DNA from: Komagataeibacter xylinus NBRC 15237
Lineage (GTDB): Bacteria > Pseudomonadota > Alphaproteobacteria > Acetobacterales > Acetobacteraceae
Direction: 5' to 3'
Length of the DNA stretch: 55,414 bases
Assembly (NCBI RefSeq): GCF_001571345.1
Contig: NZ_BCTP01000020.1
Location: forward strand, 1-55,414
Each line of letters opens with the position of its first letter. Within the stretch, counting starts at the first letter, position 1. Shown one piece after another: positions 1 through 55,414 of the stretch. The position numbers were made by a program, and so were the translations under genes. The notes under the pieces are model-generated. The model made no database searches and was not told where the DNA came from. It saw only the letters and a list, made by a program, of their open reading frames with translations.

Positions 1-3
1 GTC

Positions 4-1440
4 GTGAAGCAAATACTGACATCTATTGCTTTGATTTTCATAATCGTGATCTGCATTGATGACGCATTTGCCCAGAGTGAAACTTCCAAATCCCTGCCCG
101 TCGAGCTTGAACCCTACGCCGCCCACGCCTTTCCGCTTGAAGGGTGGGGCAACGCCGTGGTTGACCCGCAGGTGCCCACCCTGCATGGCGCGCCGCATCT
201 GCTTGGCCAGTGGTTTGGCGCACGCCGGTGGCTGAATAAACATGGCCTGTACCTCAACTTCGCGGTCAATGAGGAATTCATGGGCAATGTGCGCGGCGGG
301 CGCACGCGCTCGGACGTGCTGGCAGGCCAGGTAGCCGGTGAGCTTGATATCGACTGGCAGCGGCTTGCGCATGTGAGCGGGTTATGGACCCACATGCTCG
401 TCATCAACGGCCATGGGCGCAACTTCGGCTACAACCTTGGTGATTCGGTCACCAACCCCGAGCAGATCTATGGCGGGCGCGGTAATGTCGTGGCGCACCT
501 GGTGGCGCTATATGCCGAAAAGACATTCCTGCATAAACGGATCGTTGTTTCCGGCGGTGACATTCCGACCGGCAGCTTCTTTGCCTATGACTACGTGGCC
601 TGTTCTTTCATGAACGTGTCGGTGTGCAGTAATTTCGCGCCGGGCAAATACGTGCCGGGCGGGCGTGACTGGCCTTCGGGCAATCTTGGCGGGGTGCTGC
701 GCGTGTTCCCGGCCAAGAAAGTCTACCTCATGGGGGGCATCTTCATGGTGTCGCCCCACGCCTATAACGGCGGCATTTCAGGCTGGGCGCTGGCCCAGAG
801 CGGCATGAGCAAGGTCACGTCGCAGGTCGAGCTGGGCTGGATGCCGTGGTTTGGCAAGCATTCGCTGCGCGGCAACTACAAGCTTGGCGCGTGGTATGAC
901 AATTCGCGCTATCCCAACCTTTATGCCGATGTTCATGGCAACTCCTTCCAGCTTACGGGCCAGCCGCGCCGGTATGAAGCGGGCATGAGCACGGCATGGT
1001 TCATGTTCGACCAGATGCTGGTGCGCAATGGCCCCGGTGTGGCGGAAGGACTGGTGGCGGTGGGTGGCGCTGGCTATTCGCAGGGCAACCTCGTGGCCAT
1101 GCGTGACCATGAATGGATTGGCCTTGTTGAATCAGGCTCGCCGTGGCACCGCAGGCAGGACCAGATCGGGGCCATGTTCCAGCATATGGACATGAGCAGC
1201 ACGCTGTCGCTGCAGCAGGAATCATCGCGCGCGCTCGGCCTGCCCTACCTGAGCAACCAGTGGGGGCCGGTATGGGGCGTGCAGCATTGGGAAAATGTAT
1301 ACGAAGCGTTTTACAGCACCCACGTCCTGCGCAATTCCACCACGATGCAGTTTGACTTCCAGTACCTGCAGCACCCCGGCGCCACGACCACCTTCCATGA
1401 TGCCGCCGTGCTTGGCATTCAGTTGACGGCCAACCTGTAA
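4..1440 (+). CDS. OprB-family carbohydrate porin
   Basis: A 478-residue outer-membrane porin of the carbohydrate-selective OprB family, expected to let sugars diffuse into the periplasm. A signal peptide is visible at the N terminus (hydrophobic ILTSIALIFIIVICI, cleavage near AFA-Q around residue 23). The rest is rich in Gly, Trp and Tyr with alternating hydrophobic residues, and it has the OprB-like plan: N-terminal section around WFGARRWL and HGLYLNF, several GG/YN loops, and a C-terminal strand ending in AVLGIQLTANL. The start used is GTG at position 4, just inside the window; because a complete signal peptide follows it, the gene is probably intact, although an upstream start outside the window cannot be excluded. 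The repeat at 1481 follows 40 bases after the stop. Family assignment is from overall pattern, not from a search. Confidence 0.82.
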   Translation: MKQILTSIALIFIIVICIDDAFAQSETSKSLPVELEPYAAHAFPLEGWGNAVVDPQVPTLHGAPHLLGQWFGARRWLNKHGLYLNFAVNEEFMGNVRGGRTRSDVLAGQVAGELDIDWQRLAHVSGLWTHMLVINGHGRNFGYNLGDSVTNPEQIYGGRGNVVAHLVALYAEKTFLHKRIVVSGGDIPTGSFFAYDYVACSFMNVSVCSNFAPGKYVPGGRDWPSGNLGGVLRVFPAKKVYLMGGIFMVSPHAYNGGISGWALAQSGMSKVTSQVELGWMPWFGKHSLRGNYKLGAWYDNSRYPNLYADVHGNSFQLTGQPRRYEAGMSTAWFMFDQMLVRNGPGVAEGLVAVGGAGYSQGNLVAMRDHEWIGLVESGSPWHRRQDQIGAMFQHMDMSSTLSLQQESSRALGLPYLSNQWGPVWGVQHWENVYEAFYSTHVLRNSTTMQFDFQYLQHPGATTTFHDAAVLGIQLTANL

Positions 1441-1480
1441 GAAACTGTTTGAAAAACAGATCATTGATAAAAAATGATAA

Positions 1481-1556
1481 AAGCTTCCGGGTGCCGTTTT
1501 TTTTTCAGAAAGACGGTGTTCTTCGAAGCTTTTTGAAAAAAAACTTCCTTATGATT
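1481..1556 (+). repeat. Dispersed structured repeat, copy 1
   Basis: First of nine copies of an approximately 80-bp intergenic repeat (core: GGGTGCCG, T-rich arm, A-rich arm, then GAAGCTTTTTGAAAAAA and ACTTCCTTATG). Here the first hairpin is degenerate (GCCGT / ACGGT arms around a T/A run) and the second keeps GAAGCTTTTTGAAAAA. It lies in the 314-base gap between the porin and the symporter, in the porin's orientation. The remainder of the gap (1557-1754) is comparatively AT-rich leader sequence in which I see no ORF and no clear operator. Confidence 0.8.
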
Positions 1557-1754
1557 GCCGGATGTTTTCAAGAACCAAAAGGCGGAAACATGCATGACCT
1601 GATTTATGCTGTATCGCCCTGTCGTAGTATTTGTGTTTCAATCTCTTTTTTTAATAAACTCTGACAATGAATTGATGGCGTCCAGCACGGCTTGCCGTTT
1701 TACAGCGACATGATAGCGTACGGCTGGACCTGAAATTTCCGGAAAAGCAGGATA

Positions 1755-3059
1755 ATGCAGAACAGGCAGGCGCTTTTGGTAAAAGAAAAGATGGCCTATG
1801 GCTGCGGTGATGCCGCCTCCAACATGATGTGGGGCATGACGTCATCCTACCTGATGTATTATTATACGGACATATATGGGCTGCCGCTGCTTGCCGTATC
1901 ATGGATATTGCTGGTGGCCCGTGTTGTCGATGCCTTCTGCGATCCAGCCATCGGCTACATTGTTGACCGCATGGGCGGCATGATCATACCGCGCCTGATC
2001 CGCCTGCTTGCCATTCCCTTTGGCCTGACGGGCTTCCTGTGCTTTCTGGCCCTGCCGCTTTCGCCCACGGGGAAAGTGGTGTGGGCTGGCACGACCTATA
2101 TCGTGTTTGGCGCCATCTATTCGTGCATCAACACGCCTTATGGTGCGCTGGCGGTTATGATGAGCCGCTCCGCCACGGGGCGCGTTGGCCTTAATGCCTT
2201 CCGCATGATGGGTTGCCAGGCGGGATCGCTGCTTGTGGCGCTGCTCACCATTCCCGCCATCACCTGGCTCGGTGGGGGCGAGAGTGCGGCGCAGCACCGC
2301 TATGGCATGGCGGTTTATGTGCTGGCGCTGTCCGTTCTGTGCAGCTTTTTATGGCTGTGCGTGGCGCGTGGCTGCACCATACGGCATGCACCGGCACCCG
2401 TCCGCCAGAACCCTATGGTCACGCTGCGCCATCTTTGTGCAAACCGGCACTGGGTGCTGAGCAACCTGCTCGCATTCTTTTACTTCGTGGGGCAGGCGGC
2501 CCTGTTCGGCTTTGTTCTGTATTACGCCCGCGTCATTCTGGGTGGCACGGAGCAACTGGGCGCCAATATCATTACCTTCATTACTGTCCTGCTGTTTGCG
2601 GGCGTGCCCGCGTGCCTTCCGCTTGCAAGACGTATGGGGACTGCGCGCAGCGGGATCATATGCCTGATGGCACAGGGAGCCGCCTATCTGATGATGGCTG
2701 TGGCAGGTGCGTCCATGACGGGTTTTGTCCTGTCCGTAGCGCTTCTGGCGCTGGCGCAGGGCGTGATGTCTCCACTGTATTACACCTTGCTGGCGGAAGC
2801 CGTGGATGATGGTGATCCGCGCACCTCGACCGGGGCGGCCGGCCTGGCGTATTCGATCAACACATGGGTTACGAAACTGGCGATGGGGCTGACCGGCTTT
2901 GTTCTGGCACAGTTCCTGTCACAGGGCCATTACATCGAGGGTGGACTTGCGCAGCCCCCGGAACTGTCCGCATGGATTATGGCAGGATTTGTGTGGCTGC
3001 CACTGGGCGCGGTCTGCATGCAGGCGCTGTGCCTTCTGGCATGGCGCGGCAGGGCATGA
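1755..3059 (+). CDS. GPH-family (MFS_2) sugar:cation symporter
   Basis: A 434-residue inner-membrane transporter of the glycoside-pentoside-hexuronide family (MelB/YicJ-like), expected to import a sugar or glycoside with a cation. The family signature is at the N terminus: KEKMAYGCGDAASNMMWG followed by SYLMYYYTDIYG. A second typical segment, DPAIGYIVDRM, is in the first cytoplasmic loop region, and about twelve hydrophobic segments can be counted. The ATG at 1755 is used; an internal ATG at 1791 (MAYGCG) would remove the conserved KEK motif and is less likely. The gene sits between two repeat copies with the porin upstream, so a porin-symporter pair for the same sugar is plausible but not shown. 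Substrate cannot be told from the sequence. Confidence 0.82.
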   Translation: MQNRQALLVKEKMAYGCGDAASNMMWGMTSSYLMYYYTDIYGLPLLAVSWILLVARVVDAFCDPAIGYIVDRMGGMIIPRLIRLLAIPFGLTGFLCFLALPLSPTGKVVWAGTTYIVFGAIYSCINTPYGALAVMMSRSATGRVGLNAFRMMGCQAGSLLVALLTIPAITWLGGGESAAQHRYGMAVYVLALSVLCSFLWLCVARGCTIRHAPAPVRQNPMVTLRHLCANRHWVLSNLLAFFYFVGQAALFGFVLYYARVILGGTEQLGANIITFITVLLFAGVPACLPLARRMGTARSGIICLMAQGAAYLMMAVAGASMTGFVLSVALLALAQGVMSPLYYTLLAEAVDDGDPRTSTGAAGLAYSINTWVTKLAMGLTGFVLAQFLSQGHYIEGGLAQPPELSAWIMAGFVWLPLGAVCMQALCLLAWRGRA

Positions 3060-3086
3060 CCATCATGTCGGCGCTGTAACTGAAGG

Positions 3087-3102
3087 AGGCCTGATCAGGC
3101 CT
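3087..3102. terminator. 16-bp perfect palindrome after the symporter
   Basis: AGGCCTGATCAGGCCT lies 28 bases after the symporter stop. It can form a hairpin but no T run follows, so it is at best a weak or factor-assisted terminator; it could also be an operator. The stretch 3103-3191 holds nothing I recognise. Confidence 0.35.
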
Positions 3103-3191
3103 GCCCGGTCAGGTGCGCGCACAAACAGACAGGTGGCACGCGCCCGGGCAGCATGCCCTCCGGTTTGTCGTGGCAGGATCAGGTTGAGCAT

Positions 3192-3380
3192 TCAGCCCGT
3201 ATTTGACTTGAGCAATTTGAATCCCTTCCAGAAAACTTCGACTTTCTTGCCGAAGGTCAGGCGGACTTCGGTCGGAGGCTCGATGCGGAAAGGGAAGCCG
3301 GGCGTGATCCACGCGATGCGATGTGCTTCGTCCTGTATTTCACAACCACACCGCAGTAATGATCCGCGGATATTAGCCAT
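3192..3380 (-). CDS. Small ORF downstream of the alcohol dehydrogenase, unrecognised
   Basis: A possible 62-residue protein beginning MANIRGSLLRCG and ending KGFKLLKSNTG. The ATG at 3380 lies 21 bases after the dehydrogenase stop and has an AGGCGG ribosome-site-like sequence upstream, so it could be the last gene of that transcript. The C-terminal half (FPFRIEPPTEVRLTFGKK) reads more like real protein than random shadow sequence, with mixed charged and hydrophobic residues. I do not recognise a family. It may instead be the remnant of a longer gene, since other reading frames in 3109-3493 also contain short open stretches. Confidence 0.3.
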   Translation of the reverse strand: MANIRGSLLRCGCEIQDEAHRIAWITPGFPFRIEPPTEVRLTFGKKVEVFWKGFKLLKSNTG

Positions 3381-3401
3381 ATGCCGTTCCGCCTGGCATC
3401 C

Positions 3402-4592
3402 TCACTGGCTGCCTCCATGTGGATAAAACACCACCTTGATGCAGTCATCCTTCTTGTCGCGGAATTTTTCATATAAAGCAGGCCCCTCCTCAAGATTGGC
3501 GGAGCGGTGGCTGATCACGAAGGAAGGGTCGATTTCCCCGTTCTGGATACGCTCAAGCAGCGGCTGGAGGTATTTCTGGGCATTGGTCTGGCCCGTGCGC
3601 AGGGTCAGGCCCTTGTTCATCAATAGCCCGATCATGACCGGCCCGAGCGCGCCTGCGTAAACGCCGGGCATCGACACGATGCCGCCGGGCCTGCAGCCCA
3701 GAATGGCCTGGTTGAGCGCAAAGGGCCGCTCGAGCGTAGTAACCGAGAGCAGGGCCGAGCCGACCTTCTGCATCATGGTATCTGCGCCATGCGCTTCCAT
3801 GCCCACGGCCTCGATCACCGCATCCGGCCCCAGCCCGTGGGTCATTGCAACGAGGGTTTCCTGAATATTTTCAGTGCTGAAATCAATTGTCTCAGCTCCG
3901 GCAGCCTGCGCCATGGCCAGCCGCTCGGGCACCTGATCTATGGCGATGACCCGTTTGGCTCCAAGCAGGAAGCATGAGCGGATCGCCATCTGCCCCACCG
4001 GGCCGCAGCCCCATATGGCGATGGTCTTTTCAGCCTCGGGCGTGATATCGCACTGTTCGGCGGCCTGATAACCGGTGGGGAAAATATCGGACAGGAAAAG
4101 AACCTGATCATCACTCAGCCCTTCGGGCACGATGATTGGCCCGACATCCGCATGCGGCACCCGCAGGTATTCCGCCTGCCCACCGGGAAAACCACCCGTA
4201 ACGTGCGAATAGCCAAACAGCCCCGCCAGCGGGTAGCCAAATGTCTCGGCCTGCTGGCGGCCATTGGGGTTGGTGCGCTCGCAGCAACTCCAGTTACCCC
4301 ACTTGCATTGCCGGCACGCCCCGCACGAGATGGTAAAGGGCACCACAACCCGGTCGCCTACCGTAAGGCGGGTGTTGTCGCGCCCCACCTCCACCACCTC
4401 GCCCATGGTTTCGTGGCCGAGAATATCGCCGCACTGCATGGTGGGCATCATGCCATCCATCAGATGCAGGTCGGAGCCACAGATGGCGCAGGCAGTTACT
4501 TTGATGATGGCGTCATGCCCATCCATAATGACAGGATCAGGCACGCTTTCGCAGGTGATCTTGCCCTTTTTCTGCCAGGTCAGTGCTTTCAT
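3402..4592 (-). CDS. Zinc-dependent alcohol dehydrogenase (formaldehyde-dehydrogenase-like MDR)
   Basis: A 396-residue medium-chain dehydrogenase/reductase, expected to oxidise an alcohol or aldehyde with NAD(P)+. Catalytic zinc ligands are visible in [13 protein letters not shown] and [12 protein letters not shown]; the structural zinc cluster is [15 protein letters not shown]; the nucleotide-binding loop is [13 protein letters not shown]. The long substrate-side insertion ([25 protein letters not shown]) and [11 protein letters not shown] resemble the glutathione-independent formaldehyde dehydrogenase-like branch. The ATG at 4592 has AGGAC nine bases upstream. It stands alone between a repeat copy upstream and a small ORF downstream. 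Substrate is unknown. Confidence 0.85.
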
Positions 4593-4703
4593 GGGAAAAC
4601 GTCCTGCTTGAGGGGGATATCAGGCAGACGCATGGCGGGCGGTATGGTTTGCTGGCCTGCTCCAGAAAAGCGCTCCGCTTCCAGAATAATCATGATGAAG
4701 AGC

Positions 4704-4786
4704 AGAAGTTCCTGGGTGCCGTTCTTCTTCAAAAAGGCGGCGTTCTTTGAAGATTTTTGAAAAAAGCTTCACCAAAAACTTTTATT
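4704..4786 (+). repeat. Dispersed structured repeat, copy 2
   Basis: Copy with outer arms AAGTTCCTGGGTG and CACCAAAAACTT, first hairpin partly decayed (GCCG / GGCGGC), second hairpin partly decayed. It sits between the ABC ATPase stop and the dehydrogenase start; the TAA stop of the ATPase (4782-4784) lies inside the repeat edge. It is in the reverse sense relative to the upstream gene. Confidence 0.8.
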
Positions 4787-5522
4787 CCTGGATGCTGGTT
4801 TCGCGTGGGGCGTAAAGCCGTTCCAGCATGGAAGGCTCAAGCACATCGGCCGCAGGCCCATCGGCCATGATCCGCCCCTGTCGCAGCGCAATGGCGCGGT
4901 CAAACACGCGGGCAGCGGCAAGCGGGTCATGCGTGGTGGCCACGATGGCGTGGCCCTGCGTGGCAAGCTTTTGCAGCAGGGCGTAAAGCCGCTGCTTCTG
5001 CCCGTAATCCAGCCCGGTTTCCGGCTCATCGAGAATGAGCGTGCGCGCCCCCTGCGCCAGCGCGCGGGCCAGCAGGGCTGCCTGCCGCTCCCCGCCCGAA
5101 AGTTCGGTATAGGGCCGGTCCGCCAGATGGATGATGCCCAGCGCATGCAGGGCGTGCGTCACCTCATCGCGGTCATGGCGGTGCAGGCCAGGCGCAAAGG
5201 GCGTTTCCGCCAGGCGGCCCATGCCCACGATGTCACGCACGCTGTAGGGAAACAGCGGCACATGCCCCTGCGGCACATAGGCAATACGCCGCGCCACCTC
5301 GCGCCGGGACCACGCCTGCATGGGCTGTCCCTCCAGCAGAACCTGCCCTGCCCCCGGTCGCGCCAGCCCCAGCAGCAGGCGCAAGAGCGTGGTCTTGCCC
5401 GCGCCGTTATGGCCAAGCAGCGCGGTCATCTCCCCTGCCCTGATGCCAAACGAAAGATCGTGCAGCACAATGCGCCCGGCATGACTGAAACTGACATGAT
5501 CCATGCACAGCACGACACTCAT
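4782..5522 (-). CDS. ABC transporter ATP-binding protein, FecE/BtuD-like
   Basis: A 246-residue ATPase that powers the metal-complex importer encoded just upstream. Walker A is GHNGAGKTT, the Q-loop is YVPQGH, the signature is ELSGGERQAALLARAL, Walker B is LILDEPETGLD, and the switch histidine is in ATTHDP. The start at 5522 is chosen because its ATGA overlaps the permease TGA, the usual coupling in this type of operon; an in-frame start 9 bases earlier is possible. The domain order and the partner permease place it in the iron-siderophore/cobalamin/heme importer group. The cargo is not evident. Confidence 0.86.
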   Translation of the reverse strand: MSVVLCMDHVSFSHAGRIVLHDLSFGIRAGEMTALLGHNGAGKTTLLRLLLGLARPGAGQVLLEGQPMQAWSRREVARRIAYVPQGHVPLFPYSVRDIVGMGRLAETPFAPGLHRHDRDEVTHALHALGIIHLADRPYTELSGGERQAALLARALAQGARTLILDEPETGLDYGQKQRLYALLQKLATQGHAIVATTHDPLAAARVFDRAIALRQGRIMADGPAADVLEPSMLERLYAPRETSIQE

Positions 5523-6541
5523 GCCCGCCACCCCCGCCGCAGCAGCGGCAGCACGGCCACGAACAGCGCCACACCGAGCAGGTCGGCAATCAGGCCCACG
5601 GGAATTTCCTCAACTGAAAGCGTGCGCGCCAGATCATCGCACACCAGCAGGAACATGCCGCCAAGGCAGGCACTCGTGGGCAGTACGCGCATGTTGCACG
5701 GCCCCACCAGCAGCCTTGCCACATGCGGCACCACCAGCCCCACCCAGCCAATCATGCCTGCAACCGAGACCGTGAGCGCTGCCAGCACTGTCGCCGCGCC
5801 AATTACGCCATAGCGCAGCGCCACGACCGGAATGCCCAGCGTGCGGGCCTCCTCATCGCCCATGGCCAGGCCATCGAGCATGCGCCCACACGCGCTGAGC
5901 AGCACGATGCCCACCACAACCGGCCCCACCATCACGCCCAGCGCGCGCGGCGTGACCTGCGTGAGGCTGCCCAGCAGCCAGAACACGATGTCAGGCAACT
6001 GGTTCTGCGGGTCAGCCACGTATTTGAGCAACGACAGCAGCGCCGTGAACAGCGCCGAACTGATCAGCCCGCCAAAGACCAGCATCAGCATCGACGCGGC
6101 ATCAAACAGATGCGCCACCCCCACGCCACAGGCCACCGCCAGCAGCCCGCCAAGAAAGGACAACCCCCCAACACCCGCAGGCCCAAGCCCCCACACAATG
6201 CCCAGTGCCGCCCCGGTGCCCGCCCCGGCCAGCACGCCCAGCAGGCCGGGCGAGACCAGCGGATTGCGAAACACCGCCTGATACGCCGCCCCCGCCACCG
6301 AAAGCGCCGCCCCCACGCAAAGCGCGCCGCCAATGCGCGGCAGGCGCGCGCCAAACACCACGCTATGCACCATATGCGCCTGTGGCGTATCGGCGCTGGC
6401 CACCAGCCCCAGGCTTGCGGCCAGCGCGTGCAGCACCTGCGCGGGCTGCACCGCAAAGCGCCCGATACAGGCCGAGAAAACCGCAAGCCCCACCAGCACG
6501 ATGGTCGCCAGGGCTGCAATCATCAGCCTGCGCAGCCTCAA
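5519..6541 (-). CDS. ABC transporter permease, FecCD family
   Basis: A 340-residue integral membrane permease of the FecCD/BtuC family, with about ten hydrophobic segments. Characteristic stretches are FGARLPRIGGALCVGAALSV, the NPLVSPGLLGVLAGAGTGA segment and GWVGLVVPHVARLLVGP near the ATPase-coupling loop. A TTG start at 6541 overlaps the upstream TGA (TTGA) and preserves coupling; an ATG at 6523 is the alternative. Together with the binding protein and ATPase it forms a complete three-gene importer. No TonB-dependent receptor is adjacent. Confidence 0.85.
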   Translation of the reverse strand: MRLRRLMIAALATIVLVGLAVFSACIGRFAVQPAQVLHALAASLGLVASADTPQAHMVHSVVFGARLPRIGGALCVGAALSVAGAAYQAVFRNPLVSPGLLGVLAGAGTGAALGIVWGLGPAGVGGLSFLGGLLAVACGVGVAHLFDAASMLMLVFGGLISSALFTALLSLLKYVADPQNQLPDIVFWLLGSLTQVTPRALGVMVGPVVVGIVLLSACGRMLDGLAMGDEEARTLGIPVVALRYGVIGAATVLAALTVSVAGMIGWVGLVVPHVARLLVGPCNMRVLPTSACLGGMFLLVCDDLARTLSVEEIPVGLIADLLGVALFVAVLPLLRRGWRA

Positions 6542-7590
6542 GGGGCGCTGCCCGGCACGGGCTGCGGCGACTGGCCTGCAAGGATGCGCCGTGCATCGTC
6601 CTCGGTCAGGTTGTAGTGGAAATAGGTGCGGTAGAAATCCCGCGTCAGCGCCACGGGGTCGATGTCGTCAAACAGGTCGGGGTGCAGCGTTTTCGCCGCC
6701 CAACTGATCTGGAGTGGCAGTTCGCTGCCATAGCGATCCCACGGGAACACGCCAGATGGGTTGGCATGGACCCGCCCGTTGCGCACAGCGTCCAAACGCT
6801 GCCACAGCCCGCCAGCGGTGGCGGGGTCGGTAGTGCCGCAATCAGGGCCGAGGATGATGACATCAGGGTTCCACGCCGCCACCTGCTCGGGCGTGACCGG
6901 CTTCATGTTACCGCTCACCCCGGTTGCGGCATTGCGGCCCCCCGCCAGCGTAATCCATTCATCCACGATGCTGCCCGCCCCATCCACCCGCAGCGGATGC
7001 AGCGACTGGATGTGCAGCACGCGCGGGCGCGCTGCCTCGGGCACGTTGGCAAGACGCTCGCGCACGTCATTGACCGTCTGCTTCATCATGGTGCGGTAAT
7101 GGGCCGCGGTGGCGTGCGCGTGCTCGGTGCCAAGGGCCGCCGCCGTCATGTCCACCACGCGCAACAGGCCATCGACATCCTGAAATGACGAGACAAGCAC
7201 CGGAATATCCACCGCGCCAAACGCCGCAATGGCCGCCGAGGCCTGCGGCACGAACACAAGATCCACCTGGTCATGCAACAGGGATTCGGCATTGACCTGC
7301 GGCCCGTTGACCACCTGCGCCTGCGCGAGTGCCGGAAACACGCGGTACATCCACGGCCGCGCCTGCGGGCTGTCCACCGTCATCACGATCTGCTGCACAC
7401 CGCCAAGCATCAGCAGCAGTTCATTATGGGCGAACCACAGATCGGCAATGCGGGCGGGATGATCAGGCACGGCCTGCGCGTGGCCCGCCATGTCCGTAAT
7501 TTCGCGCGCCGTGGCGGGATGGGCCGCGAGGCCCGCTGCCATGACGCATGCCAGCGCCCCGGTGGCTACAGTGCATCTGCCCCAGTTCAC
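6538..7590 (-). CDS. Periplasmic metal-complex binding protein of the ABC importer
   Basis: A 350-residue periplasmic binding protein, first gene of the importer operon. It starts with GTG, carries a signal peptide (ALACVMAAGLAAHPATA, cleavage before REIT), and then shows the FecB/BtuF-type fold pattern: REITDMAGHAQAVPDHPARI, a long middle helix region and WNPDVIILGP near the C-terminal lobe. The conserved glycine/aspartate motifs fit siderophore, heme, cobalamin or metal-chelate binding, but none distinguishes these. A candidate operator dyad lies 16 bases upstream of the start. Confidence 0.8.
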   Translation of the reverse strand: MNWGRCTVATGALACVMAAGLAAHPATAREITDMAGHAQAVPDHPARIADLWFAHNELLLMLGGVQQIVMTVDSPQARPWMYRVFPALAQAQVVNGPQVNAESLLHDQVDLVFVPQASAAIAAFGAVDIPVLVSSFQDVDGLLRVVDMTAAALGTEHAHATAAHYRTMMKQTVNDVRERLANVPEAARPRVLHIQSLHPLRVDGAGSIVDEWITLAGGRNAATGVSGNMKPVTPEQVAAWNPDVIILGPDCGTTDPATAGGLWQRLDAVRNGRVHANPSGVFPWDRYGSELPLQISWAAKTLHPDLFDDIDPVALTRDFYRTYFHYNLTEDDARRILAGQSPQPVPGSAP

Positions 7591-7605
7591 AATCCTGTCC
7601 CCTGA

Positions 7606-7643
7606 GCGGTTATTATATCCTTGCAGATATATAGACTAACCGC
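7606..7643 (-). promoter_or_regulatory. Dyad upstream of the ABC importer operon
   Basis: Perfect 7-bp arms GCGGTTA and TAACCGC enclose an AT-rich core containing TATATC and GATATA. It lies in the short upstream region of the importer, where an operator or promoter is expected. No T run follows on either strand, so a terminator is unlikely. I do not match it to a named box; it does not look like a classical NikR or Fur site. Confidence 0.4.
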
Positions 7644-7693
7644 CCCGGCGCAATCAGCCCCACAGAGGTTGCCTGAAAAGCCAACCCTGAAAA

Positions 7694-7780
7694 CATAAGG
7701 AGGTTTTGGGTAAAGCTTTTTTCAAAAAGCTAAAAAAATGCCGCCTTTTTTCAAAAAAGGCGGCACCCGAAAACTTTTAC
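7694..7780 (-). repeat. Dispersed structured repeat, copy 3 (also gcvP terminator)
   Basis: One of the best-preserved copies. On the minus strand it reads GGGTGCC, then a 12-bp perfect stem (GCCGCCTTTTTT / AAAAAAGGCGGC) followed by a run of seven T, then a second stem AGCTTTTT / AAAAAGCT. It begins 18 bases after the gcvP stop, so the first stem and T run should act as the intrinsic terminator of gcvTHP. Confidence 0.85.
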
Positions 7781-7798
7781 TGTTTTCTCAAACGCGCA

Positions 7799-10693
7799 TC
7801 AGGCCTCGTAAGTGCTCATATCGGGGCAGGAGCAGATCAGGTTGCGATCGCCATAGGCATTGTCCAGCCGGTTGACGGGCGACCAGTATTTGCTCGCCGG
7901 ATGCACCGCACCGGGCAGGCAGGCGCTCGCGCGGTCATAGGCCCGCGCCCAGTCGGGATCGGTCAGGTCGCGCACGGTGTGTGGCGCGTGGCGCAGGGGG
8001 CTTTCCTCAATGGTGAGTTCGCCTGCCGCAACCGCGCTGATTTCCTTGCGGATGGCAATCATCGCATCACAGAACCGGTCCAGTTCGGCCCGGCTTTCGG
8101 ACTCGGTCGGCTCGATCATGAACGTGCCCGCAACCGGAAAGCTGACCGTGGGCGCATGGAAGCCATGGTCAACCAGCCGCTTGGCAATGTCATCGACCGT
8201 CACCCCCGTCTCGTCCTTGAGCGGACGCAGGTCGATGATGCATTCATGCGCAACACGGCCATTGGCCCCCTGATACAGCACCGGGTAATGGGCCGCGAGG
8301 CGGGTGGCGATGTAATTGGAGTTCAGGATCGCGACCTCGGTGGCGCGTTTCAGCCCGGCATCCCCCATCATGACCATGTACATCCACGAAATGGGCAGCA
8401 CATCCGCCGAGCCGAAGGGCGCTGCCGAAATGGCGTTGGCCCCGCCATCCTGCGGCGCACCCGGCAGGTAGGGGGCCAGATGCGCCCCCACCCCGATCGG
8501 CCCCATGCCGGGGCCACCACCGCCATGGGGAATGCAGAAGGTCTTGTGCAGGTTGAAGTGGCTGACATCGCCGCCATACACGCCCGGCTGCGCAAGGCCC
8601 ACCTGCGCGTTGAGGTTCGCGCCATCAACGTAAACCTGCCCGCCCGCAGCGTGCACCAGTTCGCAGATCTCGCGCACGTTTTCCTCGAACACGCCGTGGG
8701 TCGAGGGATAGGTGATCATGATCGCGGCCAGCGCATCGGCGTGCTTCGCGATCCTGGCTTTCAGGTCTTCAATATCGACATTGCCGTTGCTGTCGCACGC
8801 CACCACCACCACCTTCATGCCCGCCATCTGGGCGGAAGCCGGGTTGGTGCCATGGGCGGAAGCCGGAATGAGGCACACATCACGCCCCATGTCGCCGCGT
8901 GCGCGGTGGTAGCCACGAATGGCCATCAGCCCCGCAAACTCGCCCTGTGCGCCCGAGTTGGGCTGGAGCGACACCGCCGCATAACCGCTGATCTGGCACA
9001 GCATGCGCTCCAGATCAGTGAACAGGCGGGCATAGCCGCGCACCTGGTCGGCTGGCGCGAAGGGATGGATATTGCAGAATTCAGGCCACGTGATCGGCAG
9101 CATCTCCGCCGTGGCATTGAGCTTCATGGTGCACGAGCCCAGCGGGATCATGGAGCGGTCAAGCGCAAGGTCACGGTCGGCGAGGCGGCGCATGTAGCGC
9201 AGCATGTCGGTTTCCGACTGGCAGGCCGAGAAGATCGGCTGGGCCAGAAGTTCACCCGTGCGCACGAGGCCTTCGGGGATGGTGCTGCCTGCGGCGGAAA
9301 GCCCGGCCTCGACCTGTGCTACGCGGGCCGCATCGCCACTGACAGCCGCCCATATGGCGCGCACCGTGTCCGGCGTGGTGGTTTCATCAAGGCTGATGCC
9401 CACATGGGCGGCATCGACCCGGCGCAGGTTCATGCCCGCATCGAGCGCACGCCCTATTACCGCATCGGTCTGCACGCCGGTGTTGACGGTGATGGTATCA
9501 AAGAACGCCTGCGTCACCACCTCGGCGCCCAGCGCGCGCAGCCCTGCGGCAAGGATGGTGGTGAGTTTGTGGATGCGCGTGGCAATGGCCTTCAGCCCCA
9601 CCGGCCCATGATACAGCGCATACATGGAGGACACGATGGCGGGCAGCGCCTGCGCCGTGCAGATGTTCGAGGTCGCCTTCTCGCGGCGGATATGCTGCTC
9701 GCGCGTCTGGAGCGCCAGACGGTAGGCAGGCTTGCCGCGTGCATCGATGGACACGCCCACGATGCGGCCGGGAATGTTGCGGCGGAAGGCATCGCGCACC
9801 GCCATATAGGCCGCATGCGGGCCACCGGCTCCCATGGGCATGCCGTAGCGCTGCATGGAGCCCACCGCAATATCGGCCCCCAATGCGCCGGGGCTTTGCA
9901 GCAGCATCAGCGCCAGCGGGTCGGCGCACAGGGCGGCGATGGCACCGGCGGCATGCAGCTTTTCAATCCACGCGCGCGGGTCGCGCAGTTCACCCGTCGA
10001 GCCGGGATACTGGAACACCGCGCCAAACACCGCCTGCGCATCAAGGTCGGTGGCAGGGTCGCCCACCACAACCTGCCAGCCCAGCGGCTCGGCGCGGGTG
10101 CGGATGACGGCGATGGTCTGCGGGTGGCAGGCGGCATCGACAAAGAAGGCGCTGGCCTTGCTTTTGGCCACGCGGCGGGCCATGGCCATGGCCTCGGCGG
10201 CGGCGGTGCCTTCATCGAGCAGCGAGGCATTGGCCACGTCCAGCCCGGTCAGTTCGATCACCAGCGTCTGGAAATTGAGCAGCGCTTCAAGCCGCCCCTG
10301 GCTGATCTCGGGCTGGTAGGGCGTATAGGCGGTGTACCACGCCGGGTTCTCCAGCACGTTGCGCTGGATCACGCCGGGCAGGATGGTGTCGTAATAGCCC
10401 TGGCCGATCAGCGAGGTCAGCACCCGGTTCTCGCTTGCCATGCCGCGCAGCCGGGCCAGCGCCACATGCTCGGGCACGCCCGCGCCAAGGCCCATGGCGC
10501 CATCAAGGCGGATGGAACCGGGCACGGTCTGGGCCATCAGGGTGTCGAGCGTATCCGCCCCCACCACGCGCAGCATGGCCGCCACGTCATGTGCATCGGG
10601 GCCAACATGCCGGGCGCAGAACGCCCCGGCATCATCGCCCGTATCTTGCCACAGGGAAGAAGAACCGCAGGAAGAAGACGTCACGGCCAGCAT
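7799..10693 (-). CDS. gcvP: Glycine dehydrogenase (decarboxylating), P-protein
   Basis: P-protein of the glycine cleavage system: decarboxylates glycine and passes the aminomethyl group to lipoyl-GcvH. At about 964 residues it is the fused form (both halves in one chain). Visible motifs are the substrate-pocket region [16 protein letters not shown] in the N-terminal half and the PLP-binding lysine in [16 protein letters not shown] followed by GMGPIGV in the C-terminal half; [10 protein letters not shown] is near the end. The start is uncertain: ATG at 10693 is used, but an in-frame TTG at 10732 would overlap the gcvH stop and might give coupled translation. Last gene of gcvT-gcvH-gcvP, followed by a repeat copy acting as terminator. 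Confidence 0.95.
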
Positions 10694-10724
10694 ACTCCGT
10701 AAAAGGTGGGAACGAGGGGGAAAA

Positions 10725-11090
10725 TCAGCCAACCAGCGCGGTGTAGGTGGCGTGGTCCATCAGCCCTTCAAGCTGGGTGGCGTCGGCCACGGTCATGCGC
10801 ACGATCCAGCCTTCGCCCTCGGGGTCGCGGTTGATGAGGGCCGCGTCATCGGTCAGCGCATCATTGAAGGCCAGCACATCGCCCGTGACGGGGGCATAGA
10901 TGTCGGATGCCGCCTTGACGGATTCGACCACCGCCACGCTGTCGCCCTGCTCCACGGTCGTGCCGGGGTCACGCGCTTCGGAGAACACGATCTCGCCGAG
11001 TTCGTTGGCCGCATGCGCCGTAATGCCGACCACGGCCACATTGCCTTCAACGCGCAGCCACTCATGTTCCTTGGTGTAATAGACGGTCAT
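10725..11090 (-). CDS. gcvH: Glycine cleavage system H protein
   Basis: The 121-residue lipoyl carrier shuttling the aminomethyl group from GcvP to GcvT. The lipoylation lysine is in [15 protein letters not shown] (about residue 60), and HEWLRVEGN near the N terminus and the [12 protein letters not shown] stretch are typical. The ATG at 11090 is preceded by AAGGAAG at good spacing; the reading frame is open further upstream but that part is overlap with gcvT's other frame. Middle gene of the gcv operon. Confidence 0.96.
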
Positions 11091-11136
11091 GTCCGTGCTT
11101 CCTTGATCTGGATAGGGGTTTGAAAAAAGCGAAAAA

Positions 11137-12270
11137 CTAGCGTTTGAACGTGGCCGCCACGAACGGCAGCGCCACGACCGACACCGGTAGCAGCCGCCCG
11201 CGCACGCTGGCGAACAGCCGCGTGCCCACGGCTGCATGATCGGTTGCCACGTAGCCCATGGCCACCGGGCCGCCCACGCTGGGGCCAAACGCGCCTGACG
11301 TGACCTGGCCCGCAGGCACCTGCCCCGCCTCATCGGCAAACAGCGCCACACCGCCACGCACCGGGGCGCGGCCTTCGGCACGCAGGCCCACGCGGCGGCG
11401 CGTCGTGCCATCGGCAAGCTGGTCAGCCACGATCTGCGCGCCAGGGTAGCCGCCCGCGCGCGCGCCACCGGGCCTGCGACTTTTCTGGATGGACCATTCC
11501 AGAGCACCTTCCACCGGGGTGGTGGTCAGGTCGATATCCGCGCCATACAGGCACAGCCCCGCCTCAAGCCGCAGGCTGTCACGCGCGCCAAGGCCCACCG
11601 GAGCGACATCGGGCTGGGCCAGCAGGGCGCGGGCTACCGCCACGGCGCCTTCGTTGGCCATGCCGATTTCATACCCGTCCTCGCCGGTATAGCCCGAGCG
11701 CGAGACGATGCAGTTCACGCCTGCAAGCGCCATTTCCGCCACATCCATGAAGCGCATGGCGGCGGCAGCGGGGTTCAGGGCAACGAGTGCGGCCTCGGCT
11801 GCCGGGCCCTGGAGTGCGATCAGCGCGCGGCCATCGAGCATCTCGACCGTGCAGGTTGCGTTCAGGGCCTTGTGCACATGGGCAAAATCGGCCGCCTTGC
11901 AGGCAGCATTGACCACGAGCAGCAGCCACTCGCCCATATTGGTCACCATCAGGTCATCGCTGATGCCGCCATCATCGGTGGTGAACACGGCGTAGCGCTG
12001 GCGGCCGGGCTTGAGGGCCGCAATATCGGCAGGCACCAGCGCCTCGAGGGCGGCAGCCGCATCGGCGATGTTGCCCGAGCGCGGGCGGATGCGCACCTGC
12101 CCCATATGCGAGACATCGAACAGCCCGGCCTTGGTGCGCGTGTGCAGGTGCTCGGCCATGACGCCGGCGGGGTACTGCACCGGCATGTCGTAGCCTGCAA
12201 ACGGCACCATGCGGGCGCCGAGTTCGATATGAAGGTCGTAAAGCGGGGTGCGCAGCAGGGGCTGGGTCAT
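11137..12270 (-). CDS. gcvT: Aminomethyltransferase, glycine cleavage T protein
   Basis: The 377-residue T protein transfers the methylene group from aminomethyl-GcvH to tetrahydrofolate and releases ammonia. Typical stretches are [20 protein letters not shown] at the N terminus, [10 protein letters not shown], the folate-pocket [29 protein letters not shown] and a C-terminal beta-barrel ending FKR. The ATG at 12270 overlaps the TGA of a 46-codon ORF (ATGA), which lies between it and the glycine riboswitch, so gcvT translation is probably coupled to that ORF. First enzyme gene of the gcvTHP operon. Confidence 0.95.
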
Positions 12271-12407
12271 GCGGGCTGGGCCTTATGCAGGTCCGCAGGC
12301 GCGCACGCGGCCCTGCATGCCAGGCATGCGGGCGGGCAGGCACGAAATGCGCCGGCGGAACAGATCGGGGAAAATACGGAGAACACGGTAACGAACGGCG
12401 TAGGCAT
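12267..12407 (-). CDS. Cys-rich 46-residue small ORF between glycine riboswitch and gcvT
   Basis: A short protein beginning MPTPFVTVFSVFSP and ending DLHKAQPA. The ATG at 12407 has an excellent ribosome site (AGGAG, six-base spacer), better than that of gcvT. Five cysteines at residues 16, 24, 28, 31 and 35 give the pattern C-x7-C-x3-C-x2-C-x3-C. Its TGA overlaps the gcvT ATG, and it is the first ORF after the riboswitch. It could be a coupling peptide that transmits riboswitch control to gcvT, or a small metal-binding protein. I do not recognise a family. Confidence 0.55.
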   Translation of the reverse strand: MPTPFVTVFSVFSPICSAGAFRACPPACLACRAACAPADLHKAQPA

Positions 12408-12437
12408 GCGGGACTCCTGTCGAATCCTGTGTGGATT

Positions 12438-12606
12438 CCAAGTGCCCCTTCTGTCGCATGTGCCTGAGATCGCTATCCCGTCGGCGGGCATCCGGGTTAC
12501 GGATACCTCTTTCCAGAAGTCTTGGCCGACCGGTCCTTTGGCCTGAGAGTTTCCGGGGCGGTTGCTCCTTCGGCGCTGGCGCAGGGCCAGTCTCTCCCGT
12601 GTCGAC
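12438..12606 (-). ncRNA. Tandem glycine riboswitch of the gcvTHP operon
   Basis: Two glycine aptamers in series. Aptamer 1 shows GGGAGAGACT, GCCGAAGGAGCAA and CTCTCAGGCCAAAGGACCG; aptamer 2 shows CTGGAAAGAG, GCCGACGGGA, ATCTCAGGCACA and GACAGAAGGGGC. These match the known consensus and are joined by the short linker typical of the cooperative form. A small hairpin (GAATCC / GGATTC, 12422-12438) follows immediately and ends about 10 bases before the AGGAG of the small ORF, so the expression platform probably acts on translation. Glycine is expected to turn the operon on. Confidence 0.92.
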
Positions 12607-12611
12607 GAAGC

Positions 12612-12641
12612 TGACTTGACATGAGCCGACGCGCCAAGTCA
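12612..12641 (-). promoter_or_regulatory. Inverted repeat in the gcv promoter region
   Basis: Perfect 7-bp arms TGACTTG and CAAGTCA separated by 16 bases, just upstream of the riboswitch. On the minus strand one arm overlaps a possible -35 (TTGACT); the other overlaps the weak -10 position 17 bases later. This is where a repressor or activator of gcvTHP would bind. Confidence 0.4.
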
Positions 12642-12695
12642 ATCCATGAAGATGCGCAACGAGCGCGCCCATCATGACACCGCCCACCGCAGGCA

Positions 12696-12719
12696 TTACG
12701 TTCTGGGCCTGTAACGTAA
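12696..12719 (+). promoter_or_regulatory. Inverted repeat upstream of the ABM-domain gene
   Basis: Perfect 7-bp arms TTACGTT and AACGTAA, 10-base spacer, ending where the ribosome site (AAAAAGGAT) of the next gene begins. Its position suggests an operator or an RNA hairpin that touches the ribosome site. Confidence 0.4.
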
Positions 12720-12735
12720 AAAGGATGATCCCTTC

Positions 12736-13047
12736 ATGAGCACAAGCCCGCTGACCATCGTGGCCGAATTCCGCATTCCCGCCGAACATCGCAACCACTT
12801 CCTCGAACTCTGCGCCTATGACAGCGCCCATTCGGTTGCGGATGAAAGCGGTTGCCAGCGCTTTGAGGCCGTCTGCCCGCTCGATGACCCGCAGACCGTG
12901 ATCCTGGTGGAAGTCTATGATGATGAAGCCGCCTTCGAGGCCCATCTCGCCACGCCGCATTTCAAGGTGTTTGAAGTCGCCGTGAAGGAACTCGGTGCTG
13001 ATCTGGTCAGCCTGCGCAAGACCGCCCGCATCGCGCCCCGCACCTGA
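12736..13047 (+). CDS. Antibiotic biosynthesis monooxygenase (ABM/YgiN-like) domain protein
   Basis: A 103-residue cytosolic protein of the dimeric ferredoxin-like ABM fold. Family features are VAEFRIPAEHRNHFLELC at the start, SGCQRFEAV in the middle, and VEVYDDEAAFEAHLATPHF, the helix/strand pair that closes the small active-site barrel. Such proteins act on quinones, heme or reactive aldehydes; the substrate here cannot be deduced. It is monocistronic, divergent from gcvTHP, and ends at a strong bidirectional terminator shared with speE. Confidence 0.82.
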   Translation: MSTSPLTIVAEFRIPAEHRNHFLELCAYDSAHSVADESGCQRFEAVCPLDDPQTVILVEVYDDEAAFEAHLATPHFKVFEVAVKELGADLVSLRKTARIAPRT

Positions 13048-13071
13048 ACACCTGCCTGACGCCACAACAAA

Positions 13072-13108
13072 AAAGGCCGGAGGGACATGCCCCTCCGGCC
13101 TTTCTTTT
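13072..13108. terminator. Bidirectional intrinsic terminator between ABM gene and speE
   Basis: A 13-bp perfect stem (AAAGGCCGGAGGG / CCCTCCGGCCTTT, loop ACATGC) with T-rich sequence on the plus side (TTTCTTTT) and A-rich sequence on the left, giving a T run for the opposite strand. It serves the convergent ABM and speE genes. Confidence 0.9.
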
Positions 13109-13123
13109 ACCCCGGCACCCTGA

Positions 13124-13984
13124 TCAGCGCGGCAGGTTCTGCGCGATATAGGGCGGCAGGACGAAGGAGGCGACATGCATCTCCGGCGTCCAGTAGCGCG
13201 TATTGGCAATGCCCGCCTTTTCGGCGCGCGCGCGGATCACATCCACCGGCTGCCGGCCCGGCACCGTGCCCTTGGCGGCCACGCCCAGCGTCATGAACCC
13301 GCCCACATAGGTCGGCACGGCAGCGACATAGGCCGAGACATGATCAAAGAACTGCGCGCGCCGCGCACTGGTGTCACGCAGTTCATCCGCCTGCATGAAC
13401 GGCACGCCGCACTGGTTCACGATAATGCCGTTGGCGCTCAGGATGCGCGCGCAGTGGCTATAGAACGAATCGGTAAACAGCACCTCGCCCACGCCGATCG
13501 GGTCGGTGCTGTCGACGATGATGACATCAAACGATCCATCCGCCGCGTTCGTCACGTATTCAATGCCATCGCCCACGATCACCTCGGCGCGCGGGTTGGT
13601 CCAGGCATCGCCTGCGATGGAGGGCAGGAACTTCTTGGACAGTTCGATGACCTCGCCATCGATCTCGACCATCACGGCCTTTTCCACCGTGCGGTGCTCG
13701 AGCACGCGGCGCAGCACGCCGCCATCGCCCGCACCGATGATCAGCACGCGCTTCGCATCGCCATGCTCGAGCAGCGGCACGTGGGTCAGCATTTCCTGAT
13801 AGACGAATTCGTCGCGTTCCGTGATCTGAACCACGCCATCGAGCATCAGCACCCGGCCAAGATCGACATTCTCGAACACCGCAATGTCCTGAAACTGGCT
13901 TTTGGTGCGTGCCAGCAGCCTGTCCACGCTCAGTTCCTGCCGCCAGCCCTGATACAGGCCCTCGCTGATCCACTCACGGGACAT
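13124..13984 (-). CDS. speE: Spermidine synthase
   Basis: A 286-residue aminopropyltransferase that makes spermidine from putrescine and decarboxylated SAM. Family signatures are VLMLDGVVQITERDEFVYQE, the dcSAM-binding VLIIGAGDGGVLRRVLEH, MVEIDGEVIELSKKFLP and the catalytic IIVDSTDPIGVGEVLF (key Asp). The ATG at 13984 has AAGGGGG six bases upstream; an in-frame TTG at 13990 is less likely. It lies downstream of speD in the same direction but is separated from it by a hairpin terminator, so the two may be only partly co-transcribed. Confidence 0.95.
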   Translation of the reverse strand: MSREWISEGLYQGWRQELSVDRLLARTKSQFQDIAVFENVDLGRVLMLDGVVQITERDEFVYQEMLTHVPLLEHGDAKRVLIIGAGDGGVLRRVLEHRTVEKAVMVEIDGEVIELSKKFLPSIAGDAWTNPRAEVIVGDGIEYVTNAADGSFDVIIVDSTDPIGVGEVLFTDSFYSHCARILSANGIIVNQCGVPFMQADELRDTSARRAQFFDHVSAYVAAVPTYVGGFMTLGVAAKGTVPGRQPVDVIRARAEKAGIANTRYWTPEMHVASFVLPPYIAQNLPR

Positions 13985-14020
13985 GACCAACCCCCTTTAC
14001 GTCTTTAATCGATGCACATG

Positions 14021-14052
14021 AAAAAGCACGGGCCGGAAATACATCCGGCCCG
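14021..14052 (-). terminator. Intrinsic terminator after speD
   Basis: On the minus strand a 7-bp GC stem (GGGCCGG / CCGGCCC, 8-base loop) is followed by GTGCTTTTTC. It lies 65-97 bases after the speD stop and just before speE, so speE may need read-through or its own promoter. Confidence 0.75.
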
Positions 14053-14116
14053 CCACTTCGACTTTGATTTACTGAAAGCATGCCAGGGCGCATAAACGCC
14101 ACCCCGGCCACAGCCC

Positions 14117-14581
14117 TTAAAGCTGCACGCGCCCACGGCGCTGCTCGTCCACCTCGATCCGGCCTGCCTGGAACAGGCGCTGCATGACCGGAATGGCAAG
14201 GCGCGGATCGCACGCCCCACACATGAAAATATCCACGGCGGCAAAATTGCGCTCGGGCCATGTGTGAATCGAGATATGACTTTCCGCCAGCACGACCACG
14301 CCCGACACGCCGCCATTGGGCGTGAAGTGATGGAAGTGGCTATGCAGGATCGTCGCCCCCGCCGTGACGGCGGCCTCGCACAGGGTACGATCGATCTGTT
14401 CCGGATCATCAAGATTCCGGGCATCCCACAGATCGACAAGAAGGTGCGTTCCCGCAAACTTCATTCCGTCTTTCTCGACGAAATAATCCTTCCGGTCGTC
14501 CTCGGACGAAAACGGCGCTGAAGAAATCTGGTTATCGCTCGGGTGTTCCGAGACCATCCCCAGTTGAGCAAGTGCGTTCAT
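14117..14581 (-). CDS. speD: S-adenosylmethionine decarboxylase proenzyme
   Basis: A 154-residue pyruvoyl-dependent enzyme that produces decarboxylated SAM for SpeE. The self-cleavage site is in VLAESHISIHTWPE (the Ser after Glu becomes the pyruvoyl group), with the proton-shuttle FHHFTPNGGVSG before it and FMCGACDPRLA after it. It is the short prokaryotic class 1 type, although with a longer N terminus (MNALAQLGMVSEHPSDNQ) than many. The ATG at 14581 is preferred over an upstream in-frame start at 14713, which would run through the palindrome at 14668-14711. Confidence 0.93.
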   Translation of the reverse strand: MNALAQLGMVSEHPSDNQISSAPFSSEDDRKDYFVEKDGMKFAGTHLLVDLWDARNLDDPEQIDRTLCEAAVTAGATILHSHFHHFTPNGGVSGVVVLAESHISIHTWPERNFAAVDIFMCGACDPRLAIPVMQRLFQAGRIEVDEQRRGRVQL

Positions 14582-14667
14582 CACGTACCCCCAAACCAGT
14601 AGACAGCCTGTTGGGCAGAATTGCCCCCTTGGGCCAAGAGAGGCGCTGATAGGACCTGCGGGGCTTG

Positions 14668-14711
14668 GGGTGCAAGTGTTTTTCGCACTGTGCGAAAAGT
14701 TTTTTGCACCC
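14668..14711 (-). promoter_or_regulatory. Nested inverted repeat between uvrA and speD
   Basis: An outer pair GGGTGCAA / TTGCACCC encloses an inner perfect pair TTTTCGCAC / GTGCGAAAA with a one-base centre. A further TTGCAC lies about 10 bases beyond it on the minus strand. There is no T run after the hairpin, so it may end uvrA transcription only weakly; it may equally be an operator for speD. Confidence 0.45.
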
Positions 14712-14740
14712 ACCGTGCAACCCGTTACGCAAAGTGGTGT

Positions 14741-17779
<3,039 letters not shown>

Positions 17780-18049
17780 GAACTCTCCCTGTTCCGATCC
17801 CGTGGGGGGAGCGGATGCTGGCCGCGATATCCGGCCCTGTCATATCTGGTCCCGCCAGTCCATTCGGACAAGGGTTGCACGACGCATGATGCGCGCAAGC
17901 CGGCACTGCGCGCGCACTCGCAATTTATACGATGATCCTTTAAGATCGCCGCACCTCTATTCGCCACGGCAGCCTGACTGGCAGCCAGCGTGGCAACCGG
18001 CGGGGCCAGCAGGCCACGATCCGCCGGACCCATATTCGAAGGACAGCAT

Positions 18050-18601
18050 ATGGCGGGCAGCGTCAACAAGGTCATTCTGGTCGGCAACCTGGGCAAGGAC
18101 CCCGAAGTGCGGAACAGCCAGAGCGGGGCGAAGATCGTCTCGCTCACCCTGGCCACGAGCGATACATGGAATGACCGCGCCTCGGGCGAGCGGCGCGAGC
18201 GCACCGAATGGCACCGGGTCGTGATCTTCAATGACCGCCTGGGCGACGTGGCCGAGCGCTTTTTGCGCAAGGGCCGCAAGGTCTACCTCGAGGGCACGCT
18301 CCAGACGCGCAAATGGACCGACCAGAGCGGCCAGGACCGCTACACCACCGAGGTGGTGATCGACCGCTTCCGTGGCGAACTGGTGCTGCTTGACAGCAAT
18401 CGCGGCGGTGACTCCGGCGGCGGCGATGACATGGGCGGCGGTTATGGTGGCGGCGGTGGTGGCGGTGGCTACAGCCCGCCCGCGCGCAGCCAGCCCCAGC
18501 CCCAGCGCAACGAGCGCCCGGCAGGCGGTGGTGGCGGTGGCGGTGGCTGGGACGCCCCCGCCGGTGGTGGCAGCGACCTGGACGACGAAATTCCGTTCTG
18601 A
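18050..18601 (+). CDS. ssb: Single-stranded DNA-binding protein
   Basis: A 183-residue SSB: an N-terminal OB fold ([20 protein letters not shown], then [10 protein letters not shown] and [10 protein letters not shown]) with a Gly-rich flexible linker from about residue 120 and the conserved acidic C-terminal tip DDEIPF, which recruits replication and repair partners. ATG at 18050 has AAGGA at 18039; an earlier in-frame ATG at 17990 would add unrelated residues. Placed divergently from uvrA and upstream of gyrA. The 161 bases before gyrA hold a small GC hairpin and no convincing gene. Confidence 0.95.
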
Positions 18602-18762
18602 GCCGCTCCTGCCCCCCGCGCGGCGCTTCGCGCCGGGGGGCAAGCCATGCTATGAGAGACGCAGGGATATGATGGCTGCCAACCGCGCCATGCCTGCCTT
18701 CCGTTCCACCCCCGTGGCTCCGTGGCCGTGGGGATGGATAACCCTGACATGACGGAACTGCC

Positions 18763-21549
18763 TTGACCGAGATACCCGACGATCCCCTGCCCCCGTCCGA
18801 CATGCTGCCGGTCACCATCGAGGAGGAAATGCGCTCCTCCTACCTGGCCTATGCCATGTCCGTCATTGTCAGCCGCGCCCTGCCCGATGTGCGCGACGGG
18901 CTGAAGCCGGTCCATCGCCGCATCCTGTATTCCATGCGCGAGAGCGGGTTCACGCACGACAAACCCTACCGCAAGTCGGCCCGCGCGGTGGGTGACGTGA
19001 TGGGTAAATACCACCCGCATGGCGACTCCTCTATCTATGACGCCATGGTGCGCATGGCGCAGTCGTGGTCGATGCGGGTGAAGCTGATCGACGGGCAGGG
19101 CAATTTCGGCTCGGTGGATGGCGATTCGCCTGCCGCCATGCGCTATACCGAGGCCCGTCTGGCCAAGGCCGCCGCCTTCCTGCTCGATGACATCGACCGC
19201 GATACCGTCGATTTCCAGCCCAACTATGATGAAAGCGAGCAGGAACCCAAGATCCTGCCCGCAGCCTTCCCCAACCTGCTGGTCAATGGCGCCTCGGGCA
19301 TTGCGGTGGGCATGGCCACCAACATTCCGCCGCACAACCCCACCGAGATCATCGATGCGACGCTGGCGCTCATTGCCCGCCCGGACATGACGCTCGATGA
19401 CCTGCTCGAATACGTGCCCGGCCCCGACTTCCCCACCGGCGGCACCATCCTGGGCCGCGCTGGCATCCGCAGCGCGTTCGAGACCGGGCGCGGCTCGGTC
19501 ATCATCCGCGCGAAGGCCGAGATCGAGGAGATCCGCAAGGACCGCAAGGCCATCATCGTCACCGAGATTCCGTATCAGGTGAACAAGGCCACGTTGCAGG
19601 AGCGCATTGCCGACCTCGTGCGCACCAAGCAGGTGGAAGGCATCTCCGACATCCGCGACGAGAGCGACCGCTCGGGCATGCGCATCGTCATCGAGATCAA
19701 GCGCGAGGCGACGCCGGAGGTGGTGCTCAACCAGCTCTACCGCTTCACGCAGCTCCAGACCTCGTTTGGCGTGAACATGCTCGCCCTTGATGGCGGCCAG
19801 CCCCGCCTGATGGGCCTGAAGGACGTGCTCGAGGCGTTCGTCCGCTTCCGCGAGGACGTGATCCTGCGCCGCGCGCGCTTTGACCTCAACAAGGCCCGCG
19901 ACCGCGCCCATCTGCTGGTTGGCCTGGTCATTGCGGTCGCCAACATCGATGCCGTGATCGCGCTGATCCGCTCCGCACCCGACACCGCCACCGCCCGCGC
20001 GGCACTCATGGCGCGCGCATGGGATGCAGCCGACGTGGCCCCCCTGCTCGAACTCATCCATGATGAAGGCAATGTCATCGTGGACGGGAAGGTCCACCTG
20101 ACCGAAGCGCAGGCCCGTGGCATCCTTGAACTGCGCCTGCAGCGCCTGACCGGGCTGGAGCGCGACAAGATCCAGAGCGAACTCTCGGAAGTGGCGGTCA
20201 AGATCAACGAGCTGCTGGAAATCATCGCCAGCCGCCCGCGCCGCATGGAGGTGATGTGCACGGAACTCGCCACCATCCGCGCCGAACTCGCCACCCCGCG
20301 CGCCACCGACATTGCCGATTACGCCGGTGACCAGACCGATGAAAGCCTGATCGAACCCGGCCAGATGGTGGTCACCATCACGCGCGAGGGCTTCATCAAA
20401 CGCACGCCGCTTGATGTGTTCCGCGCCCAGAACCGGGGCGGGCGTGGCCGCACGGCGGCAGGGCGGCGGGGTGATGACATCATCGTCCGCTCGTTCAACG
20501 CACATACGCACCAGTGGGTGCTGTTCTTCTCATCGGGCGGCAAGGCCTACCGCGAGAAGGTGTGGCGCCTGCCCGAGGCCAGCCCCACCGCCAAGGGGCG
20601 CGCGCTGGTCAACCTGCTGCCCGACCTGGGCAGCGACACGATCACCGCCGTCCTGCCCCTGCCGCAGGATGAGGAGCTGTGGGAGAACCTGCACCTCGTC
20701 TTCGCCACCGCATCGGGCAGCGTGCGGCGCAACCGGCTGAGCGATTTCCGCAACATCCGCTCATCCGGCCTGATCGCCATGAAGCTGGAAGGTGATGACC
20801 GCCTGATCGGCGTCGCCACCTGCCGCGAGGGGCAGGACGTGTTCCTTGGCACGCGCAATGCACGCTGCATCCGCTTCCAGATCACCGATGACACGCTGCG
20901 CGTGTTTGCCGGGCGCGGCAGCTCGGGCGTGCGCGGCATCAGGCTGGCCGAGGGCGACAGCGTGAACAGCCTGTGCGTGCTCAACCATGTCGAGGCCACG
21001 GTGGAGGAACGCGCCGCCTACCTGCGCATGGCCAATGCCCGCCGCCGCGCCGAGGCCGCCACCGGCGAGGAGGAAATCGAGGACGCCATGGCGCAGGACG
21101 ACGGCGAAACCGCCGAAGACCTGCCCCTGGCCCCCGAGCGCTTTGCCGAGCTTGAAGCAGCGGAAGAAGTGCTGCTGATCGTAAGCAACGCGGGCTTTGG
21201 CCGCCGCTCCTCCGCCTATGACTACCGCGTGAGCGGGCGTGGCGGGCAGGGCATCAACAACATGACCTTCTCGGCCAACAAGCGCGGCAACGCGGTGGTG
21301 GCCACCCTGCCGGTGCTCGAAGGCACGGATGTCATGCTGGTGACCGATGCGGGCCGCCTGATCCGCCTGCCGATCGCGCAGGTGCGCATCATGTCGCGCC
21401 AGGCCAGCGGCGTGACCCTGTTCCGCCTGAACGACACGGAAGAGGTGACCAGCGTCTTCCCCGTGATGGATGATGGCGAAGAGGGCGAGGACGGTGATGC
21501 CGCCGAGGCCGCCACCCCTGACGCCCCTGATGCTGGCGGCGATGACTGA
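18763..21549 (+). CDS. gyrA: DNA gyrase subunit A
   Basis: A 928-residue breakage-reunion subunit of gyrase. Catalytic tyrosine is in AMRYTEARL (about residue 128). The quinolone-determining region reads [14 protein letters not shown], keeping the Ser and Asp equivalent to E. coli Ser83 and Asp87, i.e. the susceptible form. The C-terminal DNA-wrapping domain carries a GyrA-box-like QNRGGRGR (about residue 555), which separates it from ParC, and the protein ends in an acidic tail. The start is TTG at 18763; the next ATG (18802) would remove part of the conserved N terminus. It overlaps coaD by 8 bases. Confidence 0.95.
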
Positions 21550-22054
21550 GGCCGCGCCCGCCCGCACCGGCTTCTATCCGGGCACGTTCGATCCCGTGAC
21601 CTGCGGGCACATGGATATTATCGAACGCGCTGCGGGGCTGATGGACCGGCTGGTGATCGGGGTGGCCGAAAACCCCGACAAGCACCCGCTCCTGCCACTT
21701 GAGGAGCGGATCATGTGCCTGCGCACCGATATCGCGCCGCTCAACGCGGGGCGGGCCATGCCCATCACCGTTGTCGGTTTTACGGGGCTGGTGGTGCATG
21801 CGGCGCGTACGCATGGGGCGCATGCAATCATTCGCGGGCTGCGGGCGGTTGCGGATTTCGAATACGAGAACCAGATGTTCGGTATGAACCAGCACATGGC
21901 CCCGGACATTGACACGCTGTTCCTCATGGCGCGCGAGGGGCACCAGTACGTCTCCTCGCGGCTGGTGAAGGAAATAGCGAAGCTGGATGGGGACATTTCC
22001 GGTTTTGTCCCTCCCTTTACGCGCGGGCATATCCTGAGCCGCCTGCGCGGCTGA
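21542..22054 (+). CDS. coaD: Phosphopantetheine adenylyltransferase
   Basis: A 170-residue nucleotidyltransferase for the penultimate step of coenzyme A synthesis. Motifs are [20 protein letters not shown] (T/HxGH nucleotide-binding motif), [15 protein letters not shown] and [20 protein letters not shown]. The ATG at 21542 lies inside the end of gyrA in another frame, giving translational coupling; it places the usual few residues before the GxFDP motif. Confidence 0.93.
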
Positions 22055-22119
22055 CGGGCCGGGGCCGCGCCTTGGCGCGGCCTGGCCCTCCCACACCCAA
22101 ATTTACGAAACGGATCACA

Positions 22120-22611
22120 ATGTCTGCTACAGAAAACAAGTCCGACCTGATCAACGTCGATCTCAAGACAGGACGGGTGGTGATCCGCCTGCGTCCCGAC
22201 ATTGCGCCGCTTGCGGCAGAGCGCATCCGCACGCTGGCGGCGGAAGGCTTTTACGACAACACGCCTTTCCACCGCGTGATCCATGGCTTCATGGCGCAGG
22301 GCGGCGACCCCACGGGCACCGGCACCTCGGGCAGCAAGCTGCCGGACCTGAAGGCCGAGTTCACCAACAAGGCCAAGTTCGAGCGCGGCACGGTGGGCAT
22401 GGCCCGCACCATGAACCCCGATAGCGCGAACAGCCAGTTCTTCATCATGTTCGAGCCCTCGCCGCACCTTGATGGCCAGTACACCATCGTGGGCCAGGTG
22501 ATTGAAGGCATGGACCATATCGACCAGATCAAGCGTGGCGCTGGCCAGAGCGGCATGGTGCAGGACCCCGACCGCATCATCAAGATGCGCCCGGCCGACG
22601 CCGAGGCCTGA
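22120..22611 (+). CDS. Cyclophilin-type peptidyl-prolyl cis-trans isomerase
   Basis: A 163-residue single-domain cyclophilin without signal peptide, so cytoplasmic. Active-site stretches are FYDNTPFHRVIHGFMAQGGD, the GTVGMARTMNPDSANSQFF core and HLDGQYTIVGQVIEGMD. The ATG at 22120 is chosen because upstream codons (MARPGPPTPK) are outside the fold. It follows coaD by 65 bases, with weak ribosome site, and is probably co-transcribed with gyrA-coaD. Confidence 0.9.
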   Translation: MSATENKSDLINVDLKTGRVVIRLRPDIAPLAAERIRTLAAEGFYDNTPFHRVIHGFMAQGGDPTGTGTSGSKLPDLKAEFTNKAKFERGTVGMARTMNPDSANSQFFIMFEPSPHLDGQYTIVGQVIEGMDHIDQIKRGAGQSGMVQDPDRIIKMRPADAEA

Positions 22612-22621
22612 TTGGCCACCC

Positions 22622-22651
22622 GCCGGGCGGCGCACCCTGCCGCCGCCCGGC
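22622..22651 (+). terminator. GC-rich hairpin after the cyclophilin gene
   Basis: Perfect 10-bp stem GCCGGGCGGC / GCCGCCCGGC with a 10-base loop, starting 11 bases after the stop. There is no T run, so termination strength is uncertain. Confidence 0.5.
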
Positions 22652-22685
22652 ACCCCTGCGCACGCGCATAAACGGCACGCGCAGG

Positions 22686-22714
22686 TTGACACTCCCGCCG
22701 TGGATGTTTAGAGA
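22686..22714 (+). promoter_or_regulatory. Likely promoter of tRNA-Lys
   Basis: A consensus -35 (TTGACA, 22686-22691) with a 17-base spacer to a moderate -10 (TAGAGA, 22709-22714). Transcription would start near 22721, leaving a leader of about 57 bases before the tRNA. Confidence 0.45.
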
Positions 22715-22777
22715 CCTGCCCAAGGCGCCACGCCCCGGCCTGACCGGTAGCCTGGCCCTTGATAAAACAGGTCATGT

Positions 22778-22853
22778 GAGCCGGTAGCTCAGTCGGTAGA
22801 GCATTCGACTTTTAATCGAATGGTCGTGGGTTCGAATCCCACCCGGCTCACCA
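22778..22853 (+). tRNA. tRNA-Lys (anticodon UUU)
   Basis: A 76-base tRNA with CCA encoded. The acceptor stem GAGCCGG / CCGGCTC pairs fully; the anticodon stem-loop is TTCGA-CTTTTAA-TCGAA, giving anticodon TTT; the T arm is GTGGG-TTCGAAT-CCCAC. Discriminator base is A. Confidence 0.97.
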
Positions 22854-23311
22854 GAACCCTTCTCCCCTTCCCTGCTTTTTGTGGCCTCCGCGCCCCCTAT
22901 TGCTCCCTTTTGCGCAACGTGGGCGGCAGTTGTTCGTGCCTGTTCGCGCGAACGCGTGGCGTTGTGGCCTTATTTCCATAAAATCTCGATATAGCCGCCA
23001 TGGACCACCCCGGCCCGTGGCGATAACGCGTGGCCGGATGCCAGCTTTCATGGGTCAGGCAGGCTACGGAAAAGTGCGTTTTCAGGTGGGTTCATATTCG
23101 TTTTAATAATTAAGTTATCTTATCGCTATTTTTTTATAATTTTATGTCTTGATCTGGGTCCATTTTTTCAAATAAATGGCCTTCCGCCATGCGGTCACAG
23201 GATATTCGCACATTCCGGCCGCTTTCTCTCCCGCTATCGTTGCCGGTGCAATGGATGGCGAGCCTGCCCCGGCACAACCCGGCGCAGGTGCTTCAAAGTC
23301 TGTGAGATGCC
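22854..23311. other. 458-base intergenic region between tRNA-Lys and edd
   Basis: No ORF is convincing here. The section 23090-23180 is strikingly AT-rich (runs such as TTTTAATAATTAAG and TTTTTTTATAATTTTATG) against a GC-rich background and probably contains the promoter of edd-eda. tRNA 3' ends are common integration sites, but I see no integrase and no repeat of the tRNA end in this window. Confidence 0.6.
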
Positions 23312-25150
23312 ATGAGCCTGCACCCCGTCCTGACCGCCGTGACCGAGCGGATCATCACCCGTTCGGCCCGCACCCGCAGGGCCTATCTGGACCTGATTGC
23401 CCGCGAGCGTGAAAACGGCATCAGCCGCCCCCGCCTGGCCTGCGGCAACCTGGCCCATGCCATTGCGGCCTCGGGCAGCGACAAGGCGGGCCTGCGCGCG
23501 GCAGGCGGCATGAATGTAGGCATCATCACCGCCTATAACGACATGCTCTCCGCCCATCAGCCCTATGCCCGCTACCCCGACCAGATCAAGCTGTTCGCGC
23601 GTGAGGTAGGCGGCACGGCGCAGGTGGCCGGTGGCACGCCCGCCATGTGCGATGGCGTGACCCAGGGCCAGTCGGGCATGGAAATCTCGCTGTTCAGCCG
23701 CGATGTCATTGCGCTGTCCACTGCCGTCGGGCTGAGCCATGGCATGTATGAAGGCGTTGCCATGCTGGGCATATGCGACAAGATCGTGCCCGGCCTGCTC
23801 ATGGGCGCGCTGCGCTTTGGCCACCTGCCCACCATCCTCATTCCCTCCGGCCCCATGCCCTCTGGCCTGCCCAATAGCGAGAAGCAGCGCATCCGCCAGC
23901 TTTATGCCGAGGGCAAGGTGGGCAAGGACAAACTCATGGATGCGGAATCCGAATCCTACCACGCGGCGGGCACCTGTACCTTCTATGGCACGGCCAATAC
24001 CAACCAGATGCTCATGGAAGTCATGGGCCTGCACCTGCCCGGCTCATCCTTCGTGCCACCCAACACGAAGCTGCGGCAGGAACTGACACGTGCCGCCATC
24101 CACCGCCTGAGCGAGATCGGCACGCGCGGCGAGGACTACCGCCCGCTGGGCCTGTGTGTTGATGAACGCGCCATTGTCAACGCCGCCGTGGGCCTGCTGG
24201 CCACGGGTGGATCGACCAACCTTGCCATCCACATTCCCGCCATGGCGCGGGCGGCAGGCATCATCATCGACTGGACCGACCTCGACCAGCTTTCCGCCAT
24301 CGTGCCGCAGCTTACCCGCGTCTATCCCAACGGGTCGGAAGATGTGAACGCCTTCCACAACGTGGGCGGCATGCCCAGCCTGATCGGCTCGCTGCTTGAT
24401 GCCGGCCTGCTGCACCCCGATATCCTGACCGTGGCCCGTGGCGGCTTTGCCGAATACCGCAAGAAGCCCGAACTGCGTGAGGACAGGGTGGTATGGGAAG
24501 AAGCTGGCCCCTCCACCAATGAGAGCATCCTGCGCGCGCCCGCCAATCCCTTCCGCGCCGATGGCGGCATGAAGGTGATGGAAGGCAATCTGGGGCGCGG
24601 CATCTACAAGACCAGCTCCGTCGCCCCCGAGCGCTGGACCATCGAGGCCCCGGCCGCCGTGTTCGACCATCAGGAAGACGTGCTGACCGCCTTCCGCGCG
24701 GGCAAGCTCGACCGTGACGTGGTTGTCGTGGTGCGCTTTCAGGGACCTGCCGCCAACGGCATGCCGGAACTGCACAAGCTTACCCCCACCCTGGCGGTGT
24801 TGCAGGACCGCGGCCACAAGGTCGCACTCGTCACCGATGGCCGCATGTCGGGTGCCAGCGGCAAGGTGCCTGCCGCCATTCATATCGGACCGGAAGCCTA
24901 TGTGGGCGGCCCGCTGTCGCTGCTGCGCGATGGCGATGTGGTGCGCGTGTGCGCGCAGACCGGCCGCATCGAGGCACTGGTTGAGGCCAGCGTGCTGGCC
25001 GACCGCACGCCCGCCCGCCCGCCCGCGCCGCAGTTTGGCACCGGGCGTGAACTGTTCGCGCTGATGCGCAATCATGTGGACCTGCCCGAGCAGGGGGCCT
25101 CGGCCATTCTTGCCTCCATGGACCACATGGCGGCACAACAGAGCGCATGA
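23312..25150 (+). CDS. edd: Phosphogluconate dehydratase
   Basis: A 612-residue [4Fe-4S] dehydratase of the IlvD/EDD family, first enzyme unique to the Entner-Doudoroff pathway (6-phosphogluconate to KDPG). Cluster-ligand and active-site regions are visible: [36 protein letters not shown], and [16 protein letters not shown]. The C-terminal [20 protein letters not shown] is also family-specific. Its TGA overlaps an ATGA, and eda follows, so the two form a two-gene operon, a major sugar route in acetic acid bacteria. Confidence 0.95.
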
Positions 25151-25179
25151 ACCCCAACGCCTTGCACAAGGGAGCCGAC

Positions 25180-25794
25180 ATGGCCCGCATTGAAGAGATC
25201 ATGACCCTTGCCCCGGTTATTCCGGTGCTGGTCATTCACGACCCCGCCTATGCCCGCCCGGTGGCCGAGGCCCTGGTGGCCGGTGGCCTGCGCGCGCTGG
25301 AAGTGACCCTGCGCACCGACTGCGCACTGGAGGTCATTGCCGAGATGGCGAAGGTGGAAGGCGCGGTTGTAGGCGCAGGCACCGTGCTCAATGGCGATGA
25401 CCTCAAGCGCTCGGTCGATGCCGGGGCGCGCTTCATTGTCAGCCCCGGCCTGACCACGGGAGTTGCGCAGGCGGCACAGGCCAGTAACGTGCCGCTGCTG
25501 CCCGGCACGGCCAATGCCAGCGACATCATGCGCGGGCTGGACCTTGGGCTGACGCATTTCAAGTTCTTCCCCGCCACCGCCGCAGGCGGCATCCCGGCGC
25601 TCAAGGCGCTTTCCGCCCCGTTTGGGCAGGCGCGGTTCTGCCCCACCGGCGGCATCAAGGCCGAGACCGCAGCAGACTGGCTGGGCCTGCCCTCCGTGCT
25701 GTGCGTGGGTGGCTCGTGGCTGGTGCCCGCCGGTGCGCCGGATGTGGCGGCCATTACCGCGCGCGCAAGGCAGGCGGCGGCCCTCAAGGTCTGA
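25180..25794 (+). CDS. eda: KDPG aldolase (2-keto-3-deoxy-6-phosphogluconate aldolase)
   Basis: A class I aldolase of about 204 residues, splitting KDPG to pyruvate and glyceraldehyde 3-phosphate. The catalytic Glu lies in ALEVTLRT, the phosphate/substrate region in VVGAGTVLN, and the Schiff-base Lys in THFKFFPAT. The ATG at 25180 has AAGGGAG upstream; the alternative ATG at 25147 overlaps the edd stop (ATGA) and adds 11 residues ([11 protein letters not shown]) that the family does not need. Confidence 0.94.
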   Translation: MARIEEIMTLAPVIPVLVIHDPAYARPVAEALVAGGLRALEVTLRTDCALEVIAEMAKVEGAVVGAGTVLNGDDLKRSVDAGARFIVSPGLTTGVAQAAQASNVPLLPGTANASDIMRGLDLGLTHFKFFPATAAGGIPALKALSAPFGQARFCPTGGIKAETAADWLGLPSVLCVGGSWLVPAGAPDVAAITARARQAAALKV

Positions 25795-25820
25795 TCGCCT
25801 CATACCGCGCTGATCAAAAT

Positions 25821-25900
25821 AAAACTTCTCAGGTGCCGCCTTTTTTCAAAAAAGGCGGCATTCTTTTTGGAAGTTTTTTGAGAAAATATTTACCAGAACT
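25821..25900 (+). repeat. Dispersed structured repeat, copy 4 (also eda terminator)
   Basis: Starts 26 bases after the eda stop in the same direction. The first stem is a perfect 12 bp (GCCGCCTTTTTT / AAAAAAGGCGGC) followed by ATTCTTTTT; the second stem is decayed. Likely serves as the edd-eda terminator. Confidence 0.82.
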
Positions 25901-26000
25901 GTCCGTAACTTAAATAACCGCCAACAATTCACTTCTGCCCTCGCCTTTCGGGCCATGACGTCATAGGGTCATGACTGTTACACAAGGGAGCAGACCCGTT

Positions 26001-26360
26001 ATGGATCAGACCAGGGCGGAAGAGATTGTTGCGCATAATGCACCCTTCAGTTCCCATTTCCGCGATGATTCCTTCCTTGGCAGGCTGCATGAGGAATGGG
26101 TCTGGGATGAAGGCGAATTCACGCGGTTGAAGCAAGCCATCACCTGCCTGACCCATCATAAATGCCAGGATGCCACAATACGCGCGCAGGCTTTTGATAT
26201 CTTCAGCTACCTGATGTCCGTTGCCTTGCTCAGCCATTGCAACCCCGATGATCTGTACAGGATCGCCAATATGGATATCGACCTGTTCGTGGCACGGCGC
26301 GAAGAAGTGCAGATGGTGTTCGACCATTTTCTGGGCAGCTGGCAGTTCCGCCAGGCCTGA
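26001..26360 (+). CDS. Imm41-like small cytosolic protein (possible orphan immunity protein)
   Basis: A 119-residue acidic protein with no signal peptide or membrane segment. The segment SFLGRLHEEWVWDEGEF followed by LKQAITCLTHH, and FDIFSYLMSV, resembles from memory the Immunity protein 41 family of polymorphic-toxin systems. No toxin gene is beside it. The ATG at 26001 has AAGGGAG ten bases upstream; an ATG at 25971 is possible but lacks a ribosome site. It sits between a repeat copy and convergent alkB, suggesting an acquired gene. Family call is tentative. Confidence 0.55.
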   Translation: MDQTRAEEIVAHNAPFSSHFRDDSFLGRLHEEWVWDEGEFTRLKQAITCLTHHKCQDATIRAQAFDIFSYLMSVALLSHCNPDDLYRIANMDIDLFVARREEVQMVFDHFLGSWQFRQA

Positions 26361-26373
26361 CGCAGCCCCTGCC

Positions 26374-27030
26374 CTACCACACCCGCCGGAAGGTCAGGTT
26401 GTAGCGGCACGGCCCCGTAACCGGGTGCTGGCCTGCCCGCAATGGGGCGATGCCGTGAAAGACATGCCGCGACGGGCCACCCCACACCACCACATCACCA
26501 TGCAGCAACGCAATACGCCGGACCGGGTCGGCACGCAGCAACCCGCCCCATTGAAAGATGGCAGGCAGGCCGAAGGAGACGGAGACCACCGGCGCATCCG
26601 CCCGTTCGTCATCATCCTGATGCAGCCCCATGCGCGCGCCGGGGCGGTAGCCGTTGATCAGGCAGGTATCGGGCGCAAACCCTTCATGCCCCGCAAGGCG
26701 TGCTGCCTCAACGGCCCAGTCCCGCCACGCAGGCGGCAGCGCAGGCCAGGGCTGGCCGGTCATGGGGTCGCGGGTCTCATAACGGTGGCCCTGCGCGTCG
26801 CTGCACCAGCCTGCCGCCCCGCAGCAGGTCATGGCGACCGACATGGTGCCCCCGCCCGCCACCGTCATGCGCCGGAAGGGGGAGAGACGGGCAATCTGCC
26901 TTATGCCCGCCAGCATCTCCTGCGCCTGCAAGGCAGCATGCCCGCGTAGCACCATGGCCCCGGCATCAAGCACTTCATGCTTCGGCGCAGATTCGGGCGG
27001 TGGGTCGAGCATGAATTCCTGCTGCACCAT
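26374..27030 (-). CDS. alkB: AlkB-like 2-oxoglutarate/Fe(II) DNA-repair dioxygenase
   Basis: A 218-residue oxidative demethylase for 1-methyladenine/3-methylcytosine. Iron ligands are in GLHQDDDE (His-x-Asp) and the distal His in SRHVFHG; the 2-oxoglutarate arginine is in RYNLTFRRVW at the C terminus; NGYRPGARMG precedes the ligands as in AlkB. ATG at 27030 has GGGGGGAG upstream; a longer reading frame to 27102 would enter the repeat copy at 27078. It is convergent with the Imm41-like gene. I see no ada gene beside it. Confidence 0.92.
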   Translation of the reverse strand: MVQQEFMLDPPPESAPKHEVLDAGAMVLRGHAALQAQEMLAGIRQIARLSPFRRMTVAGGGTMSVAMTCCGAAGWCSDAQGHRYETRDPMTGQPWPALPPAWRDWAVEAARLAGHEGFAPDTCLINGYRPGARMGLHQDDDERADAPVVSVSFGLPAIFQWGGLLRADPVRRIALLHGDVVVWGGPSRHVFHGIAPLRAGQHPVTGPCRYNLTFRRVW

Positions 27031-27077
27031 GCCCTGTCTCCCCCCTGTGCCTGGCCGCGAACCGTAAGCGACTGTCT

Positions 27078-27160
27078 GGTTCCGGGTGCCGCCAGCATTC
27101 AAAAAAGCAGCGTTCTCCGAAGCTTTTTGAAAAAAGCTTCACCAAAAACTTCCTTATGAT
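27078..27160 (+). repeat. Dispersed structured repeat, copy 5
   Basis: Lies in the divergent gap between alkB and the 85-residue ORF. The second stem is perfect (GAAGCTTTTT / AAAAAGCTTC), the outer arms are kept (CCGGGTGCC, CACCAAAAACTTCC), but the first stem is decayed. It is the only copy between two divergent start codons. Confidence 0.82.
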
Positions 27161-27317
27161 TCCAGACCGTTTTCCGAATCAGATTTTCAAGCCACTTGCG
27201 CAAAAGATATGCGTGCGGACATCTCGTGCTTCAAGAGTCATGATGCCATCATGAAAACGGATTTCGCCTTTTGCACGAACAGTCCCTTTATATCTGGCTT
27301 TGAAAGGTCACATATCC

Positions 27318-27575
27318 ATGGATGAAAACCAGCCCGTACTGGTCCCGATACCTGCCCTGGTATTGCTTCTTCTTCGTAAAGAAAAAGAAAAGGGCTCTCC
27401 CCTCACGAAAGAAGAAGTATTATCCATAAGGGATAACGCTGTCTGCATGACCGTACCCTATTCTGCGGCCCTTCTCGCAAGCGAGCAGCGCGGTTACGAT
27501 GACATATCACTGGAAAACGCGTGGGAAGACTGGTGCCAGGTACGACCCGCTCTCGTTGGTGACGACGCATCCTGA
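27318..27575 (+). CDS. 85-residue protein of unknown function
   Basis: A small cytosolic protein starting MDENQPVLVPIPALV. Visible features are a hydrophobic N-terminal stretch (PALVLLLLRKEKEKGSP), a helix-rich middle (TKEEVLSIRDNA) and a C-terminal ERGYDDIS-like segment (EQRGYDDISLENAWEDW). Compact, charged-plus-aromatic pattern suggests a real small-family protein, and similar short proteins may be widespread, but I cannot name it. ATG at 27318 has AAAGG ten bases upstream. The upstream gap contains a perfect CATGATG-CC-ATCATG-like palindrome near 27239. Confidence 0.6.
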   Translation: MDENQPVLVPIPALVLLLLRKEKEKGSPLTKEEVLSIRDNAVCMTVPYSAALLASEQRGYDDISLENAWEDWCQVRPALVGDDAS

Positions 27576-27714
27576 CGATCGGGACCGAACCCGGCCGGAT
27601 ACCTGATGGCGACACCTTTTCCTGTCGCATCGATAACAGCATGACATGGCAAGGCCAGTCCGCCACAAGCCCCTCTCCTGACCCGGCCCGTGGCATCGTT
27701 TTGCAAACATCCGC

Positions 27715-27747
27715 ATAAAAAAGGGGCATCCACACCGGATGCCCCTT
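27715..27747 (-). terminator. Intrinsic terminator of the DUF2076 gene
   Basis: On the minus strand: GGGGCATCC / GGATGCCCC stem, small loop, then a run of T. It lies 25 bases after the stop of the DUF2076 gene. Confidence 0.85.
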
Positions 27748-27771
27748 CCCCATAAGCAAGACAGCACTCAA

Positions 27772-28557
27772 TCAGAAGCTGTTGTCGTCGCCCGCGTCAA
27801 ACCCGCCATCATCAAAACCGCCACCATCGTTGCCAGCACCCCCGGCATCGAAGCCGGAATCCGCCGTGGTGCCGCCACCGGCAAACGGGTCGGCGCCGCC
27901 GGTGCCTGCCGTGCTGTCACCGTAGTTGTTGTTGATGATGGTCTCGCCCGTGCCACCCTGAGGCATGCCGCTGGCAAAGCCGCCATCATCATGGTGCCCG
28001 CTGAACAGGCCGGTCAGCGCATTGCCCATCATCATGCCACCGGCCACACCGGCTGCCGTGGTCAGGGCCGAGCCCAGAAAGCCCGAGCCACCCGAGCGGA
28101 ACATGCCCGGCTGCATGCCCTGCGGGTAAACCGGCTGCGGCGGCGGTGCAGAAGGTGCTGCGGCGGCTCCACCCCAGCCCGGCGGGGGGGCTGCCTGCTG
28201 CGCGCGCTGCCCGCCACCAAAAATGCCGCTGAGGAACCCGCCACCGCTACCACCCGATGCCTGCTGCGGCGGCACCTGCTGCTGCATCTGCTGGATCTGC
28301 TGCTGCGCCTGCTGGAGTTGCCACTGCAACTGGCGAATCCGGTTCTGCGCCTCGGCCAGGGCTGCTTCCTGCACCACGGCGGTCTGGGTGATGCGGTAGC
28401 GGGCTTCAGGATATTTCTGGAACATCTGCCCGATATACTGGTCGGCCTGCGGGTCGATCGGCGGGAGGGCGGTTGTCGTCTGCGGCACGCTGCCGGGGGC
28501 ATTGCCCCCCACGCGGGCAAAAAACTGTGTGATCAGTTCGCGTTCCTGGTCATTCAT
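27772..28557 (-). CDS. DUF2076 domain protein
   Basis: A 261-residue protein of unknown role. The N terminus MNDQERELITQFFARVGG and the segment PIDPQADQYIGQMFQKYPEA are typical of DUF2076. A Gln-rich predicted coiled coil (QLQWQLQQAQQQIQQMQQQ region) spans about residues 75-95, followed by a Gly/Pro-rich section, a short hydrophobic Gly-Ala segment (FLGSALTTAAGVAGGMMMG) and a Gly/Asp-rich acidic C terminus. The middle hydrophobic segment could be membrane-associated. It is divergent from glyQ. Confidence 0.75.
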   Translation of the reverse strand: MNDQERELITQFFARVGGNAPGSVPQTTTALPPIDPQADQYIGQMFQKYPEARYRITQTAVVQEAALAEAQNRIRQLQWQLQQAQQQIQQMQQQVPPQQASGGSGGGFLSGIFGGGQRAQQAAPPPGWGGAAAAPSAPPPQPVYPQGMQPGMFRSGGSGFLGSALTTAAGVAGGMMMGNALTGLFSGHHDDGGFASGMPQGGTGETIINNNYGDSTAGTGGADPFAGGGTTADSGFDAGGAGNDGGGFDDGGFDAGDDNSF

Positions 28558-28627
28558 CCTGTCTGTCCTGCCTTGGGCTGGGATACCTTATCCCTGCCGA
28601 TGTGGTCCGTGCGGGCGCAATAAACAA

Positions 28628-28688
28628 GGCCCCAACCTGCCATGCGGGGCCGCTTTGGGCGTATGGCACGCCCGACCTTCCGGTCGGG
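28628..28688 (+). promoter_or_regulatory. Two GC-rich hairpins in the glyQS leader
   Basis: Hairpin A: GGCCCC (28628-28633) / GGGGCC (28646-28651). Hairpin B: CCCGACC-TTCC-GGTCGGG (28671-28688), a perfect 7-bp stem. They lie 79-139 bases upstream of glyQ, in the region between DUF2076 and glyQ. No T run follows, so they look like leader RNA structure rather than terminators; no known riboswitch matches. Confidence 0.4.
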
Positions 28689-28766
28689 GCCGCATAACGG
28701 TATGCTGTCCGGCGATTTTGCGCCAGATGGCGCAGACCTCTACCCGTTTACCGGAGCATCTCGTTC

Positions 28767-29657
28767 ATGGACCCGGCCCCCGTGCCCCGATCACCCACCT
28801 CACCGCGCCCGCTGTCCTTTCAGGGGCTTATCCTGAAGCTGCACCAGTTCTGGTCCGATCAGGGCTGCGCCATCCTCCAGCCCTATGATACGGAGGTGGG
28901 CGCAGGCACGCTCTCGCCGCACACCACGCTGCGCGCCCTTGGCCCCAAGCCATGGAAGGCCGCCTACGTGCAGCCGTGCCGCCGTCCGTCCGATGGCCGC
29001 TATGGCGAGAACCCGAATCGCCTGCAGCACTATTACCAGTACCAGGTGCTGCTCAAGCCCACGCCGGAGGAGAGCCAGAAGCTGCTGCTCGACAGCTACC
29101 GCGCCATCGGCATCGACCCGCTCGAGCACGACATCCGCTTTGTGGAAGATGACTGGGAGAACCCCACAATCGGCGCCTGGGGCCTGGGGTGGGAAGTGTG
29201 GTGCGATGGCATGGAGGTGACGCAGTTCACCTACTTCCAGCAGGTTGGCGGCATTCCCACCGTCATGCCGTCCACCGAGTTGACCTACGGGCTGGAACGG
29301 CTGGCGATGTACGTGCAGGGAATCGAGAATGTCTATGACCTCGATTTCAACGGCCAGGGCCTGAAATATGGCGATGTGTTCCTGCGTGCCGAGCAGGACT
29401 ATTCGCGCCACAATTTCGAGGTGGCGGATGTGGAGATGCTGCACCGGCACTTCATCGATGCCGAGCGCGAATCCACCGCCCTTGCCGAAGCCGGGCTGGC
29501 CCAGCCCGCCTATGACCAGTGCCTCAAGGCCAGCCACCTGTTCAACCTGCTCGACGCGCGCGGCGTGATCAGCGTAAGCGAGCGCGCCGCCTATATCGGC
29601 CGCGTGCGCAACCTGGCCAGGCGCTGCTGTGAAACGTGGCTGGCGGGCGAGGAATAA
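28767..29657 (+). CDS. glyQ: Glycine-tRNA ligase alpha subunit
   Basis: A 296-residue catalytic subunit of bacterial alpha2beta2 glycyl-tRNA synthetase. Class II features include [52 protein letters not shown], the central [13 protein letters not shown] and [14 protein letters not shown]. The N-terminal dozen residues ([13 protein letters not shown]) are non-conserved. Six bases separate it from glyS, with an AGGA inside its own end serving the next gene. Confidence 0.96.
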
Positions 29658-29663
29658 GAGATC

Positions 29664-31724
29664 ATGCCCGAACTGCTTATCGAACTCTTCTCCGAGGAAA
29701 TTCCGGCCCGCATGCAGGCGCGCGCGGCAGCCGACCTCGAACGCCTCGTAACCGAGGCGCTGAGCCCCCTCAAGCCACGCGCGGCTGCGGCCTATGCCAG
29801 CCCGCGCCGCATTGCGCTGTCGCTTGAAGTCGATGCCACCGTGCCCGGCAGCACGGTCAATGAGCGCGGCCCGCGTGAAGGCGCGCCAGAGAAGGCGCTG
29901 GCCGGCTTTACGCGCAAGCATGGCGTGACACAGGATGCGCTGGTGGCCGAAAACGGCTTTTGGGTACTGCACCGCGAGATTCCGCCCGTTGATGCCGCAA
30001 CCCGCATTGCCGAGGTGCTGCCCGGCCTGCTGCGCCGCTTCCCGTGGCCCAAATCCATGCGCTGGGGCGTGGGCAGCGCCTTTACATGGGTGCGCCCGCT
30101 GCGCCGCATCGTGTGCCTGCTCGATGGGAAAGTGGTCGATTTCACGCTGGCGGAAGGCGAGGATAATGGCCACGGCCTGAAATCCGGCAACCTGACCGAA
30201 GGCCATCGCTTCACCAAACCCGGCGCGTTTGCCGTCAGCAGCACCAGGGACTGGCTCGACGGCCTGCGCGCCCGTCAGGTCGAACCCGATGCCGCCCACC
30301 GCCGCACCACCATTGCCGAAGGTGTGGCCCGCCTTGCCGGTGAGGAAGGGCTGAACGTGGTAGCCGATCCCGGCCTGATTGATGAAGTGGCGGGCCTGAC
30401 CGAATGGCCGGTGCCCTTCCTTGGTCAGATCGATGATGAATTCATGACCCTGCCGCCCGAGGTGATGCAGGTTTCCATGCGGGTGAACCAGCGTTACTTC
30501 GCGCTGCGCAATTCCGATGGGTCGGCAGCCCCCCGCTTCGCCTTCGTGGCCAACCTGCTGCCCGGCGATGGCGGGGCGCTGACCATTGCCGGCAACGAGC
30601 GCGTGCTGCGCGCCCGCTTTGCCGATGCCCGCCATTTCTGGGATCTCGACCGCGCCGCCACGCTGGCAAGCCGCGTGCCCGCGCTCGACCGCATCGTGTT
30701 CCACGCAAGCCTTGGCAGCCAGGGCGAGCGCGTGCAGCGCATCGTGCGGCTGGCGGGCATCCTTGCAGGCATGACCGGGGCCGACCCGGCACAGGCCGAA
30801 CGCGCGGCCCTTTTGTGCAAGGCGGACCTCACCACCGGCATGGTCGGCGAGTTCCCCGAGCTTCAGGGCATCATGGGGGCTTATTACGCCCGCCACGATG
30901 GCGAGCCCGCTGCGGTGGCCGATGCCATTGGCGCGCATTACATGCCGCGTGGCCCGCTCGATGCGGTGCCGGGCGCCCCGGTTTCGGTTGCGGTGGCACT
31001 GGCTGACAAGATCGACATGCTGGTGGCCTTCTTTGCCGCAGGCGAGAAGCCGGGCGGCTCGGGCGACCCGTATGCGCTGCGCCGCGCGGCCCTTGGCGTG
31101 ATCCGCATCATCCGTGAAAACGGGCTGCGGCTGGATCTGGCAAAAGTATTCTGGGAGGCAGCCCAGGGCCTGCCCGAGGCCCTGCGCCTTGCGCCTGACC
31201 TGGACGTGCTGCCGGAATTCGTGGCCGACCGCCTGCGCGTGCAGCTACGTGGCGAAGGCGCGCGGCATGACATCCTGGCCGCCGTATCGGTGGGCAATAC
31301 CGATACCGACATCGTGCGCCTGCTGGCCCGCGCCAAGGCCATTGCCGACATGCTGGAAACCGATGACGGGCGCAACATGCTCGCCGCCACCAAGCGTGCC
31401 GCCAACATCCTGCGCATCGAGAACCGCAAGGACGGCCCGCATGAAGGCACGCCCAACCCCGCGCTGTACACCCAGCCCGAGGAAAAGGCGCTGGCCGACC
31501 AGCTTGCCAGCACCATCCCCGCCGTCGAGCAGGCAACCACGCAGGAACGCTACGCCGATGCCATGCGCGATGTCGCATCCCTGCGCCCGGCGCTGGACCA
31601 GTTCTTTGACAAGGTGACGGTCAATGACAGTGACCCCGCCATCCGCGCCAACCGCCTGCGCCTGTTGTCGGAGCTGTGCCGCATGACGGTGCTGATTGCC
31701 GATTTCAGCCAGATCGAAGGCTGA
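29664..31724 (+). CDS. glyS: Glycine-tRNA ligase beta subunit
   Basis: A 686-residue beta subunit required for tRNA binding. Recognisable parts: ELLIELFSEEIPARMQ at the start, WPKSMRWG, TEWPVPFLGQIDDEFM, and the HD-like/anticodon-binding helical C terminus. Pairs with glyQ as a two-gene operon ending in a repeat copy. Length is normal for the family. Confidence 0.96.
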   Translation: MPELLIELFSEEIPARMQARAAADLERLVTEALSPLKPRAAAAYASPRRIALSLEVDATVPGSTVNERGPREGAPEKALAGFTRKHGVTQDALVAENGFWVLHREIPPVDAATRIAEVLPGLLRRFPWPKSMRWGVGSAFTWVRPLRRIVCLLDGKVVDFTLAEGEDNGHGLKSGNLTEGHRFTKPGAFAVSSTRDWLDGLRARQVEPDAAHRRTTIAEGVARLAGEEGLNVVADPGLIDEVAGLTEWPVPFLGQIDDEFMTLPPEVMQVSMRVNQRYFALRNSDGSAAPRFAFVANLLPGDGGALTIAGNERVLRARFADARHFWDLDRAATLASRVPALDRIVFHASLGSQGERVQRIVRLAGILAGMTGADPAQAERAALLCKADLTTGMVGEFPELQGIMGAYYARHDGEPAAVADAIGAHYMPRGPLDAVPGAPVSVAVALADKIDMLVAFFAAGEKPGGSGDPYALRRAALGVIRIIRENGLRLDLAKVFWEAAQGLPEALRLAPDLDVLPEFVADRLRVQLRGEGARHDILAAVSVGNTDTDIVRLLARAKAIADMLETDDGRNMLAATKRAANILRIENRKDGPHEGTPNPALYTQPEEKALADQLASTIPAVEQATTQERYADAMRDVASLRPALDQFFDKVTVNDSDPAIRANRLRLLSELCRMTVLIADFSQIEG

Positions 31725-31744
31725 AAAGACTTTAAAAAACAGAC

Positions 31745-31823
31745 ATTTCTGGGTGCCGCCTTTTTTCAAAAAGGCGGCATTTTTTTTAAGCTTCTTGAAA
31801 AAAGCTTCACCAGAAACTTTTGT
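31745..31823 (+). repeat. Dispersed structured repeat, copy 6 (also glyQS terminator)
   Basis: Starts 20 bases after glyS in its direction and ends 12 bases before the DUF3293 stop. Outer arms TTTCTGGGTG / CACCAGAAA pair with one bulge; first stem GCCGCCTTTTT / AAAAAGGCGGC is followed by an eight-T run; second stem AAGCTT.. / ..AAGCTT is kept. It is the clearest copy for showing the three-stem plan. Confidence 0.87.
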
Positions 31824-31835
31824 CTGCTTCCCGGT

Positions 31836-32228
31836 TCAGGCCAGGTACACCAACCGCGCGGGCCGGTTGCCGTGCACCACCACCACGGCGTTCTGCCTGA
31901 ACCGCCGCGCCAGACCCAGCCCACGCGCAAGCTCCACCCGCACGCCATAAAGCGGCTCGGACCATCGCCCCAGCCGCCCTTCCCCCAATGCATGGGGCAA
32001 CCCGTGCAGGGCGCGGGCCAGATGCGCCATCATGCGCCGGTTCCAGCCATCGGGCCGCAGCCTGCCACCAGGATTGCACGCACTGAGCAGAACAATATCG
32101 CCCGTGGGCACACGACCCCGCCAGTGTGGCCTGTAGCCAATGCGAATGACCGGCAGGCCAGCTACATGATAGGTGCTGAGCCGGTAGGAGCGGTGGATGG
32201 CGGGCGTGGGCGGCACGATGGCCGCCAT
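31836..32228 (-). CDS. DUF3293 domain protein
   Basis: A 130-residue cytosolic protein. DUF3293-like features are the early aromatic stretch AIHRSYRLSTYHVAGLPV, the SACNPGGRL motif, NRRMMAHLARAL and the C-terminal ARGLGLARRFRQNAVVVVHG. Its ATG overlaps the rodA TGA (ATGA), so its translation is coupled to the rod-shape operon. The biochemical role is unknown to me. The terminal GGR..QNA motif is diagnostic enough for a fair call. Confidence 0.7.
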   Translation of the reverse strand: MAAIVPPTPAIHRSYRLSTYHVAGLPVIRIGYRPHWRGRVPTGDIVLLSACNPGGRLRPDGWNRRMMAHLARALHGLPHALGEGRLGRWSEPLYGVRVELARGLGLARRFRQNAVVVVHGNRPARLVYLA

Positions 32229-33385
32229 CAGTCCTTTTCCCCCGGCGTGGTCTCGCCAAAGGTGGAATTGCGATGCACCCACGCCGACATGAGCAGCCCG
32301 AAGCCGAACATGACCATGAGCATGGCCGACCCGCCATAGGAGATGAGCGGCAGCGGCACGCCACCCACCGGGATCGCCCCCATCACCATGGACAGGTTGA
32401 CCGCGCAGTACAGAAAGAAGTTCATGGAAATGCCAAGCCCGAGCAGCCGCCCGAACTGGTTGCGGCTGCGCATGGCAATCAGCATGCCGCCAAATACCAG
32501 CAGCAGCAGCATGGCGATGACGGTAATGCCGCCCACATACCCCCATTCCTCCGCGATCATGGTGAAGATGAAGTCGGTCTGCTTTTCAGGCAGGAAGTTG
32601 AGCTGCCCCTGCGTGCCCCGCAGGTAGCCCTGCCCCCACATGCCACCCGACCCCAGCGCGATCTTGGACTGGATGATGTTGTAGCCCGCACCGAGCGGAT
32701 CACTTTCAGGGTGGAGGAAAGTGGTCACCCGCGCCTTCTGGTAGTCATGCAGGTGGCCGTAGGCGATCCTGGCAAGGAAGGGCATGGGCAGCACCAGCAG
32801 CGCGATCTGCCACAGCCGCATGCCCGCGCCAAAGAACAGGCTTGCCCCTACCGTGCCGATGATGACGGCGGTGCCCAGGTTCGGCTCCTTGAGCACGAGG
32901 GCGACCGGCAGCAGCACCATGAGCGCAGGCGGCACCAGCATGAGCGGGTTGCCCATGCTGCGGTAACTGATCTTGTGAAACCACGAGGCCAGCATGAGCA
33001 CCAGCGCGATCTTGGCCAGTTCCGAGGGCTGGACCTGCATGCCGCCCAGCATCAGCCACCGCTCCGCCCCCTTGCCCACATGCCCCATGCGCAGCACCGC
33101 AACGAGCAGGATGAGCGAGAAGATGTAAAGCGGCCACGCCATGCGCACCAGAATGGCCGGGCTCATCAATGCTATGCCCAGCATCATGACCAGCCCGAAG
33201 CAGAAGCGGATGGATTGCGGCCCGGCAAACGGCCGCGACGTGCCCCCGCCGGCCGAATACAGCGCGCCGTAGCCAATCACCGCCAGCGCGCAGATCAGCA
33301 GCACATACAGCCAGTTGACCTGCCACAGCTTGGTCAGGATCTGAAAATTGGGTTCGGCGCGCAGCAGGCGCTTCTGGAATTTCAT
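32228..33385 (-). CDS. rodA: Peptidoglycan glycosyltransferase RodA
   Basis: A 385-residue SEDS-family polymerase that builds septum-independent peptidoglycan with PBP2. Ten or so transmembrane segments can be seen. Characteristic stretches are MQVQPSELAKIALVLMLA, KEPNLGTAVII, GAGYNIIQSKIALGSGG, LPEKQTDFIFTMIAEEWG and PVGGVPLPLISYGG. The ATG at 33385 has GGAG six bases upstream; an in-frame GTG at 33397 is less likely. Last core gene of the mre-mrd operon. Confidence 0.95.
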   Translation of the reverse strand: MKFQKRLLRAEPNFQILTKLWQVNWLYVLLICALAVIGYGALYSAGGGTSRPFAGPQSIRFCFGLVMMLGIALMSPAILVRMAWPLYIFSLILLVAVLRMGHVGKGAERWLMLGGMQVQPSELAKIALVLMLASWFHKISYRSMGNPLMLVPPALMVLLPVALVLKEPNLGTAVIIGTVGASLFFGAGMRLWQIALLVLPMPFLARIAYGHLHDYQKARVTTFLHPESDPLGAGYNIIQSKIALGSGGMWGQGYLRGTQGQLNFLPEKQTDFIFTMIAEEWGYVGGITVIAMLLLLVFGGMLIAMRSRNQFGRLLGLGISMNFFLYCAVNLSMVMGAIPVGGVPLPLISYGGSAMLMVMFGFGLLMSAWVHRNSTFGETTPGEKD

Positions 33386-33433
33386 TCCATTCTCCACAAC
33401 AGGCGCGGGCGTGGCGGGGGCACCTGGCCCGTA

Positions 33434-35353
33434 TCAGTCCACCTCGGCCTGCGCCACTTCCTGACCCGGCGGTTCGCGGTGGTTGACCGGGTCGCGGCGC
33501 AGGGTATCGGTCATGATATCACGCGCAAGGGGGGCTGCGACATCAGCGCCCGCATTGCCGTGCTCGATCACCACGGCCGTGGCGTAACGCGGGGCATCAT
33601 AGGGCGCGAAACAGATGAACAGCGCGTGGGGGCGGTATTCCCACGGCAGGTTGGCGGAGTTGAAGTGCCCGCTCTCGCGCATGGCGCGCGAAACACGCCG
33701 CACCTGCGCCGAGCCGGTCTTGCCCGCCATCTGCACGCCCGGAATGTCCAGCCGCGCCTTGGGGGCGGTGCCGCCCTCCTCGTTCACCACGGCGAACATG
33801 CCTGCGCGTATGTCTTCAAAAAAGTGCTCGGGCATGTCCATGCCCGGCGCGCGGCCAAGGTCGGTCAGGTCCGCCATGCGCCCCGCCACCGAGCGGATCA
33901 GGTGCGGCTGCACGTTGCGCCCCGTGGCGATGCGCGAGGCATAGGTGGCAAGCTGCAGCGGCGTCACCTGCACGAAGCCCTGCCCGATGCCGCTGACAAT
34001 GGTGTCGCCGCCATTCCAGTGGTGGCCATGTGCGCGCCGCCATGTGGGCGTGGGGATCAGCCCTTGGCGCACATGCGGCAGTTCGATCTCGGGCAGCTTG
34101 GCGCCAAGCCCGAACAGTTCGGACGTGGCGGCAATCGGGTCCATGCCGGTGCGGCGCGCGACTTCATAGAAGAACACGTCGCACGAATATTTCAGCCCCT
34201 GCCGCAGGTTGATCGTGCCATGCCCGTAGCGCGACCAGCAATGGAAGCGCGTGCCACCGACATCGATATAGCCGGGGCAGTTAATGCGGTCGGACGGGGT
34301 CAGCGTGCCTGCGCGGAGTGCTGCCATGGCCACGGCGGGCTTGAAGGTGGAGCCGGGCGGGTACAGGCCCGACACCGCCTTGTTGATGAGCGGGGTCTGG
34401 CTGTTGTTGGTCCACTCGATCCACTGCGCCTGGCTCACGCCGCTATCGAACAGCGAGGGGTCGAAGGAGGGGTTGCTGACCATGGCCAGCACCTCCCCAT
34501 TGCGGCAGTCCATCACCACCGCGCTGGCCGACTGGTCGCCAATGCGGCCAAGCACCTGCTGCTGCAGGCCGCTATCGATGGTCAGCGCAATCTCGTCGCC
34601 CGTAAGGCCCGGGTCGCGGTCAAGCTCGGCCATGACGCGGCCCACCGCGTTGACCTCCATCTCCACCGAACCCACCTGCCCGCGCAGGTTCAGGTCCTGT
34701 GTCTGCTCGATGCCCGAGCGCCCCACGCGCATGCCCGGCAGGGCGAGTTCGGCATTATGCACCACGTCCTTTTCAGCCGGGGGCGCGACATAGCCCACCA
34801 CATGCGCCATGAGCGGGCCGAAGGGATAGACGCGCGTTGTGCCCACGTCGATCAGCACGCCCGGCAGCGAGGGCATGTTGAGTTCGAGCCGCGCCATGTC
34901 ATCCCATGACAGGAAATCACGCAGCATGATGGGAATGAACCGCCGCTTGTGGCGCAGTTCATGCTCGATGCGCACGCTGTCGCGCGGCTCGAGCGGCACG
35001 AGCTGGGCAAAACGCTCGAGCGTGCCGTTGATGTCGCTGGTTTCCTCGGCCAGCAGCAGGGCGCGCCAGTTGATGCGATTGGCCGCGACCGAGATGCCGA
35101 ACCGGTCGGTAATGCGCCCGCGCGGCGGGGCGAAGAAGCGTTTGCTCAGGCGGTTGTTTTCCGCAAGCTTCGCATAATGGCTGCCGTTGAGAACCTGAAG
35201 CCCGTACAGACGTTCACCCAATGCCCCGAGCACCGCGCCCTGGGCTGCCATGAGCAGCAGGGCGCGACGGGTAAAGACGCCACGGGAGGGATTCTTGCCC
35301 TCCTCCGGGCGCGACATGAGCCGGTTGCCGGATTTCTTCTTGCGTAACTTCAT
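33434..35353 (-). CDS. mrdA: Penicillin-binding protein 2 (transpeptidase of the elongasome)
   Basis: A 639-residue class B PBP that crosslinks peptidoglycan during rod elongation. It has one N-terminal membrane anchor (RALLLMAAQGAVLGALGE), a pedestal domain with APPRGRITDRFG, and a transpeptidase domain with all three motifs: STFK (Ser335, Lys338), SCD (390-392) and KTG (545-547). It precedes rodA by 48 bases in the operon mreB-mreC-mreD-mrdA-rodA. Confidence 0.95.
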   Translation of the reverse strand: MKLRKKKSGNRLMSRPEEGKNPSRGVFTRRALLLMAAQGAVLGALGERLYGLQVLNGSHYAKLAENNRLSKRFFAPPRGRITDRFGISVAANRINWRALLLAEETSDINGTLERFAQLVPLEPRDSVRIEHELRHKRRFIPIMLRDFLSWDDMARLELNMPSLPGVLIDVGTTRVYPFGPLMAHVVGYVAPPAEKDVVHNAELALPGMRVGRSGIEQTQDLNLRGQVGSVEMEVNAVGRVMAELDRDPGLTGDEIALTIDSGLQQQVLGRIGDQSASAVVMDCRNGEVLAMVSNPSFDPSLFDSGVSQAQWIEWTNNSQTPLINKAVSGLYPPGSTFKPAVAMAALRAGTLTPSDRINCPGYIDVGGTRFHCWSRYGHGTINLRQGLKYSCDVFFYEVARRTGMDPIAATSELFGLGAKLPEIELPHVRQGLIPTPTWRRAHGHHWNGGDTIVSGIGQGFVQVTPLQLATYASRIATGRNVQPHLIRSVAGRMADLTDLGRAPGMDMPEHFFEDIRAGMFAVVNEEGGTAPKARLDIPGVQMAGKTGSAQVRRVSRAMRESGHFNSANLPWEYRPHALFICFAPYDAPRYATAVVIEHGNAGADVAAPLARDIMTDTLRRDPVNHREPPGQEVAQAEVD

Positions 35354-35387
35354 TTACTCATCCGGCACGCAGGCCGTGGCACCGGCT

Positions 35388-35954
35388 TCAGGCGCCGTCC
35401 GCGTTATTGACGACAAAACGGTAGGTCCAGACAAATCCCGTATACAGGACAGGAAAACTGCCAAAGGCCAGGACTGTCTCGAACACAAAGGGCAGGAACT
35501 CCACGATATGCAACGCCAGCGCGCAGCACAGCACCCATTGTAGCGCCGTAACGCCCACCATCACCACGCCAAACACAAGCCACAGAATAAAAAAATTAAC
35601 CCGTGCCAGTGTATAGCGCCCGGACAGGGCCACACCATGCACGATCAGCATCATGAGCAGCATCACCCCTGCCGGGCCGAAACTCAGGATATCGGCCCAT
35701 ATGCCCAGCACGAACACCGCCAGCGAGGGCATGAGCACCGGCGCGAACACCGACCACAGGAAAATGGTGACCATGATGATGGCGGGCATCAGCTCAACCT
35801 GCCCGGGCAGGTTGAGCGGTGCCGAGAGCACCAGCGTTGCAAAGAACACGAACAGGAACGGCACGCTGCTGCGCACGCCATGATCAATGCGGTACCCCAT
35901 GCTGGAGCGCGGCTGGATGCCGGGGCGGATCGGGGGGGGCGTGAAGGTTTTCAT
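35388..35954 (-). CDS. mreD: Rod shape-determining protein MreD
   Basis: A 188-residue multi-span membrane protein that links MreC to the elongasome. Hydrophobic segments begin at about residue 30 (VPFLFVFFATLVL) and continue through VLMPSLAVFVLGIWADIL and VNFFILWLVFGVVMVGV. Its ATG overlaps the mreC TGA, and it is followed by mrdA; context rather than motif gives the call, as MreD is poorly conserved. Confidence 0.88.
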   Translation of the reverse strand: MKTFTPPPIRPGIQPRSSMGYRIDHGVRSSVPFLFVFFATLVLSAPLNLPGQVELMPAIIMVTIFLWSVFAPVLMPSLAVFVLGIWADILSFGPAGVMLLMMLIVHGVALSGRYTLARVNFFILWLVFGVVMVGVTALQWVLCCALALHIVEFLPFVFETVLAFGSFPVLYTGFVWTYRFVVNNADGA

Positions 35955-36853
35955 CCGTGCAGGCCCTGGTCGGGGTGCGCGGGCAGGGGCATGGCGCCGC
36001 TCCCTGTGGGCAGCGGCACGCGACCCGGCGCATCGGGCGGCACCACGCTATCCTCATAATCGAACACGCGCAGCATATCGACATGATCGAGGGCAGCCGC
36101 GGGCACCACCACCGGCTGGCCGGGGCGCAGGTAATGCACATGCCCCACCGGCAGGCCAGCGGGCAGGCTCTCGATCTCGCCATTGGTCACGACACGTTCG
36201 CCCTCGATCGGCACATTGTCCTGCGGGTAGAAGATGATGCGCGGCAGGGCCGAGTTATCGCCCGCCATGATGGCCGCCGCATGGCTCGATTCCAGCGTAA
36301 CCGGCAGGCGGCTCGACGAATCGGTAATCAGCAGCACGCGCGCCGAACGCCGCCCCACCTCGGTCACGCGCCCGACCAGTCCCGCGCCATCAAGGGCGAT
36401 CCCACCCTTGCGCACCGCCGTATCGGGGTTGAGCGCCAGCAGCACCGCGCGCGCGTACAGCCCGCTGGTGTCGCGCACCACCCGCCCGCTCACGAAGGTG
36501 GGCGCGTTATCGGGAATCCAGTGCAGGTTGGCCTTCAGCGTCGCGTTTTCATCGGCAAGCGCTGCTGCCACGTCATACCAGTGGCGCAGCGCCGCGTTCT
36601 CGGTGCGCAGGCGGATGTTCTCGGCCTCGAGGTTGCGGATATCCTGCAGGTTGCCCGACACCCAGCGCAGTTTTTCCTGCGGCCAGGCCACCAGCCCGTA
36701 GGCGGGGGCGAGCAGGTCGGCCGTATGCATGCGCAGCTTTTCGATCAATCCGCGATCGGCCTTGCCCAGCAGGATCACCCCGCAGGCCACGAGAATGAGG
36801 GCAGGCAGCACAAGCTTGCCCAATGCCTGACGGAACTGGATGGAGACAGGCAT
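35951..36853 (-). CDS. mreC: Rod shape-determining protein MreC
   Basis: A 300-residue periplasmic protein with an N-terminal membrane anchor (LVLPALILVACGVILLG), a coiled-coil helix (about residues 65-105, LEAENIRLRTENAALRHW) and a double beta-barrel domain (SGRVVRDTSGLYARAVLLAL, GLVGRVTEVG, ARVLLITDSSSRLPV). The ATG at 36853 is used; the GTG just before is an alternative. It binds PBP2 and MreB on opposite faces of the membrane in the Rod complex. Confidence 0.93.
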   Translation of the reverse strand: MPVSIQFRQALGKLVLPALILVACGVILLGKADRGLIEKLRMHTADLLAPAYGLVAWPQEKLRWVSGNLQDIRNLEAENIRLRTENAALRHWYDVAAALADENATLKANLHWIPDNAPTFVSGRVVRDTSGLYARAVLLALNPDTAVRKGGIALDGAGLVGRVTEVGRRSARVLLITDSSSRLPVTLESSHAAAIMAGDNSALPRIIFYPQDNVPIEGERVVTNGEIESLPAGLPVGHVHYLRPGQPVVVPAAALDHVDMLRVFDYEDSVVPPDAPGRVPLPTGSGAMPLPAHPDQGLHG

Positions 36854-36990
36854 CACACACGTTCCCCACGCGCGGCGCCTGCGCCATGCCGATCGGATCG
36901 TTCACTTCTGCCTGGTCGCCGGACCTGCATCGTCCTGCGTCTCCCCCCTCGGCACGCCGCCCTGCCTTGCGCCGTGGGCGGCGACCGTCG

Positions 36991-38349
<1,359 letters not shown>

Positions 38350-38922
38350 ATGAAGACTTCATCGCCCCGCATGACCCCTCGCCCGGCACTCCTGCTTGCG
38401 GCGACACTGTGCCTCGGCCTTGGCGCATGCGAGGACACGCGCGACCCCGGCCAGCGCGCCATTGGCGGCGGGCTGCTTGGCGCAGGCGGCGGCGCGCTGA
38501 TCGGGGGGCTGGCGGGCGGCGGCCAGGGTGCCGCCATTGGCGCGCTGGCCGGTGCGGCGGGTGGCGCTGCCATTGGCGCCGCCACCACGCCGCGCAACCG
38601 CCCCCGTGGCGAGGCCCCTTCCACCGTGTGCGCGGGCGGCCGGGTCCTGCCGCCGGGCTACGGACCGCAGAGCTGCCCCGAAGCGGCGGGCCAGCGCGCG
38701 GGCTACGCAAACCAGCGCGGCTACGCCACCCCCAGCTACCCCCAGCAGGGCGGCTATGGACAGGGCGCGTATGGCCAGAGCGGGTATGGTCAGGGTGGGT
38801 ATGGTCAGGGTGGATACAGCCAGGGCGGATATGACCAGAGCGGCTATTACGGCCAGCAGCAGGGTGGCTACGGGCAGGAAGGCAGCTACCCGCAGGGCTA
38901 CGAAGGCGAAAGCGGCTACTGA
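38350..38922 (+). CDS. Glycine-zipper lipoprotein with Gly-Tyr-Gln repeats
   Basis: A 190-residue predicted lipoprotein. The signal peptide ends with a lipobox-like LGLGAC (Cys about residue 27). A glycine-zipper domain follows (IGGGLLGAGGGALIGGLAGG, then GAAIGALAGAAGGAAIGA), typical of outer-membrane-associated helix pairs. After a cysteine-containing linker (VCAGGRVLPPGYGPQSC) the C terminus consists of degenerate GYGQ/GGYGQG repeats (about residues 135-190). The role is unknown; similar proteins stabilise envelopes or form amyloid-like structures. No ribosome site is outstanding. Confidence 0.75.
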   Translation: MKTSSPRMTPRPALLLAATLCLGLGACEDTRDPGQRAIGGGLLGAGGGALIGGLAGGGQGAAIGALAGAAGGAAIGAATTPRNRPRGEAPSTVCAGGRVLPPGYGPQSCPEAAGQRAGYANQRGYATPSYPQQGGYGQGAYGQSGYGQGGYGQGGYSQGGYDQSGYYGQQQGGYGQEGSYPQGYEGESGY

Positions 38923-38977
38923 GCCCCGGCACGACAACGCCCCGCCGTGACATGACACGGCGGGGCGTTGTGGCGGC

Positions 38978-39032
38978 ATCTGGTGCCGCCTTTACTTGAA
39001 CAAAGCAGCATTTTTAGTGCAGCTTTTCTTGA
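38978..39032 (+). repeat. Dispersed structured repeat, copy 9 (degenerate)
   Basis: The most decayed copy: TCTGGTGCCGCC, a broken first stem (CTTTACTTGAACAAAGCAGC) and AGCTTTTCTTGA. It lies between the convergent lipoprotein and leuA genes and abuts the leuA stop. Confidence 0.55.
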
Positions 39033-39033
39033 C

Positions 39034-40608
39034 TCAGGCTTCGAGGGCGGCAGGCTCGGCACGGTCGCGCTTGACCAGCAGCTTGTTGAGCGCATGCACA
39101 TAGGCCCGCACGGCCGAGACCAGCGTATCGGCATCCGCACCCTGCCCATCGACCAGCTTGCCATCTTCTTCCAGCCGCACGGAGGTCCGGGCCTGCGCGT
39201 CGCTGCCCTCGGTCACGGCACCGACGGAATACAGCTGCAACGTCGCATCATGCGGCACGATAGCGCGGATGGCGTTGAAGGCGGCATCGACCGGCCCCTG
39301 CCCTTCCGCGTGGCCTTCGCGGCGCGCGCCATCGACTTCCAGCACCAGATCGGCGGTGGCGGGACGGCGCGAGCCTGCGGTGACATCGAGCGAGATGAAG
39401 CGGATGCGGGCATGGTCGCGCACTTCATCATCAACCAGCGCCACCAGGTCCTCGTCGTAGATGACCTTCTTGCGGTCGGCCAGATCCTTGAAGCGGGCGA
39501 ACGCCTCGTTGAACTGCTCTTCCTCCAGCTTGTCGTAGCCCATGGCCTTGAGCTTGTCGCGGAAGGCGGCGCGCCCCGAATGCTTGCCCAGAACCAGCGA
39601 GGAGCGGGTCCAGCCCACGCTTTCCGGCGTCATGATCTCGTAGGTGGCAGCGTTTTTCAGGATGCCATCCTGATGGATGCCGCTTTCATGCGCGAAGGCG
39701 TTGCGGCCCACGATGGCCTTGTTGGGCTGCACGTCAAAGCCGGTGATGGTGGCCAGCATGCGCGAGGTGCGCAGCAGGCGCTCGGTATGGATGCCGGTTG
39801 TAAAGGGCAGCACGTCATGGCGCGTGCGCAGCACCATGATGATTTCCTCCAGCGCCGCGTTGCCCGCGCGCTCGCCAATGCCGTTGATGGTGCATTCCAC
39901 CTGGCGCGCGCCCGCCTTCAGCGCCGCGATGGTGTTGGCAACCCCCAGGCCCAGATCATTATGGTTGTGGGTGGAGAAGATGACGCCATCGGCCCCCGGC
40001 ACGCGGGCGCGCAGGTCAGCGAAGATGCGGGCCATGTCCTCGGGCGTGGAATAGCCCACCGTATCGGGAATGTTGATGGTGGTGGCACCCGCGCGGATGG
40101 CGGTCTCGACACAGCGGCACAGGAAGTCGGGCTCGGTGCGCGAGCCATCCTCGGCGGACCATTCCACGTCATCGGTGAACTGGCGGGCGGCGCGGTTACC
40201 AGCCTCGATGACTTCCAGCACCGTTTCAGGCTCCATGCGCAGCTTGTACTTCATGTGCAGCGGCGAGGTGGAGATGAAGTTGTGGATGCGCCCGCGTTTT
40301 GCCGGTTTGATCGCCTCGCCCGCGCTTGCGATGTCGTTCTTGCCGCCGCTGCGGGCGAGCGCGCACACCACGGTGCTCTTCATCTTCTGGGCAATCTGGT
40401 GAACGCTGTCGAAGTCACCCCTGGAGGCCACGGGAAAGCCCGCCTCCATCACGTCCACGCCCAGTTCTTCCAGCGCTTCGGCCATGCGCAGCTTTTCCGC
40501 GAGGTTCATGGAAAAGCCAGGCGACTGCTCGCCATCACGCAGCGTCGTGTCAAAGATGATGACGCGGTTGGGGTCGATGCGGCCAAAGGAAGGATGGTCG
40601 ATGCTCAT
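39034..40608 (-). CDS. leuA: 2-isopropylmalate synthase
   Basis: A 524-residue enzyme committing 2-ketoisovalerate plus acetyl-CoA to leucine synthesis. Catalytic metal-binding parts: IIFDTTLRDGEQSPG at the N terminus, STHNHNDLGLGVANT, QVECTINGIGERAGN; C-terminal leucine-sensing domain includes ADLVLEVDG and VGAVTEGSDAQA. The ATG at 40608 has GAGG upstream. It stands at the end of the amidase-leuA direction but has its own leader peptide and promoter candidate. Confidence 0.94.
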   Translation of the reverse strand: MSIDHPSFGRIDPNRVIIFDTTLRDGEQSPGFSMNLAEKLRMAEALEELGVDVMEAGFPVASRGDFDSVHQIAQKMKSTVVCALARSGGKNDIASAGEAIKPAKRGRIHNFISTSPLHMKYKLRMEPETVLEVIEAGNRAARQFTDDVEWSAEDGSRTEPDFLCRCVETAIRAGATTINIPDTVGYSTPEDMARIFADLRARVPGADGVIFSTHNHNDLGLGVANTIAALKAGARQVECTINGIGERAGNAALEEIIMVLRTRHDVLPFTTGIHTERLLRTSRMLATITGFDVQPNKAIVGRNAFAHESGIHQDGILKNAATYEIMTPESVGWTRSSLVLGKHSGRAAFRDKLKAMGYDKLEEEQFNEAFARFKDLADRKKVIYDEDLVALVDDEVRDHARIRFISLDVTAGSRRPATADLVLEVDGARREGHAEGQGPVDAAFNAIRAIVPHDATLQLYSVGAVTEGSDAQARTSVRLEEDGKLVDGQGADADTLVSAVRAYVHALNKLLVKRDRAEPAALEA

Positions 40609-40709
40609 GGTAATAACCTCGGACTTGGTCCTGACATGGGACGGGCGACGGCACGCGCATGCGGCCTGTCTGTTCGTGTTCGCGCGGCTGCATGGCCGCT
40701 CCGATCAAT

Positions 40710-40754
40710 CCCCTGGGCGCGCCGGCACGCAGGCCGGCCCTGATCGCTCAGGGG
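40710..40754 (-). promoter_or_regulatory. Candidate leuA attenuator hairpins
   Basis: Two mutually exclusive structures can form around the stop codon of the leader peptide: a short one, CCCTGA-GCGA-TCAGGG on the minus strand (40738-40753), and a long one pairing CCCCTG (40749-40754) with CAGGGG (40710-40715), which encloses GCCGGC / GCCGGC (40721-40738). This is the usual layout for ribosome-position control, but no T run follows, so the mechanism might act on Rho or on translation rather than by a classical terminator. Confidence 0.45.
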
Positions 40755-40858
40755 CGGATAAGTCGAAGACGAAGGAGCCCCGTCGCGGCACATGCGCGCG
40801 CGGAAAGGCGCGCGTATGCGCCCGATCCGATCCCCACGATATGCGCTGTCGTTACCAT
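40748..40858 (-). CDS. Candidate leucine-rich leader peptide of leuA (leuL-like)
   Basis: A 36-residue ORF 139 bases upstream of leuA ending with LLRLRLIRP: four leucines and an isoleucine among the last nine codons, followed directly by the attenuator hairpins. It starts MVTTAHIVGIGSG. It has no strong ribosome site, but a promoter candidate places transcription start at or within one base of the ATG, so it may be a leaderless leader peptide, as known for other alphaproteobacterial leader peptides. The density of leucine codons just before paired hairpins is strong circumstantial evidence. Confidence 0.6.
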   Translation of the reverse strand: MVTTAHIVGIGSGAYARLSARACAATGLLRLRLIRP

Positions 40859-40865
40859 GCCGGGC

Positions 40866-40893
40866 ACAATACAGCCCCGCAACGTGATTGCAA
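40866..40893 (-). promoter_or_regulatory. Candidate promoter of the leuA leader
   Basis: On the minus strand: -35 TTGCAA (40888-40893), 16-base spacer, -10 TATTGT (40866-40871). Expected start about 7 bases later, i.e. 40858-40859, matching the A of the leader-peptide ATG at 40858. Confidence 0.45.
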
Positions 40894-40906
40894 CCCGAAA
40901 AGCGCC

Positions 40907-41875
40907 CTAGCCCGTGGCATGGGTGACCATGCTGTCAGTGGCGAAATAGCGGTCGATGGCCTGCACCATGGCCCCTGCCACCACCATGCGGTGCGCGGCC
41001 TGCCGCAGGGCCGCTTCATCCATGTGGTTGGACATGAAGCCCATCTCGACAAGCACGGAGGGGATGTCCGCCGATTTCAGCACCACGAAGGAGGCATGCC
41101 GCGAGGGATGCTGCAACAGCCCGATGCGCGGGCGGAAGGAAGTGACGATGCTGCTGGCCATGTGGGCGGCGCCATGGCGGGTTTCCTCGGTCACGAGGCT
41201 TGCGAGGATTTCCTGCACCTCGGGCGAATCCGCATGCACGTGCGGGCCGCCATAGCGGTCGGCGCTGTTCTCGGTGCGGGCCAGCATGGCGGTCTGGCGG
41301 TCCGACGCCTTTGAGGACAGCGTATAGACACTGGCCCCGCGCACGGCGCGGTTGGTCAGGGCATCGGCGTGCATGGAAATGAACAGCGATGCCTTGTGGC
41401 TGTGCGCGATATCCACCCTACCCTCGAGCGGGATAAAGCGGTCATCGGCTCGCGTCATGGCCACGCGGTAGCGGCCACTGGCCTCGAGCTGGCGTTGCAG
41501 CTCGCTGGCAGCCGCTTCGGCCACATGCTTCTCATACGTGCCGGAAATGCCGATGGCGCCAGGGTCCTTGCCACCATGGCCGGGGTCGAGCATGACCAGC
41601 GGCTTTGGCGGCGCCGCCCGGCCCACAATGGCGGGCGCGTGCAGCGGGTGGGCGGCGTGATGGGCTGCGGCGGGCGCGTGCAGCGGGTGGGCGGCGTGAT
41701 GGGCTGCGGCGGCCGCATGCACATGAGCCGGCACATGCGGGGCCGGCACCCCCGCAAGCGCGCTGCCGGGCAGCAGCACACCCAGCCCCGCCACAACAGC
41801 GCGGCGCGGCAGCACGGGGCCAGACGTGCGTGCTGTCAGGCCCGCCTTGTTTCCATCAGGCCAGCCAGTGGTCAT
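40907..41875 (-). CDS. N-acetylmuramoyl-L-alanine amidase (Amidase_3)
   Basis: A 322-residue zinc amidase that trims peptide stems from peptidoglycan, likely in the periplasm. The N terminus has a twin-arginine-like signal (PRRAVVAGLGVLLPGSALA) ending around residue 42. A His/Ala/Pro-rich linker made of two perfect 13-residue repeats follows. The Amidase_3 domain has the zinc ligands in VMLDPGHGGKDPGAIG, SLFISMHADALTN and the catalytic Glu in VLVEMGFMSN. An AmiC-like role in cell separation is plausible. It is upstream of leuA and divergent from rne. Confidence 0.88.
   Translation of the reverse strand: MTTGWPDGNKAGLTARTSGPVLPRRAVVAGLGVLLPGSALAGVPAPHVPAHVHAAAAAHHAAHPLHAPAAAHHAAHPLHAPAIVGRAAPPKPLVMLDPGHGGKDPGAIGISGTYEKHVAEAAASELQRQLEASGRYRVAMTRADDRFIPLEGRVDIAHSHKASLFISMHADALTNRAVRGASVYTLSSKASDRQTAMLARTENSADRYGGPHVHADSPEVQEILASLVTEETRHGAAHMASSIVTSFRPRIGLLQHPSRHASFVVLKSADIPSVLVEMGFMSNHMDEAALRQAAHRMVVAGAMVQAIDRYFATDSMVTHATG
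41630..41707 (-). repeat. 39-bp perfect tandem duplication in the amidase linker
   Basis: Two identical 39-bp units (41630-41668, 41669-41707), each coding for 13 residues of His/Ala/Pro-rich linker (AHHAAHPLHAPAA). Perfect identity implies recent expansion or ongoing slippage; the frame is kept. Confidence 0.85.
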
Positions 41876-42541
41876 GCATCAGGTTCCGGTGAAAACGGTT
41901 GCGGGTTCATGTGTCCCTTCCCCTTACCACCATCCACGCCCTTCGTCAGCGGGATAAACGCAAGCCCCTTGCAGGAAAGCCCGCATTGCGCCATGCTGCC
42001 CAGCCGTGATGGACCGCGCCCGGTCTGGCTGCCCCGCTGGCATGCCTGATAGGGCGAAATGCCAGCAGGCATGACTTAAAAACTCCATCCGGCATGCATC
42101 ATGCATGCGCGACATGCGCTTACCGGTATGCTTACCGGCCACGTTACGGCGTGGGGGCACATGCCACGCACGACCTGAGGCAGCCGCGCCGGTGTTCCCC
42201 ATCGACAGGAAACCGGATGGCATACCAGTCGATACGGAAGGTTCCGCCCCGGCAATCAGGCCGGGCCGCGCCCTCCCCAGCCAGGACAGAGGATGGATTG
42301 GATACCACGCGGACCTTTTCCGCATATGCGATGACACCATGCGCGAATACGGGCGGCACACGCATGCCGCATCCGGTCGCACCGCATGGCCTGTCCGCCC
42401 GCGCAGGGCGCGGTGGTCTCCTGTCCGGTTTCAGTCACGGCTTTTTCAATCATGCTTTTGTCCGCTCCCCCGCCCCTCCTGCCGCCACGACTCGCGCGCA
42501 GCCCGGATGCCGGAGCGTGACACACCGGAGTGCGCCTATTT
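41876..42541. other. 666-base region between the amidase and rne; probable long rne leader
   Basis: No convincing gene. It holds a perfect 17-bp palindrome GCATGCAT-C-ATGCATGC (42092-42108) and a direct repeat of GCTTACCGG at 42118-42126 and 42130-42138 (12-bp spacing). rne is often autoregulated through its 5' UTR in other proteobacteria, so a long untranslated leader here is credible. Short open frames in it have atypical composition and no ribosome sites. Confidence 0.5.
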
Positions 42542-45475
42542 ATGAGCAAACGCATGCTGATCGACACGACCCACGCGGAAGAAACCCGCGTGGTCGTGAT
42601 GGATGGTAACCACCTTGAGGATTATGATGTCGAAGCCGCTTCCAAGAAGCAGCTCAAGGGCAACATCTACCTTGCCAAGGTTATCCGAGTAGAACCCAGC
42701 CTCCAGGCTGCGTTCGTGGATTATGGCGGCAACCGCCACGGCTTTCTCGCCTTCAGCGAAATCCACCCCGATTATTACCAGATCCCCGTAGCCGACCGCG
42801 AAAAGCTGCTCGCGCTGCAGGAGGAGGAACGCCGCGCGGAAGAAGAACGCCGCGCGCGTGATGACGAGGAAGACGACGCCCCCCGCGCCGAGGACGAAGC
42901 CGAAACCCCCGCGGGCGAGGAAGGCGACGAGCCTGAAACCGTGGGCGGCGAGAACGATACCGGTGACGAGGCCCAGGCCCAGCGCCGCATCGCCCGCTTC
43001 CTGCGCAACTACAAGATTCAGGAAGTCATCCGCCGCCGCCAGATCCTGCTCGTGCAGGTGGTCAAGGAAGAGCGCGGCAACAAGGGTGCTGCGCTGACCA
43101 CCTACGTGTCGCTTGCCGGGCGCTACTGCGTGCTCATGCCCAACTCGCTGCGCGGGGGCGGTGTTTCGCGCAAGATCACCTCGGTGGCCGACCGCCGCCG
43201 CCTGCGCGACATCATTACCGAGCTGTCAATCCCACGCGGCATGGCCATGATCGTGCGCACCGCTGGCGCCCAGCGCCCGCGCGCCGAGATCATGCGCGAT
43301 TGCGAATACCTGCTGCGCCTGTGGGATGATATCCGCCAGCACACGCTGGAATCCGTCGCCCCCGCCCTGATCTATGAGGAAGCGAGCCTGATCAAGCGCG
43401 CCATCCGCGATATCTACACGCGCGAGGTGAGCGAGATCCTGATCGATGGCGAGCCGGGCTGGAAGTCCGCGCGCGAGTTCATGCGCATGCTCATGCCCCA
43501 GAACGCCCAGAAGGTGCGCCTGTGGCAGGACCACGAGCAGACCCTGTTCTCGCACTACAAGGTGGAGGGGCTGCTCGATTCCATGCTCTCGCCGTCCGTG
43601 CAGCTCAAGTCGGGTGGCTACCTGGTCATCAACCAGACCGAGGCGCTGGTTGCGATCGACGTGAACTCGGGCCGCGCCACGCGTGAGCGCAACATCGAGG
43701 AAACGGCGCTGCGCACCAACCTCGAAGCCGCCGAGGAAGTCGCCCGCCAGCTCCGCCTGCGTGACCTTGCCGGGCTGATCGTGATCGACTTCATCGACAT
43801 GGAAAGCCGCAAGCATAACGGCATGGTCGAGCGCAAGCTCAAGGATGCGCTGCGTACCGACCGCGCGCGCATCCAGGTGGGCCAGATCTCGCATTTCGGC
43901 CTGCTGGAAATGTCGCGCCAGCGCCTGCGCCCCTCCATTGCCGAATCCGCCTTCATGCCCTGCCCGCACTGCCAGGGCACCGGCATCGTGCGCGGGATCG
44001 AAAGCTCGTCGCTGCACGTGCTGCGCGCGATCGAGGACGAGGGCATGCAGCGCAAGGCCGCAGAAATTGCCGTGCAGGTCGCGCCCGAGGTTGCCTTCTA
44101 CATCCTCAACAACAAGCGCGCCTGGCTTTCGGAAATCGAGACGCGGCACAAGATGCAGGTCGTGTTCGCGCCTGATGCCACGCTCCAGCCGCCCGAGTGC
44201 AAGATCGAGCGCGTGCGCCAGCAGACAGCCCGCTTCGAGGCGCCTGCCGCCATCGCGCATGCCCCGGCTGAAAACAGCACCGTGCGCGAGATCCAGATCC
44301 AGGCCGAGCCGCCGGTAGCCGAAGCAACCCCGGAAGCCCCGGCCAGCACGGAAGAGGACGAGGATATCGCCTCGGGCACCGACCACCGTCGTCGCCGTCG
44401 CCGTCGTCGTCGCCGTGGTTCCGCTGCCACCACGCCCGAGCAGACGGCCGAGACGCCGCAGGCCCCCGCAGCCGAGGAACCGGCCCCCGTGCCTGCCCCC
44501 GCGCGCGAAGCCTATCGCGGCCCCACCCCGGCTGACCCGTATGGCGACCCGATCATCGACATCTTTGACGTGATCGAGCAGACCACGGCGCCTGCCGAGA
44601 TCGTGGAAGAGGTTGTGGAAGCCGAGCCCGCTGTCGTCGCCGTAACGGAGGAAGAGGAAGCGCCCAAGCCGCGCCGCCGCCGCCGCACGCGCCGCCGCAC
44701 CCCGGTTGAAACGGAAGCCACCCCCGAGGCCCCGCAGGCCGGGGCGGAAGCCGAAGTGAACGCGCCGGTGGCCGAAGCCCCGGTGGTGGAAGCCGAAGCC
44801 GCACCCGCCGAGCCGGTTGTGGCAGCCCCGGCGGAACCCGTGGAGGAAGCGCCCAAGCCGCGCCGCCGCCGCGCCAGCACGGCCACCGCCACGCGCAGCC
44901 GCCGCACCAAGGCCCCCGCCAGCACGCCGGAAGAAACCCCGGCCGAGGCCGTGGCGCCCAGCGCTGCGGAAGAGGCGGCCCCTGCCGAGGAAGCCGCACC
45001 CGCCAAACCCGCGCGCAAGCGGGCGGCCAGCCGGAGCACGGGCACGACGACGGCCACCACGCGCCGCCGCACTACCCGCAAGACGGCTGCCAAGGCGGAT
45101 GAGGCCACCGAGGCTGCGGCTGAAGCGCCCGTAAAAGCGAAAGCCGAAGCAGAAGCCCCGGCTGTGGAAGAGGCCCCCAAGCGCCGCCGTGCCCCGGCAC
45201 GCCGCAAGAAGGCCGAGCCTGCCGCCACCGAGGCCACGCAAGCCCCGGCGGAAGTGGTAGCCGAGACGGCGGAAGCCGCACCGGCCAAGCCCGCGCCGCG
45301 CAAGCGCGCCACGACCCGCAAGGCCACTACCACCACGGCCACGGCCACCCGCACGCGCCGCCGCAAGAAGGCGGAAGACGCAGCGGAACCGGCTACGGAC
45401 GAGGCAGCTTCATCTGCCGCGCCGACCGAAGCGGAAGCGACACCCCGCCGCCGCACGGGCTGGTGGAAGCGCTAA
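42542..45475 (+). CDS. rne: Ribonuclease E (RNase E/G family)
   Basis: A 977-residue endoribonuclease that starts mRNA decay and processes rRNA/tRNA. The N-terminal S1 domain (KGNIYLAKVIRVEPSLQAAF) is interrupted by a long acidic insertion of about 55 residues (around residues 90-145). The catalytic core shows GRATRERNIEETALRTNLEA with metal-binding Asp in VAIDVNSG and VIDFIDM; the zinc-link is CPHCQGTG (about residue 473). The C-terminal half is disordered, with Arg-rich blocks (HRRRRRRRRR-like, KPRRRRRTRRR) and many Ala-Glu-Pro repeats, the usual scaffold for a degradosome. ATG at 42542 follows an upstream GTG of no benefit. Confidence 0.95.
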   Translation: MSKRMLIDTTHAEETRVVVMDGNHLEDYDVEAASKKQLKGNIYLAKVIRVEPSLQAAFVDYGGNRHGFLAFSEIHPDYYQIPVADREKLLALQEEERRAEEERRARDDEEDDAPRAEDEAETPAGEEGDEPETVGGENDTGDEAQAQRRIARFLRNYKIQEVIRRRQILLVQVVKEERGNKGAALTTYVSLAGRYCVLMPNSLRGGGVSRKITSVADRRRLRDIITELSIPRGMAMIVRTAGAQRPRAEIMRDCEYLLRLWDDIRQHTLESVAPALIYEEASLIKRAIRDIYTREVSEILIDGEPGWKSAREFMRMLMPQNAQKVRLWQDHEQTLFSHYKVEGLLDSMLSPSVQLKSGGYLVINQTEALVAIDVNSGRATRERNIEETALRTNLEAAEEVARQLRLRDLAGLIVIDFIDMESRKHNGMVERKLKDALRTDRARIQVGQISHFGLLEMSRQRLRPSIAESAFMPCPHCQGTGIVRGIESSSLHVLRAIEDEGMQRKAAEIAVQVAPEVAFYILNNKRAWLSEIETRHKMQVVFAPDATLQPPECKIERVRQQTARFEAPAAIAHAPAENSTVREIQIQAEPPVAEATPEAPASTEEDEDIASGTDHRRRRRRRRRRGSAATTPEQTAETPQAPAAEEPAPVPAPAREAYRGPTPADPYGDPIIDIFDVIEQTTAPAEIVEEVVEAEPAVVAVTEEEEAPKPRRRRRTRRRTPVETEATPEAPQAGAEAEVNAPVAEAPVVEAEAAPAEPVVAAPAEPVEEAPKPRRRRASTATATRSRRTKAPASTPEETPAEAVAPSAAEEAAPAEEAAPAKPARKRAASRSTGTTTATTRRRTTRKTAAKADEATEAAAEAPVKAKAEAEAPAVEEAPKRRRAPARRKKAEPAATEATQAPAEVVAETAEAAPAKPAPRKRATTRKATTTTATATRTRRRKKAEDAAEPATDEAASSAAPTEAEATPRRRTGWWKR

Positions 45476-45498
45476 TTACGGCGTGACTGACCAAGTAG

Positions 45499-45533
45499 AA
45501 AACCTGCCTTCGCAAGAAGGCAGGTTTTTTATT
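45499..45533 (+). terminator. Intrinsic terminator of rne
   Basis: Perfect 12-bp stem AAAACCTGCCTT / AAGGCAGGTTTT with loop CGCAAG, then further T. Starts 23 bases after the rne stop. Confidence 0.93.
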
Positions 45534-45553
45534 GCCCGAATGAATTCTGTTTT

Positions 45554-45640
45554 CATCAAAATGTTTTGGTAAAACTTTTTCAAAAACCCTCGAAAGAACG
45601 CCGTCTTTTTGAAAAAAGGCAGCACCCAGAAACTTTTGTT
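45554..45640 (-). repeat. Dispersed structured repeat, copy 7
   Basis: Reverse-oriented copy between rne and the DUF1963 gene: outer arms, GGGTGCTGCCTTTTTT, GGGTTTTTGAAAAAG. First stem has partly decayed (GCTGCC / GACGGC). The downstream DUF1963 gene is then closed by copy 8 in the opposite sense. Confidence 0.78.
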
Positions 45641-45708
45641 ATTTTATTATTGATGCACAATAACCACATTTCTGTAGAAACTATACAAGTTAAAGGACTG
45701 GAATAACC

Positions 45709-46389
45709 ATGACCCCAGCCGCCCGCAAATGCCTTGACCAGCTACGCACCCTGCTGCGCCCGGCGTCAGTCGCAACCGCAGGCGGCTTCCGCCCGCCATC
45801 CGACCCGGCCACGTCATGGTTCTGCCGGGCCGTAGGCCAGCCGGGTGAAAGCCTGCCACAATGGAACGGCAGGCCCATGATCCCGATCCTGCAGATCCGT
45901 ATTGATGAACTGCCTTACGTGCCAGAACAACTGGCCCAGCTGGCGCTGATCGTCGTGTTTTTCGACATGGAGGATCTGCCCTTGGACAGGCCGCATGGCG
46001 AGGGCTGGCTGATCCGTGAATATACGTCCACCGACGGCCTCGTGCCGCTGCCCCAAGCCGAGCAGGCCTTCAAACCCTTGCCCATACGCTGGACGCGCAT
46101 TGAGGACGACGCTCCCGGCTGGGAAGATGCCTGGTCCCTGCCGATCAACATGGATGCCCTCGTTGCCGACGATGCAGGAAGCGATGCTTTCTCTGATAAT
46201 TTCGAGTGCCATGACCAGACCAAGGTAGGCGGCTACCCGGCTGATATACAGGGGGCGGTTGGCCTTGAGGACTTCATGTTCCAGATCAATTCGGAAGACA
46301 GGGTAGGCCTGATCTGGGGCGCCAGCGGAATGGCCTATTTCTTCCGGCTACCTGATGGGACGTGGCGCTGGTCATGCCAGTTTGATTGA
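45709..46389 (+). CDS. DUF1963 (YwqG-like) family protein
   Basis: A 226-residue cytosolic protein. DUF1963 features are the middle segment QLALIVVFFDMEDLPLD, the KVGGYPADIQ motif and the C-terminal MFQINSEDRVGLIWGASGMA followed by YFFRLPDG. Molecular role is not established to my knowledge; some members occur near toxin-immunity loci. The gene lies between inverted repeat copies 7 and 8 with no operon partner, suggesting an accessory gene. ATG at 45709 preceded by AAAGGACTGGAATAACC. Confidence 0.78.
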   Translation: MTPAARKCLDQLRTLLRPASVATAGGFRPPSDPATSWFCRAVGQPGESLPQWNGRPMIPILQIRIDELPYVPEQLAQLALIVVFFDMEDLPLDRPHGEGWLIREYTSTDGLVPLPQAEQAFKPLPIRWTRIEDDAPGWEDAWSLPINMDALVADDAGSDAFSDNFECHDQTKVGGYPADIQGAVGLEDFMFQINSEDRVGLIWGASGMAYFFRLPDGTWRWSCQFD

Positions 46390-46398
46390 CGGACACGC

Positions 46399-46472
46399 GA
46401 CTACCTTTTTTCAAAAAAGGTAGCGTTTTTCGAAGCTTTTTGAAAAAATCTTCACCAAAAACTTCCTTATGA
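46399..46472 (+). repeat. Dispersed structured repeat, copy 8 (arm-covarying)
   Basis: The first stem has CTACCTTTTTT / AAAAAAGGTAG instead of GCCGCC / GGCGGC, so both arms changed together; a T run follows (GTTTTT). The second stem GAAGCTTTTTGAAAAAATCTTC is nearly intact. Begins 9 bases after the DUF1963 stop and touches the HerA-like gene stop (46473). Confidence 0.85.
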
Positions 46473-47969
46473 TCAACCGCCTTCAGGCAATGCGGGCGCG
46501 GTTTCCCAACCGCGGCCGATAATGGCGGCACTGCGGCGGCCCAGCCCGTCATGGCGCAGCACGATCATGTTCTGCTCCTCAAGATAGGCAAGCTGCCGCC
46601 GGGCACGGCCAAGCGAGTGGGTGCCGTAGGTGCGCGCAATCACACTGTCGGACGGGCACGGCTCCCCATGCAGCGCCGCCCGCGCAATAAGCAGGAAGAT
46701 GCCCTGCATGTCATCGGGCAGGACGGCAGCCATCTGCTCGGCCTGCCGCCAGTCCTCGCTTTCCACCGTCGTGGCATCCACGCCCGCGCGGGCGACGGCC
46801 AGCAGGCGACGGAAGCGCGGCATGTCGAGCGCGTCACGGCCCATGCCCTCGATCCGGCAGCGCACCAGAAAATCCTGATACAGCACATGCACCGGGCGGA
46901 AGCCTGCATCCTCATCACGCAATATGTCGGTCAGGATGTCGATAAAGCGCAGGCGGAGCGCTGCCGCATCCACCGGCGGGGCTTCGGGCGCAGCCGCTTC
47001 GGCCTCCAGCGTCGCGGTCTCGGCATGGGCTGCAAGCTGCGAGAGGATATCGGGCGGCGGACTGGCATGACGCGGCGCGCGGGCGGGCAGTTCGCGCTCG
47101 GGCACCGGGGTCAGGATCAGTTCGCGTATTTCATCGCCTGCGGGCACCGGCTCGAAAGGCATCAGCGTGGGGCCAGCCGAGCGGCTTTCAGTCTCGACCG
47201 GGCCAATTTTCACCGCAAGCGGCCTGCGGCACACGGCGGGGCCGAGGGCCACAAAATAACCGCGCTCAAGATCGCGGAAGCTCTCGGCCTGACGCCGTTC
47301 CATGCCCAGCAGGTCGGCGGCACGCATCATGTCGATGTCGAGGAAGGTGCGGCCCATGAGGAAGTTCGAGGCTTCGGCCGCGACATTCTTGGCAAGCTTG
47401 GCCAGGCGCTGGGTGGCGATCACGCCCGCCAGCCCGCGCTTGCGTCCACGGCACATGAGGTTGGTCATGGCCCCGAGCGAGGCGCGACGTGCCTCGTCCG
47501 ATACCTCGCCCGCTGCGGCTGGCGCAAAAAGCTGGGCTTCATCCACCACCACCAGCACGGGGTACCAGTAATCGCGCGGCACCTCGAACATGCCGCCAAG
47601 GAAGGCAGCGGCGCGGCGCATCTGCACATCCGCATCCACGCCCTCAAGGTTCAGGATGACCGAGGCGCGGTGCATGCGCATGCGCTCGCCCGCCGCCTGC
47701 AGGGCGGCTTCGGTATGCTCGGCTGCATCAATGACCAGATGGCCGAAGCGCTCGGCCAGGCTGACAAAATCGCCCTCGGGGTCGATGATGGCCTGCTGCA
47801 CCATGCGCGCCGACTGCTCAAGCAGGCGGCGCAGCAGGTGCGACTTGCCCGAGCCGGAATTGCCCTGCACCAGCAGGCGGGTGGACAGCAGTTCGGCCAG
47901 GTCCATGGTCACGGGGCCATCGCCTGCCACGGCCCCGCGCCGCTCGCCAATCGTGATTGCAACACTCAT
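46473..47969 (-). CDS. HerA-like / DUF87 P-loop ATPase
   Basis: A 498-residue cytosolic ATPase of the FtsK-HerA superfamily. Walker A is QGNSGSGKSHLL, followed by AIIDPEGDF, and Walker B is VLVVVDEAQLFAP; VIATQRLAKLAKN and NFLMGRT are sensor-type segments. The C-terminal third contains an extra helical domain (RFIDILTDILRDE). Its ATG overlaps the preceding flavoprotein stop (ATGA), giving an operon. No nuclease or NurA partner is adjacent, so a defence or resection role is not implied; the biological function is unknown. Confidence 0.78.
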   Translation of the reverse strand: MSVAITIGERRGAVAGDGPVTMDLAELLSTRLLVQGNSGSGKSHLLRRLLEQSARMVQQAIIDPEGDFVSLAERFGHLVIDAAEHTEAALQAAGERMRMHRASVILNLEGVDADVQMRRAAAFLGGMFEVPRDYWYPVLVVVDEAQLFAPAAAGEVSDEARRASLGAMTNLMCRGRKRGLAGVIATQRLAKLAKNVAAEASNFLMGRTFLDIDMMRAADLLGMERRQAESFRDLERGYFVALGPAVCRRPLAVKIGPVETESRSAGPTLMPFEPVPAGDEIRELILTPVPERELPARAPRHASPPPDILSQLAAHAETATLEAEAAAPEAPPVDAAALRLRFIDILTDILRDEDAGFRPVHVLYQDFLVRCRIEGMGRDALDMPRFRRLLAVARAGVDATTVESEDWRQAEQMAAVLPDDMQGIFLLIARAALHGEPCPSDSVIARTYGTHSLGRARRQLAYLEEQNMIVLRHDGLGRRSAAIIGRGWETAPALPEGG

Positions 47970-49222
47970 GGCGCTGACGGATACCGCTCGCGGCGCGAGT
48001 CCTGCAACCACGCCCATGCGCCCTCGCCCGCCATGCGGCCCGTGGCCATGCAGCCCTGCAGCAGGTAGCCACCGGTCGGGGCTTCCCAGTCCAGCATTTC
48101 ACCTGCGGCAAACACGCCGGGCAGCGCGCGGATCATGAAATGCGCATCGAGTGCGGGCCACGCAATGCCACCGGCCACCGATATGGCGCGGTCCAGCGCG
48201 GCAGGGGCGTTGACTTCAACCGGCACCGCCTTGACCCGTGCGGCAAGGGCCTGTGGCGCACGCGGGGGCGGTCCGTCGCCGCCTTCACGCATCAGCGCCA
48301 CCGCAACGGGGGAAAGCTTCAGCGCCTTGCGTAGCGTGTTGGACAGGCTCTCACGCGCCCGCACGCGGGCGATGCGGGTGGCAATCTCGGCCGCGTCAAG
48401 GGCCGGGCGCAGGTCAATGAGCAGGCGGGCGCGGCCAGTTTGGGCAATCCGCTCGCGAATGGCGGCTGAAAGCGCATAGACCGCGCCGCCTTCAATGCCC
48501 GTATCGGTCACCACCGCCTCGCCGCGCACGTCTGGGCCGCCTTCCAGCGCAAGGCCGATGCCACGCAGCGGCGTGCCCGCAAACCGCGCGCGAAAGGCCG
48601 GGCTCCACCCGGTCACGAACCCGCAATTGGCAGGCGCGAACGGCGTGACATCAACACCAAGCCCCCCAAGGCGTTCGCCCCATGCGCCGTCAGACCCCAG
48701 CCGCGCCCAGCTTGCACCGCCCATGGCCAGCACCGTGGCATCGACCCGCCAGCACGCCGCCCCGCCGGGGCCGGACACGCGCAGGCGGCCTGCTTCATCC
48801 CACCCAAGCCAGCGGTGGCGGGTAAGCAGGCGCACTCCACGCGCGGCCAGCCGCGCGAGCCACGCGCGCAGTAGGGGGGACGCCTTCATGGCGCGGGGAA
48901 ACACCCGGCCACTGCTGCCGGTAAAACATGGCTGGCCCAGCCCTTCGGCCCATTTCACCATATCGGCCGGGCCAAAGGCCAACAGGGCCGCCTGCATCAT
49001 GGGCGTAGCCGCGCCATAGCGGGCGCCAAAGGCTGCCGGATCCTCGGAATGGGTCAGGTTCAGCCCGCCGCGCCCGGCCATGAGCAGCTTGCGGCCCATG
49101 GTGGGCATCTGCTCGACCACGCTCACCGCGCACCCCCGCTCGGACAGGATCTCGGCTGCGGCAAGGCCCGCGGGGCCACCGCCAATAACGGCCACATGCG
49201 GCCTGAAAACGAATTCGGTCAT
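47966..49222 (-). CDS. NAD(P)/FAD-dependent flavoprotein (TIGR03862/HI0933-type)
   Basis: A 418-residue flavoprotein. FAD motif VAVIGGGPAGLAAAEIL, then GRKLLMAGRGGLNLTHSE, a signature of HI0933/BaiN-type proteins, ATVLAMGGASWARLGSDG, and C-terminal GVFAAGEMLDWEAPTGGYLL with QGCMATGRMAGE. Acceptor and substrate unknown. Its ATG overlaps the cysE stop, and its own stop overlaps the HerA-like ATG. Confidence 0.85.
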   Translation of the reverse strand: MTEFVFRPHVAVIGGGPAGLAAAEILSERGCAVSVVEQMPTMGRKLLMAGRGGLNLTHSEDPAAFGARYGAATPMMQAALLAFGPADMVKWAEGLGQPCFTGSSGRVFPRAMKASPLLRAWLARLAARGVRLLTRHRWLGWDEAGRLRVSGPGGAACWRVDATVLAMGGASWARLGSDGAWGERLGGLGVDVTPFAPANCGFVTGWSPAFRARFAGTPLRGIGLALEGGPDVRGEAVVTDTGIEGGAVYALSAAIRERIAQTGRARLLIDLRPALDAAEIATRIARVRARESLSNTLRKALKLSPVAVALMREGGDGPPPRAPQALAARVKAVPVEVNAPAALDRAISVAGGIAWPALDAHFMIRALPGVFAAGEMLDWEAPTGGYLLQGCMATGRMAGEGAWAWLQDSRRERYPSAP

Positions 49223-50085
49223 CAGATGATGTAATCAATCGGCGGAAGCATCTGGTCCATGGTGAAGGCGGGCAGGCTGGAATGGCGCGTGCCCACAACA
49301 CGGGCCGGGTTGCCCACCACCGTGGTGTAGGGCGAAACGGATTCCAGCACGATGGACCCCGCCCCCACCTTGGCCCCCTCGCCAATCTCGATATTGCCCA
49401 GAATGGTGGCGCCTGCGCCAATCAGCACACCCCGGCGCACCTTGGGGTGGCGGTCGCCCACGTTCTTGCCGGTGCCGCCAAGGGTCACGCCCTGCAGCAG
49501 CGACACGTCATCCTCCAGCACCGAGGTCTCGCCAATGACAATGCCCGTGCCGTGGTCGAACAGCACCCGCCGCCCCAGCCGGGCGGCTGGGTGGATATCG
49601 ACCCCGAACAGTTCCGAGCACCGGCTCTGCAGGTGCAGCGCCAGATAGCCGCGCCCGTTATGCCACAGCCAGTGCGCCACGCGGTGGCTCTGCACGGCGT
49701 GATAGCCCTTGAAGAACAGGAAGGGCGTTACGTATTCCGCCGTGGCCGGATCTCGCTCGCGTATGGCCACGAGGTCGGCCGCGGCGGCGTTGACGATATC
49801 GGGGTCAGCCTCGAACACCTCCGTCACCAGTTCGGCCAGCGCGTCATCGGCTACCGAGCGGTCGCCGAGCTTGCGCCCGAGCAGGGCGGCGAGCGCGCCG
49901 CGAAAGGAGCCGTGATTGCGGATGCCCGTGGCCAGCAGCCCCTTGACCAGCGGGTCATTGCAGCCACATGCGCCGCTTACGATCTCGCGCCACAGCATGG
50001 CGGGGTCGATCGGCCCCAGCGTTGGGGGCATTACGGGGCTGGCGCGATCCTTCAGCGAAAGGGCGGCAGGCGGGTTTTCAGGCAT
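49222..50085 (-). CDS. cysE: Serine O-acetyltransferase
   Basis: A 287-residue enzyme making O-acetylserine for cysteine synthesis. Left-handed hexapeptide repeats are evident (DIHPAARLGRRVLFDHGTGI, IGETSVLEDDVSLLQGVTLG, ATILGNIEIGEGAKVGAGSI); the catalytic His is in HGTGIVIGET, and KNVGDRHPKVRRG is characteristic. The terminal Ile (DYII) needed for CysK binding is present. Operon position between ubiH and the flavoprotein has no known biochemical link. Confidence 0.94.
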   Translation of the reverse strand: MPENPPAALSLKDRASPVMPPTLGPIDPAMLWREIVSGACGCNDPLVKGLLATGIRNHGSFRGALAALLGRKLGDRSVADDALAELVTEVFEADPDIVNAAAADLVAIRERDPATAEYVTPFLFFKGYHAVQSHRVAHWLWHNGRGYLALHLQSRCSELFGVDIHPAARLGRRVLFDHGTGIVIGETSVLEDDVSLLQGVTLGGTGKNVGDRHPKVRRGVLIGAGATILGNIEIGEGAKVGAGSIVLESVSPYTTVVGNPARVVGTRHSSLPAFTMDQMLPPIDYII

Positions 50086-50141
50086 GATCGGTCCGTTCTT
50101 CCGTCCGATGGGCGGTTGTCATATGGCTGGCAGGCGGGCGT

Positions 50142-51374
50142 TCACAGCCCCATGGCGTGCCGGGCAAAGCTGCGGCGCAGGGGTGTTATGCGGTTGACTG
50201 TGGCAAGCCCCACGTCACGCGCCAGGCGCAGCAGCGGGTTGTCATTGCCAAACAGGCGCTCGAGCGCATCGGTAGCCGCCAGCATGAGCATGTTGGCGGG
50301 CCTGCAACGCGCCTGGTAGCGGCGCAGCACGTCGGGCGCGCCCACATCGCCGCCCGCCGCGTGCACCTGCGTCAGGATATCGGCCATGGCGATCACGTCA
50401 CGGAAGCCAAGGTTGAGCCCCTGGCCCGCAATGGGGTGGATGCCGTGGGCGGCATCGCCCACCAGCGCCAGGCGCGTATCGATGTAACGCTGCGCGTACT
50501 GCGCGGAAAGCGGATAGACCCAGCGCCGCCCCACGGGGGTCACCGCACCCAGCCAGTCATCGCCCATGCGGCGGCGGATCTCGTGGGTAAAGGCGTCATG
50601 CGGCAGGTCGGCAAGGCGGTGGGCCACCTTCTCGCTCTCGGTCCAGACCAGGGCGGAGAGGTTGGGGTGCTCGGCATTGCCCGCCATGGGCAACTGGGCA
50701 AAGGGGCCTGCGGGCAGGAAGTGCTCGAGCGCGCGGCCTTCATGCGGGAATTCGTGGGCGACCGCGCACACGATGCCGCACTGGTTGTAGGGCATGCGGG
50801 TGACCGTGATGCGGGCCTGGTCGCGCAGCGGGCTGCGACGCCCTTCGGCTGCCACCACAAGGCGGGCATTGATGGTGCGGCCACTGGTGGTGTGGATCAC
50901 GGCACCATCAGCCGTGCGGGTCACGCGGCCTTCATCGGGGGCGAAAACATGCAGGCCCGGCGTTGCGTGAAGGGCTGCATTGAGCGCCACGCGCAGGGCG
51001 CGGGCCTCGATCATCGCGCCGAAGGGCTGATCGGCATCGGCCCGGCCAAATTCAAGGAACAGGGGCGAAGGCGGCTGGCCGGGCCTGCCATCGGTCACGC
51101 GGATTTCGTTGATGTCGCACGACTCCATGGGCAGGCGGCCCCACACGCCCGCTTCCTCAAGCAGGCGGCGCGAGCCTGCGGCGATGGCATAGGCGCGGCC
51201 ATCAAAGGCGGGGTGCTCCATGGGCGGCAGCGCCGCGCGATCGATGATGGCGACCTGCATGCCCGCTGCTGCCAGGCGGCAGGCCAGCGTGGCGCCAACC
51301 GGACCCGCCCCCACGATGCAGACATCAACCCCAAGGGCTTCGGGCATGGCGGTGGCTGTCATGTTCGCGGTCAT
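50142..51374 (-). CDS. UbiH/UbiF-family FAD monooxygenase (ubiquinone hydroxylase)
   Basis: A 410-residue aromatic hydroxylase of ubiquinone synthesis. FAD motif VDVCIVGAGPVGATLACRLA, middle YNQCGIVCAVAHEFPHEG and FLPAGPFAQLPM, and the second FAD motif DTRLALVGDAAHGIHPIAGQ. UbiH, UbiF or UbiI specificity cannot be resolved from sequence alone. The ATG at 51374 has GGAAACGAA upstream and gives the best start; the longer frame to 51458 has no homology. First gene of the operon ubiH-cysE-flavoprotein-HerA-like, divergent from glnB. Confidence 0.88.
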   Translation of the reverse strand: MTANMTATAMPEALGVDVCIVGAGPVGATLACRLAAAGMQVAIIDRAALPPMEHPAFDGRAYAIAAGSRRLLEEAGVWGRLPMESCDINEIRVTDGRPGQPPSPLFLEFGRADADQPFGAMIEARALRVALNAALHATPGLHVFAPDEGRVTRTADGAVIHTTSGRTINARLVVAAEGRRSPLRDQARITVTRMPYNQCGIVCAVAHEFPHEGRALEHFLPAGPFAQLPMAGNAEHPNLSALVWTESEKVAHRLADLPHDAFTHEIRRRMGDDWLGAVTPVGRRWVYPLSAQYAQRYIDTRLALVGDAAHGIHPIAGQGLNLGFRDVIAMADILTQVHAAGGDVGAPDVLRRYQARCRPANMLMLAATDALERLFGNDNPLLRLARDVGLATVNRITPLRRSFARHAMGL

Positions 51375-51476
51375 TTCGTTTCCTGTTCTGGGCCTGCCGG
51401 GCAACGGGGCAGGCCACACGGATTTACTCCCCACCGGGGGCAACGCACAAGCGCACATGCCAGATGCATGGCGTGA

Positions 51477-51917
<441 letters not shown>

Positions 51918-51963
51918 AGCTACCCTGCTTTTTTCATACATCATTTCAGGACCGACCAGCCAC

Positions 51964-52446
51964 ATGGCCACATCATTCCGCATCTCCCTCGCCGCCGCCT
52001 CCGTCATGGCGCTCGCCCTTTCCACCGGAGCCGCGCAGGCACGTGACACGTCCAAGGCGTGCCACGCCAAATTCACGGCGGCCCGCACGGCAGGCACGCT
52101 GGGCACGCAGTCCTACAAGGAGTTCAAGGCAGCCCAGTGCGATACCGGCGCCGCCACCACAGCCGAGGCGGCCAAGCCCGCCGCACCGGCAACCCCGGCG
52201 CCTGCCGCAGCCCCCGTAGCCGCGCCGGCGGCAGCCAGGGCCGCAGCGCCCGCGGTCACCACCTCGGCCACCATGCCCGCCACTGTAGCTGACAAATACA
52301 GCAAGGAACCCGCGGGCAAGGGCCGCCTGCACACCTGCCTCGACCAGTACAACGCCAACAAGGCCGCCAACGCCAATGGCGGCCTGCGCTGGATCCAGAA
52401 GGGCGGCGGCTATTACAGCCAGTGCAACGCCAAGCTCAAGGGCTGA
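51964..52446 (+). CDS. Small exported protein, PsiF-like, Ala/Pro-rich
   Basis: A 160-residue protein with signal peptide (SLAAASVMALALSTGAAQA). Two Cys-containing segments, KACHAKFTAARTAGTLG with FKAAQCD, and C-terminal TCLDQYNANKA with QKGGGYYSQCNAKLKG, flank an Ala/Pro-rich linker. The spaced Cys and small size resemble PsiF-type repeats, but the match is from memory and function is unknown. It follows glnB by 46 bases with ribosome site-like AGGACC. Confidence 0.55.
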   Translation: MATSFRISLAAASVMALALSTGAAQARDTSKACHAKFTAARTAGTLGTQSYKEFKAAQCDTGAATTAEAAKPAAPATPAPAAAPVAAPAAARAAAPAVTTSATMPATVADKYSKEPAGKGRLHTCLDQYNANKAANANGGLRWIQKGGGYYSQCNAKLKG

Positions 52447-52478
52447 GCCCCCGCACGGGCCGCGCCCTGGCCCGTGCC

Positions 52479-53422
52479 TTACCCGCCCTGCCTGCGCGCG
52501 GGGCGGACAAAGGCCTGGCTGGTGGCGTAGGATATCCACACCCTGTGGCTTGCGAACCAGTCCGAGCCCAGCAGCATTTCAAGGTGCTCGCGCAAAGGAG
52601 CCACGGTGAGCGTGACATTGCGCTCAAGCTCGTGGCCCACCTGCAGGCTGTCAAAGCGGTGCCAGTGATAGATGTCCTTGTGGCCATCCACGCTGGCGGT
52701 AACCCCACCGGGGTCGCGCTCAAGCTGTGACTGGGCAACACCCGCGCGGTGCGCCACGTCGGGCGAGACGATGCGCGAGCGCGCGCCACTATCGAGCAGC
52801 GCCGTGACCGGCCTGCCATCAAGCCTGACCTCAAGCAGGAAGCGGTTGTCCTGCCGCCGCAGGGGCAGGCTTTCATACGGGCCATCCCACGCGGGCGGAG
52901 GGGCGCAGGCGAGCGAGCCGTGCTGGATGTTCCACAGGCTCAGCGTGCCGCCGGGCACATCCATGTCGAGATCGAAACGCGAGAGAATATCGCCACCAAG
53001 CAGCCCCGCCACGGGCGGCTGGATCATCGGCTGGCCGGGCAGTTCGCCCACCGGCACGGAGCGTGCGCCAAAATCCACCCCGCCCACCCGCAGGTCGGGC
53101 ACGATGGCATTGGGCGTGGCCTGTGCCACCCCGCCCGTGCCATGCACCACCGTTTCATGCTCGGGGTCGAGGCGCAGGCGCAGGTAGCCCACCATCTCGG
53201 GCGTGAGCAGCCCGCCATCGGAGCCGGTATCGACCAGCGCGCTCAGGCTGTGGCCTGCAATGCTGATGACGATGGAGAGATACCCCCCATCATCGCGCAG
53301 CGGCACCTGGGCTACGCGTTCATGGTTGCACAGCCGCGCGGCATCGGGGGCCGCCATCGCGCCATGGGCCACACCAAGGCCACAGGCCAGCCCCATGGCC
53401 AGCAAGGTGTTGCGGGCCGCCA

Positions 53423-53423
<1 letters not shown>
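52479..53423 (-). CDS. Exported retropepsin-like aspartic protease with two domains
   Basis: A 314-residue protein with a signal peptide (LLAMGLACGLGVAHGAMA). It contains two retropepsin-type half-sites, ALVDTGSDGGLL (about residue 65) and ALLDSGARSRIV (about residue 210), so one chain carries both halves of a pepsin-like active site; LLGGDILSRFDLDM and LGSDWFASHRVWI follow each. It begins with GTG immediately after the pip stop (overlap of one base), so it is coupled to pip. Substrate unknown. Confidence 0.8.
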
Positions 53424-54391
<968 letters not shown>

Positions 54392-55384
54392 TCATCGGGC
54401 AGTATCGGGCGGGGTGTCGGTGGTGGCATGCGGATGGGCGCGTGTCCAGACATCCATCAGCCGCGCCTCATCCGCCAGGGTGTAGCGCTGGGTGGTGGAC
54501 AGGCTGGCATGGCCGAGCAGATCCTGGATCACGCGCAGGTCGGCGCCACCTTCCATCAGGTGCGTTGCGAAGGAATGCCGCAGCGCATGCGGGGTTGCAT
54601 GCTCCGGCAGGCCCGCCATGTGCCGCCACGTGCGCATGGCGCGCTGGGCGATGCCCGCCTGCAGCCGCCCGCCACGCACGCCCACGAACAGCGGCGCATC
54701 GGGCTGGGGCAGCGGGTGGGCATTGCGCCACCGCCTGAGCGCCTGCATGACCTGCGGCAGCACCGGCACCATGCGCTCCTTGCCGCCCTTGCCGCGAATG
54801 CGCAGCACGCCATCGCCCTGCACCGGGTTGCCAAGACTGGCCGCCTGATCGAAATCACGCACATCCAGCCCCAGCGCCTCCGAGATGCGCAGCCCGCAGC
54901 CGTACAGCAGCATGAACAGCGCCCCGTCGCGCACCTGCGCCATGGGGGTGTGGGCAATATCGGCCACGCCTTCGGGCACCTCAAGCGCATCTGGCCTTGG
55001 CAGCGGGCGGGGCAGCGGGCGGCGGGTGCGCGGCGTGGCCAGCAGGGCGGGGGCGGGGTTGTCCACTCCGTGATACCGGGCAAGGTAGCGGTAGAACGAG
55101 CGCAGCGCCGAGACCCGCCGTGCCCGCGTGCGCGCCGCGCGGTCCTGCGTGGTGGCGCGCCTGCCGGTCAGGGCGGCGTTATGCTCATGGGCCAGCCAGG
55201 CCCGCAGATCGGCCAGTGAAAGCCCCGCCAGCGCCCCCAGATCGGGTTCCGCGCCCAGATGCCCCATGAGGAAGGACAGAAAGCGGTCCAGATCGCCCCG
55301 ATAGGCCGCAAGCGTGAGGGGGGAAGCCCGGCGTTCGGTCTCCATCCACTGCAGAAAGGCATCGCGTGCCCCGGTTGCCATCAT
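54392..55384 (-). CDS. xerC: Tyrosine recombinase XerC
   Basis: A 330-residue tyrosine recombinase for chromosome-dimer resolution at dif. SAM-like N-terminal domain (LTLAAYRGDLDRFLSF, RRVSALRSFYRYLA) precedes the catalytic domain with Arg in YGCGLRISEALGL, Lys in RGKGGKERMVPV, His-x-x-Arg in HALRHSFATHLME, His in LLGHASLSTTQRYT and the nucleophile Tyr in that same motif. First of xerC-pip-aspartic protease. XerC rather than XerD is suggested by length and LLGHASLST, but XerD cannot be fully excluded. Confidence 0.85.
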   Translation of the reverse strand: MMATGARDAFLQWMETERRASPLTLAAYRGDLDRFLSFLMGHLGAEPDLGALAGLSLADLRAWLAHEHNAALTGRRATTQDRAARTRARRVSALRSFYRYLARYHGVDNPAPALLATPRTRRPLPRPLPRPDALEVPEGVADIAHTPMAQVRDGALFMLLYGCGLRISEALGLDVRDFDQAASLGNPVQGDGVLRIRGKGGKERMVPVLPQVMQALRRWRNAHPLPQPDAPLFVGVRGGRLQAGIAQRAMRTWRHMAGLPEHATPHALRHSFATHLMEGGADLRVIQDLLGHASLSTTQRYTLADEARLMDVWTRAHPHATTDTPPDTAR

Positions 55385-55414
55385 GCCGCAGACCTTTTTC
55401 CTGACTGAAAAAAG

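Follow-up and report, generated by a model that had tools for sequence, protein, structure and literature searches.

What is the structured repeat of about 80 bp that recurs through this stretch of Komagataeibacter xylinus DNA (55,414 nucleotides, referred to as the window herein), and why does it lie behind genes? The original prediction had counted nine copies, each with outer inverted arms enclosing two inner stems, and had called the repeat unrecognised, dense and mostly sense to the gene just before it. Our analysis partly supported that interpretation and extended the repeat into a larger element.

Copies of the repeat in the window

A scan of the window with the full covariance model (R1) returned eight of the nine copies at 55.9 to 84.7 bits (E 1.9e-14 to 2e-23); since the model was built from 40 sequences that included all eight, these scores partly reflect how it was built. 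An unsupervised repeat search supported the copies independently, its families D1, D2 and D8 jointly covering all nine places. The ninth copy (38978-39032) is a relic, absent from the R1 matches up to E = 1 and found in family D2 at 71% over 49 nt. The nine places are as follows.

1441-1568, + strand: copy 1, sense; core 1477-1547, R1 55.9 bits; hairpin 2 mostly deleted, pairing at 1/9.
4702-4782, + strand: copy 2, R1 81.2 bits; antisense, at the stop of an ABC-transporter gene (- strand, low end 4782).
7700-7780, - strand: copy 3, R1 82.2 bits; sense, 18 nt past a gcvP-type gene (- strand, low end 7799).
25819-25903, + strand: copy 4, R1 60.2 bits; sense, past a KDPG-aldolase (eda-type) gene (stop 25794); ATTCTTTT directly after hairpin 1, terminator-like scan match at 25832-25862.
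27072-27152, + strand: copy 5, R1 61.2 bits; hairpin 1 decayed; about 41 nt upstream of where an AlkB-like (2OG-FeII oxygenase) gene (- strand) is called to start.
31739-31820, + strand: copy 6, R1 84.7 bits; sense, in the convergent gap between glyS (+ strand, stop 31724) and a DUF3293 gene (- strand); ATTTTTTT directly after hairpin 1, terminator-like scan match at 31751-31782.
38978-39032, + strand: copy 7, sense; relic of hairpin 1 in the convergent gap between a glycine-zipper gene (+ strand) and a LeuA-type gene (- strand).
45559-45639, - strand: copy 8, R1 70.6 bits; antisense, between an RNase E/G gene (+ strand, ends 45475) and a DUF1963 gene (+ strand).
46374-46465, + strand: copy 9, sense, R1 56.1 bits; convergent gap between the DUF1963 gene (+ strand, ends 46389) and an ATPase gene (- strand, low end 46473); hairpin 1 stem CTACC/GGTAG still pairs; the match to the model starts within the DUF1963 gene, ahead of the repeat proper (from about 46399).

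As had been proposed, six copies (at 1481, 7694, 25821, 31745, 38978 and 46399) lie sense to the preceding gene and at most about 60 bases past its stop; those at 4704 and 45554 follow a gene's 3' end in antisense orientation to that gene. The window is denser than the rest of the sample: matches of at least 45 bits number 8 within its 55 kb, compared with 25 within 400 kb and 84 within 800 kb.

The suggested three-way junction fared less evenly. Three of five folded copies (four of the five from the window) took this plan, on both strands and at z -3.8 to -6.8 versus shuffles, and the folds of 4702 and 45559 were not beyond shuffles (z +0.2 to -1.2). As an RNA form the junction gained no support from covariation, which was no better than in shuffles among 40 paralogues from the same genome. 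Both half-units are near-symmetrical and inverted, and across genera the hairpins still pair with different stems. Nothing at the elements reached an Rfam gathering score, in keeping with the repeat having been called unrecognised, and we recognised no earlier description of it in the open-access literature, which is weak evidence of absence since subscription papers lay outside the search.

Ends, target and spread of the element

The limits first given to the repeat proved too short: the 80-bp unit sits, as its core, inside an element of about 162 bp that includes 15-bp terminal inverted repeats (TIRs) with the sequence GAGACTGTTTGAAAA. At two mismatches or fewer this sequence was found at 117 sites in the K. 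xylinus genome compared to 3 for a reversed control, and paired TIRs were spaced 150-165 bp apart (both were present and paired at 11 of 30 loci). A TIR pair was recognisable, at up to four mismatches, in 12 of the 112 copies placed in this genome. The sole clear TIR left in the window, at 1441-1455 (1 mismatch), is the left end of copy 1.

The target was a TNA triplet: of 85 distinct TIR ends, 60 had one immediately outside, versus 4.8% of intergenic triplets. The loci behind this count were partly fetched for holding TIRs or cores, and an element contributing both of its ends is counted twice. The same triplet occurred on both flanks in 8 of 46 tabulated rows (42 distinct places). An empty site was provided by Novacetimonas hansenii plasmid p1 compared with K. 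medellinensis pGXY010, which differ by 165 bp, that is 162 + 3, with TAG as the left and TAA as the right triplet, assuming one later change. The element is short (about 162 bp), has no coding capacity and reaches at least 150 matches in its own genome, features characteristic of miniature inverted-repeat transposable elements (MITEs). Judged by the element's ends and flanks, the 80-bp repeat makes up the interior of a MITE that bears TIRs and targets TNA.

These ends and this target resemble the IS5 family. Insertion sequences with a PF13340 transposase, in the same genome and in relatives, end in GAGCCTGTTTG[GA]AAA with TNA-like flanks, and the element's TIR agrees with their ends at 13-14 of 15 positions. 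A TNA target is used by IS1031 and defines the IS1031 group. No intact parent with exact GAGACTG ends was present among the loci examined. A resident transposase of the IS5-family type would be the candidate for moving the element in trans.

Matches were found in K. xylinus and in all 18 congeners tested (45 to at least 150 each, figures for other genomes being matches and not copies, as one place can count on both strands), and Novacetimonas carries them as well. Elsewhere in the Acetobacteraceae the distribution was patchy; some members have shorter BIME-like relatives, and solo half-units and mixed pairs are present in other genera. None of 12 alphaproteobacterial genomes from other families has the repeat, and 50,697 phage records yielded 0 matches at E 1e-5. 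The original picture of a structured, intergenic, multi-copy repeat at gene 3' ends thus held for Komagataeibacter and its close kin, and neither outcome named in advance as refuting it, presence throughout the alphaproteobacteria at orthologous places or a lack of further matches in the genome of origin, was seen.

Placement at gene ends and fate of the hairpins

In 1.26 Mb of the K. xylinus genome, 66 of the 112 placed copies lay in convergent gaps, 42 in tandem gaps and 4 in divergent gaps, compared to 12.7, 65.7 and 33.6 expected by gap length. A copy was held by 65/134 convergent gaps and by 46/658 other gaps (Fisher p 2e-28), and convergent occupancy was similar in three separate stretch sets (18/37, 20/39 and 25/52). 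These counts derive from 117 matches of at least 45 bits, with lower scores uncounted and 5 matches at stretch ends excluded; the stretches were chosen at round coordinates with the match list known, which may bias the density. Gene calls came from a custom codon-score caller, genes scoring below 12 were dropped, and weak calls (below 25) overlapped more than 30% by an element were removed before gaps were counted. Of the 42 tandem copies, 38 were closer to the upstream stop than to the next start, and the median distance to that stop was 16 nt. The tandem copies showed no clear orientation bias (24 sense, 18 antisense), and none is required of a two-way terminator.

The convergent excess recurred in regularly spaced stretches of the congener G018, where 10 of 19 copies were convergent against 2.5 expected and 10 of 38 convergent gaps held a copy (matches of at least 33 bits, 1/20 not in gaps). 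Other genera showed no such excess, with 6 convergent, 25 tandem and 2 divergent copies versus 4.1, 24.0 and 4.8 expected; these stretches were chosen because they held matches of at least 26 bits, 9/42 of which were not in gaps and overlapped called genes.

The ends themselves sometimes abut the stop codon. Of 60 TIR ends that face a stop, 14 adjoined it directly (8 TAA, 6 TGA and 0 TAG; 9/37 in an earlier, looser count), and TAA was over-represented where a stop faces a copy (63/174 versus 187/905). In the window, the left TIR of copy 1 lies directly 3' of the TAA stop of an OprB gene (gene ends 1440); where copy 5 lies, G018 has a TIR after a TAA (L245); and a RefSeq-annotated example in K. 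nataicola has TAA on either side of the element. Because TAA and TGA are both TNA, duplication of the target can restore the stop.

We followed individual sites across species to see what persists. Among 25 copies at the orthologous glyS and eda sites (16 and 9), pairing was 0.98 for hairpin 1 and 0.68 for hairpin 2, and 20 of the 25 have 5-7 T within 8 nt after hairpin 1; the same 8 nt of the family consensus hold only 4 T. As read from these copies, what persists across species at glyS and eda is mainly the gene-proximal hairpin, and the other decays. The 25 copies are related by descent, which makes the p value of this contrast too small, and the comparison comprises three sites only, the third of which (27078) did not show this retention. 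The eda set omits L270 (copy interrupted by an IS), L271 (copy absent) and L272 and L180 (copy reversed), the glyS set omits the copy-less sites L258-L261, and the glyS copy is missing from 3 of 18 congeners. Several copies have lost one hairpin. In the 42 tandem copies, the preference for retaining the proximal over the distal hairpin was weak (p 0.03), with p 0.067 for the contrast between sense and antisense copies. The hairpin table covers 111 of the 112 placed copies. T-content after hairpin 1 was not higher in sense than in antisense tandem copies (p 0.12).

Competing explanations and known systems

We consider it probable that the element is a MITE-borne two-way terminator that has been partly domesticated. 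The sequence itself shows the TIRs, the TNA target, the empty site, the distribution, the stop-codon insertions and the unequal hairpin conservation at two sites; movement by an IS5-type transposase, termination as such and selection as the cause are inferred. A copy can enter a TAA or TGA stop codon, and the duplicated target can restore that stop, which would make insertions at gene 3' ends harmless. Insertions between a promoter and its gene or within operons would block transcription and so be lost; copies that landed behind genes, most of all in convergent gaps, would persist. Some persisting copies may then have become the gene's terminator, selection keeping the proximal hairpin and its T-run as the TIRs and other hairpin decay.

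A purely selfish, functionless MITE, found behind genes since it is harmless there and with its core retained through age and detection bias, seems rather unlikely to us. It has precedent in pneumococci, where SPRITE, RUP, BOX and IS elements are over-represented between convergent genes, which the authors read as a sign of tolerated parasites (PMC3049150). Sites are not universally shared, as at glyS, and the loss of TIRs (both present in 12/112) is partly ascertainment because copies were found through the core. However, age and bias fit poorly with the genus-wide retention of hairpin 1 and its T-run amid decay at two sites, and with 65/134 convergent gaps being occupied. The strong double stem shortly after stop codons, and a T-tract that is short in many copies (consensus GTTCTTCG), would also suit an element that stabilises or processes mRNA 3' ends, akin to a REP-like block to 3' exonucleases. 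This we think improbable: scarcity in divergent gaps and in stop-distant tandem gaps fits the polarity of termination better, and T is more abundant behind hairpin 1 at glyS and in 5/9 eda copies.

Inverted, near-symmetrical half-units, together with solo half-units and mixed pairs in other Acetobacteraceae genera, recall REP/BIME families, in which two inverted palindromic units are moved by a RAYT tyrosine transposase. Such an origin is very improbable here, since no PF01797 gene occurs in the K. xylinus genome, in 4 congeners or in genomes G096, G048, G134, G080 and G128 (2 of 30 genomes searched were positive), the element instead has IS5-type TIRs with TNA duplication, and its consensus ends, inspected by eye, are without GTAG or CGTC. 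RAYT-driven movement was rejected on the absence of PF01797 from the same genome and the congeners tested. Least credible of all is a family of trans-acting or ligand-binding RNAs whose three-way junction is functional; the plan was taken on both strands by 3/5 folded copies, yet covariation did not exceed shuffles, no Rfam family reached its gathering score, and several copies lack one hairpin.

Within the two-way terminator reading, we tentatively propose a mobile terminator cassette: an IS5-type TNA target may have allowed harmless entry into TAA/TGA stops and so delivered a two-way terminator, a quarter to half of the convergent boundaries in the genomes sampled may stem from one transposon family, and the hairpin-pair module may be older than the transposon ends. 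If so, a single transposon family has redrawn where transcripts end throughout a genus of industrial cellulose producers, using a simple damage-avoiding route in which the target triplet is the stop codon. Annotators would gain a missing element class and Komagataeibacter engineers natural two-way terminators, and filled versus empty sites would make the passage from selfish repeats to gene boundaries testable.

Among known systems, the element shares TNA targeting and 13-14 of 15 TIR positions (with PF13340 ISs) with IS5-family (IS1031-type) MITEs, from which it differs in carrying a structured double hairpin and in that an identical-ended parent IS was not found in the loci examined. REP/BIME sequences too are intergenic, form palindromic hairpins that can occur as inverted pairs, and have been proposed to influence termination or mRNA stability (PMC3733652). 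Compared with GTAG/CGTC-tagged REP/BIME, the element is longer, has TIRs and a target duplication, has untagged consensus ends and lacks a RAYT in its own genome and the congeners tested. By analogy, the nearest known kind appears to be the pneumococcal SPRITE, a likeness of kind and not membership: SPRITE is MITE-like, intrinsic-terminator-like and enriched in convergent gaps and near 3' ends (15/30), with 30 copies and one hairpin (PMC3049150), compared to at least 150 copies and two hairpins here. The present element belongs to another phylum, its 15-bp TIRs, TNA duplication and insertion into stop codons are resolved, and it occupies a quarter to half of convergent gaps.

Copies within and beyond the window

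A repeat search that used no model showed all nine places in the window at which the original prediction had put a structured intergenic repeat, and the copies are therefore real. We also built R1, a covariance model of the element core made from 40 aligned copies with a three-way structure, and its searches of the window, the source genome (Komagataeibacter xylinus NBRC 15237) and other genomes yielded matches in all three. R1 found eight of the nine copies (E ≤1.9e-14), the ninth being a relic; since all eight belong to its training set, independent support comes from the model-free search. As had been claimed, six copies lie in the sense orientation of the preceding gene.

In the source genome, 150 of 2298 candidates were scored and all 150 matched; because no place among the listed matches is repeated, the genome holds at least 150 copies. 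Upon analysis of 61 long stretches of this genome (1,255,414 bases, window included), we found 117 places of at least 45 bits: the window holds 8, a further 400 kb hold 25 and the remaining 800 kb hold 84. From this density we extrapolate roughly 200 to 400 copies per genome. Counting matches, which may include one place on both strands, all 18 congeners tested were positive (from 45 to at least 150 each), Komagataeibacter intermedius TF2, which shares 91% identity with the window in the glyS protein, gave 113, and Novacetimonas maltaceti gave at least 150. None of 12 genomes from other families of the class matched. Family-wide, with stricter filters, 24 of 120 genomes matched, the source genome and two congeners among them. 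Presence was strong yet patchy in Acidocella aromatica (G167; 45 matches, up to 96 bits) and Gluconobacter sp. P1C6_b (G154; 6 matches, up to 106 bits), while 16 other named genomes, including two Gluconacetobacter, four Acetobacter, one Neokomagataea and one Belnapia, gave no match. Horizontal arrival in Acidocella aromatica and Gluconobacter sp. P1C6_b is possible.

Other features of the window were observed as follows.
12522-12609, minus strand: glycine riboswitch aptamer (Rfam RF00504, 63.4 bits), near a same-strand gene block holding a gcvP-type gene (7799-10732, minus strand)
41630-41707: two identical, adjoining 39-bp copies (repeat search family D19)
38746-38847: 15-bp tandem repeat within a glycine-zipper gene (repeat search family D3)

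Element ends, target site and stop codons

When copies were aligned with long flanks, similarity extended past the core of 80 bp as far as an outer inverted repeat, GAGACTGTTTGAAAA ... TTTTCAAACAGTCTC, so that the whole element measures about 162 bp. Sites of this terminal inverted repeat (TIR) with at most two mismatches numbered 117 in the source genome versus 3 for the reversed pattern. In 8 of the 46 alignment rows listed, which represent 42 distinct places, the two ends had the same TNA triplet, the target, beside them. Of 85 distinct TIR ends, 60 adjoin TNA on the outside, as against 4.8% of intergenic triplets. A plasmid comparison supplied an empty site: a full copy is present in N. 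hansenii p1 and missing from K. medellinensis pGXY010, with 98% identity around the insertion site, and the filled site is longer by 165 bp, that is, 162 plus a 3-bp duplication. The triplets of the p1 copy now differ (TAG left, TAA right), so one later change is assumed. Judged from sequence, the TIRs, target duplication and empty site mark the element as a MITE. At locus L051 (2039-2176), a TIR pair about 138 bp apart encloses no recognisable core, possibly different cargo between the same ends.

The source genome, congeners and genome G096 harbour insertion sequences whose transposases are of the IS5 type (PF13340) and related to the L064 protein. The ends of these insertion sequences, GAGCCTGTTTG[GA]AAA, agree with the MITE ends at 13-14 of 15 positions and are flanked by TNA-like triplets. 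Ends and target thus point to an IS5-type MITE; the parent is inferred, since no insertion sequence with identical ends was found among those examined in these genomes.

The 85 distinct TIR ends, from source-genome loci, faced a neighbouring gene's stop in 60 cases and its start in 25. In 14 of the 60 stop-facing ends the TIR directly adjoins the stop codon, which is TAA in 8 cases, TGA in 6 and TAG in none; when looser TIRs had been counted earlier on the long stretches, the figure was 9 of 37. The window holds one such case.
Copy 1: TAA of the OprB gene ends at 1440; TIR from 1441
In an annotated case, the aldo/keto reductase of K. nataicola pKNA07, the gene's TAA is the left target copy and TAA also stands at the right. 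TAA was found at 63 of 174 copy-facing stops versus 187 of 905 other stops (p 2e-5).

Gene context and hairpin conservation

Using a home-made gene caller, we placed 112 copies. Convergent gaps held 66 of them (12.7 expected by length), tandem gaps 42 (65.7) and divergent gaps 4 (33.6). Among gaps 20 bp or longer, a copy occupied 65 of the 134 convergent ones, 42 of the 507 tandem ones and 4 of the 151 divergent ones (Fisher's test, odds 12.5, p 2e-28). Convergent occupancy was steady across three stretch sets (18/37, 20/39 and 25/52; window, 2/6). The congener G018, sampled in regularly placed stretches (400 kb, matches of at least 33 bits), agreed in direction, with 10 convergent, 7 tandem and 2 divergent copies (2.5, 10.6 and 5.9 expected) and 10 of 38 convergent gaps occupied. 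Tandem copies lay a median of 16 nt past the upstream stop, 38 of 42 being closer to it than to the next start, in mixed orientation (24 sense, 18 antisense). In three congeners (L255-L257; G009, G014 and G002), the convergent gap at the glyS 3′ end contains two adjoining elements in opposite directions.

We compared copies at orthologous sites. The glyS 3′ copy is present in 15 of 18 congeners, replaced by 30-33 bp in G001, G013 and G017, and absent from Novacetimonas maltaceti, G096 and two Gluconacetobacter. For eda, the 3′ end was compared in 11 congener loci and K. intermedius: 8 of the 11 carry a copy in the window's direction, one lacks it, and one, together with K. intermedius, has an element in the opposite direction; in L270 (G012), an apparent IS end (GGGCCTGTTGGGAATT) interrupts hairpin 1. 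Across 25 copies (16 glyS, 9 eda, own included), 98% of the pairs were kept in the gene-side hairpin 1 as against 68% in hairpin 2; the p of 2e-5 for this difference overstates its significance, since the genomes are related. The 8 nt past hairpin 1 contain 5-7 T in 20 of the 25 (exceptions L254, L264, L265, L267 and L268), often as ATTCTTTT or ATTTTTTT (family consensus GTTCTTCG). A third site, 27078, displayed no gene-side retention; across 42 tandem copies the proximal hairpin was better kept, weakly (p 0.03), and T-content did not differ with copy orientation (p 0.12). The predicted three-way junction was not borne out as a conserved RNA: paralogous copies showed no covariation beyond shuffling, and two of four folded window copies folded no better than shuffles. 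Anatomy, context and differential conservation suggest that the element is likely a two-way terminator.

Wider family and nearest described kind

In the other Acetobacteraceae genera read (G048, G128, G134, G080 and G034), R1 matched a shorter relative composed of AAAAGTTTTTTG, two hairpins and CAAAAAACTTTT, in that order, with different stem sequences and pairing retained (CTTC/GAAG, GTTC/GAAC, TCCC/GGGA, TTTC/GAAA), which also occurs as solo half-units. The copies of this relative that were read lack recognisable TIRs. The hairpin pair thus seems older than its transposon ends, through descent or capture. There was no convergent excess in these genera (6/25/2 versus 4.1/24.0/4.8 expected). 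At the end of locus L159, in congener G013, a normal copy stands beside a different half-unit (AATAAAAGTTTTTTGGTTCTTTTTTTCAAAAAAGAAC) of a type known from other genera, hence two related repeat types in one congener.

Half-units standing alone and pairs that mix different hairpins, seen in other Acetobacteraceae genera (L380:3473, L378:17495, L387:10269 and L382:10510), resemble the modular layout of REP/BIME. Of 30 genomes tested, 2 had a RAYT transposase, and no PF01797 gene was found in the genomes of these four loci. The nearest described kind is the pneumococcal SPRITE (PMC3049150), which likewise resembles a terminator and is enriched between convergent genes. Compared with SPRITE, the Komagataeibacter element has stop-codon insertion, resolved ends, a two-hairpin plan and convergent-gap occupancy of a quarter (G018) to half (source genome), and these are its new parts.
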